Source: a virus | Direction: 5' to 3' (one strand) | Virus record (IMG/VR): IMGVR_UViG_3300021061_000007 | Coordinates: 1 to 44,778 of that record | Length of the DNA: 44,778 nt | In this document: positions 1 to 44,778 of the stretch, piece by piece | Position numbering within the stretch: the stretch's first letter is position 1 | Layout of the letters: the number at the start of each line of letters is the position of its first letter | Program-made: the position numbers and the translations under genes | Notes under the pieces: model-generated | Seen by the model: only the letters and a program-made list of their open reading frames with translations | Database searches by the model: none | What the model was told of the DNA's origin: nothing

Positions 1-127
1 ACGTCTCGCGATATGAATGGTAGACCTTGTGAACCCTTGGACATTCTGGGCAGTCGGAGCCATCTTCCATTTCGCCGTAGCCGCCACTGCACGAGTTCAT
101 GTCGCATCGCGGGCACCGCAGCATGTA
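1..127. repeat. 127-bp exact terminal repeat (left copy)
   Basis: The first 127 bases are identical to the last 127 (44652-44778). An open reading frame continues through the join, so the molecule is a closed circle or a circularly permuted genome. The length equals a commonly used assembler k-mer, which favours an assembly overlap over a biological direct terminal repeat; a true short terminal repeat of the T7 kind cannot be excluded from sequence alone. Confidence 0.95.
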
Positions 128-193
128 GCCACAGCCGTAGCATAAATCCACGGCGTATCCGCAAATGAGGTCGCCTTCCTGCAAACCTCTCAC
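1..193 (-). CDS. Zinc-ribbon protein, 5' part (continues at the right end)
   Basis: This is the start of a 103-residue protein whose remainder lies at 44533-44651 once the circle is closed. I chose the GTG at 193 because it overlaps the upstream stop as GTGA and follows a GGGGG stretch at ribosome-binding distance; the ATG at 124 is an in-frame alternative giving 80 residues. The N-terminal part has CxxC knuckles (LCYGCGY, RCPRCDMNSC) and later CPEC, typical of small zinc-ribbon phage proteins that bind nucleic acid or protein. It belongs to the long minus-strand early operon. Function is unknown. Confidence 0.7.
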   Translation of the reverse strand, partial: MRGLQEGDLICGYAVDLCYGCGYMLRCPRCDMNSCSGGYGEMEDGSDCPECPRVHKVYHSYRET

Positions 194-390
194 GGCGTCA
201 CCCCCAGGGCTTTGGCCAGCTCGGCGTCGATCTCATCACAGCGCGCTATGGTGGCATCGTGGTGTAGGGCATCCCGCAGTTGAATCACCGCCCGCGCGAG
301 TGCCTTTACCGCCGAATCCATCTCGTCTCGGCTGAGGTCTGAGTATTGATTGGCCATATAATCCAGCTTGGCCGTCAGCGGGTCGGTCAT
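190..390 (-). CDS. Small early protein, paralogue of 488-706
   Basis: 66 residues starting at ATG 390, which overlaps the upstream stop as ATGA. It is a tandem relative of the gene at 488-706: both begin with DPLT...LD, share an ALARAVIQ.R core and end in (S/A)ELAKALGVT. The protein is mostly helical and acidic, with no signal or membrane segment. No family is recognised. The duplication and the coupling to its neighbours suggest an accessory host-interaction gene, but this is inference. Confidence 0.65.
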   Translation of the reverse strand: MTDPLTAKLDYMANQYSDLSRDEMDSAVKALARAVIQLRDALHHDATIARCDEIDAELAKALGVTP

Positions 391-491
391 TTGGATTTCC
401 TCCATTCCCTCTTCGCCATGGCCAGAATTTGGTCATAGGACGCAAACGGATACTCGCGCAGAAGGCGGCGGATGATGTCGCAGAGTCTCAC
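387..491 (-). CDS. 34-residue basic protein
   Basis: A GTG start at 491 overlaps the upstream stop as GTGA, and the stop overlaps the downstream start as ATGA. The peptide has RR/LLREYP near its start and a basic C terminus (KREWRKSK). Support comes from the double coupling and from the same spacing pattern seen at the paralogous junction near 193. Function is unknown. Confidence 0.5.
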   Translation of the reverse strand: MRLCDIIRRLLREYPFASYDQILAMAKREWRKSK

Positions 492-706
492 TGCGTCACC
501 CCCAGCGCCTTGGCCAGCTCCGAATCGATCACTTCCATGTAGCTGGCCGTATAATCCGGCAGATCGTTCACCGCCCGGACACGACACTTCATCAGCGACT
601 CCCTGTACTGAATCACCGCCCGCGCGAGGGCTCTCGCTACGTCATCAGGCCAAGCCTCAACGATCTCATCTAATGCCAAAGTCAGCGGGTCGGGGGTGGT
701 GTTCAT
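488..706 (-). CDS. Small early protein, paralogue of 190-390
   Basis: 72 residues; the start at 706 overlaps the upstream stop as ATGA. It aligns over most of its length with the 190-390 product, including an ARALARAVIQ.R helix and the SELAKALGVT end. DNA similarity is also visible at the 3' ends (CGTCACCCCCAG, then GGCCAGCTC), pointing to a fairly recent tandem duplication with the 34-residue gene between the copies. Function is unknown. Confidence 0.65.
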   Translation of the reverse strand: MNTTPDPLTLALDEIVEAWPDDVARALARAVIQYRESLMKCRVRAVNDLPDYTASYMEVIDSELAKALGVTQ

Positions 707-987
707 GGTTCTGTCGCCCTTTCTGCCTCAAGTTCATCCACCCTGGCCAACGCCTCGCATGCCAATTCACGAAGTTCGGCATTTGCCCTTCGCAGCTTTT
801 CGAGGTCGTCCTCAACATCACGCAATTCCCACTCGATGCTTTCAAGTGCACTGCGCAGGTCAGCCTCATCTGCGTGACGTGGAAGCTTGTTTGCGTAGCG
901 GTAGGCATCGCGGACGGATTTTATGGCGCGATCAATCTGTGGGCACGTCTCTGGCACCTTCTCGCGGACTCTGCAGTGATATGTCAT
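703..987 (-). CDS. Coiled-coil early protein
   Basis: 94 residues from ATG 987 (ATGA with the upstream gene). The C-terminal two thirds is rich in E, L, R and A with heptad-like spacing (ESIEWELRDVEDDLEKLRR...), which predicts a long coiled coil; the N terminus carries two cysteines. No enzyme motif is visible. It sits among other coiled-coil accessory proteins in the operon. Function is unknown. Confidence 0.65.
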   Translation of the reverse strand: MTYHCRVREKVPETCPQIDRAIKSVRDAYRYANKLPRHADEADLRSALESIEWELRDVEDDLEKLRRANAELRELACEALARVDELEAERATEP

Positions 988-1373
988 GGCCCCTCCCCGC
1001 CCTGTGGCTGCTCGTGAGGGGCGAGGATCGCTTTTACTTCCGCCCACACCTCAGACACGCCGAGCATGCGATACATGTAGCCTCTATCGCTGTGGTCGCG
1101 ATACTCTTCCTCGAACTCGGCGTGCTTGCGAGCGCATGCTTTCCCCACTTCGCCCAAAGCGCGCCGCAAGGCTTGGTTCTCCTTCGTCAGATCATCGAGC
1201 CGCAATCGATAGCCCTTGGACGAGTCGGCATATTTCTTCTGAACCTCGTCCCGCTCCTTGGTCAGCGCGTCGATCTCGTCGATCATCTCCATGATCCAAC
1301 GCGATTTGGAAGCCTTCGCATGCTCCCGTAATTCCTGCAATCTCTCCGCCGTCATGCGTGCGGGTGGGTTCAT
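984..1373 (-). CDS. Coiled-coil early protein, partial paralogue of 1370-1630
   Basis: 129 residues from ATG 1373, coupled as ATGA at both ends. The first half contains MTAERLQELR...MIDEIDALTKERDE, nearly the same module as in the next upstream gene, followed by a long charged coiled coil. A stretch of about 33 bases encoding the EIDALTKERD module is identical in the two genes. This looks like module duplication rather than whole-gene duplication. Function is unknown. Confidence 0.65.
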   Translation of the reverse strand: MNPPARMTAERLQELREHAKASKSRWIMEMIDEIDALTKERDEVQKKYADSSKGYRLRLDDLTKENQALRRALGEVGKACARKHAEFEEEYRDHSDRGYMYRMLGVSEVWAEVKAILAPHEQPQGGEGP

Positions 1374-1630
1374 GGCTTGGGCTCCTGCTTCGTAAAATAC
1401 TCGCTCGCCATATCGCATATCTCGTGCGCTAGGTTGCTGTCATCAATGCGACCATGGAGGTTCTGCTTTTCGCAGGCGATGTCGTCTAAGACCTTCTCCG
1501 CCGCATCCCGCTCCTTGGTCAGCGCGTCGATCTCGTCGAGGAGTTCGGTAATAAACTTCTCGCTCACCTGGCAAATGGTGTCGCCGCTGTAGACCTTGCG
1601 CAGCTCTGCCCTACGTTCCGGCGTCAGCAT
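1370..1630 (-). CDS. Coiled-coil early protein
   Basis: 86 residues from ATG 1630, which overlaps the upstream stop by seven bases. It opens MLTPERRAELRK and contains LLDEIDALTKERDAAEK, the module shared with 984-1373, then a less regular C terminus. It has no membrane segment and no known domain. Function is unknown. Confidence 0.65.
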   Translation of the reverse strand: MLTPERRAELRKVYSGDTICQVSEKFITELLDEIDALTKERDAAEKVLDDIACEKQNLHGRIDDSNLAHEICDMASEYFTKQEPKP

Positions 1631-2202
1631 GGCCTCTGGTCTTCCGGTTCAGGTGACGGGGCGATGGCTTCTGCCAAAGCTGCCCGCAGGCGTAGGTGGT
1701 CATCGTGATTGGGATGCTCTTGCCGGCAGAAATAGGCCCAATCCATCGTCTGCGCCGCTTTGATCAGTGGTGCGAACTTCTTCTCCAATTCCCCCGCCCG
1801 CTTCTCGCTCTGCGCGAGGGATGTCCTGAGGCGAATGATTTCCAGGTCGGCCTCGATCATTTCGGAGACATGCACGCGCTCATCTCGTTCCTTGCACAAT
1901 GCAGCCTCAGCCGACTTGAGCCGGTCGAGGAGCGCGATCACAACGGCGGGATTGGCGGCGGCGATGAATCGAGCATCTTGGCACCGCATGTCGAAGGCGA
2001 CCACTACAGCATCCTGCTCATGGTAGGTGAGCACTTCATTGCCAGGCAGGTGATCATTGCAGCGCCACGGACCGGGGCTGGCCTTCTCCGCCAGCTTCCT
2101 CAGTTGATCCAGCGCATCTTGCGGGGGCGTCGGGGATGGTGGGGTGGCAGGCTGCTGCCAGTCCTCGTCGTTGATGTCGCAGTCGTCGAAGGCGTCAGGC
2201 AT
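1624..2202 (-). CDS. Ead/Ea22-like early protein
   Basis: 192 residues. The middle has the hallmark of the Ead/Ea22-like phage family: SPGPW near residue 43, then DARFIAAANPAVVIALLDRL near residues 75-95. An acidic, proline-rich N terminus precedes it, and a coiled coil (RTSLAQSEKRAGELEKKF) follows. In lambdoid phages such genes lie in the dispensable early left region and have no settled function. The start at 2202 overlaps the upstream gene by eight bases. Confidence 0.7.
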   Translation of the reverse strand: MPDAFDDCDINDEDWQQPATPPSPTPPQDALDQLRKLAEKASPGPWRCNDHLPGNEVLTYHEQDAVVVAFDMRCQDARFIAAANPAVVIALLDRLKSAEAALCKERDERVHVSEMIEADLEIIRLRTSLAQSEKRAGELEKKFAPLIKAAQTMDWAYFCRQEHPNHDDHLRLRAALAEAIAPSPEPEDQRPC

Positions 2203-2527
2203 CGGTCGTCCCTCTCAGTTTCTCGCGGTGCGCGCGCAGGCGGGCGGCGAGTTCTGGCACAAGCTTGTTAGGTATGATGTGCAGACTAGGGCCGCGCTCC
2301 TGGAAGAATCGATACGTGGCAAGAAGCATGTCCGATGCCTCCTCAAGGTCAGCCGCGAGCGAGGCGTCGGGGAGGAGGGAGCGCATACGTTGGATTTCAT
2401 TCGCCGCCGTAGTGAACAGCAGGTCATCGAACTCGATACTCCCCGGGTCTTCGTCGTAGTTCGGGCCAAGGCTCAGTGTCTCGATGAGACGCGAATACGC
2501 TTCATCCCTGCTCTTGCCGATGCTCAC
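2195..2527 (-). CDS. Early protein with modules shared with 3161-3454
   Basis: 110 residues from ATG 2527 (ATGA). The segment PDASLAADLE and the C-terminal LAARLRAHREKLRGTT recur in the product of 3161-3454. At DNA level about 47 bases at the 3' end (2206-2252) match 3166-3212 with one mismatch. The N terminus is unrelated. This is a mosaic gene; function is unknown. Confidence 0.65.
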   Translation of the reverse strand: MSIGKSRDEAYSRLIETLSLGPNYDEDPGSIEFDDLLFTTAANEIQRMRSLLPDASLAADLEEASDMLLATYRFFQERGPSLHIIPNKLVPELAARLRAHREKLRGTTDA

Positions 2528-2925
2528 GCCTTCCCTTTCGCGGCTGCGAGGGCGGTACGGAGCTGGTCGATGTAGTCCTTCGCCTCGTCAAGTGCCGTGG
2601 CGATCACAATGTCAGGATCATGGAATGGCCGCGCTGGAATCGACATGATCCAATCGCGCTCGCCCTTGTTGAGTGCGCTCACCATGTCCCGGGCGTGCCT
2701 CATCCCGTTGATGATGTACTCGTAGCGTGCGTCCGCTACGACCTCTGCGCTCGGACCGCGATGGTCTACGCGGCGGTTCCATTTAGCGAGCGTGTCTACC
2801 GCTTGGTCGCCGGATATGTGGTAATCGCACTGGTTGCAGCCAATCCACCACGGCTCGCCTTGGTCATCGCCAACAGTTGGGGGAGTCCCGCAGAAAGGAC
2901 AAGGACACGGGAGGAGGTCGCTCAT
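2524..2925 (-). CDS. Lar-like restriction-alleviation zinc-ribbon protein
   Basis: 133 residues from ATG 2925, coupled as ATGA. The N terminus reads LLPCPCPFCG, then W..GCNQCDYHI, then AVDTLAKWNRR near residue 45. This is the pattern of the Lar family and related phage zinc ribbons; Lar of the Rac prophage modulates type I restriction. The C-terminal half is not part of that family, and the AEVV.DA segment after the ribbon is shared with the second Lar-like gene at 3627-4058. The role against restriction is inferred from family only. Confidence 0.65.
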   Translation of the reverse strand: MSDLLPCPCPFCGTPPTVGDDQGEPWWIGCNQCDYHISGDQAVDTLAKWNRRVDHRGPSAEVVADARYEYIINGMRHARDMVSALNKGERDWIMSIPARPFHDPDIVIATALDEAKDYIDQLRTALAAAKGKA

Positions 2926-3164
2926 GGCTTCAGCCCCATGACGCAATAGCCAGGCTTGCACCACAGCTCATCATCGCAGAGGTAGGTGACGGTCCGGACT
3001 TCCTTCCGTCCGGTATACTTCTCAAGGTGCGGATCGTATTCTTTCAGGATCAGCGTGTCGCCACACGCGAAGTCCCTGTCGAATTTGCGTATCTCGAAGG
3101 TCTTTGATCCATCGCGAATGGCCGCGAAGTACGCTGGCCACGTTTTCAGTTCGTGCGTACTCAT
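2922..3164 (-). CDS. DUF3850 (ASCH/PUA-like) protein
   Basis: 80 residues. It has the diagnostic sequence of DUF3850: HELKTWPAYFAAIRDGSKTFEIRK, then DF..GD.LIL.EYDP, and a final GYCVMGL. The family has an ASCH/PUA-like beta-barrel fold thought to bind RNA or modified nucleotides and is common in phages. The length is normal for the family. The start at 3164 overlaps the upstream gene. The biochemical role is not established. Confidence 0.8.
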   Translation of the reverse strand: MSTHELKTWPAYFAAIRDGSKTFEIRKFDRDFACGDTLILKEYDPHLEKYTGRKEVRTVTYLCDDELWCKPGYCVMGLKP

Positions 3165-3454
3165 GTCGTCCCTCTCAGTTTCTCGCGGTGTGCGCGCAGG
3201 CGGGCGGCGAGGTCTTTGTCTGTCGCCTCGCAGTCGAGGTAGTGAAGTCGGTCACTGCTCCCAGCTGGGAATGCAAACGCTTCCAGGCGGTCGTAGTTGG
3301 CTAGGCGTTCCATGAAGGCGGCAGCCCGCTCCAAATCCGCTGCGAGCGAGGCGTCGGGGATGCTGTTGTCGCCCCGGCACGCCGGACATACCGCGTTGGT
3401 TCCCTTCGACGTAAAACAGCTGCCGCATTGCATGCACTTAGTCCATTCGCTCAT
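3161..3454 (-). CDS. Zinc-ribbon early protein with shared modules
   Basis: 97 residues from ATG 3454 (ATGA). The N terminus carries a four-cysteine ribbon (CMQCGSCF...CPAC). The rest contains PDASLAADLERAA and ends LAARLRAHREKLRGTT, both also found in 2195-2527. It therefore joins a zinc ribbon to modules also used by another gene of the operon. Function is unknown. Confidence 0.65.
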   Translation of the reverse strand: MSEWTKCMQCGSCFTSKGTNAVCPACRGDNSIPDASLAADLERAAAFMERLANYDRLEAFAFPAGSSDRLHYLDCEATDKDLAARLRAHREKLRGTT

Positions 3455-3630
3455 GGCATTCTCCATTCGACCACTTGCGTGTTGAAGAACATGACCGGCT
3501 CCCATTCCGCCGGATCGAATGCGTCTGACCACAGCAGCCATTGCGTCCCATCCCACATGGCGCATGTGCGGCGTCCGGTGTGAAGCGTGACGGGATAAAT
3601 GCCTGTCTCTTCTGGCTCGGTTATTTTCAT
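3451..3630 (-). CDS. Small early protein
   Basis: 59 residues from ATG 3630 (ATGA at both ends). The sequence is beta-rich (GIYPVTLHTGRRTCAMWDGTQWLLW) and resembles short phage proteins with a W-D-G-x-x-W pattern. No function can be assigned. Confidence 0.6.
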   Translation of the reverse strand: MKITEPEETGIYPVTLHTGRRTCAMWDGTQWLLWSDAFDPAEWEPVMFFNTQVVEWRMP

Positions 3631-4058
3631 ACCCTCCCCTTGCTCGCGGCGTAGGCGCGGAGCTGAGCGGCGATCTGATCCCATGCGCCAATCATCATAT
3701 TCATTGCATCGCCAAGGGCGCGGTGATTCAGGAGCGTCAAAGAATCGCCATCGGTCGCGTGGTACTTGGTCAACAGCTCGTCTATCCGGTCAATGGTCGG
3801 CATCAGCTCCAAGAGCTTTGCGTCCGGCACGACCTCTGCGCTCGGACAGGGAAGGTCTGCGCGGCGGTTCCAGGCGTCTGCGGCCTTGCGCATCAGGTCA
3901 TCCCTGTCGCCGCATGTTGCGACCAAAGGACCATAGATGAGGCACTTCTCGCAGAACACTTGGCCGTTGTAGCCGCCGACCACGCAGCGTTCGACGTGAT
4001 AGCCTTCGGTTGCTTCTCCGCACCACGGGCACGGCTTGAGTTGGTCGGCCTGCGTCAT
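3627..4058 (-). CDS. Second Lar-like zinc-ribbon protein
   Basis: 143 residues. It opens with LKPCPWCGEA, has CEKC in the middle, then AADAWNRRADLPCPSAEVV, matching the Lar-like arrangement CPxCG...WNRR. From WNRR onward the DNA resembles that of 2524-2925 over about 45 bases, so the two genes share a linker or have recombined. The C-terminal part is helical and unrelated. Restriction alleviation is a family-based suggestion only. Confidence 0.65.
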   Translation of the reverse strand: MTQADQLKPCPWCGEATEGYHVERCVVGGYNGQVFCEKCLIYGPLVATCGDRDDLMRKAADAWNRRADLPCPSAEVVPDAKLLELMPTIDRIDELLTKYHATDGDSLTLLNHRALGDAMNMMIGAWDQIAAQLRAYAASKGRV

Positions 4059-4174
4059 GAGTTCTTTCCGTATCGAATGCCTAGTTTCTTAGCCAACCAC
4101 TTCATTTGCTTGGCGGGCTTCCCGTTTCTGATCTGGCGATAGCCCTTGTTGTTGTGATGGCGGCGCTTCTTCAC
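4055..4174 (-). CDS. 39-residue highly basic protein
   Basis: A GTG start at 4174 overlaps the upstream stop as GTGA, and the stop overlaps the start of the Lar-like gene as ATGA. The product begins MKKRRHHNKG and is rich in K and R throughout. The exact fit between two coupled genes is the main reason to call it. It may bind nucleic acid; this is inference. Confidence 0.55.
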   Translation of the reverse strand: MKKRRHHNNKGYRQIRNGKPAKQMKWLAKKLGIRYGKNS

Positions 4175-4374
4175 TTCTTCTTCCTCGGATTGGAGGAGCC
4201 GGGAATCTCGAATAGTTCAGCCGCTTCGGCGTACTTGATCGCCAATGCTAACATCGCCTTCGCGTATGGCGTCTCCTTGTTCTTCAACAGGTCATAATGA
4301 AATCGAGCATCCTTGGCTTTGTCCCACAGCTCTGCTTCCGCTTCGTTCATCCACTGGCGGTAAAAGTCCCTCAT
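4171..4374 (-). CDS. Small helical early protein
   Basis: 67 residues from ATG 4374 (ATGA). It is predicted to be largely helical with many A, E and K residues, and ends in RKKK. No recognised family and no membrane segment. Function is unknown. Confidence 0.6.
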   Translation of the reverse strand: MRDFYRQWMNEAEAELWDKAKDARFHYDLLKNKETPYAKAMLALAIKYAEAAELFEIPGSSNPRKKK

Positions 4375-4592
4375 TTGCTCGGTGCCTCCGGGGCGGTTTG
4401 GGGTGGGGACTTCGCCTCGTCTTCCAATTCAATGATCTCGGACACCTCCGCATCGTCCGGATCGGAGTCCACCGGGTCGCCGCCATCCTCGGCCCATTCA
4501 AGAGCGGCTTCCTCTGCCGCGAGATCGTCCTCAGCGTGGATGATGTACTCGAAGTAGCAGGGCATTCGGACGGTGACTTTGTAGCGTGGCAT
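4371..4592 (-). CDS. Small acidic early protein
   Basis: 73 residues. A beta-rich N terminus (YKVTVRMPCYFEYIIHAED) precedes a very acidic middle (EDGGDPVDSDPDDAEVSE). Proteins of this shape are common in phages, with a short beta-strand region followed by an acidic tail. The start at 4592 directly abuts the upstream stop. Function is unknown. Confidence 0.6.
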   Translation of the reverse strand: MPRYKVTVRMPCYFEYIIHAEDDLAAEEAALEWAEDGGDPVDSDPDDAEVSEIIELEDEAKSPPQTAPEAPSK

Positions 4593-5063
4593 TCATTTCC
4601 CCTTCTGCTGCGCGGCTAGGGCGGCGGCGATGCACGTTCTCAGCTCGTAGTGGCCAAACTCATCGTACATGCACTGCCTCTTCTTCTCGGCTCGGAATGC
4701 ATCGCACATCTCATCCGTCACTTCCGGCGTCTTCGCTTGCTGCTGGCGCTGACGCCATTCAATGTGCCGCGCGATCTCAAGGAGGCATTCATCAGGTACG
4801 TAGTCCAGCCTGTTCCATTCAGCGCCTGCCCAATATGAGTAGTAGCCATTGCAGTATTTCGACCGCGCTAGCTTCGGCTCCTCGTCCTTGGCCCAAGCAT
4901 TCACGCCTTCGGCTGGGTAGTCGCTCGGTGTCTCTGGGGGATGCGAGGCGCGGTAGGCGTCGTCTCTTGCCAACAACCATGCAACCTCGTGACTTGAGAT
5001 GCCAAGATTCGCGTTGCATGCGTGGTCGTAGGCATTGGCGAGGCGTTCGGGGGAGACGGTCAT
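4593..5063 (-). CDS. Early protein of unknown function
   Basis: 156 residues. The C-terminal part, VTDEMCDAFRAE...LRTCIAAALAAQ, resembles a motif that recurs in unrelated phage early proteins (VTDEMV.A......R..I.AAL). The N-terminal part is rich in W and Y (NGYYSYWAGAEWNRLDYVP). The start at 5063 overlaps a short upstream membrane-protein gene as ATGA. Function is unknown. Confidence 0.65.
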   Translation of the reverse strand: MTVSPERLANAYDHACNANLGISSHEVAWLLARDDAYRASHPPETPSDYPAEGVNAWAKDEEPKLARSKYCNGYYSYWAGAEWNRLDYVPDECLLEIARHIEWRQRQQQAKTPEVTDEMCDAFRAEKKRQCMYDEFGHYELRTCIAAALAAQQKGK

Positions 5064-5203
5064 TTGGGCTCCATGTCGTCCATGTAGTCGGTTGGCCCCG
5101 GCGCTGGTGCCTGACCAGTCTTGATCCAGATGATTGCGGACAGGATCAGATATAGCACCAGCGGTGCGAATAAGACCAGGACGAGAATTGTGTCGTCGCT
5201 CAT
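5060..5203 (-). CDS. 47-residue single-pass membrane protein
   Basis: ATG at 5203, coupled as ATGA to both neighbours. Residues about 5-25 (TILVLVLFAPLVLYLILSAIIW) form one hydrophobic helix, followed by a proline-rich tail. It is one of three very small membrane proteins in the early operon. It could act on the host membrane or superinfecting phage; nothing in the sequence decides this. Confidence 0.6.
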   Translation of the reverse strand: MSDDTILVLVLFAPLVLYLILSAIIWIKTGQAPAPGPTDYMDDMEPK

Positions 5204-5370
5204 TTGGACTTCCTCTTCTCTCGCATCGCTTGTGTCTCCGCTTTGTTCCTCGTCATCTGACCTTCGTATTCCAGAATTGCCGCACGTTCGCAGGCGTCGA
5301 ACGCTTCGTCGTCGCTGAATCCGATAGCGACCATTCGCTGAAACAGCTCGTCGTGGTCGGTGTAGGTCAT
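5200..5370 (-). CDS. Small early protein
   Basis: 56 residues from ATG 5370, which overlaps the stop of the tiny upstream gene as ATGA; an in-frame ATG at 5388 is less likely because it lies inside that gene. The sequence has a short helical F.RMVAIGFSDDEAFDACERA segment resembling a UBA-like helix arrangement, and a basic C terminus. Function is unknown. Confidence 0.55.
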   Translation of the reverse strand: MTYTDHDELFQRMVAIGFSDDEAFDACERAAILEYEGQMTRNKAETQAMREKRKSK

Positions 5371-5456
5371 GCGTTCAGCACCTTCCACGCGCAGGCAAAT
5401 GCGCAGGCACAGACCAGAAGAATGACGCCGGGCCAGTATTTGGGTTCGTCAGCCAC
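5367..5456 (-). CDS. 29-residue membrane peptide
   Basis: A GTG start at 5456 overlaps the end of the upstream gene by eight bases, and the stop overlaps the next start as ATGA. The peptide is a short polar N terminus (MADEPKYW) followed by a cysteine-rich hydrophobic helix (VILLVCACAFACAW). Called because of the exact coupling and helix composition. Function is unknown. Confidence 0.45.
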   Translation of the reverse strand: MADEPKYWPGVILLVCACAFACAWKVLNA

Positions 5457-5655
5457 GGATCACGTCCCCTTCCCTTGCGCACGCAATCACGGTGCGAATG
5501 TATCGCACATGCCCCTCCAGGCAGGCCAGCGCCATTGGCGTGAGTTGGCCCTTGCGGCGAACGATGTCGGCCAGGATGTCAGCGCCTAGCTCAGCGGCGT
5601 TGAGTACCGAGTCGCTGTAGGCCAGTCGGTAGTATCGTTGGGCAGCGAAGTTCAT
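5449..5655 (-). CDS. Small helical early protein
   Basis: 68 residues from ATG 5655 (ATGA). Mostly helical (DILADIVRRKGQLTPMALACLEGHVRYI), with no membrane segment or cysteine pattern. It lies directly downstream of the replication genes. Function is unknown. Confidence 0.6.
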   Translation of the reverse strand: MNFAAQRYYRLAYSDSVLNAAELGADILADIVRRKGQLTPMALACLEGHVRYIRTVIACAREGDVIRG

Positions 5656-5885
5656 GCGACCACCTTGAGTTGGATCCGTCGACGTGGCAGTCCGCGACGC
5701 CGTGATGCCAGCGCCACCACCTCGTCGGCTTGCTCGAGGAATTGCCGCAGTTGGCAGACGTGCGCCGGCATGAGTCCATCAGCCGCCAGGTGTTCGTTGC
5801 GTCCGAGTTCGTAGCTGAGGACGTGCAGCGTGTGGGCACGCCGGCATATCCACAGAGCACGCTTGAAAAGCTCGTTATTGGTCAT
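5652..5885 (-). CDS. Small early protein next to the helicase loader
   Basis: 77 residues from ATG 5885, coupled as ATGA to the DnaC-like gene. It has helical, histidine- and arginine-containing segments (ICRRAHTLHVLSYELGR) and a basic C terminus (RRRGLPRRRIQLK). A replication accessory role is possible from position only. Confidence 0.55.
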   Translation of the reverse strand: MTNNELFKRALWICRRAHTLHVLSYELGRNEHLAADGLMPAHVCQLRQFLEQADEVVALASRRRGLPRRRIQLKVVA

Positions 5886-6652
5886 CGTGCGGCCCCCTCT
5901 GCAATGCGTCGATCCTTGCCGGCCATGCGGACGATCTTTCCGCGCGAGAGACGGCTCGCGATTCGCTCGTCCATCGCTGCGATCTGCGCCAGTTCCAAGT
6001 TCGAGGTTACGATGAGCGGACGTAGCTGCGCAGTGCGATAGTCGATGATTTCATAGGCGGTCGATACCGCTGCCGGCGTTAACTTCGCACCGAGGTCGTC
6101 GAGCACGATGGCCGCATTGGTAAGGATACTGTCGATGTCTTTGGCCATGAGGCGACCGATGCCGGCGCAATTGACCAGGCGGCATGATCCGGATGGTGTG
6201 CGGTTCATGACTTCGCGAAGCGCCGCGCATGCTTGGTAGGTCTTGCCTGACCCGGTTGGTCCCATGAATACCAGGGGCCGGCTATTGGGGTTTTCCTCGA
6301 TCCATTCGAGAACGTGGTGGCTAGACTTGGCCGACCGAAACAGGGCTGGAATCTGGAGTCGGCTGTCATCAACAGCGGGGGCCTTCCTGGTCTTGCGCTC
6401 CGCAAGTGCGCGCTGGTAGGCACTGATCTTGTCGTCAGCACGGATGATCTCCTGCCACTCATCGACGGTGAGGTCGCCGTCACGTTTGGCACAATCGTAA
6501 CAACGCAGATTCGTCGGGTCCGGGAGTTTGTTGAACCGAGTGTAGGATTGTCGGCGTCCGCAGATCCAGCAGTCGTACTCAACTTCGCCGACCTTGGTGA
6601 ACACGGTCGCGATCTCGCGGATAGGGATGGGCTTGGGGTCAGTATCGTTCAC
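5882..6652 (-). CDS. DnaC-like AAA+ helicase loader
   Basis: 256 residues starting at GTG 6652, overlapping the initiator gene by 14 bases. The N terminus has a zinc knuckle (CWICG at 28-32, CYDC at 51-54). The AAA+ core follows: Walker A GPTGSGKT (131-138), Walker B AIVLDDLG (181-188), sensor-I IVTSN (214-218) and an arginine-finger segment RIASRL (230-235). These match DnaC/DnaI-type loaders that place the host DnaB helicase on the phage origin. No phage replicative helicase is seen, which fits recruitment of the host enzyme. Confidence 0.85.
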   Translation of the reverse strand: MNDTDPKPIPIREIATVFTKVGEVEYDCWICGRRQSYTRFNKLPDPTNLRCYDCAKRDGDLTVDEWQEIIRADDKISAYQRALAERKTRKAPAVDDSRLQIPALFRSAKSSHHVLEWIEENPNSRPLVFMGPTGSGKTYQACAALREVMNRTPSGSCRLVNCAGIGRLMAKDIDSILTNAAIVLDDLGAKLTPAAVSTAYEIIDYRTAQLRPLIVTSNLELAQIAAMDERIASRLSRGKIVRMAGKDRRIAEGAAR

Positions 6653-7451
6653 GGGGTTCCTCGGTGGCGTCGATGACGGGAATGGCGCTGTAGGCCGAGA
6701 GGCGGTCGTCGGTGATCGCGTCGCCGGCACCCCCCGATTTTTCTTTGGCGCGCTCGCGTTTGATCTTCTCGCGGAAGTCTGGCCACTCGTCGGCCGGGGC
6801 GCTGATCTTCCCTGCCGCGTGGGCCGCTTTCCAGGTCTCCAGAAGCTGTTTTGCTGTCGGACCGTGGAAGATGCGTCTTGCGGCAGAAAGTGCCTTAGAA
6901 GCGATCTCTGCGCCATTGGCGCGGTATATCTCCGCGTACGTCTCGCGGAGGCGCTCAGGCAGATCCAATGGCGCTTCAGCAAACGTTACAGCCGCATCCC
7001 CCTCTGGACTCCCCGAAGAAGTAAATACTTCAGAAGGAAGAGATGACTTGACTAGACATGGTGCTATCGGGAAAGCATCAGGATCGTTACCTGATGGTAT
7101 AAATTTTGGAACGTTTTCGCTCAGTCCGTGGATCGACAGCAAGCGGAGTATCTGCCGGTGGGCATTCTTCTTGTCCGACAGACCGCCGGGCTGCTGGAAC
7201 GAAACGAATTTGGTGAGGTGCCATTTCCTGCCGCCGGGCAGGATTTCGACACGACCCTCAAAGACATTGATCGCCAGTTGCCAGTCGATCCGAAAGCCAA
7301 GCTGGAACTCCGCGAGCTTTGGGTTAACGACCCAAACGCCCGCATTGTCGCATTTGTCGCACAGGTAGAGCCAGAGCAATTTCATCTGGTCGTTAAGTTC
7401 GGTGAACCAAGGATCGTCCCACTTGTTGGGATCAGTGAATCGCTTGCCCAT
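6639..7451 (-). CDS. Replication initiator (O-like, winged-helix N terminus)
   Basis: 270 residues beginning MGKRFTDPNKWDDPWF. The N-terminal stretch KRFTD..KW.DPWF..L....KLLWLYL.D.CDNAGVW is widespread in phage replication proteins that bind the origin as a winged-helix domain. The middle is low-complexity, and the C terminus (YAEIYR...GPTAKQLLETWK) is like other initiator tails. The coupling to the DnaC-like gene matches the usual initiator-loader pair. The phage origin is often inside or beside such a gene, but I see no clear iterons. Confidence 0.75.
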   Translation of the reverse strand: MGKRFTDPNKWDDPWFTELNDQMKLLWLYLCDKCDNAGVWVVNPKLAEFQLGFRIDWQLAINVFEGRVEILPGGRKWHLTKFVSFQQPGGLSDKKNAHRQILRLLSIHGLSENVPKFIPSGNDPDAFPIAPCLVKSSLPSEVFTSSGSPEGDAAVTFAEAPLDLPERLRETYAEIYRANGAEIASKALSAARRIFHGPTAKQLLETWKAAHAAGKISAPADEWPDFREKIKRERAKEKSGGAGDAITDDRLSAYSAIPVIDATEEPRERY

Positions 7452-7455
7452 GGCG

Positions 7456-7785
7456 CTAGATCGCTTCCATGAGCGTCATCTGTCTCGGCTCGGTATCGAC
7501 GACCCAAACAACCGCTTTGCGTCCAGATCGCGTTGGGCGCGTGCGTCCGGAGTCAAAGGCCAATGGCTTACCCTGACGCGGCGCGTGCAGTTCGTTCAGA
7601 CGCGCGCTCGCGCATTGATGGGACAACCCCAGGGCTTGCTCGACTTCGTCGCAGGTTGCGCCCTCTAGGCCCCTTCCCGCAATGAATTGAACGATGCGCT
7701 CGCGGATGATGGCGGCATGAGGCCGCATGGATTCAGCAGCAGCGCGCGACGTCGGCGTGCCGTTGTGGGGCAGGTTGCTAGTCAC
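7456..7785 (-). CDS. Winged-helix DNA-binding protein
   Basis: 109 residues, GTG start at 7785 overlapping the upstream gene by eight bases. The central LEGATCDEVEQALGLSHQCASARLNEL is a helix-turn-helix, and the following DSG..RPTRSGRKAVVWVV forms the wing. Many phages carry such a protein beside replication genes. It could regulate or assist origin opening; the target is unknown. Confidence 0.7.
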   Translation of the reverse strand: MTSNLPHNGTPTSRAAAESMRPHAAIIRERIVQFIAGRGLEGATCDEVEQALGLSHQCASARLNELHAPRQGKPLAFDSGRTRPTRSGRKAVVWVVDTEPRQMTLMEAI

Positions 7786-7930
7786 CGCACACCACCTTAG
7801 CCACGATCACGCCGATGAAGACGATGCCGAGGATGCAAACGATGACGGCAAGGCGCATATCGGCGGCCATGTCGTCGTCGGTGCGACCTTGGCCACCGCG
7901 CAGGATGGGGAGTTGTTCGGTGTCGCTCAT
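7778..7930 (-). CDS. 50-residue single-pass membrane protein
   Basis: ATG at 7930 (ATGA). A polar N terminus of about 24 residues is followed by one hydrophobic helix (LAVIVCILGIVFIGVIVAKVV) and a four-residue tail. Predicted inner-membrane orientation has the charged end in the cytoplasm. It is one of three tiny membrane proteins of the early operon. Function is unknown. Confidence 0.6.
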   Translation of the reverse strand: MSDTEQLPILRGGQGRTDDDMAADMRLAVIVCILGIVFIGVIVAKVVCGD

Positions 7931-8169
7931 GTCGCACCCGCTTTCGCGCGCTCGGCGAGCATGGCGTCGGCGATTTGGTAACACCGCTTTGCGCGTGTAT
8001 CGTCTCTCGCCTGCTCTCCGATGAGACAGCTATAGTGCGCGATAAAGCCGCTCATGGCCTGCCCTGCGAAGTAATCGCGCAGCGTCATGCCGCTCTGTGG
8101 AGGGTAGTGCTCCTCGTTGAACTTATCCTCGCTGGCTGGGCGAGCGAAAGCTGGGCCGCCGTGGTTCAT
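7927..8169 (-). CDS. Small phage protein with GMTLRDYFAGQAM motif
   Basis: 80 residues from ATG 8169 (ATGA). It contains GGPAFARP near the start and SGMTLRDYFAGQAM in the middle, a pair of motifs found in a widespread family of phage early proteins of unknown function. The C terminus is helical (YQIADAMLAERAK). The length is typical for the family. Confidence 0.7.
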   Translation of the reverse strand: MNHGGPAFARPASEDKFNEEHYPPQSGMTLRDYFAGQAMSGFIAHYSCLIGEQARDDTRAKRCYQIADAMLAERAKAGAT

Positions 8170-9278
8170 TTGCTCCCCTTCATCTGGCGCAGAGAGCCCG
8201 AGCGTTCGCGCGTGACGAGCAAGTCCTCGTACGCAGCGCGCGCTGAGCCGCATTGTTTGTCGAGTTCGGGGCGCGAGATCTTGATGGCCTTCCAGAATCC
8301 GGCGGCGTAGGTGTCGCCGAGTTGCACCATGCGCGAGTAACAGGCGCTCGCGTCCTCGATGACCTTTTCGACGGAGCCGGGGCCGATCTCCCAGCCGGCG
8401 ACAGGCTCACCAGCCTTGAGCCGTTCCTTGACGAGCGACTCGGCCTTGTCGCTGAAGCGACCGGCGAGCTTGGCCATCATCGCCAAGTCGCCCCACGCCT
8501 CAGGAGTTTCAGGAACGAAACCATTCGCGAGGGCTTCGGATGCACGCATGACCATCTCCTTGGCGGCCGGGCAAACGCCCAGGGCCTTACAGAACTTGCA
8601 GGCGTTGAATGACGGGCGCAGATCGGCGTCAGGATCCTGCGCATCGGCGGCGACCTGACGAACCCACGCTTCGTTGGATTTGAGCGCGGCAGCGTTGAAG
8701 AGCGCGGCCGTTGCGCGAGCCGACTCCTCTGCGCGTGGCTGGTACAGGTAGACGTGAACAGACTTCACGTTGAATGTGCGACCGGCCATGATGGCGTAGG
8801 CCATGAGCTGGTCGTGGCTATCGGCGTCGTCTTGGACGATGAACCCGCCCTTCCAGTCGACAATTAGGACGAACTCGAACGGCTTGACCAGGATCAGGTC
8901 AGCAGTTCCGCCATTCGGCAGTCCGAGGTCCGCGCCGTCGAGCTTGTGTTCGACCAGGATGTTGTCGGGCGTGATCTCGTACTTGCTGACCAGCGCGACC
9001 GCGAAGTCGACGCATCGTTCGACGCAGGTCCATGACCAGGCATCCAGCGGATAGCGCAGCTGCATATCCGACGAAAATAGGTCGGAGAAAGGCACGCCTT
9101 GCTTGACGCCTCGTTCGATGCACTCGGCCACGGCGGCGTGCATGAGCGAGCCAAGCGTCGCCTCGGTCGAGTCATCTGACACCGTCTCACGGACAGCGGC
9201 TTCCATGTGGGCCGAGCCAGGGCAGAGCGACAGGCGCTCCAGGGCCGACGGTCGAATTTCTAATTCGCTGGCGATCAT
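8166..9278 (-). CDS. DUF2800 / Cas4-like PD-(D/E)XK exonuclease
   Basis: 370 residues from ATG 9278, overlapping the upstream stop as ATGA. The PD-(D/E)XK nuclease motif is visible: GTADLILV with D127, LIVDWKGG with D141 and K143, then QLMAYA (Q157, Y161). Four cysteines, C19 and C227/C230/C236 (ACKFCKALGVCP), resemble the iron-sulfur cluster of Cas4/AddB-type nucleases. Together with the RecT-like gene two positions upstream it probably supplies the 5'-3' resection step of phage recombination, as the RecE/RecT pair does. Assignment by motif; activity inferred. Confidence 0.8.
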   Translation of the reverse strand: MIASELEIRPSALERLSLCPGSAHMEAAVRETVSDDSTEATLGSLMHAAVAECIERGVKQGVPFSDLFSSDMQLRYPLDAWSWTCVERCVDFAVALVSKYEITPDNILVEHKLDGADLGLPNGGTADLILVKPFEFVLIVDWKGGFIVQDDADSHDQLMAYAIMAGRTFNVKSVHVYLYQPRAEESARATAALFNAAALKSNEAWVRQVAADAQDPDADLRPSFNACKFCKALGVCPAAKEMVMRASEALANGFVPETPEAWGDLAMMAKLAGRFSDKAESLVKERLKAGEPVAGWEIGPGSVEKVIEDASACYSRMVQLGDTYAAGFWKAIKISRPELDKQCGSARAAYEDLLVTRERSGSLRQMKGSK

Positions 9279-9562
9279 TGGGCACCGCTCTTCATCGCCG
9301 AGTTCCATTCGGTCCACTCGCGCCATGCCGTTTTGAGTTCTGCGAACGCAACCAGCGCCGTCTTCGTTCGCGGAAAGTCTTCGACCATCAGCCTCAGTTG
9401 GTCGACATGCTTTGTAACAATGTACTCGCCCTTGTTGGCCGGGTCTTTTGTTCTGGTCGTGTGCCGCCAAATCACGAATGGCTTTTTGCCGGTGTCTTCA
9501 TACAGCTCGAAGCCGCTGACCTTGTGCAGGCACTTGCTTGGGCCGTCTTCTGTCTTGGTCAT
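9275..9562 (-). CDS. Small protein between the recombination genes
   Basis: 95 residues from ATG 9562, coupled as ATGA to the RecT gene upstream and the nuclease downstream. The N terminus is beta-rich and charged (CLHKVSGFELYEDTGKKPFVIWRH) and the C terminus is helical. Its position suggests a recombination accessory role. No known family is recognised. Confidence 0.6.
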   Translation of the reverse strand: MTKTEDGPSKCLHKVSGFELYEDTGKKPFVIWRHTTRTKDPANKGEYIVTKHVDQLRLMVEDFPRTKTALVAFAELKTAWREWTEWNSAMKSGAQ

Positions 9563-10452
9563 TGACGCACCACCTGCGCCTTGGCTTCAGCGAACGCCTC
9601 ATTGAGTCGGTCGATATACAGCGGGATTTGCGCAGCGCCGAGGTACTTAATGGCCTTGACGTTGAACTCTTTGTTGATCGCGACGGCGAGCGCCTCGCCG
9701 CGTTCCTCGCCAAGGAACTCGATGATTTCCTCGATGCGATTGCGGATGTTCTCTATGGTCAACGGCTCGCTGTTGTCATCATCGCCGCGGTCTACATGGA
9801 TCGGCGGCGCGGTGTCATCGGGGGAGCCAACATCGCCACCGCGTAGAAGCGCGGGTTTCGGATCCGGCAGGTCCGTACGCACGTCGACAACCTGGGCGTC
9901 CTGCATCTCTTCCACCGTGTGGTAGCCAGCCAAGCGATCCGCGAACACGGCGCGCAGCGCGAAGGAACGGGCGCGCATGGCGAGCATCCGTTTCGGGTAC
10001 TGCGTCCACGGGCCGACCTTGCCCCACAGACCGGCGACTTTGGCATCGGCCACCGTGAACCTGGCCGTGTAAGGCTTGCGCCCCTTGCGGGTCACGGTGC
10101 ACACGGCTTCGTTGCCGTCGCAGGACTCTTCGATGTCCGCGAAGTCGGGATGCGACTGGCAGACCGCGAGCATGGCATCGCCATAAATCGCCGGCTTGCC
10201 ATTGATGCAGGCGATATTCTGAATCGCAGCAAAGAATGGCAGGCCGAGCTGGTTGCCCATGACAGCGGCGGTGTAGATGTCGGCCGGCTTGCCCTTCATC
10301 GCCTTCGGCACCAAGTCGGAGTTAGCGATAGTCTTGCAGAACTCGAATGCTTCGGCAGAGGTCGATGCTGGGATGGCAAAGCCGGCATTCTTCGGTGCCG
10401 CGACCTGCTTCTCGGGCGCTGCGATGACTTGGTTGTTAGCGGGCGTATTCAT
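9559..10452 (-). CDS. recT: RecT-family single-strand annealing protein
   Basis: 297 residues. The core matches RecT-like annealing proteins: ADIYTAAVMGNQLGLPFFAAIQNIACINGKPAIYGDAMLAV near residues 57-97, then YTARFTVADAKVAGLW and YPKRMLAMRARSFALRAVFADRLAG near 150-175. The protein coats single-stranded DNA and promotes annealing and strand invasion. It works with the nuclease at 8166-9278. The C terminus is acidic and low-complexity. Length and motif order are normal. Confidence 0.85.
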   Translation of the reverse strand: MNTPANNQVIAAPEKQVAAPKNAGFAIPASTSAEAFEFCKTIANSDLVPKAMKGKPADIYTAAVMGNQLGLPFFAAIQNIACINGKPAIYGDAMLAVCQSHPDFADIEESCDGNEAVCTVTRKGRKPYTARFTVADAKVAGLWGKVGPWTQYPKRMLAMRARSFALRAVFADRLAGYHTVEEMQDAQVVDVRTDLPDPKPALLRGGDVGSPDDTAPPIHVDRGDDDNSEPLTIENIRNRIEEIIEFLGEERGEALAVAINKEFNVKAIKYLGAAQIPLYIDRLNEAFAEAKAQVVRQ

Positions 10453-10781
10453 TCGACATCCTCCCCGTGCATGGTTTGCTGGTATTCCTGATTCATCTGC
10501 TTGAGTTGTTTGGAAATGCGCTCGGCGTCAGCAAAGGAGATGATTTGGACTTGATGTCGGCGACCGATCAGAGCGCGGATCTCGTCTTGCACCGAGACTG
10601 GGCAGTGGCTCTGTATCCGATTGAGAATCTCGACCAGCTCGCTGATGTATTGCAGTCGCTGCTCATCCGTCTTGGCACAGGCATCCATTGCTGCTGCGTG
10701 GCCGTCGTCCCACGCCTGCTCAAGAATTTCAACGAGCCTGGCGAATTGTTTGGGGACCTTGTTGAGGTCGTAGGTGCTCAC
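10449..10781 (-). CDS. Helical early protein upstream of recT
   Basis: 110 residues from GTG 10781, which overlaps the upstream stop as GTGA; the stop overlaps recT as ATGA. The sequence is helical with heptad character ([39 protein letters not shown]). No enzyme or HTH motif is recognised. Function is unknown. Confidence 0.6.
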
Positions 10782-11104
10782 AGTACACCCCCCGTTGCCT
10801 TGGCGATGGCGGCGCGGGCTGTATCCGGCCAGTGGCTCGGCGAGTCGTTCTCGTCGTAGCTGCGGCGGTTGTTCCACAGCGCGACCATGCCCTTGAGCGC
10901 TTCCAGCAGTTCTGGAGCGGCGGCGATAAGGCGGGCGTCGGAGATTGAGTCGGTAGCGTATCGTCCGTGACCACTGCAATCCGCTACGACAACGCGACGT
11001 CCGTCAACGTCGGCCACAACAGTTGTCGCTGCATGACACGACCACTCCACGGCAGACCACGGTCCCGGCGTGTGTTGGGCGCTGGGCTTAGTCGCGGCGC
11101 TCAT
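10778..11104 (-). CDS. HTPGPW...[11 protein letters not shown]-type early protein
   Basis: 108 residues from ATG 11104 (ATGA). It carries HTPGPW near residue 16, then [22 protein letters not shown] and a final [10 protein letters not shown]. This arrangement defines a very common phage and prophage protein family of unknown function, distantly related in layout to the Ead/Ea22 type. The length is typical. Confidence 0.75.
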
Positions 11105-11448
11105 TTGCCACCTCGCCACGTCTGGCAAGTCGTGCGTCCATCCGGACCGCTGCCCATCACGTAGCCGGCGTCCACGCAGTCGTCACACTCGCCGCGATGG
11201 TTCGGGCTCTGCGTCGACTCGCCGCAGACCGTGCAGGATGGAACGCAGTTCTGGCAGTAGGCGTCGCCGTCGTCGTCGGTCGCCTCGCCACAGCCGAGGC
11301 ATAGGCCATCATCGCGTAGGCAGCGACGGCAAGAGCCGTGGGCGAAGAGGCGATCAGCGCCCTTGCCGCAGTTCAGGCAGAGGAACGCCAGAAGTTCGGC
11401 GGCCCCCTTGCCTGTGTCTTTGGTGTGGTTATCGTGAAGCGCGCACAT
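11101..11448 (-). CDS. Multi-zinc-ribbon protein
   Basis: 115 residues from ATG 11448, preceded by AAGGA at good ribosome-binding distance. About 16 cysteines occur mostly as CxxC pairs (CLNCG, CRRC, CLGCG, CQNC, CTVCG, CDDC), so three or more zinc ribbons in tandem are likely. It is the first gene after the only sizeable gap in the operon. It may bind nucleic acid or a host protein; the partner is unknown. Confidence 0.65.
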
Positions 11449-11461
11449 TGGATTCCTTTCG

Positions 11462-11497
11462 CCCCCGGCTGTTTGCGCAGTTCGGGGGTTTTTGTTT
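11462..11497 (+). terminator. Plus-strand intrinsic terminator
   Basis: A stem CCCCCG...CGGGGG, with a further CTG/CAG pairing inside, spans 11462-11488 and is followed on the plus strand by TTTTTGTTT. On the minus strand, which carries the genes here, there is no U-tract. It would stop rightward antisense transcription in the early operon, and on the minus strand may act only as an mRNA hairpin in the 48-base gap before 11448. Confidence 0.6.
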
Positions 11498-11697
11498 CAG
11501 GGGTTGGTCTTCGGGAGTTCGATGCCGTTGAGGCGGAAGCCAGCGAGCGCCAACTCTTCGGCGTCATATCGGAGCTGGTGCTTGCCCCATTGCCGCACGG
11601 CACGGTCGGGGATGACGCCGTTAATCGTCCAGCGATAGAGTGTCGTTCGGCTGATACCCAACGCTTTCGCTGTTTTGCCGGGGCGGAGGGCGATCAT
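11497..11697 (-). CDS. AlpA/MerR-like small HTH protein (possible excisionase)
   Basis: 66 residues from ATG 11697 (ATGA). GKTAKALGISRTTLYRWTINGVIPD is a helix-turn-helix of the AlpA/excisionase or MerR-like winged type, followed by QWGKHQLRYDAEEL as the wing. Such proteins serve as recombination directionality factors or small regulators. It sits second in the early operon, about 2.7 kb from attP, so an Xis role is plausible but unproven. Confidence 0.65.
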   Translation of the reverse strand: MIALRPGKTAKALGISRTTLYRWTINGVIPDRAVRQWGKHQLRYDAEELALAGFRLNGIELPKTNP

Positions 11698-11987
11698 GGG
11701 TTTGCCCCGCTCGTGTTCGGCTGAGATTCATTGGCAACGATTGGGTGCGTTCCCGATGCTTCCGCCGCGTGTCCCAGCCGAATCCGATCGGCCTCGATGA
11801 TTTTGCGCAGCCGATCTTCCGAGATTCGGAGCACCTTGGCGTAAACAGGAATCATGCGGGATCGCGGCAGAGAAAGCCCGCGCAAGTAATCGCTGACCGC
11901 CTGCTGCGAGGCCAACAAACGCTCACCAAGTTCGGCCTGCGTCTGGTGCCTTAAGGCAGCCTCTATGATTTTGGCGAATGTTACCAT
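11694..11987 (-). CDS. XRE-family regulator, first gene of early operon (Cro-like)
   Basis: 97 residues. TQAELGERLLASQQAVSDYLRGLSLP (about 16-41) is a classic XRE helix-turn-helix, and the protein has no peptidase domain. It is the promoter-proximal gene of the leftward operon and its start codon lies inside one of three TTACC-N6-GGTAA palindromes, which points to self-regulation. By position it is the Cro-like partner of the divergent gene at 12110. The C-terminal 35 residues are low-complexity. Confidence 0.75.
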   Translation of the reverse strand: MVTFAKIIEAALRHQTQAELGERLLASQQAVSDYLRGLSLPRSRMIPVYAKVLRISEDRLRKIIEADRIRLGHAAEASGTHPIVANESQPNTSGANP

Positions 11988-11996
11988 TTTCGGTAA
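11981..11996. promoter_or_regulatory. Operator OL1, TTACC-N6-GGTAA
   Basis: TTACC at 11981-11985 and GGTAA at 11992-11996 form a palindrome covering the ATG of the leftward regulator (11987-11985). The same arms and 6-base spacer recur at 12053 and 12084. A bound repressor would block initiation or elongation of the leftward operon. Confidence 0.7.
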
Positions 11997-12009
11997 AACC
12001 CCTTGTCTG

Positions 12010-12033
12010 AAAAAAGGCAGCTGGGGTGCTGCC
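12010..12033 (-). terminator. Intrinsic terminator in leftward leader
   Basis: GGCAGC at 12016-12021 and GCTGCC at 12028-12033 form a perfect 6-bp stem; on the minus strand it is followed by six T residues (12015-12010). It lies between the divergent regulators, 23 bases before the first early gene, so leftward transcripts begun further right should stop here unless antiterminated. Confidence 0.7.
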
Positions 12034-12052
12034 GTCTGATGGGAGAGAGTCT

Positions 12053-12099
12053 TTACCTAATTCGGTAAAAGTCCAGAACTATTTTACCGGTGTCGGTAG
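12053..12099. promoter_or_regulatory. Operators OL2 and OL3, TTACC-N6-GGTA(A/G)
   Basis: Two palindromes: TTACC 12053-12057 with GGTAA 12064-12068, and TTACC 12084-12088 with GGTAG 12095-12099. With the copy at 11981 they form a three-operator control region between divergent XRE genes. Promoter boxes are not clear; TATTTT at 12080 is a possible rightward -10 element. Confidence 0.7.
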
Positions 12100-12109
12100 C
12101 CTTGGACGG

Positions 12110-12526
12110 ATGCGCTCTCCGATAGGCGACTTCATCGGCAGGCGGCTTGCAACGCTTGGCTTGAATCGGCATCAATTCTCCCTCGCTGTTCGCGAGAATC
12201 CGGGCTACGTTCATCAGGTCCTTGAGGGCAAGACGCTCGCGAGCGAAAAGATGCCGGCGTGGGCAACTGCCCTCAAGCTCACTGGCTCAGAGCGCGAATA
12301 CTTCTACGAAGTTTGCGCCGTGCAGCACTTGCCAGAAGCCAACCAGCGGAATTTTCTCCGCTACGTCAATCGGCAATACGCTCAAGTTCTGAAACAACTC
12401 GGTCTAGATGATCTAATGTCCGCCGAGCGGATCGAAGCAGAGACTTCACGGCTAATTGCCGACGGTCCTCAGTCGACAGCACGGGCAAAGCCCGAGCCGG
12501 CTCGACAGAAGAAGCCGCGTGGTTAG
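12110..12526 (+). CDS. XRE-family repressor (CI-like)
   Basis: 138 residues from ATG 12110; longer in-frame starts would run through the operators, so this start is preferred. IGRRLATLGLNRHQFSLAVRENPGYVHQVLEGKT (about 8-42) is an XRE helix-turn-helix, followed by a helical region and a lysine/proline-rich tail. There is no S24/LexA-type peptidase, so RecA-triggered self-cleavage is unlikely. It diverges from the early operon and precedes the integrase, the usual place for the lysogenic repressor. Confidence 0.75.
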   Translation: MRSPIGDFIGRRLATLGLNRHQFSLAVRENPGYVHQVLEGKTLASEKMPAWATALKLTGSEREYFYEVCAVQHLPEANQRNFLRYVNRQYAQVLKQLGLDDLMSAERIEAETSRLIADGPQSTARAKPEPARQKKPRG

Positions 12527-12693
12527 GAGTGGGGAAATGCAGCGTCTCGCTGCCTGGCGTAGGGGAGTGGTTCGCCAGATTCACTACAGGATTGAGTTCT
12601 GTAGCCATGGGTTCATACGAACACAAAGCGGCCGAATGCAAGCAGGAGTTTCAGCCAACATGATGTGCAGAAACCGGAAGAACGGAGGACGAG
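12527..12693. other. Intergenic stretch without a clear gene
   Basis: No convincing coding region. It contains a weak inverted repeat around ACTACAGGATTGAGTTCTGTAG (arms CTACAG and CTGTAG, about 12583-12605) and a good ribosome-binding site, GGAGG, just before the next start. Confidence 0.4.
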
Positions 12694-13143
12694 ATGAATT
12701 TTAATGTCTTAGCTCATGCCACAACCGTTGCGCTCATCGCTGTTTGCCTCTACCAGACGTACGAGCTGTCGGTCGCCGCATCTAATACCCGAAGCGACAT
12801 AGACCATGCTGTGGATCAGTGCAAAGCGGATCTTACCGCCGACATCGATTCGATCAGACAATCGATACGCGTTCTGGCTAAGATCCAAGAACTCGATTTA
12901 AGAAAATCTGGTTCTGACGAGAATGATCTTGACGCCAGAATTACCAGCTTGGAGCTTCAGGCACACAAGGCGTTCAAGGAGCAAGACGATCTTGCACGTC
13001 AAATTCGCATGCTCGAGCTGGCCGAGCATCCGACAAAGCGAGAATATGAGAACACGCTAAGGGCAATTAATTTCAGGCTCGATGAAGTTGAGCGATCCAT
13101 GCCGAAGAAAGACGCGTTTGGTCGATGGAAACTTGGAGAATGA
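12694..13143 (+). CDS. N-terminally anchored coiled-coil protein
   Basis: 149 residues, preceded by GGAGG at ideal distance. Residues about 5-24 (VLAHATTVALIAVCLYQTY) form a single membrane anchor or uncleaved signal; the rest is a long charged coiled coil with regular leucines (LDARITSLELQAHKAFKEQDDLARQIRMLEL). It lies between the repressor and the integrase and is probably expressed in the lysogen. Candidate roles are superinfection exclusion or another lysogenic function; no family is recognised. Confidence 0.65.
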   Translation: MNFNVLAHATTVALIAVCLYQTYELSVAASNTRSDIDHAVDQCKADLTADIDSIRQSIRVLAKIQELDLRKSGSDENDLDARITSLELQAHKAFKEQDDLARQIRMLELAEHPTKREYENTLRAINFRLDEVERSMPKKDAFGRWKLGE

Positions 13144-13160
13144 AAGGTTCCGCATAGAAC

Positions 13161-14345
13161 ATGGCCAGTCTCGAATATCGCCCAAATGAAGAGGCGTGGA
13201 CGTCCATCTACGTCCGCTACCGCCACAATGGCAAGAACAACGCTGACGGTCCGTATTTCTCGGTGCTGGCTGCCAACAAGGCCAAACGCTCCATTGAGGA
13301 GAAGATACCGCCTAAGCGGCGGCGTAGCCGGGTGCTCGACGGGGTCAGGCCTCAACGGACGATGACGTGGGATGAGATTCTCACGGAGTGGGAACACGCG
13401 CGGCGCGGCGACGCCGAGCATCCCATAACAGACGAATCGATTCAGGAGTACAAGGCCGTCGCCCTCAAGACCGCCTTGGCGCTAGGCTGGGACACGATCA
13501 GGAAGGCGAGCAAGCGTTCGGTATTGGAGCATCGCGCCAAGACCAATGGCGTTGGCTGCACGTCCGCTTTCCGTTACCTGCGCCACATCTACCGCTGGGC
13601 CGGGGAGAATCTCGGCCAGCCCTATGACCTGACGATCTATAAGGCGCTCAGGCCCCCTCAGAGTCAGGAAGCGGACGTCGATCTCATTGAGGACCGGTTC
13701 ATTCAAGAGATTTTGGACGCGGCGCGGGTGCGCGGGCAGTTTCCCTTGTTCTACTGCCTCTGCCATTACGGATGGCGTCCCGCTTCGGCGTGCCGGCTCA
13801 CCGTTGGGGACGTGAGTCTGGACGCCCTCAAGGTCAGCCTCCTGGTCAAACGTAACGGTCGCCATCCGGCCCCCATCACTAAAGAGACCGCGCAATTCCT
13901 TTGGCCCCTCATGAAGGGGCGCGACTTGTCCGAGCCCCTGTTCCTCAACCCGGAAGGGAAGCCGTGGCGCGTGAAGAAAGGCGCGGTCGAGCTGGACAAC
14001 TGGTACAAGAACAACCTGAGGCCGAAGGATTGTGGGAAGGTTGGTGACATCTACGCACTGAAGCGGTGGGCGATCTGCACGATGTTCGATGTCGGCGTGC
14101 CGCCGGCCGAGATTCAGCTTATTACCGGCCACAAATGTCTGTCCCAGGTGCTCAAGTACTTTAAGCACAACGAAAAGCGGGCGCGTGCCGGCGTTGAAAA
14201 GATCGGCGCGAAGCTTCAGAGTACAGAGTGCGGCCAGAGTACCGATCAGAGTGCGGAAACGAAAACAGAACAAAACAGTTCTGGGCAGATTCTTGCTGTT
14301 AATCGGGTGGCCGCAGTGCTTAACGCACGAAACTCGCAGAACTAG
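13161..14345 (+). CDS. int: Tyrosine recombinase (integrase)
   Basis: 394 residues. Catalytic elements: R206 in YGWRPASACRLTVGDV, K230 in LLVKRNGR, then IYALKRW (298-303) in the place of the usual HxLR box, ITGHK with H324, and the nucleophile Y333 in VLKYFKH. The core-binding domain covers about 65-165. In the HxLR box the His and possibly the second Arg appear as Y and K or R302; the alignment is ambiguous. The gene ends 35 bases before the tRNA-derived attP core, the normal integrase-att arrangement. Its 3' end also carries likely arm-type sites. Confidence 0.9.
   Translation: MASLEYRPNEEAWTSIYVRYRHNGKNNADGPYFSVLAANKAKRSIEEKIPPKRRRSRVLDGVRPQRTMTWDEILTEWEHARRGDAEHPITDESIQEYKAVALKTALALGWDTIRKASKRSVLEHRAKTNGVGCTSAFRYLRHIYRWAGENLGQPYDLTIYKALRPPQSQEADVDLIEDRFIQEILDAARVRGQFPLFYCLCHYGWRPASACRLTVGDVSLDALKVSLLVKRNGRHPAPITKETAQFLWPLMKGRDLSEPLFLNPEGKPWRVKKGAVELDNWYKNNLRPKDCGKVGDIYALKRWAICTMFDVGVPPAEIQLITGHKCLSQVLKYFKHNEKRARAGVEKIGAKLQSTECGQSTDQSAETKTEQNSSGQILAVNRVAAVLNARNSQN
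14217..14254 (+). repeat. Integrase arm-type repeats, left (P arm)
   Basis: Four direct copies of CAGAGTRC start at 14217, 14224, 14235 and 14247, inside the 3' end of int. The same word returns on the other side of the att core at 14465 and, with one change, at 14476. Such direct repeats flanking attP are typical of arm sites bound by the N-terminal domain of tyrosine integrases. Confidence 0.65.
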
Positions 14346-14379
14346 AAACAGACCGAAACAGGCAGTTACAATTCGGTTC

Positions 14380-14434
14380 GGACTTAAAATCCCTTTCCCG
14401 TAAGGGAGTGCGGGTTCGAGTCCCGCCCTCGGCA
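14380..14434 (+). other. attP: attP core: 3' half of tRNA-Leu(UAA)
   Basis: The stretch begins with an anticodon stem-loop (GGA, loop CTTAAAA with anticodon TAA, TCC), continues with a class II variable arm (TCCC-GTAA-GGGA), a T arm (GCGGG TTCGAGT CCCGC) and the acceptor end CCTCGGCA. There is no matching 5' half, so it is not a tRNA gene but the phage copy of a tRNA 3' end, used as attP so that integration restores the host tRNA-Leu. The encoded CCA is absent. Confidence 0.85.
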
Positions 14435-14464
14435 AAACGGCTTATGACTTTCCGAAGGGTCGCT

Positions 14465-14483
14465 CAGAGTACACAAAGAGTAC
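14465..14483 (+). repeat. Integrase arm-type repeats, right (P' arm)
   Basis: CAGAGTAC at 14465-14472 and AAGAGTAC at 14476-14483 lie just beyond the tRNA-like core and match the repeats at 14217-14254. A weaker CAGAGCAT is at about 14498. The 14435-14552 stretch otherwise shows no gene. Confidence 0.6.
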
Positions 14484-14552
14484 CGTTCGAGAAACGACAG
14501 AGCATAGGCGCGGTTTGACTACAGAATGGCGCGCCCTGAAAAAGGCGCTCCG

Positions 14553-14990
14553 CTACTCTCGGCCTGATGGGTCGTCGGATTGCGACTTGGCCCGAGCGCT
14601 AGCTACGCCGTAGCCCCCAAATGCGCCTGTCGCCACATAAACCACGGCCTTGATAACCTCGATGGCCACTTGGTCTTTATCTTTCCACAGAGCGAAGGTC
14701 ACGATGAGTGCAAGCGCCGCGATCGTTATCATAACAATGCGCGTGACAGTTTTGCGCATTCCCAGCTGGTGGTCCCGGCTATTGATCTGGTCCTTGGCTT
14801 TAAGTTCCAGAGCCTTCTGACTATACTCGAAGCCGTGTCGGTCCTGTTGTTTCTGTAGCTCCAGTTCTTGCGCCCGGATCCCTAGCTCTTTGCTTTGATT
14901 CTCGATGAGCTGACGCATCAGCTCGATCGGCATACCTGGCGGTTCAGTTTTAGGACGGGCAGGATCCCGTGACTCGACTTCTCGACTCAC
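14553..14990 (-). CDS. Two-helix membrane protein with coiled coil (possible conversion gene)
   Basis: 145 residues. An N-terminal coiled coil (about 22-70, LMRQLIENQSKELGIRAQEL) precedes two hydrophobic helices at about 83-102 and 109-131. It is coupled as ATGA to 14987-15217 and runs opposite to the late genes. The place between attP and the packaging genes, with a separate promoter, suits a lysogen-expressed gene such as superinfection exclusion. A holin role is less likely because the gene opposes late transcription. Confidence 0.65.
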   Translation of the reverse strand: MSREVESRDPARPKTEPPGMPIELMRQLIENQSKELGIRAQELELQKQQDRHGFEYSQKALELKAKDQINSRDHQLGMRKTVTRIVMITIAALALIVTFALWKDKDQVAIEVIKAVVYVATGAFGGYGVASARAKSQSDDPSGRE

Positions 14991-15217
14991 TTGTCAGCAA
15001 GTCTCCGCGCATAGATCGGGCGCAACCAACGCACTCGAATTGCTCCGAAGTCGCCGCGACGGCCATTCAGCCGAGGCGCTATGATGCGAACCGACGCGAT
15101 TTGCTGGCGCTCTTTTTCGGAAAGAGCCGAAAATTGTTCGACCGTCAGAACCTCGTCATAAACAGGCTCTAAGTCGATGGTCCGCTTATCGCTTCGAGCC
15201 GTAAGGCTGCTGATCAT
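14987..15217 (-). CDS. Small protein of the putative conversion cassette
   Basis: 76 residues from ATG 15217, chosen because a good -10 box (TATACT) sits 8 bases upstream; longer in-frame starts would include the promoter. The sequence has an acidic helical middle (EVLTVEQFSALSEKERQQIASVRIIAPRL) and a basic C terminus. It is first in a two-gene minus-strand unit with the membrane protein. No known family. Confidence 0.6.
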   Translation of the reverse strand: MISSLTARSDKRTIDLEPVYDEVLTVEQFSALSEKERQQIASVRIIAPRLNGRRGDFGAIRVRWLRPIYARRLADK

Positions 15218-15225
15218 GGCCCCTA

Positions 15226-15254
15226 AGTATACCCGGGTTTCAGTGTTGCAACAG
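15226..15254 (-). promoter_or_regulatory. Leftward promoter of the conversion cassette
   Basis: On the minus strand TATACT at 15231-15226 is a near-perfect -10 box. A possible -35, CTGTTG, ends 17 bases upstream. The predicted start falls within a few bases of the ATG at 15217, so the mRNA would be leaderless or nearly so. Confidence 0.55.
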
Positions 15255-15304
15255 TATGGACCTAAGTCCTTTACTGCGCGTGACGCTCGGCGCTGAAAAC
15301 GACA

Positions 15305-15331
15305 AACCCCTGGGGTGAACCAGGGGCTGTC
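15305..15331. other. Stable hairpin CCCCTGG/CCAGGGG
   Basis: Perfect 7-bp arms with a 6-base loop. Read on the minus strand it is followed by TTTGTCGTTTT, so it could end leftward transcripts before the conversion cassette. Read rightward it sits just upstream of a good ribosome-binding site at about 15347-15356. Confidence 0.45.
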
Positions 15332-15333
15332 AC

Positions 15334-15542
15334 CCTCGACTAACATCAAGGGGAAGTAATGGGCGGCCTCCCAGGATTCCCACCTGGATCTCCGGGCCCT
15401 TTGCCCGGCGTTTTCGTCACCTCTCCCGGCATATGACCTCGGTACCCATGACTCAAACTAGAAGCCGTTATTATAAGACCCTCGACGCCTCCGGGGCATC
15501 GGCGCTCGACTGTGCCTCGACTACTGACTCCTATGTTCGACT
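15334..15542 (+). repeat. CTCGACT direct repeats upstream of terS
   Basis: CTCGACT occurs at 15334, 15505 and 15516, with TTCGACT at 15536 and CTCGAC at 15481. They lie in the gene-free stretch before the small terminase, where packaging-initiation sites are often found. Function is inferred only. Confidence 0.35.
15359..15436 (+). CDS. Possible 25-residue Gly/Pro-rich peptide
   Basis: An ATG preceded by AAGGGGAAGTA opens a 25-codon frame with a glycine/proline pattern (MGGLPGFPPGSPGPLPG). The same bases contain two hairpins (CCAGG/CCTGG, and CCGGGC/GCCCGG followed by CGTTTTCG), so the region may instead be structured RNA with a weak terminator. The strong ribosome-binding site is the best argument for translation. 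Confidence 0.3.
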   Translation: MGGLPGFPPGSPGPLPGVFVTSPGI

Positions 15543-15583
15543 GCTCGCTGTTAACAAATGGAAACTAACCGATCGGTCCAGTG

Positions 15584-15635
15584 ATGCGTAATACGCATAA
15601 TGACTGTTGCGTTTATCGCATCATTTGGGCATGCT
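15584..15635 (+). promoter_or_regulatory. Late promoter/operator A (before terS)
   Basis: Two palindromes: ATGCG-N5-CGCAT at 15584-15598 and TTGCG-N5-CGCAT at 15607-15621, centres 23 bases apart. The second supplies a -35 box TTGCGT (15607-15612), followed after 17 bases by CATGCT (15630-15635). A TATAGT at 15642 is an alternative -10. The terS start at 15660 has GAGAGAAG as ribosome-binding site. Same operator family as at 42.7 kb. Confidence 0.75.
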
Positions 15636-15659
15636 TTCGTCTATAGTAGAGAGAAGTAG

Positions 15660-15926
15660 ATGGCTAAGGGCGTTAAAACCGGGGGGCGTGTTGCAGGCAC
15701 CCCAAACAAGACGACCTCCCATGTCAAAGAGGCGTTGATCGAAGCGTTTGAAGGGATGGGCGGTATTGAGTCCCTAAGGGCGTGGGCAGAAGCGGAACCG
15801 ACCGAGTTCTACAAGCTGTGGGCTAAGCTCTTGCCGCAAGAATTGACGGCCACCATTGACGTGACTCCTGGGCTCGCGGATCTCATAGCCAAGGCAAGGG
15901 CGCGTCATCGTGAACCAAATAGCTGA
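15660..15926 (+). CDS. terS: Small terminase subunit-like protein
   Basis: 88 residues. The basic N terminus GGRVAGTPNKTTSHVKEALIEAF and the later PTEFYKLWAKLLPQEL match short phage proteins placed directly before the large terminase and often annotated as DNA-packaging or small terminase proteins. It overlaps terL by 17 bases. The small subunit would recognise the packaging site; recognition in this phage is inferred from position. Confidence 0.65.
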   Translation: MAKGVKTGGRVAGTPNKTTSHVKEALIEAFEGMGGIESLRAWAEAEPTEFYKLWAKLLPQELTATIDVTPGLADLIAKARARHREPNS

Positions 15927-17412
15927 CCCCGAGACAGCGCTCATCGAGGACATTGCTGGCTTCCAGCATGACCCCCTCGGCTATGTGCTGTACGCGTTCC
16001 CATGGGGCGAGGGCGAGTTGGTCGGACACCTTGGGCCTCGGATGTGGCAACGCGAGATTCTCGTCACCATGGGCGAGAAGCTGAAAGCTGGCAGGGATCT
16101 TGGCTGTGTGATCCAAGAAGCTATCGCATCCGGTCACGGCATTGGCAAGTCTGCACTGGTTGCATGGATCGTGCTGTGGGCGCTGTCGACGTTTGAGGAC
16201 ACCAAGGCGGTGGTGACTGCCAATACCGAGCCGCAGCTACGCACCAAGACCTGGCCGGAACTCTTGAAGTGGCACCGTCTGGCGATCAACAGCCACTGGT
16301 TTGAGCCCAACGCCATGAGCCTGCATGCGAAGTCGCCGGGGCATGAAAAGACCTGGCGCGCCGATGCGTTGCCCTGGTCCGAGCACAACCCCGAAGCATT
16401 CGCGGGATTGCACAACCAAGGCCGGCGCATCCTGCTGGTATTCGACGAAGCCTCTGCCATCTCAGACCGGATCTATGAAGTCGCGGAAGGCGCGCTAACT
16501 GATGAAAAAACCGAAATCATTTGGCTTTGTTTCGGCAACCCGACCCGCAACACGGGTCGCTTTCGAGAGTGCTTTGGCCGTTTTGCCCATCGTTGGGGCC
16601 ATAAGCAGATCGACTCGCGCACCGTTGAGGGCACGAACCGTGCGCAGCTCGACAAGCTCGTAGCCGACTACGGCGAGGATCACGACATTGTCCGCGTTCG
16701 CATTAAAGGCCAATTTCCCAGGGCAGGTAGCATGCAATTCATTTCATCCGAGTACGCTGATGCGGCGCGTAAGCGCGAGCCAAACCCAACCATGTACGAC
16801 CCCAGGATCGTCGGTGTCGATGTAGCGCGCTACGGCGATGATGAGTCGGTCATCTACCTGCGGCATGGCAACGACGCTAAGACAACGCCACCAGTTCGCT
16901 TGCGCGGCGTCGATACGATGACTTTGGCTGGGAAGGTGGCAGAGTTCGCCCAGCGGAACCGAGTTGACATGATCTTCGTCGATGAAACCGGCGTTGGCGC
17001 TGGTGTGGTTGACCGCCTGCGTCAGTTGAATTGCAAGGTGATCGGCGTTAACAATGGTTCTTCGCCCGACAATCAGGCAGTCGGAGACGAGAAAGTTGCT
17101 AACAAAGGAGCGGAGTGCTGGGCAAAGATGCGGCTTTGGCTCAAAGAAACCGGATCGATTGACGACAGCACCGATCTACAAGGACAACTTGAGGGCCGTG
17201 AGTACGGCTACAACTCGAACAATGAGATTGTCCTAGAACGCAAGGACGACATGAAGAAGCGTGGACTAGCGTCCCCTGATCTGGCTGACGCTCTTGCGCT
17301 GACATTTGCCTATCCGGTTCTTTCGCTCACGCGCGAACAAGCCTTACAGCCCGCTGGCTACGGTGATGGTGTCGTCCGCATGGTGCGAGCGCCTAACCCG
17401 TTTGAGGACTAA
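15910..17412 (+). CDS. terL: Large terminase (ATPase and nuclease)
   Basis: 500 residues from GTG 15910. ATPase: Walker A SGHGIGKS (74-81), Walker B LLVFDE (175-180), coupling motif FGNPT (208-212). RNase H-like nuclease: GVDVARYGDDES with D304, MIFVDETGVGAG with D358, and SPDLADALALTF with D457/D460. The motor pumps DNA into the prohead and cuts it. Length and motif order are complete. It starts the late region with terS under promoter A. Confidence 0.95.
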   Translation: MNQIADPETALIEDIAGFQHDPLGYVLYAFPWGEGELVGHLGPRMWQREILVTMGEKLKAGRDLGCVIQEAIASGHGIGKSALVAWIVLWALSTFEDTKAVVTANTEPQLRTKTWPELLKWHRLAINSHWFEPNAMSLHAKSPGHEKTWRADALPWSEHNPEAFAGLHNQGRRILLVFDEASAISDRIYEVAEGALTDEKTEIIWLCFGNPTRNTGRFRECFGRFAHRWGHKQIDSRTVEGTNRAQLDKLVADYGEDHDIVRVRIKGQFPRAGSMQFISSEYADAARKREPNPTMYDPRIVGVDVARYGDDESVIYLRHGNDAKTTPPVRLRGVDTMTLAGKVAEFAQRNRVDMIFVDETGVGAGVVDRLRQLNCKVIGVNNGSSPDNQAVGDEKVANKGAECWAKMRLWLKETGSIDDSTDLQGQLEGREYGYNSNNEIVLERKDDMKKRGLASPDLADALALTFAYPVLSLTREQALQPAGYGDGVVRMVRAPNPFED

Positions 17413-17414
17413 CC

Positions 17415-17552
17415 ATGGCTCACTTCAAGCGCAAGAAGTCCAAGCGCCAAGTCCGATGCACCATGTGCACCAAGTTTCGTTGGCGCGGCAACAGCATGAA
17501 GAGTGCTCATTGGAAGGTGTTGCGCGACCAAAGCTGGACAACCAATGACTGA
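17415..17552 (+). CDS. 45-residue basic protein with CxxC
   Basis: ATG at 17415, three bases after the terL stop. The product is rich in K and R, with CTMC in the middle and RWRGNS after it. Short proteins of this form (RR.VRCTMC....W.GN) recur beside terminase genes in podophages. It overlaps the next gene by eight bases. Function is unknown. Confidence 0.55.
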   Translation: MAHFKRKKSKRQVRCTMCTKFRWRGNSMKSAHWKVLRDQSWTTND

Positions 17553-17823
17553 CCTCGTCTACCTGCATGCCGCCTTCGGTCGCTCGACGTTGGATAACCT
17601 GCGCCTGCGCGACCGCGTCGCCGAGCTGGAGACGCTAGTTGACAAGTTGCGCATGGAGAATGCTGAACTCAAGCATGCGTGCCATGCCGAGATCGCGCGC
17701 GTGCGTGCTGAGAAAGCCGAAACAGTGGCGCTGGACGCGATCGATGCCGAGGATCTGGAGCCGTCGAATGAGCCCGAGCACGTTAGGATTGTGAAGAAGG
17801 GGAATCCCCCGCTGAGGATTTAG
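17545..17823 (+). CDS. Coiled-coil protein of packaging block
   Basis: 92 residues from ATG 17545. Residues about 18-65 form a coiled coil (RLRDRVAELETLVDKLRMENAELK), followed by an acidic stretch and a basic end. It is the last gene of the unit driven from promoter A; promoter B follows within 30 bases. Function is unknown. Confidence 0.6.
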   Translation: MTDLVYLHAAFGRSTLDNLRLRDRVAELETLVDKLRMENAELKHACHAEIARVRAEKAETVALDAIDAEDLEPSNEPEHVRIVKKGNPPLRI

Positions 17824-17850
17824 CCGCCACCAGACGTGTGACGCTCGTGG

Positions 17851-17909
17851 TTGCGCCACACGCAATGAGCTAAACACGTGTTGCGATAAACGCATCACGT
17901 CTGCATACT
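17851..17909 (+). promoter_or_regulatory. Late promoter/operator B (before acetyltransferase/portal block)
   Basis: TTGCG-N5-CGCAA at 17851-17865 and TTGCG-N5-CGCAT at 17881-17895. The second contains the -35 TTGCGA (17881-17886); a 17-base spacer leads to CATACT (17904-17909). The predicted start coincides with the ATG at 17916, so the mRNA would be leaderless. The geometry is the same as for the repressor promoter at 42.7 kb. Confidence 0.8.
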
Positions 17910-17915
17910 CACGGC

Positions 17916-18395
17916 ATGGATTCTGCCGTTGTCGACGTGACGGGCACGTTTCAGGAAGAGGACATTATCGGCCTGTGGGATGAGATCGGGCCTCTGCTTG
18001 AGAAGCATTACCGCGAGATTGCGCACTATCAGGATATTCCGCTGAGCGTTGACCGCGAGGCGTACAACCGCCTCCAAATCGATGGCCGCCTGCGTGTCTT
18101 CACGGTGCGTACCAAAGAGTGGCAGCTAATCGGTTACGCGATCTTCGTCCTGCGGTACAACTTGCATTACAAAGAGTCGTTCCAGGCGTTGCAAGACGTG
18201 CTGTTTCTGTTGCCGGAATACCGGAAGACTCGCATTGGATCGCGGCTGATCGACTTTGCCGACGAGTGTTTAAGGGAAGACGGAGTACAGGTCGTCATTC
18301 ATCACATGAAGGCGGCGCACTCGTTTGGACCTCTCTTAGAGCGCAAAGGCTACGAGCTACAAGACCTCATCTATACCAAACGATTGGACCGCTGA
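17916..18395 (+). CDS. GNAT-family acetyltransferase
   Basis: 159 residues. The GNAT core is visible: a beta strand LIGYAIFVLRYN, then VLFLLPEYRKTRIGSRLIDFADE (acetyl-CoA loop as R-K-T-R-I-G-S), and the C-terminal GPLLERKGYELQDLIYTK. GNAT proteins acetylate amino groups using acetyl-CoA. Similar genes sit between terminase and portal in other podophages; the substrate (host or virion protein) is unknown. It is first in the block driven from promoter B. Confidence 0.8.
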   Translation: MDSAVVDVTGTFQEEDIIGLWDEIGPLLEKHYREIAHYQDIPLSVDREAYNRLQIDGRLRVFTVRTKEWQLIGYAIFVLRYNLHYKESFQALQDVLFLLPEYRKTRIGSRLIDFADECLREDGVQVVIHHMKAAHSFGPLLERKGYELQDLIYTKRLDR

Positions 18396-18396
18396 T

Positions 18397-18705
18397 ATGG
18401 GCTTCACCGGATCAGTCATCGGGGGTATCGTTGGCTATGAATCGGCCACCGGCACAGGGACAACCACCAAGAAGCTGAAGAAGCAAGGCGCACAGATCAT
18501 CGGCATGGACACCACGGCCCATGCGCCGATTCCGGTGCCTCCGCTGCCCAAGCCCAACCAAGTCGCTGCTCCCGTCGATGCGCGCGATAATCAACGTCGT
18601 CGCCGTCAGCAGTACTTCCAGGGCCGTAACAGCACAATCCTCACGGGTGCGTTGGGCATCCCGCAAGACGCCAATGGGACGCGGAAAGTGTTACTCGGCT
18701 CATGA
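18397..18705 (+). CDS. Small virion-associated protein upstream of portal
   Basis: 102 residues. A glycine-rich N terminus (GFTGSVIGGIVGYE) may be a membrane-active or lipid-modified-like segment, though no lipobox is seen. The C terminus, RRRRQQYFQGRNSTILTGALGI...RKVLLGS, matches a motif (R.STILT..LG......K.LLG) common in small proteins encoded beside portals. It overlaps the portal start. Its exact role is unknown. Confidence 0.6.
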   Translation: MGFTGSVIGGIVGYESATGTGTTTKKLKKQGAQIIGMDTTAHAPIPVPPLPKPNQVAAPVDARDNQRRRRQQYFQGRNSTILTGALGIPQDANGTRKVLLGS

Positions 18706-20381
18706 GCGACTACACCACGCGCCGCAAAAAGCATCAGTCACTCCATCAGCAAATGGTGGCCCAACGGCAATCCTTCATCCCGCACTGGCGGGATTTATCG
18801 GATTACGTGCTTCCCAGCCGCTCGCAGTTCTTGGTCACGGACCACGCCAATCGTGGCAACAAGAAGATGTCCAAGATTCTCGACCCCACGGCCACGATGT
18901 CGGCCGGCACACTCTCGGCCGGGCTCATGTCGGGCATGACCTCACCGTCGCGGGTTTGGCACCAGCTGGGGCATCCGGATAAAGACCTGATGGAGTTCCA
19001 GCCGGTTAAACTCTGGCTTGCCAATGCCAACCGAGTTCTGGCAAACAACTTCCTCAAGTCGAATTTCTACGCGGTCTTGCCTGGACTCTATGAAGACTGC
19101 GGCGTCTTCGAGACAGCGGCCATGTGCATGCTGGAGGACGATAAAACCGTCCTGCGCTGCCACCAATATCCAATTGGATCATTCTGTCTGGCACAGAACG
19201 CGAAGCAGATCGTCGACACGTTTTCGCAAGAGTTCGCTTGGACCGTGCGCCAGGTCGTCGAGGAGTTCGGACTCGACAACTGCTCGCGCCGGGTGCGCGC
19301 CGAATACGACCGGGGCAATTACGAGACGATGGTCGAATTGTTCCAGATTATCCTGCCGAATCCGGATGCCGACGAGAGCCAGGTCGACGCCAAGTTCAAG
19401 CCGTGGCTCTCGTGTTTCTACGAAGCTGGCTGCGATGAGGATCTGGCGCTCAGCGAGTCTGGTTACGACGAGTTCCCGATCCTGGCACCGCGTTGGAAGC
19501 TGCAATCGCGCGATGTTTATGGGACGGACGGCCCCGGCATGGTCACGTTGCCGCACGTCAAAGAACTGCAGCGCATGCAGCTGCGCAAATCGCAGGCGGT
19601 CGAAAAGATGGTGGACCCGCCCTTCCGTGGTCCGGTAGGCATGGTCGGGCAACGCATTTCAACCCAGCCTGGCGACTTCACCGCCGTGCCGCCAAGCGCA
19701 GGTGGCCAAGGGTTCGAGCCGCTCTTCGAGATGAACCCGCGCGTGGATATGCTGCAACTGGACATCGACGACCGGCGGCGCGGCATCCAACGCGGCTACT
19801 TTGAAGACCTCTTCTTGATGTTCGCCAACTCGGACCGCCGCGAGATGACGGCCGAAGAAGTCTTGAAGCGCCATGAAGAGAAGATCATGGTCTTAGGTCC
19901 GGTGCTTGGTCGCTTCGACCAGGATCTCTTGAAGCCGTCCGTTGAGCGCAATTTCGCCGTCAGCCTGCGCAGTGGGCTCTTGCCTGAGCCGCCTCCGGAG
20001 CTGCAAGGCCAAGAACTCAAGATCGAGTTCGTCAGCGTCCTGCACCAAGCGCAGAAACTGGCTGGCCTAGGACCGGTTGAGCGAGTCCTGGGAACTGTTG
20101 AGAGGATTGCCAAGTACTACCCGGCCATTCTCGCCAAGGTCGACCTCGATCAGGCAGTCGATGAAGTGGCCGATCTCAGCGGCGCTCCGCCGAAGCTGGT
20201 TCGTCCAGACGAAGTCGCGCAGGAGATCCGCGCACAAGAACAACAGGCGCAGCAAGCGGCCCAGCGCAGCGCCATGCTCGAACAAGCGTCCAAAACCGCC
20301 AAGAACCTCAGTCAAACCACCCTCGACGGAGATAGCGCACTCAGTCGACTGGCCCAAGCGGGTCAGGAACAACCAGCGTAG
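18702..20381 (+). CDS. Portal (head-to-tail connecting protein)
   Basis: 559 residues. Matches the podophage head-tail connector family: early HWRDLSDYVLPSRSQF, then KILDPTATMSAGTLSAGLMSGMTSPSRVWHQL, the central FEMNPRVDMLQLDIDDRRRGIQRGYFEDLF, and MTAEEVLKRHEEK. Twelve copies form the ring through which DNA enters and leaves and to which the tail attaches. The C terminus is a Q/A-rich coiled coil. The length is usual for the family. Confidence 0.9.
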   Translation: MSDYTTRRKKHQSLHQQMVAQRQSFIPHWRDLSDYVLPSRSQFLVTDHANRGNKKMSKILDPTATMSAGTLSAGLMSGMTSPSRVWHQLGHPDKDLMEFQPVKLWLANANRVLANNFLKSNFYAVLPGLYEDCGVFETAAMCMLEDDKTVLRCHQYPIGSFCLAQNAKQIVDTFSQEFAWTVRQVVEEFGLDNCSRRVRAEYDRGNYETMVELFQIILPNPDADESQVDAKFKPWLSCFYEAGCDEDLALSESGYDEFPILAPRWKLQSRDVYGTDGPGMVTLPHVKELQRMQLRKSQAVEKMVDPPFRGPVGMVGQRISTQPGDFTAVPPSAGGQGFEPLFEMNPRVDMLQLDIDDRRRGIQRGYFEDLFLMFANSDRREMTAEEVLKRHEEKIMVLGPVLGRFDQDLLKPSVERNFAVSLRSGLLPEPPPELQGQELKIEFVSVLHQAQKLAGLGPVERVLGTVERIAKYYPAILAKVDLDQAVDEVADLSGAPPKLVRPDEVAQEIRAQEQQAQQAAQRSAMLEQASKTAKNLSQTTLDGDSALSRLAQAGQEQPA

Positions 20382-20384
20382 GGA

Positions 20385-20402
20385 TAGCCACCGAGCTATC
20401 GC
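20385..20402 (+). other. Hairpin after portal gene
   Basis: GATAGC and GCTATC form a perfect 6-bp stem with a 6-base loop four bases after the portal stop. There is no U-tract, so it looks like an mRNA stabilising or processing element rather than a terminator. Confidence 0.35.
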
Positions 20403-20435
20403 ACTTCCACTTACACCACGACAGAAAGCAATACC

Positions 20436-20864
20436 ATGGCTCTCGCATCTAGAAATCGCCGCATCCAGGAATGGCTGGGCAAACAATACTTCAACGCGGG
20501 TGCCTACAGCGCCTCGCCGTCTGCAGGCATCGGTTATAGCACCGGCGCAGGCGGGGCTGTCACCCAGGCGACCAGCAAGTCGACCGGCGTGACGCTGAAC
20601 AACATCTGCGGCGTCATCACGATGAACAACGCGGCTTTGGCCGATGGCGCTGAGGTGACGTTTACCGTCACCAACTCGGCGGTTGCTGCGACCGACTGCG
20701 TTATCGTCAACATCGCATCGGTTGGCACAGCTGGTGCCTACAATATTTCGGTAAGCGCCGTCGCTTCCGGATCGTTCAAGATCTCGGTTGGTAATGTTTC
20801 TGGTGGCTCGCTGAGTGAAGCGATCGTCCTGAACTTTGCCGTCATCAAGGGTGTGTCGGCATAA
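20436..20864 (+). CDS. Beta-rich virion protein (decoration or fibre type)
   Basis: 142 residues. After a short basic start the sequence is almost wholly beta-strand and small residues: TSKSTGVTLNNICGVITMNNAALADGAEVTFTVTNSAVAATDCVIVNIASV...NVSGGSLSEAIVLNFAVI. This pattern recurs in phage and metagenomic virion proteins thought to form an Ig-like or jelly-roll sandwich on the capsid or fibre. The position between portal and scaffold supports a virion role. The precise role is unknown. Confidence 0.6.
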   Translation: MALASRNRRIQEWLGKQYFNAGAYSASPSAGIGYSTGAGGAVTQATSKSTGVTLNNICGVITMNNAALADGAEVTFTVTNSAVAATDCVIVNIASVGTAGAYNISVSAVASGSFKISVGNVSGGSLSEAIVLNFAVIKGVSA

Positions 20865-20868
20865 TGCC

Positions 20869-21072
20869 ATGACCGCAGCCACGTCGACCGCCGACGAACA
20901 GGTTATCCTGTCCGCTCTCGCACGGCGGCGGTCGACTGGCTATCGGTATCTGAAAACCTTGGTTGGCCACGACGCTAACCGCGCGCTTACCGCCATCGAC
21001 GCGTTGCTCCGCGAAGGCTCGATCGAGCGCGTCATGTACGCAGGCGACACCAACTACCGATTGGTCCCATGA
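20869..21072 (+). CDS. Small winged-helix-like protein in head block
   Basis: 67 residues from ATG 20869. EQVILSALARRRSTGYRYLKTLVGHDANRALTAIDALLREGSIERV...TNYRLVP has the outline of a compact winged helix. It overlaps the next gene as ATGA. A regulator within the head genes would be unusual; it could also be a structural adaptor. Confidence 0.55.
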   Translation: MTAATSTADEQVILSALARRRSTGYRYLKTLVGHDANRALTAIDALLREGSIERVMYAGDTNYRLVP

Positions 21073-21257
21073 CCCTGACACCCAATCAACTCGGCAATCT
21101 CGCCTATCGGGCGTTCTGCGCATCGGTGAAGAACAAATACCCGGATGGCGTCACGCCGCGCCCGCATTGGGACGACTTGTCTGAGACCGCGCGCAAGGCG
21201 TGGTCAGACTGCGCGCAGGCTATTGCCGCAGCGGTCCGTACGGATGAGCGGCCATGA
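21069..21257 (+). CDS. Small head-block protein
   Basis: 62 residues, coupled as ATGA at both ends. It contains PRPHWDDLSETARKAWSDCAQAIAA, a short W..L....R.AW..AA pattern common in small phage proteins. No function known. Confidence 0.55.
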   Translation: MTLTPNQLGNLAYRAFCASVKNKYPDGVTPRPHWDDLSETARKAWSDCAQAIAAAVRTDERP

Positions 21258-22654
21258 AGAATCGTCGGCGCGCCACGGGTAATAGGCCTGATAAGACCAG
21301 ACAGGTCTTCGTCGATGGCAGCACCATACGCGTAAGTCGAAATGGCAAGCTTAGCGCGCCATCAGCTGGCGGTGGGGCTGGGGGTGGAACCGTAACGTCG
21401 GTCGGGCTTTCAGCCACGCCGTCATCGGTATTTGGCGTGAGCGGCTCGCCCGTAACCGGTTCTGGAACGCTTGCGTTGACCCTAGACGACCAAAGCGCTA
21501 ATCGCGTATTAGCCGGACCTGCAAGTGGTGCAGACGCGACACCGGCATTTCGCGCTCTGGTCAACGATGACTTGCCGAATAGCGGCGCGGCGGCTGGAAC
21601 TTATTTTTCTGCCAATGTTACAGTCAATGCGAAAGGCGTGGTTACATCGATCGAAGACGGCCGCATCGATCAAGACGGGTTGATCAGTCCGGCAGTGCTC
21701 CCAGCGCGAACCGTGTCGAACATGAAGCGGATGCACCACATTCCTGCGCTCGACAAGGTCCTCTTCACCGAGTCGTCCACGAACGGGAAGCTTCGGCAGA
21801 TCGATCGCACCTTCGATGCGCCGCTCGATCTCTCTGGTACGTACACCAGCAAGGCGGTCACTGCATTCGCTTACTCATCGATAAGCACCAAGATTTATCT
21901 CGGTTACGGAACTGCGGTGATGAGCGTGAACTCTACCACTGGAGCGATTGTCACCGATCCTATCGGTAGCGCACGCGCTGAGTCGGGGATCGCCGTCCGT
22001 GCTAGCAACGGCAATATGTACGGCGCATCATTCAGTGGTGGGGCCGTCTACCGCTGGGATCCATCAACCGACACGCAAATCGGGTCTGGCGTGGCCATAC
22101 CAGCGAACGTTACGAACGCCTGTAATTTACAGTACAACTCCATTGCTCACTGCCCGACTGATGACCACATGTACGTCGCCGGTCACACTGGACTAGCGAA
22201 GTACGACTGCACAACTGACACTTTCGGAACGAGCCCGATCACCGGTCTATCATCGAACGGCAATGGCAGCGTTATTTACTGCTCCGATGTGGATCGGATT
22301 TTCTATTGCCAAGGCGTAACTGGGAACCTCTATAAGGTCCAGCCGACTACTGGAACGGTCACGACCTACGCATTCCCGTCATGGTACACGGCGTCCAACA
22401 AGGGCGGCGATCTCTGCGAGCTTGGTGATTACATCTACGTTGGAACCTTGAGCGGAGTTGGCCAGGTCATGAACTGCATCTTGATCTTTAAGAAGTCCAC
22501 GAATCAATGGGTTGGCTGTTTGTCGCACGATGCTTTCACCGACATCAGAGGGCCTCTCGCTGGCGTTGCGGCTGAAGGCGTTCTCTACTCTGGCGGCCTG
22601 AACTCTGGTAACGCAAACGACCTTGTCGTCTTCGGACGCGTCTGGCAGCCATGA
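21254..22654 (+). CDS. Adhesin-like protein with beta-propeller domain
   Basis: 466 residues. Residues about 43-120 carry GGGTVTSVGL...FGVSGSPVTGSGTLALTLDDQSANRVLAGPASGADATPAFRALVNDDLP, a stalk motif seen in many phage fibre and adhesin proteins. From about 150 the sequence shows repeating beta-propeller-like blades (KVLFTESSTNGKLRQID, YGASFSGGAVYRWDPSTDT, HMYVAGHTGLAKYDCTTDTF, IFYCQGVTGNLYKVQPTTGT, YIYVGTLSGVGQVM). It is probably a surface-exposed binding protein. Its place between portal and scaffold, not in the tail block, is unusual. Confidence 0.65.
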   Translation: MKNRRRATGNRPDKTRQVFVDGSTIRVSRNGKLSAPSAGGGAGGGTVTSVGLSATPSSVFGVSGSPVTGSGTLALTLDDQSANRVLAGPASGADATPAFRALVNDDLPNSGAAAGTYFSANVTVNAKGVVTSIEDGRIDQDGLISPAVLPARTVSNMKRMHHIPALDKVLFTESSTNGKLRQIDRTFDAPLDLSGTYTSKAVTAFAYSSISTKIYLGYGTAVMSVNSTTGAIVTDPIGSARAESGIAVRASNGNMYGASFSGGAVYRWDPSTDTQIGSGVAIPANVTNACNLQYNSIAHCPTDDHMYVAGHTGLAKYDCTTDTFGTSPITGLSSNGNGSVIYCSDVDRIFYCQGVTGNLYKVQPTTGTVTTYAFPSWYTASNKGGDLCELGDYIYVGTLSGVGQVMNCILIFKKSTNQWVGCLSHDAFTDIRGPLAGVAAEGVLYSGGLNSGNANDLVVFGRVWQP

Positions 22655-22676
22655 CCGGTCCACTTGAAGGCAGTAT

Positions 22677-23000
22677 ATGAGCGCTGACGACTTCATCGAA
22701 CATCACGACGATCTTCTCAGCGATCAACAGCGCGCGGCCAAGCAGGCGTACAACGAGGAAATCGCAGATCTGCGCTGGGTCATGTCAGACCCGCGTGGAC
22801 GTCGCTTCATGCATCGATTGCTCTACCTTTACTGCGGGATCGACCGCACGCGCTACGCATCGAATCCAACGGATTGCGCCTTCAACGAAGGCCAGGCAAA
22901 CATCGGGCTCAATCAGCAAGCTGCGCTTCAGCAGGAGTGTTTGGAGCTGTACGTGGCGATGCTGTACGAGGCACGTCAGATCAAGAGCGGAGGCTCATAG
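22677..23000 (+). CDS. Bbp19-like head protein
   Basis: 107 residues. The middle MSDPRGRRFMHRLLYLYCGIDRTRYASNPTDCAFNEGQANIGLNQQ matches the Bbp19-like phage domain (R.F...LL..CG......F......A...EG.R..GL). In BPP-1-like phages this gene lies beside the capsid genes. It is the last gene of block B; operator cluster C follows. Confidence 0.75.
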   Translation: MSADDFIEHHDDLLSDQQRAAKQAYNEEIADLRWVMSDPRGRRFMHRLLYLYCGIDRTRYASNPTDCAFNEGQANIGLNQQAALQQECLELYVAMLYEARQIKSGGS

Positions 23001-23010
23001 CCAGCGTCCG

Positions 23011-23073
23011 TTGCGGCAGGAGCAACCATTGCGTCAAACACAATGGTGACTGATGCGTTTAACGCATCATACT
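23011..23073 (+). promoter_or_regulatory. Late promoter/operator C (before scaffold/capsid)
   Basis: Three palindromes of the TTGCG family: 23011-23025 (TTGCG-N5-AGCAA), 23029-23043 (TTGCG-N5-CACAA) and 23053-23067 (ATGCG-N5-CGCAT, extended arms TGATGCG/CGCATCA). CATACT at 23068-23073 is a good -10 box, with a weak -35 (GGTGAC) 17 bases upstream. The predicted start is about 4 bases before the ATG at 23084, so the transcript is almost leaderless. Confidence 0.75.
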
Positions 23074-23083
23074 TCCGTCGTCT

Positions 23084-23782
23084 ATGCCCTCCGAGACACT
23101 GTTAACTGATAAATCGGAAAGTTCATCCGCCGCGGCGGCGGGAACTGCGGCAAGCACGGCGAAAACTGGAAACGATAGTTCCGCAGCTGGATCAAAACCG
23201 GCTGACGGTGCCGCTGCTCCCGGGGCTACTCCTTCCACCGCGAGCGGTAGTGCTGCGCCCGCCGCCGCAGGCGAGGCCAAGCCGGATGGAGCGAAAGCGC
23301 CGGAAAAACCCGCCGTTCCAGAGAAGTACGAGCTGAAGCTTCCCGACGAAGCTGTTATCGACGCGAAAGCGTTCGAGAGCATCTCGGCCCTCGCGAAGGA
23401 ACTCGGTCTCTCCAACGAGCAGGCGCAAAGGATTGTCGCGCACAACGATGCTATCGCACGCAGCGTGCTTGAAGCTCGTGTCGCTGCGCACGAAGAGCAG
23501 ATCGTCAAATGGATGGATGACGTCAAAGCCGACAAGGAAATAGGCGGCGCGAATTTCGACAAGTCGGTCGAAGACGCTAAACGCCTGGTCAACAAGTTTG
23601 GTGACGACGATCTCAAGCAAGCATTGGTGAGCAGCGGATACGGCAACTTCCCACCGCTGGTGCGCATGCTCGCAAAAATTGGCAGCCGTATGAGCGAAGA
23701 TGCCTATCGCTCCGGCGCTCCTGCGCAGACGCAGAAAAGAGAAGTTTCTCTCGCTGAAGCCTTCTACGGACAAAAAGGATAA
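23084..23782 (+). CDS. Capsid scaffolding protein
   Basis: 232 residues. The first 85 are a low-complexity A/S/G/P/K region; then YELKLPDEAVIDAKAFESISALAKELGLSNEQAQRIVAHND, the conserved segment of scaffold proteins of podophages, and a helical C terminus (GNFPPLVRMLAKIGSRMSEDAY). It directs capsid assembly and leaves before or during DNA packaging. It immediately precedes the major capsid gene, as expected. Confidence 0.85.
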   Translation: MPSETLLTDKSESSSAAAAGTAASTAKTGNDSSAAGSKPADGAAAPGATPSTASGSAAPAAAGEAKPDGAKAPEKPAVPEKYELKLPDEAVIDAKAFESISALAKELGLSNEQAQRIVAHNDAIARSVLEARVAAHEEQIVKWMDDVKADKEIGGANFDKSVEDAKRLVNKFGDDDLKQALVSSGYGNFPPLVRMLAKIGSRMSEDAYRSGAPAQTQKREVSLAEAFYGQKG

Positions 23783-23785
23783 TCT

Positions 23786-24793
23786 ATGGCCACCCTCGGC
23801 GGAACCGCCTTAACCCTCCTCGACATTGCGAAAATGACGAACCCGGATGGGTCCGTCGCGAAGATCATCGAAATCCTCGACCAGACCAACGAAGTCGTCA
23901 AAGACATGGTGTGGGAAGAGTGTAACGATGGCGACAGCCATCAGACCACCATCCGAACCGGGCTGCCTTCTGGTACCTGGCGTCGGTACAATGAAGGCGT
24001 TGCTCCGAGCAAGGGAACGACCGCGCAAGTGCGCGTTCAGACCGGCATGCTCGAAGACCGTTCGGTCATTGACAAAGACTTGGCTGAGAAGGGCGGCAAT
24101 CCAGAAGCCAAGCGCGCCGTCGAAGCCGTCGCCCATATCCAGGGCCTCGGGCAGCAGATGGCCACCGCTCTCTTCTACGAAGATGAGCGCACCAACCCGC
24201 TCCGCTTCACTGGCCTTTCGGCTCACTACGCCTCGATTTCGACCTCGACCGCCGCGAGCGCCGAGAATGTCATCGACGGTGGCGGCTCGGGTTCGGACAA
24301 CCTCTCGATTTGGTTCGTGACCCACGGCCCGTTCCACGGCGTCTTGGGCGTGTACCCCAAGGGCAGCAAGTCGGGCTTGGATCACAAGAACGTCGGGCTG
24401 ACCAAGATCATCGATTCAACCGGCGCGGCCGGCTCGGCCTACTGGGCGTACGAAGACTGGTTCCAGTGGAAAGCCGGCCTCTGCGTTCCGGACTGGCGCA
24501 TGAACGCGCGCGTTTGCAACGTGGACGTTAGCAACCTGCGCGCTGAGTCGAGCGATGCGAATCTGATCAAGTTGATGATCCGCGCCGAAGAGACCCTGGC
24601 CAATGCGGCCGGCGGTAAGCGCGTGATCTACTGCAACCGCACTGCCAAGGCGTGGCTGCGCATCCAAGCGGAAGACAAGCGCAACAGCACCGTGACCCTG
24701 GAGACGATCGGCGGCAAGCCGTTCACCATGTTCAACGGTATCCCGGTCGTCACCTGCGACGCGCTGCTCAACACCGAAAGCGCCTTGACCTGA
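23786..24793 (+). CDS. Major capsid protein (GP7/Bbp17 type)
   Basis: 335 residues beginning MATLGGTALTLLDIAKMTNPDGSVAKIIEILDQTNEVVKDM. TTIRTGLPSGTWRRYNEGV and AYWAYEDWFQWKAGLCVPDWR are typical of the BPP-1-like HK97-fold capsid family. Position three bases after the scaffold and the length fit a major head protein. It should be the most abundant product of the late region. Confidence 0.9.
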   Translation: MATLGGTALTLLDIAKMTNPDGSVAKIIEILDQTNEVVKDMVWEECNDGDSHQTTIRTGLPSGTWRRYNEGVAPSKGTTAQVRVQTGMLEDRSVIDKDLAEKGGNPEAKRAVEAVAHIQGLGQQMATALFYEDERTNPLRFTGLSAHYASISTSTAASAENVIDGGGSGSDNLSIWFVTHGPFHGVLGVYPKGSKSGLDHKNVGLTKIIDSTGAAGSAYWAYEDWFQWKAGLCVPDWRMNARVCNVDVSNLRAESSDANLIKLMIRAEETLANAAGGKRVIYCNRTAKAWLRIQAEDKRNSTVTLETIGGKPFTMFNGIPVVTCDALLNTESALT

Positions 24794-24803
24794 TCTGACT
24801 GAC

Positions 24804-24847
24804 AACCCAGTCGGCCGAAGCCCAGACCATCGCAAGGTGGCTGGGTT
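24804..24847 (+). other. Stem-loop after capsid gene
   Basis: AACCCAG (24804-24810) pairs perfectly with CTGGGTT (24841-24847), with further partial pairing of the 30 bases between. There is no U-run after it. In the 96-base gap behind the capsid gene it may protect or process the capsid mRNA. Confidence 0.4.
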
Positions 24848-24889
24848 ACGGCGTCAAACGGCACTGCCAACCATTTCGGAGCTTCCTCC

Positions 24890-25321
24890 ATGATCTACGA
24901 CGCTCAAAACCTGTTCTCCAGCGCCCAAGCGCTCACCGCGACCGCTGATGCGACGAACGTCATCGACCTGAGCCAGGTGCGGCATATTGCCGATGGCACG
25001 CCGATGTCGGTCTACATCCATGTTGGCGTGGCTGCGAACACCGCTGACGCCGACGAAACCTATGAGTTTCTGGTCCGCTCGGATGACAACGCCAGCTTGA
25101 CCTCCGATACCACGATCGCTTCGCGTACGATCGCTGGCTCGGCCCTCACGCTGAACTCGCTGCACGAGATTCCGTTGCCTCAGAATGCCACCTTTGAGCG
25201 CTATCTCGGCGTGGTCTACACGTTGGGCGGAACGACCCCGAGCATCACCGTCACCACCTGGCTCGCTCCGACCGGATCGCTGCCGAGCGTTCGCACCTAC
25301 GCGAACGGCTACAACGCCTAA
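24890..25321 (+). CDS. Bbp16-type capsid cement protein
   Basis: 143 residues: MIYDAQNLFSSAQALTATADATNVIDLSQ...GTPMSVYIHVGVAA..., then SRTIAGSALTLNSLHEIPLP and RYLGVVYTLGGTTPSITVTTWL. This beta-rich protein corresponds to Bbp16 of BPP-1, a trimeric protein that stabilises the capsid surface. It directly follows the capsid gene, as in that phage group. Confidence 0.85.
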   Translation: MIYDAQNLFSSAQALTATADATNVIDLSQVRHIADGTPMSVYIHVGVAANTADADETYEFLVRSDDNASLTSDTTIASRTIAGSALTLNSLHEIPLPQNATFERYLGVVYTLGGTTPSITVTTWLAPTGSLPSVRTYANGYNA

Positions 25322-25353
25322 GCCACCTGACCGGGTAACCCTGGGAGTTCCGC

Positions 25354-25611
25354 ATGCAAGTTCGTGCCATCGCGCCTGGAGTCTACGGACGGTACTACGA
25401 AGCGGGCCAAGAGTTCGAGATCATCGACGACTCGCACCTTGGCTCATGGATGGTTCCGATCGATCCCAAGGAATGCGAACGCCTCAAAGCCAAGCTCGAT
25501 TCGTTCGCTCGACAAAAGCGGCCCAAGGCTGATCCAAAGACGCCTGCCACCACAGCGCTCTTGAAGGAGATCCCGAAGCCTGCGGTCAGGAAATCCGAGG
25601 CGAAGAAATGA
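25354..25611 (+). CDS. Small protein behind cement gene
   Basis: 85 residues. A beta-rich N terminus (MQVRAIAPGVYGRYYEAGQEFEI..DSHLGSWMVPID) precedes a lysine/proline-rich tail. Similar small proteins follow Bbp16-like genes in podophages. Role unknown; a virion or assembly function is likely from position. Confidence 0.6.
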   Translation: MQVRAIAPGVYGRYYEAGQEFEIIDDSHLGSWMVPIDPKECERLKAKLDSFARQKRPKADPKTPATTALLKEIPKPAVRKSEAKK

Positions 25612-25661
25612 AGCGCAAGAAGCGCAAACCAAAACCCCGCCCATCGGGGTACTGAGCGGGG

Positions 25662-25690
25662 AGGACGGGCTAAACCCCGTCCTTCTCTCG
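25662..25690 (+). terminator. Possible terminator between head and tail genes
   Basis: AGGACGGG (25662-25669) and CCCGTCCT (25676-25683) form a perfect 8-bp stem with a 6-base loop, followed by the pyrimidine run TCTCTC rather than pure T. A second CCCCG/CGGGG hairpin lies just upstream. It probably reduces but does not abolish transcription into the tail genes. Confidence 0.5.
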
Positions 25691-25706
25691 TACAGGGGAA
25701 TCAGGC

Positions 25707-26327
25707 ATGGCAGGTTACAGCGTTATTTCGATCTGCAATTTAGCCCTGCGTCGGGTTGGCTCACGCAAGACGATTACCGATTTGGGTTCAAACGAGAGCG
25801 AAGAGGCCATTCACTGTAATGCGCTCTACGCGCATGCACGCGACACGGTGCTCGATGCCTTCCCGTGGCCGTTCGCGATGAAGTACGCGACGCTCGATCT
25901 GGTCGAAGATTTGAGCGAGGAAGAAGACGACGAGAATCGGGACTGGAACTACTCGTACCGCTATCCAACCGACTGCCTGAAAGTGCGCAGGATCGTGACC
26001 AGCGCCGGTCGTTTGGAGACCGTACCAGAACCGTTCGAGATTGGACAGGACTCGGCCGGGCTCCTCATCTATACCGACGAGGAAGATGCCAAGATCCAGT
26101 ATACGGCGCGCTTTACCAATTCGGCGCAGTTCTCCCCGATCTTTGCAGACGCGCTGGCGTGGCGCTTGGCCGCTGACCTGGCCATGCCGCTGTCGCAAGA
26201 AGAATCCGTCCGCGAGACCGCCGAGCGGTTCTATCGCTACGCCTTAGGCGAGGCGCAGGCGACGCACCGTAATGAGAGCCAACGCGATCGGTCGATGACC
26301 TCCGACTTCATCGATGCGAGGGAGTAA
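25707..26327 (+). CDS. Tail tubular protein A (adaptor)
   Basis: 206 residues. It opens SVISICNLALRRVGSRKTITDL.SNESEEAIHCNALYAHARDTVLDAFPWPFA, followed by YRYPTDCLKVRRI and LAWRLAADLAMPLS. These are the marks of the T7 gp11-like adaptor/gatekeeper that connects the portal to the tail nozzle. The length is close to T7 gp11. Its stop overlaps the next start. Confidence 0.9.
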   Translation: MAGYSVISICNLALRRVGSRKTITDLGSNESEEAIHCNALYAHARDTVLDAFPWPFAMKYATLDLVEDLSEEEDDENRDWNYSYRYPTDCLKVRRIVTSAGRLETVPEPFEIGQDSAGLLIYTDEEDAKIQYTARFTNSAQFSPIFADALAWRLAADLAMPLSQEESVRETAERFYRYALGEAQATHRNESQRDRSMTSDFIDARE

Positions 26328-29113
26328 TGGGGTCGTCGGTCATCCAGAGGTCGTTTTCCGCCGGTGAGATAGCCCCGGCGCTGCATGCACGGGCCGATTT
26401 GGTCAAGTACCAGACCGGCCTGAAGACACTGCGCAATTTCGTCACCATGCGCGAGGGCGGGGCGGAAAACCGGGCTGGGACCGAGTTCGTGGCCGAGGTT
26501 AAGGATTCCTTTACAGTCGCTCGACTGATTCCGTTTACGTTCAATGACGAACAGACGTATGCCCTAGAGTTCGGGGATGAATGGATCCGGTTTTATCAGA
26601 ACGGCGCGCAAGTGCTGGAGGCGGAAAAGACCATCACGGGGGCGACCGCCGCCAACCCGGTTGTCATCACGTCGGTTGCGCATGGCTACAGCTCGGGCGA
26701 GGAAGTCTTTATTTCCGGCGTCGTCGGCATGACGCAGATCAATGGCAAGAACTTCCGCATTACCGTGCTCACCGCCGACACCTTCTCGCTTCAAGATCTA
26801 CGCAATAACAACATCAACGGCAGCACGTACACCGCTTACTCTTCGGGCGGCACGGCTGAGCGGGTCTATACGCTGACCTCGCCATACGACGCGGGCGACG
26901 TCTTCAGTCTGCAGTACGAACAGTCTGGCGACATCATCACGCTTACCCATCGGGACTATGCGCCGCGCGAGTTGCGCCGGCAAGGCCATACGTCATGGAC
27001 GATTTCAGCCATTACCTTCTCGCCGTCGCTGAGTGGTCCGATGGATGGCCGGGCGACTTCGGCGGGCGGGACGGCAAATACCTATCGCTACAAGGTGACA
27101 GCGATCCGTGCTGAGACCTACGAGGAATCGCTTCCCGGCTATGAGCGTTCCAAGACTGGCACGACCGATCGTACCGTCACGCCATGGGCAGTGACCACGA
27201 CAAGCGCGCACGGCTATTCGACCGGCGACGAGGTGTATTTCTTCAGCGAAAGCGTGGCTTTCCTGGGACTCAGCGGAAACACCTACACGATCACGGTCAC
27301 CGGCTCTGATACCTTTACCCTGGACGACACCACCGCAGACAGCGGCGCATCTGGTGCCTTGGACATTCATCGCACCTGGATCGCGGTAGCGTCCGATGAG
27401 CCAGCCGACGACGACCCCATAACCATCCAATGGGATCCGATTGAAGGCGCGGACATCGTTGAATACAACGTCTACAAGGAGTCCAACGGCGTCTTTGGCT
27501 ACATCGGTACAGCCGGCGGGACGTCGTTTCAGGACATCAACATCACCCCGGACATTACCGACCAGCCGCCGACCGACCGCGAGGTCTTCGAGGAAGAGGA
27601 CGACTATCCAGCAACAGCCTCCTACGCCCAGCAGCGCCTTGGCTTCGCTGGGACCAACAACGATCCCAACAAGGTCTGGTGCTCACAAGTTGGCAACTTC
27701 CATAACATCACCATCTCCACCCCGGCCAATGATGACGATGCGGTCGTCTTCACCGTAGACGGTGGTCCGGCGCAGGAAGTCCGGCACCTCTTGGAACTGG
27801 GACGCCTGCTGATCTTCACGCGCGGCGGCATTTGGATGGTCCAAGGCGATGCGGACGGTGTGCTGCGTCCTGGTGCGATCAACCTGCGCCTGACCTGTGT
27901 TGTCGGCTCATCGACGCTCAAACCTATCCCGATCGGATCAACGGCGCTCTTTGTCCAAGCGCGCGGTTCGGTCGTACGCGACCTGCGTTTCGAGCTGAAC
28001 AGCGAATCCTTCAAGGGCAACGAGCTGTCGCTCATGTCGAACCATCTCCTGCGCGGCTATACGATCGTTGACTGGGCCTGGCAGGAGACGCCACACAACA
28101 TTGTGTGGATGGTTCGCAGCGACGGCGTGCTGTTGGGGATGACGTACCTGCCCGACCATGAAGTCGTCGGTTGGCATCGCCATGATACCGAGGGCGGTAT
28201 CGTCGAAAGCGTCTGCTGCATCCCAGAGGATGACGAGGACGCGGTCTATCTCGTGGTCAGGCGTACTATTGATGGCACCTCGCGGCGCTACGTCGAACGC
28301 TTGCACACCAGGAACATGGACACCTGCGAAGACGCCTTCTTCGTCGACTGCGGGTTGTCCTACGATGGTCGGAACACTGACGACAATATCACGATGACCC
28401 TCTCAGGCGGCACGACCTGGACGGCGGGCGAGAACCTGACGCTCACGGCCTCGACGTCCTACTTCACGTCCAGTGAAGTCGGCAACGCGATTGTCCTGCG
28501 CATTCTCGATGACGACGATGTCGAGACTTCGCGCCTGGTGCTCAATATCACATCCTTCACTTCGGACGTGATCGTCACTGTTCAGCCGGAAATCGCAGTC
28601 GAGGCCGCCTTCCGTAACACGGCGTTTACCGACTGGTCGCGCGCGGTCGACGTCGTCGGCGGATTGGACCACCTGGAAGGTGAGACGGTGTCCATCCTAG
28701 CCGATGGCAACGAGATGCCGCAACAGGAAGTCGAAGGTGGAGAAATCACCTTCGACGATACCTATTCGGTCATCCACGTTGGCCTGCCCATCCAAGCTGA
28801 TTTAGAGACGCTCAACCTGGACACCGTCAACGCTGAGACCTTCGTCGATAAGCAAAAGCTGATCAGCAAGGTCACGGTTATGGTCCAGGATTCACGCGGC
28901 GGCAAGGTTGGCCACAACGAGGACGGGCCATTCCGCGAGTTCATTCAGCGGACGGCGTCTTTGGTCCAAAGTCCCATTCCGCTGCGCACCGGGCGCGAGG
29001 AAGTGCTCACGAGTTCATCGTGGGACGACAATGGGCGCATCTTCATTCGGCAGGATTCGCCCTTGCCGCTCACCATTTTGTCCGTGGTCCCATCGGGCCG
29101 CGTGGGGGGTTGA
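26327..29113 (+). CDS. Tail tubular protein B (nozzle)
   Basis: 928 residues. The N terminus (RSFSAGEIAPALHARADLVKYQTGLKTLRNFVTMREGGAENRAGTEFV) is diagnostic for podophage nozzle proteins. Two repeats of an HGYS(S/T)G(E/D)EV(F/Y) segment near residues 118 and 294 resemble the FCCH-like beta domains inserted in such proteins. The middle (PANDDDAVVFTVDGGPAQEVRHLLELGRLLIFTRGGIWMVQGDADGVLRPG) and the C terminus (LPLTILSVVPSGRVGG) are also typical. Six copies form the tail tube tip. Confidence 0.9.
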   Translation: MGSSVIQRSFSAGEIAPALHARADLVKYQTGLKTLRNFVTMREGGAENRAGTEFVAEVKDSFTVARLIPFTFNDEQTYALEFGDEWIRFYQNGAQVLEAEKTITGATAANPVVITSVAHGYSSGEEVFISGVVGMTQINGKNFRITVLTADTFSLQDLRNNNINGSTYTAYSSGGTAERVYTLTSPYDAGDVFSLQYEQSGDIITLTHRDYAPRELRRQGHTSWTISAITFSPSLSGPMDGRATSAGGTANTYRYKVTAIRAETYEESLPGYERSKTGTTDRTVTPWAVTTTSAHGYSTGDEVYFFSESVAFLGLSGNTYTITVTGSDTFTLDDTTADSGASGALDIHRTWIAVASDEPADDDPITIQWDPIEGADIVEYNVYKESNGVFGYIGTAGGTSFQDINITPDITDQPPTDREVFEEEDDYPATASYAQQRLGFAGTNNDPNKVWCSQVGNFHNITISTPANDDDAVVFTVDGGPAQEVRHLLELGRLLIFTRGGIWMVQGDADGVLRPGAINLRLTCVVGSSTLKPIPIGSTALFVQARGSVVRDLRFELNSESFKGNELSLMSNHLLRGYTIVDWAWQETPHNIVWMVRSDGVLLGMTYLPDHEVVGWHRHDTEGGIVESVCCIPEDDEDAVYLVVRRTIDGTSRRYVERLHTRNMDTCEDAFFVDCGLSYDGRNTDDNITMTLSGGTTWTAGENLTLTASTSYFTSSEVGNAIVLRILDDDDVETSRLVLNITSFTSDVIVTVQPEIAVEAAFRNTAFTDWSRAVDVVGGLDHLEGETVSILADGNEMPQQEVEGGEITFDDTYSVIHVGLPIQADLETLNLDTVNAETFVDKQKLISKVTVMVQDSRGGKVGHNEDGPFREFIQRTASLVQSPIPLRTGREEVLTSSSWDDNGRIFIRQDSPLPLTILSVVPSGRVGG

Positions 29114-29116
29114 CCA

Positions 29117-29614
29117 ATGGGCGTGACTGCCGCTGTCGTAGGAGTTACAGTTGGATCTGGGCTATACTCGGCTAATGCCCAGCGCAAGGCCGGTCGGCAG
29201 CAACAGCGCGTTGCCGATTTCAACGCGCGTGTCGCAGAAGTTCAGGCACAAGACGCCATCATGCGCGGCGAGTTCGACGTCCAACGGTCCTGGCAGGACA
29301 CGCAACGTTTCGTTGGTGCACAGCGTGCAGCGGCGGCCGGGCAAAACGTTATCGTCGATCAAGACTCGGTCGGCGCACTGGTCGACGAAACCAGGGCCAT
29401 CGGTGCGAAGGACATGGAAACGCTGCGTTACAACGCGGCGATGGAAGCGTGGGGTTACCGAGTCGAGGGTAAAGACCAGTCGATGCGCGGACAGATAGCG
29501 CGCCGTACGGCCAACAACCAAGCGATGGGGACGCTGATCACCTCTGGCGTGCAGGCTTATCAACAGGCGGTCGGTGGCGCTCGAACGTCGGGGATGACGT
29601 GGAGCAGGGGTTAG
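29117..29614 (+). CDS. Internal virion protein A
   Basis: 165 residues. A hydrophobic glycine-rich N terminus (VTAAVVGVTVGSGLYSA) precedes a long Q/A/R-rich helix region (RKAGRQQQRVADFNARVAEVQAQDA). This is the usual form of the smallest internal core protein (T7 gp14-like), which is ejected first and inserts into the outer membrane. It is followed by two larger internal proteins. Confidence 0.75.
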   Translation: MGVTAAVVGVTVGSGLYSANAQRKAGRQQQRVADFNARVAEVQAQDAIMRGEFDVQRSWQDTQRFVGAQRAAAAGQNVIVDQDSVGALVDETRAIGAKDMETLRYNAAMEAWGYRVEGKDQSMRGQIARRTANNQAMGTLITSGVQAYQQAVGGARTSGMTWSRG

Positions 29615-29617
29615 CTC

Positions 29618-31306
29618 ATGCCTAAAGTTCCATCGTATCAGCCGAAGATTCAGCAAGTGGGCGTTCCGAACGCCAGACTGAGTGCCGTCCCGAATGCCGA
29701 CACCTACGACGCGTCAATTGCCGAAGCAGCACAGAATGCCGGCAGCGTCGTGCAGCGCATTCATTTAGAAGAAGTCGAGCGCGCTAACCAAGTTGCCAAT
29801 CTACAAACATCAAATCTACTTAGCGAGGCTGAGCGCAAATATACGCAAGCCGGTCTAGCCACGAGCGGGAAAGATTCTTTTGGCATCCCCGATCGCATTG
29901 CGTCGGACTATGATAAGGAAACCGGAGAACTTGAGAAAACTCTCGCCAATCCGGTCCAGAGAGAATATTTCCGCAATGAGCGTGAGCACAGACGCCGTAA
30001 CCTTTACGGACGGCTCGTCAGCCACTCTCTGCGCGAAACGCAGGAGTATGACCGCCAGCAGTTCGGCGCGGCGGTCAACAATCTGAAGCTTGAGGCGGTC
30101 GACAATCCGACGCTCTCAGGCGAGAAGACCGCCGAGCTACGCAGACGCATTCAAGAGTATGCCGGCCGCAACGGTATGCCCAAGGAATGGGTTGACCTGG
30201 AGACCAGTAAGGAAGTCTCGGCCACGCACAGCGCCGTCATTGCCTCGCTCTCTGCGTCTGGTGATGTCAACGGTGCGCGGCAGTACTACGCCCAGGCCCG
30301 TGGTGAGCTGATCGGTAACGACCGCATCCAAGCCGACAACACCGTCAAGGTCATCACCACCCGCGCGAAAGCTCAGGAAATTGGCGATCAGATCTTGCTC
30401 AAGATCCAGAGCGATGACGTGAAGACGATCACCGATGCGCGTGAAATGGCGAAGTCCCTGGCTGGCGATGACCCTGAGCTACGAGAAGAGGCCATCCGCC
30501 AAGCGACGATTGAGTTCAACTCGGCGCAGGCGGCCAAGAAGGACATGGCTGACCGACGCTTCAGCCAAGCCGATGAGCAGTTCCGCGAGGCCAGCCGCAT
30601 CAGCGACATCGATCCGGGCGTGTGGAGCCAGCTGTCGACTCGTGAGCAGACGACTTTTCGTGCGCTGGAGTTGCAGTCGATCACGAACACCAGACCAGCC
30701 GATAACTCAGACCGATTTTACACGCTCAAGCTCTTAGCTGCGACAAACCCGAAACAGTTCGCATCTGAAGACATGCGTCGCTATCGCGCTGACGTTTCCG
30801 ACCACGACTATAGCGAACTCATCAAACTGCAGGCCGATGTTCTCAAGGGAGACGGAAAGCTTGCGCAAGGCATCACCACCCAAGCGGAAGTGACTAAGCG
30901 GCTCATGGCGCAACTTAACATCGAAATGGATGACAAGGAAACCGATCCGCGCGCCCTGAGCTTCTTCGGTCACCTGAACCAAGCGGTGATCGCGAACCAG
31001 AAGATGACCGGACGTGAGGCGACGCCAGATGAGGTGGAAGCCATTGGAAAGAAGCTGCTGGCCGACGTTGTAGTCACCAAGCAGCGACATTGGGCTCTAA
31101 ACGTTTTGAAAGACGCTCTACCATTCGGATTTCTTGAAGATGGCCAGTACAGCGAGACGCATCGCCTCTTTGAGGCTCCCGCGCCTGTCACCGAGCGCGC
31201 CAAGCTCATCGAGGCCCTACAGGACGCCGGCATCACTGAGCCAACTGACGAGCACATCAACGCGCTTTGGCGCGCGAGAATGATCGGGCGGACCAATGCC
31301 CAATGA
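29618..31306 (+). CDS. Internal virion protein B
   Basis: 562 residues. It opens MPKVPSYQPKIQQVGVPNAR, common in podophage core proteins, and continues as a long, charged helical protein (EHRRRNLYGRLVSHSLRETQEYDRQQF; KAQEIGDQILLKIQSDDVKTITDAREMAKSLAGDD). It corresponds in place and character to T7 gp15, a component of the ejection channel across the periplasm. It overlaps the 2007-residue gene by 11 bases. Confidence 0.8.
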   Translation: MPKVPSYQPKIQQVGVPNARLSAVPNADTYDASIAEAAQNAGSVVQRIHLEEVERANQVANLQTSNLLSEAERKYTQAGLATSGKDSFGIPDRIASDYDKETGELEKTLANPVQREYFRNEREHRRRNLYGRLVSHSLRETQEYDRQQFGAAVNNLKLEAVDNPTLSGEKTAELRRRIQEYAGRNGMPKEWVDLETSKEVSATHSAVIASLSASGDVNGARQYYAQARGELIGNDRIQADNTVKVITTRAKAQEIGDQILLKIQSDDVKTITDAREMAKSLAGDDPELREEAIRQATIEFNSAQAAKKDMADRRFSQADEQFREASRISDIDPGVWSQLSTREQTTFRALELQSITNTRPADNSDRFYTLKLLAATNPKQFASEDMRRYRADVSDHDYSELIKLQADVLKGDGKLAQGITTQAEVTKRLMAQLNIEMDDKETDPRALSFFGHLNQAVIANQKMTGREATPDEVEAIGKKLLADVVVTKQRHWALNVLKDALPFGFLEDGQYSETHRLFEAPAPVTERAKLIEALQDAGITEPTDEHINALWRARMIGRTNAQ

Positions 31307-34300
31307 GTATAGCGATCTCGCGCGGGAGATGTTCGGCACGAATGTTGACGTCAGCCCGGACAATCCCTACGTTCCGGCGGCCAAAGAGCTAGCCAACAAC
31401 GAGCGCATCGGCCTACGCGCAAGCGCCACAACCGCCGTCGACTTAGACCCGGAACGCCATGGGAAGGTGCTTGCGCTTGCTCGCAAGACCAAGCTTCCGC
31501 CATCGCTGGTGGCCGACCAATTCGACATGCTCTCGAAGCATACGCGCATCTCGGACGCCGACCTTGACGGCATCCACCGCGAGCATCCAAAGCTCGGCAC
31601 CTGGCTTTCTGACCGCGACAATGCGGCCATTGCCCAGGATGACTTACCGGTTCTGCGCTCACTCGATTACGCCATTCGCTCGCTCACTGCGCCGGATGAC
31701 GACCCAAACGGGATCCTTCCGAAGGGCTTCTGCTTTGACAGCCACGGCGAGATTATCGAGCCGCTGGGTTACGGCTACGCTAACCGCTATAAGACTGCCG
31801 ACGACCTCATCAAGGAACTCAATCGCCGGGCAGAAGCTGAGGGCATTGACGAAGCGGAAAGGATCGATCGGGCAAACAAGCTACGCGAGCAGTTCGGCCC
31901 CCTCGCCAACGTCGTTGCTGGCGCGGGATCTTCGGCCGCATCCACGCTCTCGTTCCTGAGCGTCAACCAAGATCGGCAAGCGGATGCTGATCGCTTCTCG
32001 GCAGACATCACTTCGGCCAGCCAGCAGCTCTCGCCGGGCTTCCTCGGAGACCTCCAACGCGGGCTTGGCGGCCTGATTGCCGACGTTCCGCTCATGCTGA
32101 CCGGTGGACCCGTTGCCAAGGGCGCGCAATCGCTGCTCAAGATCAGCCGTGGCCGCGCGGTGCTATCGCAGACTATCGGCAAAACTGCCGCTAAGACCGC
32201 TGCCGATGCGGCAACGGTTGCCGCTGCGGTTCAACCCCTGGCGGTGCGTGAAGGCGTCCTGACTGGCCGTGAAAGCGGTGCCGGTAATGGCTTAATGGCC
32301 TGGGCGATCGAAACAGCGGTCCCGAGCGCCTTTGGTCGTACCGGCGTTGAACGTGCGCTGGTTGGCGAACATGCCGAGGTCGCCCGACTGTTGGGCAAGA
32401 ACCTCGGCGCAGAGGGCTGGGCTCCGGTTGCCCGCCGTCTTGCCGTTGAATCCGGCTTTGAGGCCGTTGAGGAGGCAACGACCGAGCTAGCGCATGCCCT
32501 CCACGAAGTCGCCTCTGGCATTGATCCGCACGCCTTGGATCAGGACCGGTTGCTCAAGCGCCTCGCCGTTGCTGGTGTTCTGGGCGGTGTTGCCGGTGGC
32601 GGTTTCAATCTGCCCAGCGTCATTGCCGAGAAGTTCTATCGAGATGCCCTGCGCGCCGAGCGCGCTGAGCGAGACGCGTCGCTTCTGGCTGCAGCTGGCA
32701 AGGCGATCGAGGATTCTGCTACCGGCAAACGCTCAGCGGAACGGCTGCAAGACTTGGTCAAGGCAGCTGGCGGCGACAGCGCCATTTATTTCAACCAAGA
32801 CGAATGGGTTCAGCATTGGGAAAGCCAGGGCGCTTCCCCAGAAGGCATTGCCCAGTCGCTTGGCGTTGATCCTACCACGTATCAAGCAGCTGTCAGCAGC
32901 GGTGGACAAATCGCCGTCCCCCTCTCCAACTACCTGGCCAAGGTCGGGCCAACCGAGCACTTCCAGGCGCTGCATAAGAAGTCGCGCCTGCGCGCGGACG
33001 GCATGTCGCTGGAAGAGGCCGAGCAGTGGAAGAAGGAAGCGCCAAAATTCCTCGAAGACGTCCAGGCAGTATCGGAGCCGACCGAGGTCGACGATGCGGT
33101 CATTGCCGACGCGGTCGAGCAGCTTGTGGCAGCTGGCTACAGCCCACAGGCTGCCGAGGATAGCGCCTCGACTCTGGGCTTCTTCACCGTGCTTGCCAAT
33201 CGTTGGAACAAGGACGCCGAGGCGCGCGGTGCGAAACCGATCGATGCCGTAGAATTGTTTCAGTCGTACGGCCTGAAGATCCAGCGCGAAGGCAAAGAGC
33301 AATCTGAGCAGCCCGTTCAGGAAGCTGCCCAGGAGTTCGGACAGGAACGCTTTCCAGCCAGCGGCTTACTGCTCAACCGCGTGCAATCGCTGCTGGCTCG
33401 CCGTGAAGCGGTACGCAAGGGCGAATACGGCAAGACCGTGGACAAGCAGGCAGAGACCGAGCGGATTGCGCGCAAGCCTGCTGAGTTCGGCCAGGGCGAG
33501 TTCGACGAATCCGCGAAAGGTCGGGATGCTGGCCGGCGTGGATCGATCCGGATCGCGGTAGACCGTAAGGTGACGATCACGCTGTCGGAGAAGGCCGATC
33601 CGAGCACCTTTTTGCATGAGGTTTTCCATTTCAACTTGGAAGTCCTGGGAGACCTGGCCGAACGCGACGGCGCACCGCAGGACATCAAAGATGATTACCA
33701 AGCCGTGCTGGATTGGATGGGCGTTACATCTCGCTCCGAGATCAAGCGCGAGCATCATGAGCAGTGGGCGCGAGCTGGCGAAGCCTACATCATGGAAGGC
33801 AAGGCTCCGTCGTCGGCGCTGCGTCGCGTTTTCGCGCGCCTGTCGCAGTGGATCGCCTCCATCTACAAATCGCTCCGGGCGCTGAACGTCAACCTCACAC
33901 CCGAAGTCCGTGGCGTCATGGACCGACTGCTGGCCAGCGAGGAAGAGATTGCTGCCGCCGAGCGCGAGGAAGTCGGTTCGCCGCTGTTCCTCGACGCCAA
34001 GACCGCCGGCATGTCCGAAGCACAGTTCGAGGCCTACGCCAAGGGAATCGAGAAAGTCGCCATGATGGCGCGGGAAAACCTGCGTGCTGAGATCATGGAC
34101 GAGCTGAAGCGTGAGGAGCGGGCCTGGTGGAAGGCCGAGCGCCAGCGCATCACCGAGGAAGTTACCAAGCGCGTCAATGAGCAGAAAGACTACATCGCCA
34201 TTGCGGCCATGACCAAGGGCACGCTGCCAGACGGCTCGCCCCTGCCAGACGCTATCAAGGCGGTGAAGCTCAACAAGAAGGCGCTGACTGACGACTTTGG

Positions 34301-37300
34301 CGCGGAGTTTCTGAAGAGGCTGCCGCGTGGCATCACCAGCAAGGACGGCGTTCTACCTGAGCAGGCGGCCGAGCTGTTTGGCTATCGCAGTGGCCAAGAG
34401 CTGGTCATGGCCATCGCCAACGCCAAGCCAAAGGCGCAGCACATAGCCGAGGAAGTCGAAGCCCAGCTGTTGCAAGAGCATGGCGACATGCGTTTCGACG
34501 GCCGGGCTGTCGCTAAGGCCGAGGAAGCCATCCACGGCTCAGAGCGGGCCAAGCTTCTGATGTTGGAGCTGGAGGCGCTTCACAAACTGCAGCGCACGGC
34601 CAAGCCGATCGTCAAACAGGCCGACAAAGCCGACCGCGAGCAGGCAAAGGCGGTTGTACAAAGCATCCCGCCGATCGAGATCTTCCGCGACGTGGCAGCC
34701 AAGACCATCGCGGCAATGAAGGTCCGCGACATCAATCCCAAGCTCTACCTGCGCGCCGCCAGGAAGGCGAGCAAGGAGGCGTTCGAGGCGCTGGGTAAGA
34801 AGGACTACGGCCTGGCCGCGAGCCTGAAGCAGAAGGAGCTGCTCAACAACGAGCTATTCGTCGAAGCCTCTAAAGCCAAGACCGAGATTGACAAGATCGT
34901 CAAGGCCATGCGCCGATTCCTGCAGGACGGTACGCGGGCTCGCATCGGTAAGGCCGGCGAAGACTATCTCGAACTCATCGACGACCTGATGGCGCGTTAC
35001 GAGTTCGTGCCGATGAGCGGACGCAAGCTCGACATGCGCAACCGCATGGCTGCCTTCATCCAGAAGATCGAGGCGGAAGGCCGTCCGCACGCCATCCCGC
35101 AAGACGTCATCGACGACGCCAGGGCGATCAATTACCAGGAACTGCCGTTCGAGTTCCTGGTCGCCCTACGGGATACCGCCAAGGCGATTCAACACTTGGC
35201 CACGTCCAAGAACAAGGCGCTCAAGCAACGCGCGGACGAGGACTTCGACGTCACTATCGGCAATGCGGCCCATCAGATCGGCAAGAACGTCCCGCCGCGT
35301 CCGCCTGAGAAGAAGGGCGGAAACGAAGAGAGCGGTTGGGCCAACCTGTGGTCACGCATCGAAGGCTTCGCGGCGGCTCACCGCAAGTTGTCGTCCTATG
35401 CCCGGCAAATGGATGGCGGCAAATCCGGCGGGCTCATGTGGCAACTCTTGGTGCGTGGGCTCAATGAAGCAGCAGATACCGAAGTCGAAGGTCGCAAGGC
35501 GGCTGCCAAGACCCAGCAAGGACTGTGGAAAGCCTGGAAGGAGTCAGGCGCGAAGCTGACCGACAAGGCCGTCATTCCCGGCGTTGGCGAGATGAGCCGC
35601 GAGAAGCGCATCATGGTTGGCCTCAACTTCGGCAATGAAGGCAATCGCGAACGGCTCCGCAATGACTTCAACGAGCCTGAGATTCAGGCGATTCTGAACT
35701 CTCTGGAGGAAGCCGACTGGACGCTCATCAAGGGCATATGGTCGCATATCGATTCCTACTGGCCAGAGATCGCTGCGAAGCAGAAGCGCGTCACGGGACT
35801 TGCCCCCGAGAAGATCGAAGCCGCTCCGTTCCTGACCAAGTTTGGCGAGATGCCCGGCGGCTACTTTCCGATTGTCTACGACCGAAATCGGTCGGCCAAG
35901 CAGTTTGGCGACCAGAAGCAGGTTGAGAAGCTTTACGAGCTAGGTGCTGCCACCGCTGCGACGACTCGACGAGGACACACCAAGGAACGCACGGCGAACG
36001 CTGGCGCTCCCCTCCTGCTCTCGCTCGACGTCATCCCGCGTCATCTGTCGCAGGTCATTCACGACCTGACGCACCACGAAGCGATCATCGACATGAACCG
36101 TCTGCTCGGAGATGAGACGCTGGCGACGACGATTCAGAATCACTTGGGACCGAAGGCTCTGCGCGAGATGCGCAAGATCGTTCACGACATCGCGCTCTCG
36201 GATCTGGCCGAGAACGACGTCGACCGCGCTTTGCGCTATGTGCGTAACGGTGTCTCGGTTGCCACCCTGGGTTTTTCGTTCAGCACGGCAGTCATCCAGC
36301 TGACTGGCTTTACGCAGAGCATGCAACTTGTCGGCGTCGGTAATTATCTCAAGGCAGTGGCCCGGATCTTCTCGGACGTAGGTAAAACAGAGAGCCGCTT
36401 CGATTGGATCAGGCGCAAGAGTTCGTTCATGGCGAACCGATCGACCACTGTGATTCGTGAAGCCTCCGAAGTCATCAACCAAGTGAAGAATGGTCAAGTA
36501 AGCGCCTGGCGTGAGCGCCTGAACCAGTGGGCCTATTACATGACCATCAAGGCCCAACTCACAGTTGACATGCCGACCTGGCTTGCCGCCTATGAATCAG
36601 CGTTGGCCGCTGGAAAAGACGAGGACACCGCAGTCGCCATTGCCGACCAGGCCGTCAAGGACACACAGGGATCCGGTCTGGCCGTGGACCTGGCCGGCGT
36701 CCAACGTAGCCGCGTAAGTCAGCTCTTCACCGTTTTCTACTCGTACTGGAATACGACCTTCAACCGATCGGCTGAGGCCATCGCTGCTGCCAAGCGCAAT
36801 CACTGGAGCCCGGAAGCGATTCTTCGCCTCGGATCTGACTACCTGCTGCTCTTCGCCATCCCATCGGCGCTAACAGCGCTGGTCCGCCGTTTCTTCCGCG
36901 ACGACGAAGACCGCGATAAGAATTTCGGCGCTGAAATGGCCAAGGAACAACTTGCCGCACTTATGTCCACCATGGTCGGTGTGCGCGAGGTTGCTGACCC
37001 CCTGGCAAAGCTGGCCGTAAGCACTGCAATGCGCGTGGCCGGTGTCGATAAACGGGACATTCCGAAGTCGGTCAGCCAGAACTTTGGGTACCAGGGACCG
37101 GCAGGCACCATGGGGTTTGAAGCCATCTCGGATCTGATCATTCAAATGAAGCAAGGCGAGCTGGACGAGGGATTGACCAAGGCGGCTGGCAGAGCCGCTG
37201 GCGTTTGGCTGCATCTGCCGGCAACACAGGTCATCAGGACGGTAGATGGCTTTATGTACCTGGAAGACCACCGGTCCATGGATCCGCGCCCGCTGCTGTT

Positions 37301-37319
37301 CGGAGCACCGAGAAATTAA
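31296..37319 (+). CDS. Giant internal virion protein C with metallopeptidase motif
   Basis: 2007 residues. N-terminal helical segment (KLPPSLVADQFDMLSKH), a glycine/alanine-rich amphipathic region at about 200-480 (GFLGDLQRGLGGLIADVPLMLTGG; RLAVAGVLGGVAGGGF), then DPSTFLHEVFHFNLEV with HExxH at 774-778, a likely zinc-peptidase site. The centre is a long coiled-coil/helical body and the C terminus has a hydrophobic helix (DYLLLFAIPSALTALVRRFF). It is the counterpart of T7 gp16, but has no visible lytic transglycosylase motif. It is ejected with DNA and probably forms or clears the channel. Confidence 0.85.
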   Translation: MPNEYSDLAREMFGTNVDVSPDNPYVPAAKELANNERIGLRASATTAVDLDPERHGKVLALARKTKLPPSLVADQFDMLSKHTRISDADLDGIHREHPKLGTWLSDRDNAAIAQDDLPVLRSLDYAIRSLTAPDDDPNGILPKGFCFDSHGEIIEPLGYGYANRYKTADDLIKELNRRAEAEGIDEAERIDRANKLREQFGPLANVVAGAGSSAASTLSFLSVNQDRQADADRFSADITSASQQLSPGFLGDLQRGLGGLIADVPLMLTGGPVAKGAQSLLKISRGRAVLSQTIGKTAAKTAADAATVAAAVQPLAVREGVLTGRESGAGNGLMAWAIETAVPSAFGRTGVERALVGEHAEVARLLGKNLGAEGWAPVARRLAVESGFEAVEEATTELAHALHEVASGIDPHALDQDRLLKRLAVAGVLGGVAGGGFNLPSVIAEKFYRDALRAERAERDASLLAAAGKAIEDSATGKRSAERLQDLVKAAGGDSAIYFNQDEWVQHWESQGASPEGIAQSLGVDPTTYQAAVSSGGQIAVPLSNYLAKVGPTEHFQALHKKSRLRADGMSLEEAEQWKKEAPKFLEDVQAVSEPTEVDDAVIADAVEQLVAAGYSPQAAEDSASTLGFFTVLANRWNKDAEARGAKPIDAVELFQSYGLKIQREGKEQSEQPVQEAAQEFGQERFPASGLLLNRVQSLLARREAVRKGEYGKTVDKQAETERIARKPAEFGQGEFDESAKGRDAGRRGSIRIAVDRKVTITLSEKADPSTFLHEVFHFNLEVLGDLAERDGAPQDIKDDYQAVLDWMGVTSRSEIKREHHEQWARAGEAYIMEGKAPSSALRRVFARLSQWIASIYKSLRALNVNLTPEVRGVMDRLLASEEEIAAAEREEVGSPLFLDAKTAGMSEAQFEAYAKGIEKVAMMARENLRAEIMDELKREERAWWKAERQRITEEVTKRVNEQKDYIAIAAMTKGTLPDGSPLPDAIKAVKLNKKALTDDFGAEFLKRLPRGITSKDGVLPEQAAELFGYRSGQELVMAIANAKPKAQHIAEEVEAQLLQEHGDMRFDGRAVAKAEEAIHGSERAKLLMLELEALHKLQRTAKPIVKQADKADREQAKAVVQSIPPIEIFRDVAAKTIAAMKVRDINPKLYLRAARKASKEAFEALGKKDYGLAASLKQKELLNNELFVEASKAKTEIDKIVKAMRRFLQDGTRARIGKAGEDYLELIDDLMARYEFVPMSGRKLDMRNRMAAFIQKIEAEGRPHAIPQDVIDDARAINYQELPFEFLVALRDTAKAIQHLATSKNKALKQRADEDFDVTIGNAAHQIGKNVPPRPPEKKGGNEESGWANLWSRIEGFAAAHRKLSSYARQMDGGKSGGLMWQLLVRGLNEAADTEVEGRKAAAKTQQGLWKAWKESGAKLTDKAVIPGVGEMSREKRIMVGLNFGNEGNRERLRNDFNEPEIQAILNSLEEADWTLIKGIWSHIDSYWPEIAAKQKRVTGLAPEKIEAAPFLTKFGEMPGGYFPIVYDRNRSAKQFGDQKQVEKLYELGAATAATTRRGHTKERTANAGAPLLLSLDVIPRHLSQVIHDLTHHEAIIDMNRLLGDETLATTIQNHLGPKALREMRKIVHDIALSDLAENDVDRALRYVRNGVSVATLGFSFSTAVIQLTGFTQSMQLVGVGNYLKAVARIFSDVGKTESRFDWIRRKSSFMANRSTTVIREASEVINQVKNGQVSAWRERLNQWAYYMTIKAQLTVDMPTWLAAYESALAAGKDEDTAVAIADQAVKDTQGSGLAVDLAGVQRSRVSQLFTVFYSYWNTTFNRSAEAIAAAKRNHWSPEAILRLGSDYLLLFAIPSALTALVRRFFRDDEDRDKNFGAEMAKEQLAALMSTMVGVREVADPLAKLAVSTAMRVAGVDKRDIPKSVSQNFGYQGPAGTMGFEAISDLIIQMKQGELDEGLTKAAGRAAGVWLHLPATQVIRTVDGFMYLEDHRSMDPRPLLFGAPRN

Positions 37320-37323
37320 AGGG

Positions 37324-37385
37324 TTGCGCCAAACGCAATTTGTATTGATGCGATAAACGCATCACAATGGAAGGGGAATTATAAC
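37324..37385 (+). promoter_or_regulatory. Late promoter/operator D (before tail fibre)
   Basis: TTGCG-N5-CGCAA at 37324-37338 and ATGCG-N5-CGCAT at 37348-37362 (extended arms TGATGCG/CGCATCA), centres 24 bases apart. A TATAAC at 37380-37385 is a possible -10 box but no good -35 is placed before it. The operators match those at 15.6, 17.87, 23.04 and 42.7 kb. Confidence 0.7.
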
Positions 37386-37402
37386 CCGACCGGGGCTTTT
37401 CG

Positions 37403-38806
37403 ATGACCGTTGACAACGAAGTCGACCGCAACGACGCGACCGGGAACGGCGTTCAAGTCACGTTCAATTATACGTTCCGGATCCTCGATGAAGAGGAGAT
37501 CCTCGTCACGGTCACGACCAGCGCCGGGGTCGAAAGCACCAAGACGCTGACTACGGACTATAGCGTCACCGGCGTTGGTAACGCCAACGGCGGCACGGTC
37601 GTCTTCGTGACTGCGCCAGCGAACCTCTCAACCGTGACACTGTCGCGAAACATGGAGTTCGTCCAGCCGCTCGACGTGAGCGAGCAAAGCTCCTTTTCCC
37701 TGACAAGTCTGGAGACGGCGCTTGACCGCACGGTCATGCAGATTCAGCAGGTGAAAGAGTCCACCGACCGTTGCATGCGTCTGCCGGTTGGGACCGATCC
37801 GGATGACGTCGATGTCGAGCTTCCGACCCCTTCGGCCAGTAAGTTCCTGGCGTGGAATGCTGATGCCGACGCGCTTGAGAATATCTCGGCCGGAAGTGTT
37901 TCCTTGGCTACGCCGGCCGACAACTCGGTGTCGACGGCCAAGATCCAGAATAGCGCCGTCACGCTCGCCAAGATCGAGGATATTGAGACGGCGCGCATCC
38001 TCGGCCGTGACACCTCTGGGACCGGCGCAGTTGAAAAGCTTACTGCCGCTGAAGTCCTGGCGCTGCTTGCGATCACCCCAGATGCATCGACCGTCGAATC
38101 GAGCGGAACGACACTTCGCGTCAAGGATGCCGGCATCACGGCAGCGAAGTTGAACGCGGCAGTCGTTAGCGGAATGACGGCGGAAACGGCTATTGCCACG
38201 ACCGACTTGCTGGTCATTGGCGACGTCAGCGCAGCAAACGTGCGCAAGATGCTGGTGACGGACTTCCTAAAGGTCATCAACCTCCTTACCGCTGACGCCA
38301 CTCCTGACAATGCCGCTGACTACGTGATGACGTGGGACAACAGCGCCAGCGCGGTCAAGAAGGTCTTGATCTCGAACTTGGCCACATCGTTGCCGCAAGC
38401 GTCCACCTCGGCGGCCGGCATCATCGAGATCGCTACGGCGTCTGAGGTGCAGACTGGGACCGATAGCGCCCGTGCGGTGGTACCAGCGCGCATGCGCGAT
38501 CATCAAGGCGTCGGCAAGGGTTGGTGTAAGTTCGAGCAGGTAGGAACCATTTCGGTGATGGACAGCTACAATGTCACCTCGATCACAGACAGCGGCGTTG
38601 GCGCTACGACTGTGACTTGGGATACGAATTTTGGCAATGCTGACTACGCCGCCGTAGCGACCGTCGATGCCGGCGGAACGAGCGGCTATGCCACAATCGA
38701 TCAAGGCACTGTAGCTGCGGGCTCATGCGTCGTTGAAGTATTTGATGCAGGTGGGGCGGCGCTCGATTCAGCCGGCGTCAGCGTGGTTGGATTCGGAGAC
38801 AACTGA
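37403..38806 (+). CDS. Tail fibre protein
   Basis: 467 residues. The N-terminal 130 residues (GNGVQVTFNYTFRILDEEEILVTVTTSAG...TVTLSRNMEFVQPLDVSEQSSFSLTSLETALDRTVMQIQQVKESTDR) match the T7-like fibre/tailspike attachment domain that binds the tail. The middle has short repeats typical of a trimeric stalk (AAKLNAAVVSGMTAETAIATTDLLVIGDVS). The C terminus is beta-rich and probably the receptor-binding tip. It starts the unit driven from promoter D. Confidence 0.85.
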   Translation: MTVDNEVDRNDATGNGVQVTFNYTFRILDEEEILVTVTTSAGVESTKTLTTDYSVTGVGNANGGTVVFVTAPANLSTVTLSRNMEFVQPLDVSEQSSFSLTSLETALDRTVMQIQQVKESTDRCMRLPVGTDPDDVDVELPTPSASKFLAWNADADALENISAGSVSLATPADNSVSTAKIQNSAVTLAKIEDIETARILGRDTSGTGAVEKLTAAEVLALLAITPDASTVESSGTTLRVKDAGITAAKLNAAVVSGMTAETAIATTDLLVIGDVSAANVRKMLVTDFLKVINLLTADATPDNAADYVMTWDNSASAVKKVLISNLATSLPQASTSAAGIIEIATASEVQTGTDSARAVVPARMRDHQGVGKGWCKFEQVGTISVMDSYNVTSITDSGVGATTVTWDTNFGNADYAAVATVDAGGTSGYATIDQGTVAAGSCVVEVFDAGGAALDSAGVSVVGFGDN

Positions 38807-39285
38807 TGACCGACCAACGCATTGTCTACACGAACGATAAGGGCCAAGTTTGCGTGGTCTGTCCAGCCCCAAAGGCGCGACGCGCAGGTGAGACGGAAGA
38901 GGATTTCGTTGCGCGTATAGCCGCCAAGGACGTGCCGGCCGGAAAGACGTTTCAGATCATGCCCAAGACGGCGCTGCCGAGTCGCCGCTTCCGTAATTGC
39001 TGGAAGGTCGGACAGGCCGGTATCGAAGTCGACTTAGCCAAAGCCGGCGAACAGGTCATGGCCGAAGTCCGGCGTGAGCGCAACAAGCGGCTCGCGGAAT
39101 CGGACGCACTCAAGATTCGCGCTGATGACATCGGGACTCCGCAGGTGAAGAGTGAGATCGCCGAGTATCGCCAAGCTCTTCGTGATTTCCCGGAACTCAT
39201 TCAAGCTCAGGTCAATGCCGCGACATCGGCGGCCGACCTGGAAGCCGTTGCGCCGCTTTGGCCGGAACATCCGGAGAGCGCGTGA
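38806..39285 (+). CDS. Tail fibre assembly chaperone-like protein
   Basis: 159 residues. The C-terminal half, VRRERNKRLAESDALKIRADDIGTPQVKSEIAEYRQALRDFPELI, has the R..L..SD........E....YRQALRD(F/L)P pattern of phage fibre-assembly helper proteins. The N terminus (QRIVYTNDKGQVCVVCPAPKA) is beta-rich. It lies directly behind the fibre gene and overlaps its stop. Confidence 0.75.
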   Translation: MTDQRIVYTNDKGQVCVVCPAPKARRAGETEEDFVARIAAKDVPAGKTFQIMPKTALPSRRFRNCWKVGQAGIEVDLAKAGEQVMAEVRRERNKRLAESDALKIRADDIGTPQVKSEIAEYRQALRDFPELIQAQVNAATSAADLEAVAPLWPEHPESA

Positions 39286-39641
39286 TTGAAACCCCTCCGC
39301 ATCCGACTCACGCGATCAAGCCAGAAGACGGACCGTCCAGCGCATTGGTCAAGCGAGTGAGAACCATTAGCGAAAAGACTGGCGTCACGCTGCCCATCAC
39401 CGTCATCCTCGGGAGCATCACAACCGCCGCCGTATTCCTTTACAACGGCATTGTCGCCCGCATGGACGCGTTCGAGAAGCGCTTGTCAGATACGGTGACG
39501 GAAGCCACCGGTATTGGCAACCGAGTGCTCAAGATCGAGATCGACAGCAAGTACGACCTGGAATGGAAACAGCGCATGGAGCGCGGCATGGAATCGGTCA
39601 ACAACAAGCTGGACGTTCTGACGCGGAAGGGAACTCCATGA
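39282..39641 (+). CDS. Single-pass membrane protein (candidate holin or spanin partner)
   Basis: 119 residues from GTG 39282, which overlaps the upstream stop as GTGA and follows GGAGAG. One hydrophobic helix lies at about 38-57 (LPITVILGSITTAAVFLYNGIV), then a coiled coil (RMDAFEKRLSDTVTEATGIGN). Coupled as ATGA to a lipoprotein gene, it resembles an inner-membrane/lipoprotein pair as in spanins, or a one-helix holin. Neither role is proven. Confidence 0.5.
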   Translation: MIETPPHPTHAIKPEDGPSSALVKRVRTISEKTGVTLPITVILGSITTAAVFLYNGIVARMDAFEKRLSDTVTEATGIGNRVLKIEIDSKYDLEWKQRMERGMESVNNKLDVLTRKGTP

Positions 39642-40129
39642 GAACGCACGACTGGAAATTTTCGCTCGTTGCCTTCCTGCTGTCGCTCGCTCTTACCGGT
39701 ACAGCGCTCATGGTCCTGAGCGGTTGTGGCCCGACTGTCGCACAGATTCGCCAGCAGATCGAGGATGCCAAGAAGACGGTGGAAACACTCGCGGAGGCTT
39801 CTGCTCAACTGCAGGAGATGGCTGAGAACACCAAAGACCCGAACATCATCAAAGCAGTCGCTTCGGCGCAGGCCGCATTGGAACTGGCCAAGGCCGAGAT
39901 ACCTAAGCTGGAGAAGGCGCTTGAGGAGGCCGACCAAGGCGCTCCGTGGTGGACGGTCATCGGCGGCTTAGTCCTGCCATGGCTGCCGCGCCTCGCATCG
40001 CTCATTCCTGGCCTTGGCATCGCCGCTGAACCAATCGCGCGCCTGGTGGCAGAGATGCTCTGGCGCACGACTGCGACCCGTAAGCAGAAGGACGATGACG
40101 TCCAGCCCATCACCATCGTGAAAGCCTAG
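39638..40129 (+). CDS. Lipoprotein with coiled coil (candidate lysis protein)
   Basis: 163 residues from ATG 39638 (ATGA). A signal sequence (about 8-28) ends in the lipobox LSGC, so the mature protein should be lipid-anchored at its cysteine. A long coiled coil follows (IRQQIEDAKKTVETLAEASAQLQEMAENTK), then a hydrophobic stretch (WWTVIGGLVLPWLPRLASLIPGLGIA). With the preceding membrane protein it could span the envelope like an o-/i-spanin pair; it could also be a virion or lysogen surface protein. Confidence 0.55.
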   Translation: MRTHDWKFSLVAFLLSLALTGTALMVLSGCGPTVAQIRQQIEDAKKTVETLAEASAQLQEMAENTKDPNIIKAVASAQAALELAKAEIPKLEKALEEADQGAPWWTVIGGLVLPWLPRLASLIPGLGIAAEPIARLVAEMLWRTTATRKQKDDDVQPITIVKA

Positions 40130-40139
40130 GAAATAGATC

Positions 40140-40490
40140 ATGGCAACTGTTGCACCGACCATCGTCACCCTGCCGCCGTCCCGAGACCATCAAGGCGTGA
40201 CGATTCATCAATGGGCATGCGCTCTTGCTGCCGACGATTACACGGCGGTCGATCTTCCTGGGAAGGCAGACCGCACGGTGCAGGCGTCTGGAACTTGGGG
40301 TGGCGGGACGATCGTGATCGAAGGATCGATCGACGGCACGACCTACAAGACCCTGACCGATCCGCAGGGCAATGCGCTGTCGTTCACCGCTGACGCCATC
40401 GAGGCGATCAGCGAGAACGTGCGATACATCCGACCGAATCCATCCAGCAACGTGACGAGCGTCACGGTGTCCATTCTGTTCCGAGGCTAA
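40140..40490 (+). CDS. Beta-rich tail-block protein
   Basis: 116 residues. TVQASGTWGGGTIVIEGSIDGTTYKTLTDPQGNALSFTADAIEAISENVRYIRPN is a motif (VQ..G..G.GT..IEGS.DG..Y..L.D..GN.L) seen in many small phage structural proteins. It lies between candidate lysis genes and the adhesin genes. Probably virion-associated; role unknown. Confidence 0.65.
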   Translation: MATVAPTIVTLPPSRDHQGVTIHQWACALAADDYTAVDLPGKADRTVQASGTWGGGTIVIEGSIDGTTYKTLTDPQGNALSFTADAIEAISENVRYIRPNPSSNVTSVTVSILFRG

Positions 40491-40505
40491 CTCAGGAGAT
40501 TTACC

Positions 40506-40994
40506 ATGGCTGGCGGCCCGATTTATCCTTATAGTGCTTTCCCGGTCACCTCTGACCGCGTGTTCGCGAACGTCCATATCGGCGCAGGAGCGAACTCCAA
40601 ACACGAAGAAGGGCTTGGCGTCCAAGCATCGCTCGGCGCGGACGCCATCTGGCGCTTGCGCTTTGCAATGCCGCCATCCTCGCTCCCCAGCGGCACCTGC
40701 AAGCTGGTGATTATGGCGCTGGCGAATGCGACTAGTGGCGCGGCAAAGATCAACCCGAAGTGGGCGAGCATCGCAGCTGAGGAAGCTCCTGATACGGCAT
40801 CGCTCAATGCCGAGACGGTCCAAACAATCACCTGGGCAGCTGGCGATAACGACCAGTATAAGCAGCTCAAAGTTGCTCTCGATGCTGATACGCCGGTTGC
40901 GGGCGAACATATCGCCATGGATCTGACGTTTGAGACGTCTGGATGGACGCTGGCGCAGATTTTGACCTGCAACGCCTACATCATTTGGGAGTAA
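40506..40994 (+). CDS. Beta-rich virion protein, tail block
   Basis: 162 residues. It is mostly beta-strand with small residues (WRLRFAMPPSSLPSGTCKLVIMALANATSG; VAGEHIAMDLTFETSGWTLAQI), with conserved-looking W and G positions. Similar proteins occur near fibre genes in podophages and may form part of the tail tip or a decoration. No catalytic motif. Confidence 0.6.
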   Translation: MAGGPIYPYSAFPVTSDRVFANVHIGAGANSKHEEGLGVQASLGADAIWRLRFAMPPSSLPSGTCKLVIMALANATSGAAKINPKWASIAAEEAPDTASLNAETVQTITWAAGDNDQYKQLKVALDADTPVAGEHIAMDLTFETSGWTLAQILTCNAYIIWE

Positions 40995-40998
40995 CTCC

Positions 40999-41256
40999 AT
41001 GGCCGTTCTTGATGCCTCCGCCCGCGCAGACGTGCGCAACAAGTTTATCCAGGCGTTCTTTGTCGGGCTGCGTAAAACCGCTGATCTCGACAGTACGGAA
41101 ATTGCGACGTTGATTGCTGACATCGATGCGTGGCTCGACGCCAATCAGGCCGCTGCCAATAGTGCCATTACGGCGGCGGTTCGCACGAAAGCCAGCTCTG
41201 ACACCAAGTTCTCGGCGCTTGCCTACGTCGCGCTCAAGAGGGCGGGAGTGATCTAG
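40999..41256 (+). CDS. Small helical tail-block protein
   Basis: 85 residues, four bases after the preceding gene. ADVRNKFIQAFFVGLRKTADLDSTEIATLIADIDAWLDANQAAANSAI is wholly helical with no cysteine. Possibly a virion or assembly protein from position. Function unknown. Confidence 0.55.
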   Translation: MAVLDASARADVRNKFIQAFFVGLRKTADLDSTEIATLIADIDAWLDANQAAANSAITAAVRTKASSDTKFSALAYVALKRAGVI

Positions 41257-41258
41257 CC

Positions 41259-42302
41259 ATGGCGAGGCTATTCGCCAAGGCATCGACGCAGTACCTTGAA
41301 GCGTCCTATAGCCTCTCGGTTGCTCCGGTTACTTTCGCCTGCTGGTATCGACCTGCGAGCGAGAGCGGCACGGCGGCTCATGTGCTGATGGCGTGCAGCG
41401 ATCCTGCTGCGCAAACGCTCGCCTTTCGGATGTCTATGATTGAATCGTCGGTGTACGCTACAACCTATCAGGTTGGAGCCAGTGCCCATTCGATCACCGC
41501 CGGGACGCTCGCGGATAACACCTGGGGCCACTGCGGCGCGGTGTTTGCCTCAGCAACCTCGCGCACCGCGTACTTAAATGGCACTGCCGCGACAACCAAC
41601 ACAACCAATATCAATGCAAACACGCTGACACGCTTCAACATCGGCATATTCTCACGCAACAACTCACGCTTTGAGCCGGCAGATGGCCGTATCGCAGACG
41701 CGGCAATGTGGACGGTGGCGCTTTCTGCCAACGAGATGGCGGCGCTCGCAAAGGGTGCGTCCCCCCTCCGAATCCGCCGGGAAAGCCTTGCCGGGTACTG
41801 GCCGCTCTACGGCTTCCAAAGTCCCGAGCAAAATCTTGCCGGTGCTTTGAGCCTGACCGTTACAAATAGCCCAACGCAAGCTGAGCATGCTCCGGTTGCG
41901 CCGCACTCTCGCAAGTTTTGGCCGGCGAGCGCGCCGTACATCGCGTCCAATGCCGCCCCGACCGCTAACGCGGGCGATGATCAAACGATCATCCTGCCTG
42001 CAACCGCGACCCTCAACGGCTCAGGTACTGATGACGGTCTGCCGGCACCGATAACGTACTCGTGGGCCAAGCAGAGCGGGCCAGGTACGGTCACATTCTC
42101 GCCGAACAATGCGACGGCCAACGCCGTCGCATCCTTCTCCGAAGAAGGCACCTACGTCCTGCGCCTGACGGTCAGCGACACTGAGTTGTCCCACACCGAC
42201 GACGTGACGATTACGGTTAACCCGATCCCGACCAACGCAGTCCTAACGCCACAGGTTGCCAGGCGTCGTCGCAGGCGCGTTCGCTTCGGGCGTCGTCGTT
42301 AG
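41259..42302 (+). CDS. LamG plus PKD-like adhesin with arginine tail
   Basis: 347 residues. About 1-190 is a LamG/concanavalin-like sandwich (PVTFACWYRP, ADNTWGHCGAVFAS, FNIGIFSRN, GRIADAAMWTVALSANEMAALAKG). About 229-325 is a PKD/Ig-like domain (APTANAGDDQTI...LNGSGTDDG, YVLRLTVSD, DDVTITV). The last 15 residues are almost all arginine (ARRRRRRVRFGRRR). LamG and PKD domains bind glycans, so this is a candidate receptor or cell-surface binding protein. It ends 4 bases into the convergent repressor gene. Confidence 0.75.
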   Translation: MARLFAKASTQYLEASYSLSVAPVTFACWYRPASESGTAAHVLMACSDPAAQTLAFRMSMIESSVYATTYQVGASAHSITAGTLADNTWGHCGAVFASATSRTAYLNGTAATTNTTNINANTLTRFNIGIFSRNNSRFEPADGRIADAAMWTVALSANEMAALAKGASPLRIRRESLAGYWPLYGFQSPEQNLAGALSLTVTNSPTQAEHAPVAPHSRKFWPASAPYIASNAAPTANAGDDQTIILPATATLNGSGTDDGLPAPITYSWAKQSGPGTVTFSPNNATANAVASFSEEGTYVLRLTVSDTELSHTDDVTITVNPIPTNAVLTPQVARRRRRRVRFGRRR

Positions 42303-42685
42303 CCCGTCTTGCCCTTTTCCCGGCCGTCCAGGGCCTCAACGCCTTCGCCGTAGCCCAACGACCGCAAGAGGTCGGCAACAACGTCCTGAGCGCTTCCTCG
42401 CGCCTTCCTGACCCGCTTGGCGAACTCAGCAGGCGACATGGCCTGACTATTCAACTTGAGGCCGGCGTGCTCTAAGACCTCCGTCAGCGGCACGTCCAGG
42501 AGCCGGGCAAGTTGCTGGGCTTCGTGGAGCAACATGTGGCGCTTGCCGGACAACAGGCGCGAGACATTGGATTGGTCCAACGAATCGCCGTTGAGCTGTT
42601 TCAGATGCGGCGCTAATTGGCGCTGCGAGCCGAACCGACTGGCCTTGATCTTGTCGGCAAAATATTGTCGGTCGAAGCGCGCCAC
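42299..42685 (-). CDS. XRE-family repressor of the late-operator system (CI-like)
   Basis: 128 residues from GTG 42685. This start is chosen because a promoter with TTGCGT, 17-base spacer and CATACT puts transcription at exactly that G, giving a leaderless mRNA as for lambda cI from PRM. QRQLAPHLKQLNGDSLDQSNVSRLLSGKRHMLLHEAQQLARLLDVPLTEVLEHAGL (about 20-75) is an XRE helix-turn-helix domain. There is no peptidase domain. It diverges from the carph-isopro gene across two operators of the dispersed family and is the best candidate for binding them. Confidence 0.7.
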   Translation of the reverse strand: MARFDRQYFADKIKASRFGSQRQLAPHLKQLNGDSLDQSNVSRLLSGKRHMLLHEAQQLARLLDVPLTEVLEHAGLKLNSQAMSPAEFAKRVRKARGSAQDVVADLLRSLGYGEGVEALDGREKGKTG

Positions 42686-42692
42686 GCGGAGG

Positions 42693-42744
42693 AGTATGAC
42701 AGCCGGTTGCGCGAGACGCAATGGTAATGATGCGTTCGGCGCAT
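42693..42744. promoter_or_regulatory. Operator pair E and leftward repressor promoter
   Basis: TTGCG-N5-CGCAA at 42707-42721 and ATGCG-N5-CGCAT at 42730-42744 (extended arms TGATGCG/CGCATCA), centres 23 bases apart. On the minus strand TTGCGT (42721-42716), a 17-base spacer and CATACT (42698-42693) form the repressor promoter. The geometry equals promoters A and B, so the repressor would control itself and late genes alike. Confidence 0.8.
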
Positions 42745-42763
42745 CACTTGAACAGACAGCGGA

Positions 42764-42792
42764 TTGTTGCGGCAAGAACGGAATTGTATTAA
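42764..42792 (+). promoter_or_regulatory. Rightward promoter of the carph-isopro gene
   Basis: TTGTTG (42764-42769), 17-base spacer and TATTAA (42787-42792). Transcription would start about three bases before the ATG at 42802, again nearly leaderless. Operator E2 lies just upstream. Confidence 0.5.
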
Positions 42793-42801
42793 CTTCTGGC
42801 A

Positions 42802-43083
42802 ATGGCATTGATGCACCTGCCTCCTGCGCAATACGCAATGCGGGTTTTTGGTGGGACTCATGCCGTCATGCGAGAATTGGGAATATCGAATCCTGGCACT
42901 GTGGCGAGATGGAAGCGCGCACGAAGCGCAGGCGGCTGCGACGGAAAAATCCCGAATCCCGTATGGATGGAAATGCTTCTTGAAAAAGCACGGGCTCGCG
43001 GTCTGGACCTCACTGGGAACGACCTTATCCTCGGCCGTGAAATCGAAATACAGGAAGCCACGACGGTCACGGTTAACGGTTAA
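42802..43083 (+). CDS. Carph-isopro-like HTH regulator (Cro/CII-like)
   Basis: 93 residues. AMRVFGGTHAVMRELGISNPGTVARWKR....GKIPNPVWMEMLLEKARARGLDLTGNDLI has the outline of the carph-isopro helix-turn-helix domain: FGG....A..LG...TV..WK...IP...W..I...A...G. Small proteins with this domain are often placed opposite a phage repressor and act like Cro. An in-frame ATG at 42811 is an alternative start. It converges with the last gene of the early operon. Confidence 0.65.
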   Translation: MALMHLPPAQYAMRVFGGTHAVMRELGISNPGTVARWKRARSAGGCDGKIPNPVWMEMLLEKARARGLDLTGNDLILGREIEIQEATTVTVNG

Positions 43084-43303
43084 CTTCCAAAGGAAGTAGC
43101 CATGGCCTCTTGCCCCAAGAGCTTCTTTCCGCCAGTTCAGGGAATAGTGGCCACGCGTAAATGGTTTTACCGCCAGCGTCTATCATGGCAGCAAACGACC
43201 CTGCTCTCATTGAATCCCGCCAATAGAGCTTTGTCGTGAACATATCGAAAGCATCGCGCTTGCGTCTATTTCGGATGAATATGTTGATGCGGCGGCGGAT
43301 CAT
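43073..43303 (-). CDS. Last gene of the early operon, unknown
   Basis: 76 residues from ATG 43303, which overlaps the RusA stop as ATGA. It has a basic N terminus (MIRRRINIFIRNRRKRDAF) and W/P-rich later segments (YAWPLFPELAERSSWGKRPWLLP). Its 3' end overlaps the convergent regulator gene by 11 bases. A small ACTTCC/GGAAGT hairpin lies near its end at about 43083-43098. Function unknown. Confidence 0.55.
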   Translation of the reverse strand: MIRRRINIFIRNRRKRDAFDMFTTKLYWRDSMRAGSFAAMIDAGGKTIYAWPLFPELAERSSWGKRPWLLPLEVNR

Positions 43304-43641
43304 GACGGCAACACTATCTCCGTTCTCTCTTCGTTCCTCGCCACCTGTACCTGTTGGTACTCGCAAGTAAACCAGCGCGGCGAATCGTCTTTGATATAGC
43401 CGAGTTGGACCAGGCAATCTATGATTGGCTTGCAGTCGCCGCCAACGAGATTGGCGTAGTCGAGAAGACGGTTTCTGTAGCTGACGATTCTAATCGAGAC
43501 TAGTGCGGTCGGCGGTTCCTTGGGCTTTAGCCGCATACGCAATTGCGTGTACCAATGCTGCCGCTGTTTGCTTCGAGTCGCCCAGTGCAACTTGTCGCGC
43601 TTATTCTGTGACTGAATTTTCGTTGGCAGGGTAATCTTCAT
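43300..43641 (-). CDS. rusA: RusA-family Holliday junction resolvase
   Basis: 113 residues from ATG 43641 (ATGA). The C-terminal half, RLLDYANLVGGDCKPIIDCLVQLGYIKDDSPRW, is the RusA signature with acidic residues D61, D75, D85 and D86. RusA dimers cut four-way junctions formed during recombination and replication. The length is normal. Its place at the distal end of the early operon matches other phages. Confidence 0.85.
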   Translation of the reverse strand: MKITLPTKIQSQNKRDKLHWATRSKQRQHWYTQLRMRLKPKEPPTALVSIRIVSYRNRLLDYANLVGGDCKPIIDCLVQLGYIKDDSPRWFTCEYQQVQVARNEERTEIVLPS

Positions 43642-44282
43642 CGCATTCGCGCTCCTGGCTGGAGCGCTCTTGTGATTGCATCCTCTGGTTCTAGTCCGAT
43701 CCGCAGCCTGCGCTTTAGTGTACCGTATTTGACTTTGCATCTAGCGTCTTCGGCCCAAGCGGCCAGCGGCTTGCTTTCTCCAAACGCCGTGACGATTCGG
43801 CTGCTTCGGCGGTTTCTTGCCTGTTGTTTTCTGGTGGCCCACCGGCAATTCTCTGGTGAATAGTTGCCGTCGTTATCGATTCTGTCGATCGAATGGTCAT
43901 CTGTAGGTGGCTCCCCCATATCTCGAAGAAATGCGTCGAACGACGCCAGCCACGACGGGCAGACCCTAATCCCCCTACCGCCATAGCGCTTGTAGGCGTG
44001 ATTGTTGGCGTCGTAGCATCTTGCGCGCATCGTGTTCCAGGCGGTGTATACCTGCTTTGGTCGCACAATCCATTTTGTGCTCGCGGCGCGAATTAGATCC
44101 GACTTCATGCAGCCACACGACTTTATGCTCTGCCTTCTCAGGGCAGGGCCTGGCGCTTCAATTAATTCCCCACAGCAACACCGGCATACCCACTTTGGCT
44201 GCCCTGCGTTTGTCTGATTCTTAGATTTACTCAGCACCGTTAGGTAGCCGGATTTCTTTCCGGTAAGGTCGATCAGTTTCAT
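43638..44282 (-). CDS. HNH endonuclease with N-terminal zinc finger
   Basis: 214 residues from ATG 44282 (ATGA). An N-terminal zinc-binding part (VCRCCCG at 32-38, SCGC at 55-58) is followed by YTAWNTMRARCYDANNHAYKRYGGRGI and DHSIDRIDNDGNYSPENCRWAT (about 129-150), the HNH-type core with H130, D133 and N145. The C-terminal KPLAAWAEDARCKVKYGTLKRRL is a DNA-binding helix set as in many phage HNH/AP2-like nucleases. It could be homing-type, but its tight coupling to neighbours suggests a resident gene. Confidence 0.8.
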   Translation of the reverse strand: MKLIDLTGKKSGYLTVLSKSKNQTNAGQPKWVCRCCCGELIEAPGPALRRQSIKSCGCMKSDLIRAASTKWIVRPKQVYTAWNTMRARCYDANNHAYKRYGGRGIRVCPSWLASFDAFLRDMGEPPTDDHSIDRIDNDGNYSPENCRWATRKQQARNRRSSRIVTAFGESKPLAAWAEDARCKVKYGTLKRRLRIGLEPEDAITRALQPGARMR

Positions 44283-44536
44283 CCCCCGCCTCCCGTGCGC
44301 GCTTGTGGTATCAACTCTGACACCGGCATCCATGCCTTGAAGTAGGTCGCCCGGAACCATCCACGCTCACAGCGAAAAGCGTACTCATGCGGCTTGAACG
44401 GCGTGCGGACCCACGTTCCGAGACTAATGCTCTGCCCATTCAGTAACAGACATCGCTGGCGAATCTTCGGTGACTCTGACGGTTCGCGCCAACGAACCAC
44501 CAGCTGGTCTTGTGCGTGCTGCGGGTCGTGGGTCAT
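44279..44536 (-). CDS. Early protein of unknown function
   Basis: 85 residues from ATG 44536, coupled as ATGA to both neighbours. The sequence is rich in W, R and F (WVRTPFKPHEYAFRCERGWFRATYFKAW), with no recognised motif. A glycine-rich end closes it. Function unknown. Confidence 0.55.
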   Translation of the reverse strand: MTHDPQHAQDQLVVRWREPSESPKIRQRCLLLNGQSISLGTWVRTPFKPHEYAFRCERGWFRATYFKAWMPVSELIPQARTGGGG

Positions 44537-44778
44537 ATGTTCCTCAGGTCTTCGATTGTGGCGAACGGGAATCCCTCAGCGACTAGCTTAGCCCTGTGCT
44601 GTTTCCGTTCATGGTCGATCCTCTCACTGTCGCGCCAGTACATTCGCCTGAACGTCTCGCGATATGAATGGTAGACCTTGTGAACCCTTGGACATTCTGG
44701 GCAGTCGGAGCCATCTTCCATTTCGCCGTAGCCGCCACTGCACGAGTTCATGTCGCATCGCGGGCACCGCAGCATGTA
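44533..44778 (-). CDS. Zinc-ribbon protein, main part (5' end at window start)
   Basis: The greater part of the 103-residue protein that begins at GTG 193 of the left end. In this copy the reading frame is open to the window edge. It contains RCPRCDMNSC and CPECPRVHK, then a charged, tyrosine-rich helix (YHSYRETFRRMYWRDSERIDHERKQHR). The zinc-ribbon plus basic helix suggests nucleic-acid binding. Function unknown. Confidence 0.7.
   Translation of the reverse strand, partial: YMLRCPRCDMNSCSGGYGEMEDGSDCPECPRVHKVYHSYRETFRRMYWRDSERIDHERKQHRAKLVAEGFPFATIEDLRNI
44652..44778. repeat. 127-bp exact terminal repeat (right copy)
   Basis: Identical to bases 1-127. One copy should be removed when the circle is closed, giving a unit of 44651 bases. 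Confidence 0.95.

Follow-up and report, generated by a model that had tools for sequence, protein, structure and literature searches.

The usual picture of late-gene control in temperate phages is an indirect one, through an antiterminator or an activator supplied by the early genes. In the genome of a temperate bacteriophage analysed here (IMG/VR record IMGVR_UViG_3300021061_000007; 44,778 nucleotides, hereafter the window), one palindrome recurs in front of several late gene blocks and again between two divergent regulator genes, which raises the question of whether a repressor could act directly at several late promoters.

Palindromic sites in front of the late blocks

The pattern WTGCG-N5-CGCAW has nine exact matches in the whole genome, against 0.51 on average and at most 3 in dinucleotide shuffles. 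All nine fall within five intergenic clusters (A to E), and the gaps that hold these make up 1.5% of the genome. Clusters A to D lie before late blocks:

15584..15598, cluster A distal site ATGCGTAATACGCAT, exact, 22.9 bits with the matrix described below, before the gene in the terS position
15607..15621, cluster A proximal site TTGCGTTTATCGCAT(CA), exact; its TTGCGT is the predicted −35 of TTGCGT-N17-CATGCT, centre −28
15630..15635 (+), CATGCT, the −10 predicted for late promoter A
15660..15926 (+), gene that opens late block A, in the terminase-small position, PHROG of unknown function
15910-17412, next gene, in the large-terminase position
17851..17865, cluster B distal site TTGCGCCACACGCAA, class 2, exact
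17881..17895, cluster B proximal site, exact; TTGCGA is the predicted −35 and CATACT at 17904 the −10
17916..18395 (+), GNAT gene, the first of late block B, with portal at 18702
23011..23025, cluster C far site TTGCGGCAGGAGCAA, weak, one core mismatch
23029..23043, cluster C distal site TTGCGTCAAACACAA, one core mismatch
23053..23067, cluster C proximal site TGATGCGTTTAACGCATCA, exact; centre −20, between GTGACT (23046) and CATACT (23068)
23084..23782 (+), gene in the protease/scaffold position, the first of late block C, with capsid at 23786
37324..37338, cluster D distal site, class 2, exact
37348..37362, cluster D proximal site TGATGCGATAAACGCATCA, exact; centre −20, between TTGTAT (37340) and CACAAT (37363)
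37403..38806 (+), tail fibre gene opening late block D

A 19-bp matrix was trained on the nine exact sites and scanned over the whole genome, and its ten top scores all lie inside the five clusters. The clustering between transcription units described in an earlier note on this DNA is thereby borne out, the exact sites being intergenic throughout. Nine of the eleven sites listed there are exact, whereas 23029 (rank 10, 12.9 bits) and 23011 are imperfect. The latter is marginal, with rank 14 and 7.2 bits, outscored by a further site at 42824 and by two intragenic matches outside the clusters, which outscore no other listed site. When each cluster in turn was left out of training, every proximal site ranked 1st to 6th and every site 14th or better.

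The sites form two sequence classes, class 1 being TGWTGCG..CGCATCA. All five proximal sites end in CGCATCA, and both 7-base arms, which the same note had ascribed to three sites, are indeed found at 23053, 37348 and 42730 only. Neighbouring sites are 23–24 bp apart in clusters A, C, D and E and 30 bp apart in cluster B; the lambda OR sites have the same spacing as the first four.

Each late cluster contains a predicted sigma-70-like promoter, and every one has a promoter-like match in the top 70 of 446,200. The arrangement TTGCGW-N17-CATRCT occurs three times against 0.02 expected, at 15607, at 17881 and in a leftward promoter in cluster E. Proximal sites in the late clusters are centred at about −20 or −28 of the predicted promoters, and a protein bound there should therefore block RNA polymerase; distal sites lie at −44 to −62. 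For late promoter A, a second possible −10, TATAGT at 15642, scores better than CATGCT, and at late promoter B the predicted start coincides with the ATG at 17916, making the transcript leaderless. The hexamers of the predicted late promoters are imperfect, and these promoters fell short of the 9-of-12 threshold of a general sigma-70 scanner, which accordingly omitted them. Terminators between late blocks are few, so read-through from block to block is possible.

Candidate regulators and their relatives

Cluster E lies between the two divergent regulator genes:

42299..42685 (−), CI-like HTH protein of the XRE type (128 aa) with a GTG start; candidate repressor of the late blocks
42707..42721, cluster E site 1, class 2, exact; provides the −35 in TTGCGT-N17-CATACT, the leftward XRE promoter
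42730..42744, cluster E site 2 TGATGCGTTCGGCGCATCA, class 1, exact; at −51 relative to the XRE promoter and −62 relative to the one predicted for carph
42764..42792 (+), predicted carph promoter TTGTTG-N17-TATTAA
42802..43083 (+), 93-aa carph-isopro relative with a predicted Cro-like fold
42824..42838, additional site CTGCGCAATACGCAA within the carph gene, one mismatch; about +32 of the predicted carph promoter

With divergent HTH genes and tandem sites at 42707 and 42730 between them, this locus has a CI/Cro layout, and at the sequence level the 42.3–43.1 kb module resembles a CI/Cro switch. The earlier note had placed all late blocks under this pair. The pair is indeed the best candidate, and the promoter geometry suits repression. 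Measured from the predicted carph promoter, the cluster E sites are at −62 and −85, which makes the XRE protein no obvious repressor of carph. The site at 42824, absent from the earlier list, may be a chance occurrence.

The XRE protein matches HTH_3 (PF01381) at 21.3 bits (E 2.8e-4), under the Pfam gathering score of 23, and no S24 domain was found in it. By tblastn it is 35–40% identical to cI-like regulators of BcepIL02, BcepMigl and PEp14-like phages; viral_contigs and genome_contigs contained no close relatives. The phage relatives have an extra C-terminal region and other sequences between the regulators, and are therefore uninformative on the TTGCG operator. A structure model from the single sequence was too poor to use (mean pLDDT 46) and was discarded. 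The carph protein scores 20.8 bits (E 3.2e-4) against NF046037, short of the curated cut-off of 38 bits, whereas its relatives at loci L007 (47.9 bits) and L016 (52.8 bits) exceed it; we therefore regard it as a divergent relative and not a formal member of the family. Its model has a pLDDT of 91, with Xfaso 1 Cro (3bd1) as the top fold match and N15 Cro and P22 c2 also matched, all at a moderate level (Z 6.8, Foldseek E 0.05). A peptide search of viral_contigs returned no close carph relatives.

Loci selected by the operator alone link it to carph. Carph family genes were present in 33 of 117 viral loci chosen only by tandem TTGCG sites, compared with 1 of 62 chosen by a scrambled tandem palindrome; with the window carph protein alone as the query, the counts were 17 and 1. 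All but one of those 33 carph genes (32/33) have the operator at −300 to +60, and L007 and L008 carry a divergent XRE/carph pair with tandem operators in between. Judged by sequence, the carph/operator link is thus one that recurs in independent phages. Of 50 TTGCG-operator records scanned, 42 have 2–4 exact sites and the maximum is 8; among the matches listed, sites lie mostly within about 2 kb of each other. The record with eight (G031) was considered as a second dispersed case and rejected, five of its sites being repeats beside a replication-type gene and one lying in a portal-like gene. Another pattern match (L006), with no regulator near its site, was also put aside. Named phages gave no near DNA matches, and in five capsid-related contigs (L001–L005, 48–53% identity) the operator was absent from the parts searched.

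A different operator array occurs at 12.0 kb:

11694-11987 (−), XRE gene
11981..12099, operator array TTACC-N6-GGTAA, sites at 11981, 12053 and 12084
12026-12526 (+), gene on the other flank

The genome scan found TTACC-N6-GGTAA nowhere else in the genome, and the TTGCG matrix gave no good match in the early region (1–12 kb). Because this second XRE pair has an operator of its own, the TTGCG system seems reserved for the late genes. The earlier note had missed this switch and its operator, as well as the division of the TTGCG sites into two classes and the site that overlaps the XRE promoter.

Models of late-gene control

Taking together the sites, their clusters, classes and spacing, the promoter geometry, the gene arrangement and the carph/operator recurrence, all of which are read directly from sequence, we infer which protein binds which class, cooperativity, repression as the effect and the release of late genes. 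We lean, by a little, towards the clusters being operators of a compact, apparently late-dedicated CI/Cro-type switch at 42.3–43.1 kb. The XRE protein would bind class-1 sites over the cores of the four late promoters (terS, GNAT/portal, scaffold/capsid and fibre) and block RNA polymerase, aided by a second dimer bound cooperatively at the adjacent site, 23–24 bp off in four of five clusters. It would also control its own promoter, the −35 of which falls within a class-2 site. The Cro-like product of the divergent carph gene would recognise the same operator and, when produced, shut off the XRE gene and free the late blocks, and the early genes would be governed separately by the 12.0 kb pair. 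More tentatively, the window may hold two CI/Cro-like switches that work independently, the 12.0 kb one serving early genes and the other serving only its own promoter region and the four late promoters.

The imperfect hexamers of the predicted late promoters, and distal sites at −44 to −62, a range used by activators, would also suit carph or XRE turning these promoters on, as P2 Ogr or Mu C does at several late promoters. We consider this unlikely: the distal centres step by 7 bp (−44, −51, −58), out of helical phase, every cluster also has a core-promoter site at −20 or −28, fitting repression, and the carph protein models as a Cro-like repressor. That a single phage repressor governs early and late genes together, in the way annotated for epsilon15, with the TTGCG clusters as outlying operators and the 12.0 kb pair minor, is quite improbable. 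Such a unified switch is the known layout of the epsilon15 group, with the operator near the repressor gene and before terS, portal and tailspike, but in the window the early region has no TTGCG operator and the TTACC operator is confined to 12.0 kb; lying in separate regions, one operator cannot serve both here. A host or other regulator might own the sites, the pair adjoining cluster E by coincidence, as the weak XRE family match would allow; the recurrence of the operator/carph pairing in many other phages and the site within the XRE promoter itself make this very improbable.

Under the late-dedicated switch that we prefer, several late promoters would be directly occupied by a repressor, as would probably also be the case in relatives of epsilon15. 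This would be a simple means of timing or silencing the virion genes one block at a time, could explain the silence of late blocks in a lysogen without a Q-type gene, and offers a small testable set of promoters and proteins. If there are two switches, lysogeny and late timing would be under separate repressors with separate operators. The recurrent pairing of carph-isopro with TTGCG-N5-CGCAA also supplies this little-characterised family of phage regulators with a predicted operator that can be put to the test.

Comparison with epsilon15 and other systems

The earlier note had called a multi-promoter, operator-controlled late region in a BPP-1-like phage undescribed as far as it knew, a claim that fails because epsilon15 (Salmonella phage, Uetakevirus) is already annotated with late repressor sites: its GenBank record places 'repressor' sites before terS, portal and tailspike. 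We counted 11 copies of its operator, ATTACC-N5-GGTAAT, which also lies near its repressor gene. Related prophages have it at corresponding places, and matching sites occur at about 20 of 160 capsid-related loci. The window is 43–44% identical to epsilon15 and its relatives in portal and 42–43% in capsid, and by portal identity is slightly nearer epsilon15 than BPP-1. A de novo search of BPP-1, BcepC6B, Tr60_Ab31 and Shamal found no comparable repeated-palindrome family.

In both the window and epsilon15, a palindrome of 15 bp whose arms are 5 bp long recurs ahead of terS, portal and fibre or spike and near a regulator, and clusters A, B and D match the epsilon15 late sites 12, 2931 and 19895 in placement. 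The operators differ, being TTGCG-N5-CGCAA in the window, where the TTACC sites have N6 and occur at 12.0 kb only, and the XRE protein has no detectable similarity to the epsilon15 repressor. Late sites are tandem in the window and single as annotated in epsilon15, which lacks the scaffold/capsid operator; its early genes share the operator of the late genes, whereas those of the window do not. The promoter geometry of the epsilon15 late sites was ambiguous and was set aside. On sequence grounds, what appears new in the window is the operator, the tandem pairs, the scaffold/capsid cluster and an apparently late-only switch.

Compared with CI/Cro switches that have a carph-isopro (P22 Cro-like) partner and TTGCG-N5-CGCAA, the divergent pair and tandem operators are common to both, and the carph model of the window gives moderate Cro-like fold matches. 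The window sites span 27 kb on four late promoters, where those of the other records, among the matches listed, lie mostly within about 2 kb. In phage P1, the C1 repressor likewise has many sites across the genome. Cluster A mycobacteriophages also have one repressor with many genome-wide binding sites, the stoperators (PMC9283540). Stoperators lack symmetry and act by stopping elongation at many positions, whereas the window palindromes overlap four promoter cores. P2 Ogr and Mu C are activators that bind dyad-symmetric sites upstream of several late promoters. The window would have in common with them several late promoters, one regulator and dyad sites, but here the site covers the core promoter.

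Operator sites in the five clusters

The palindrome WTGCG-N5-CGCAW (the TTGCG operator) occurs nine times in the window, against 0.51 expected from shuffles. We trained a scoring matrix on these nine exact sites, also leaving each cluster out of training in turn. The ten best positions genome-wide all lie within five clusters, in short gaps amounting to 1.5% of the genome: A to D, before late blocks opened by the terS-position gene (15660), the GNAT gene (17916), the protease/scaffold-position gene (23084) and the tail fibre gene (37403), and E, between the divergent XRE (42299-42685, -) and carph (42802-43083, +) genes. With the cluster left out, proximal sites ranked 1-6 and all sites 14 or better. 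At least 11 sites in five clusters had been claimed in the earlier note; nine are exact and 23029 is convincing but imperfect, whereas 23011 is marginal. A further one-mismatch site (42824) lies within the carph gene. Pairwise comparison of 21-mers gave two site classes:

15584 and 15607 (A), 17881 (B), 23053 (C), 37348 (D), 42730 (E): class 1, TGWTGCG..CGCATCA type
17851 (B), 23011 and 23029 (C), 37324 (D), 42707 (E): class 2, mostly GGTTGCG..CGCAATG

Clusters B-E carry a class-2 site on the left and a class-1 site on the right; both sites of A are class 1. Centre spacings in A-E are 23, 30, 24, 24 and 23 bp, with an additional 18 bp step in C. The 23-24 bp spacing, also that of lambda OR sites, suggests that adjacent dimers cooperate on the paired sites.

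Predicted promoters and the regulator pair

15607, +: TTGCGW-N17-CATRCT match, cluster A
17881, +: TTGCGW-N17-CATRCT match, cluster B
42721, -: TTGCGW-N17-CATRCT match, the XRE gene's own predicted promoter
Cluster C: predicted promoter GTGACT-N16-CATACT
Cluster D: predicted promoter TTGTAT-N17-CACAAT
17904-17916, 42685-42698, 23068-23084: predicted -10 close to the start codon

These three TTGCGW-N17-CATRCT matches are the genome's total, against 0.02 expected. By a simple sigma-70 score, the 70 best of 446,200 positions include a promoter-like match in each late cluster. In A this match is an alternative TATAGT promoter, with TTGCGT-N17-CATGCT at rank 463; the XRE promoter is at rank 89. In A, B and E (for XRE) the proximal site is centred at -28, in C and D at -20, in each case over the core promoter, and its occupation should exclude RNA polymerase; distal sites are centred at -44 to -62. 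Predicted starts fall on, or a few bases from, the start codons at 17916, 42685 and 23084, and these transcripts may therefore have little or no leader.

For the 128-aa XRE protein, HTH matches are weak, and it shares 35-40% identity locally with cI-like regulators from phages of Burkholderia and Erwinia. The carph protein scores below the cut-off of NF046037, as a divergent relative; its structure model (pLDDT 91, 16 sequences as input) best matches Cro and C2 proteins, with moderate scores. The divergent XRE/carph arrangement is also seen in two other viral loci (L007, L008).

As an independent test, loci (at least 117) were picked from DNA alone by their tandem TTGCG sites. Among the matches listed, 33 of 117 hold a carph family gene, compared with 0/160 capsid-selected loci and 1/62 picked by a scrambled tandem palindrome. 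Two of the profile's four seeds came from operator-selected loci of an earlier scan; with the window's carph protein as the only query, the matches listed include 17 tandem-TTGCG loci versus one scrambled-palindrome locus. An operator (at most one mismatch) lies within -300 to +60 of the carph start in 32 of the 33 (background, 0.21 sites per 360 bp). At the sequence level, these counts link the operator class with the XRE/carph pair.

Tandem TTGCG-N5-CGCAA is common in viral contigs (at least 117 loci, L180-L296), many of those listed forming cluster pairs about 0.8-0.9 kb apart, as if bracketing one gene. Elsewhere, TTGCGTGCGACGCAA/TTGCGTCGCACGCAA recurs five times within 124 bp (L297:2923-3046; G031:C1:11922-12045), an iteron-like array at a replication-type gene. 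Limnohabitans phage DC33 (L016, PQ492659.1) is filed under Inoviridae, yet its record has 39 kb and 52 genes; that taxonomy line looks wrong.

The most likely reading is that XRE represses its own promoter as well as the four late ones and that carph lifts this block. Sites over the core promoter, together with distal sites that are out of helical phase, favour repression over activation. We propose that XRE binds class 1 and carph class 2. In cluster E, where the class-2 site overlies the XRE -35, carph could then shut off XRE, like Cro at OR3; the class-2 sites of B, C and D lie upstream of the late promoters, and carph there would not block them. Few terminators separate the late blocks, and some read-through may link them.

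Genome organization and a second regulator pair

A 127-bp direct repeat at the record ends indicates that the genome is circular, with 44,651 bp. The portal (about 43% identical to that of epsilon15, 40% to that of BPP-1), capsid, protease/scaffold-position and Bbp19-like genes place the phage in the epsilon15/BPP-1 podophage group. Leftward-oriented early genes start at 12.0 kb, and the late genes, oriented rightward, span 15.66-42.30 kb.

13161-14345: integrase-type gene, adjoining an apparent 3' part of a tRNA
11694-11987, -: second XRE gene, facing gene 12026-12526 (+)
11981, 12053, 12084: TTACC-N6-GGTAA sites between or at the starts of this gene pair (12084 with one mismatch)

The integrase-type gene beside a partial tRNA indicates that the phage is probably temperate. 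Immediately downstream of that gene, 14380-14433 looks like the 3' portion of a tRNA (by eye, probably tRNA-Leu) and is a likely attP; no complete tRNA is detected there by ARAGORN. TTACC-N6-GGTAA occurs nowhere in the genome outside 12.0 kb, and no TTGCG operator was found in the early region; the 12.0 kb pair and its array appear to be separate from the TTGCG system. Their half-site resembles that of the epsilon15 operator, TTACC-N5-GGTAA.

Comparison with epsilon15

The earlier note called such a late region, to its knowledge, undescribed in a BPP-1-like phage, a claim that is not supported: in the epsilon15 record, 'repressor (lysogeny)' sites are already marked before terS, portal and tailspike (we count 11 TTACC-N5-GGTAA sites), and at least two epsilon15-class sites occur in 20 of 160 capsid-related loci, mostly at terS and portal positions. 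Dispersed late operators are therefore, by sequence, a recurring trait of the epsilon15/BPP-1 group. Separately, a Syntrophobacteraceae MAG prophage fragment (L021) has epsilon15-class palindromes at 3841, 6996 and 11505 (0.05 expected from shuffles), some of which may lie inside genes. Each of 50 further phage records that have TTGCG-class sites holds 2 to 8 operators (42 of them 2-4), mostly close together among the matches listed. As a combination, the window's layout is new. Whereas epsilon15 uses one operator for both its repressor region and its late blocks, the window has two, and its early region is without a TTGCG operator.
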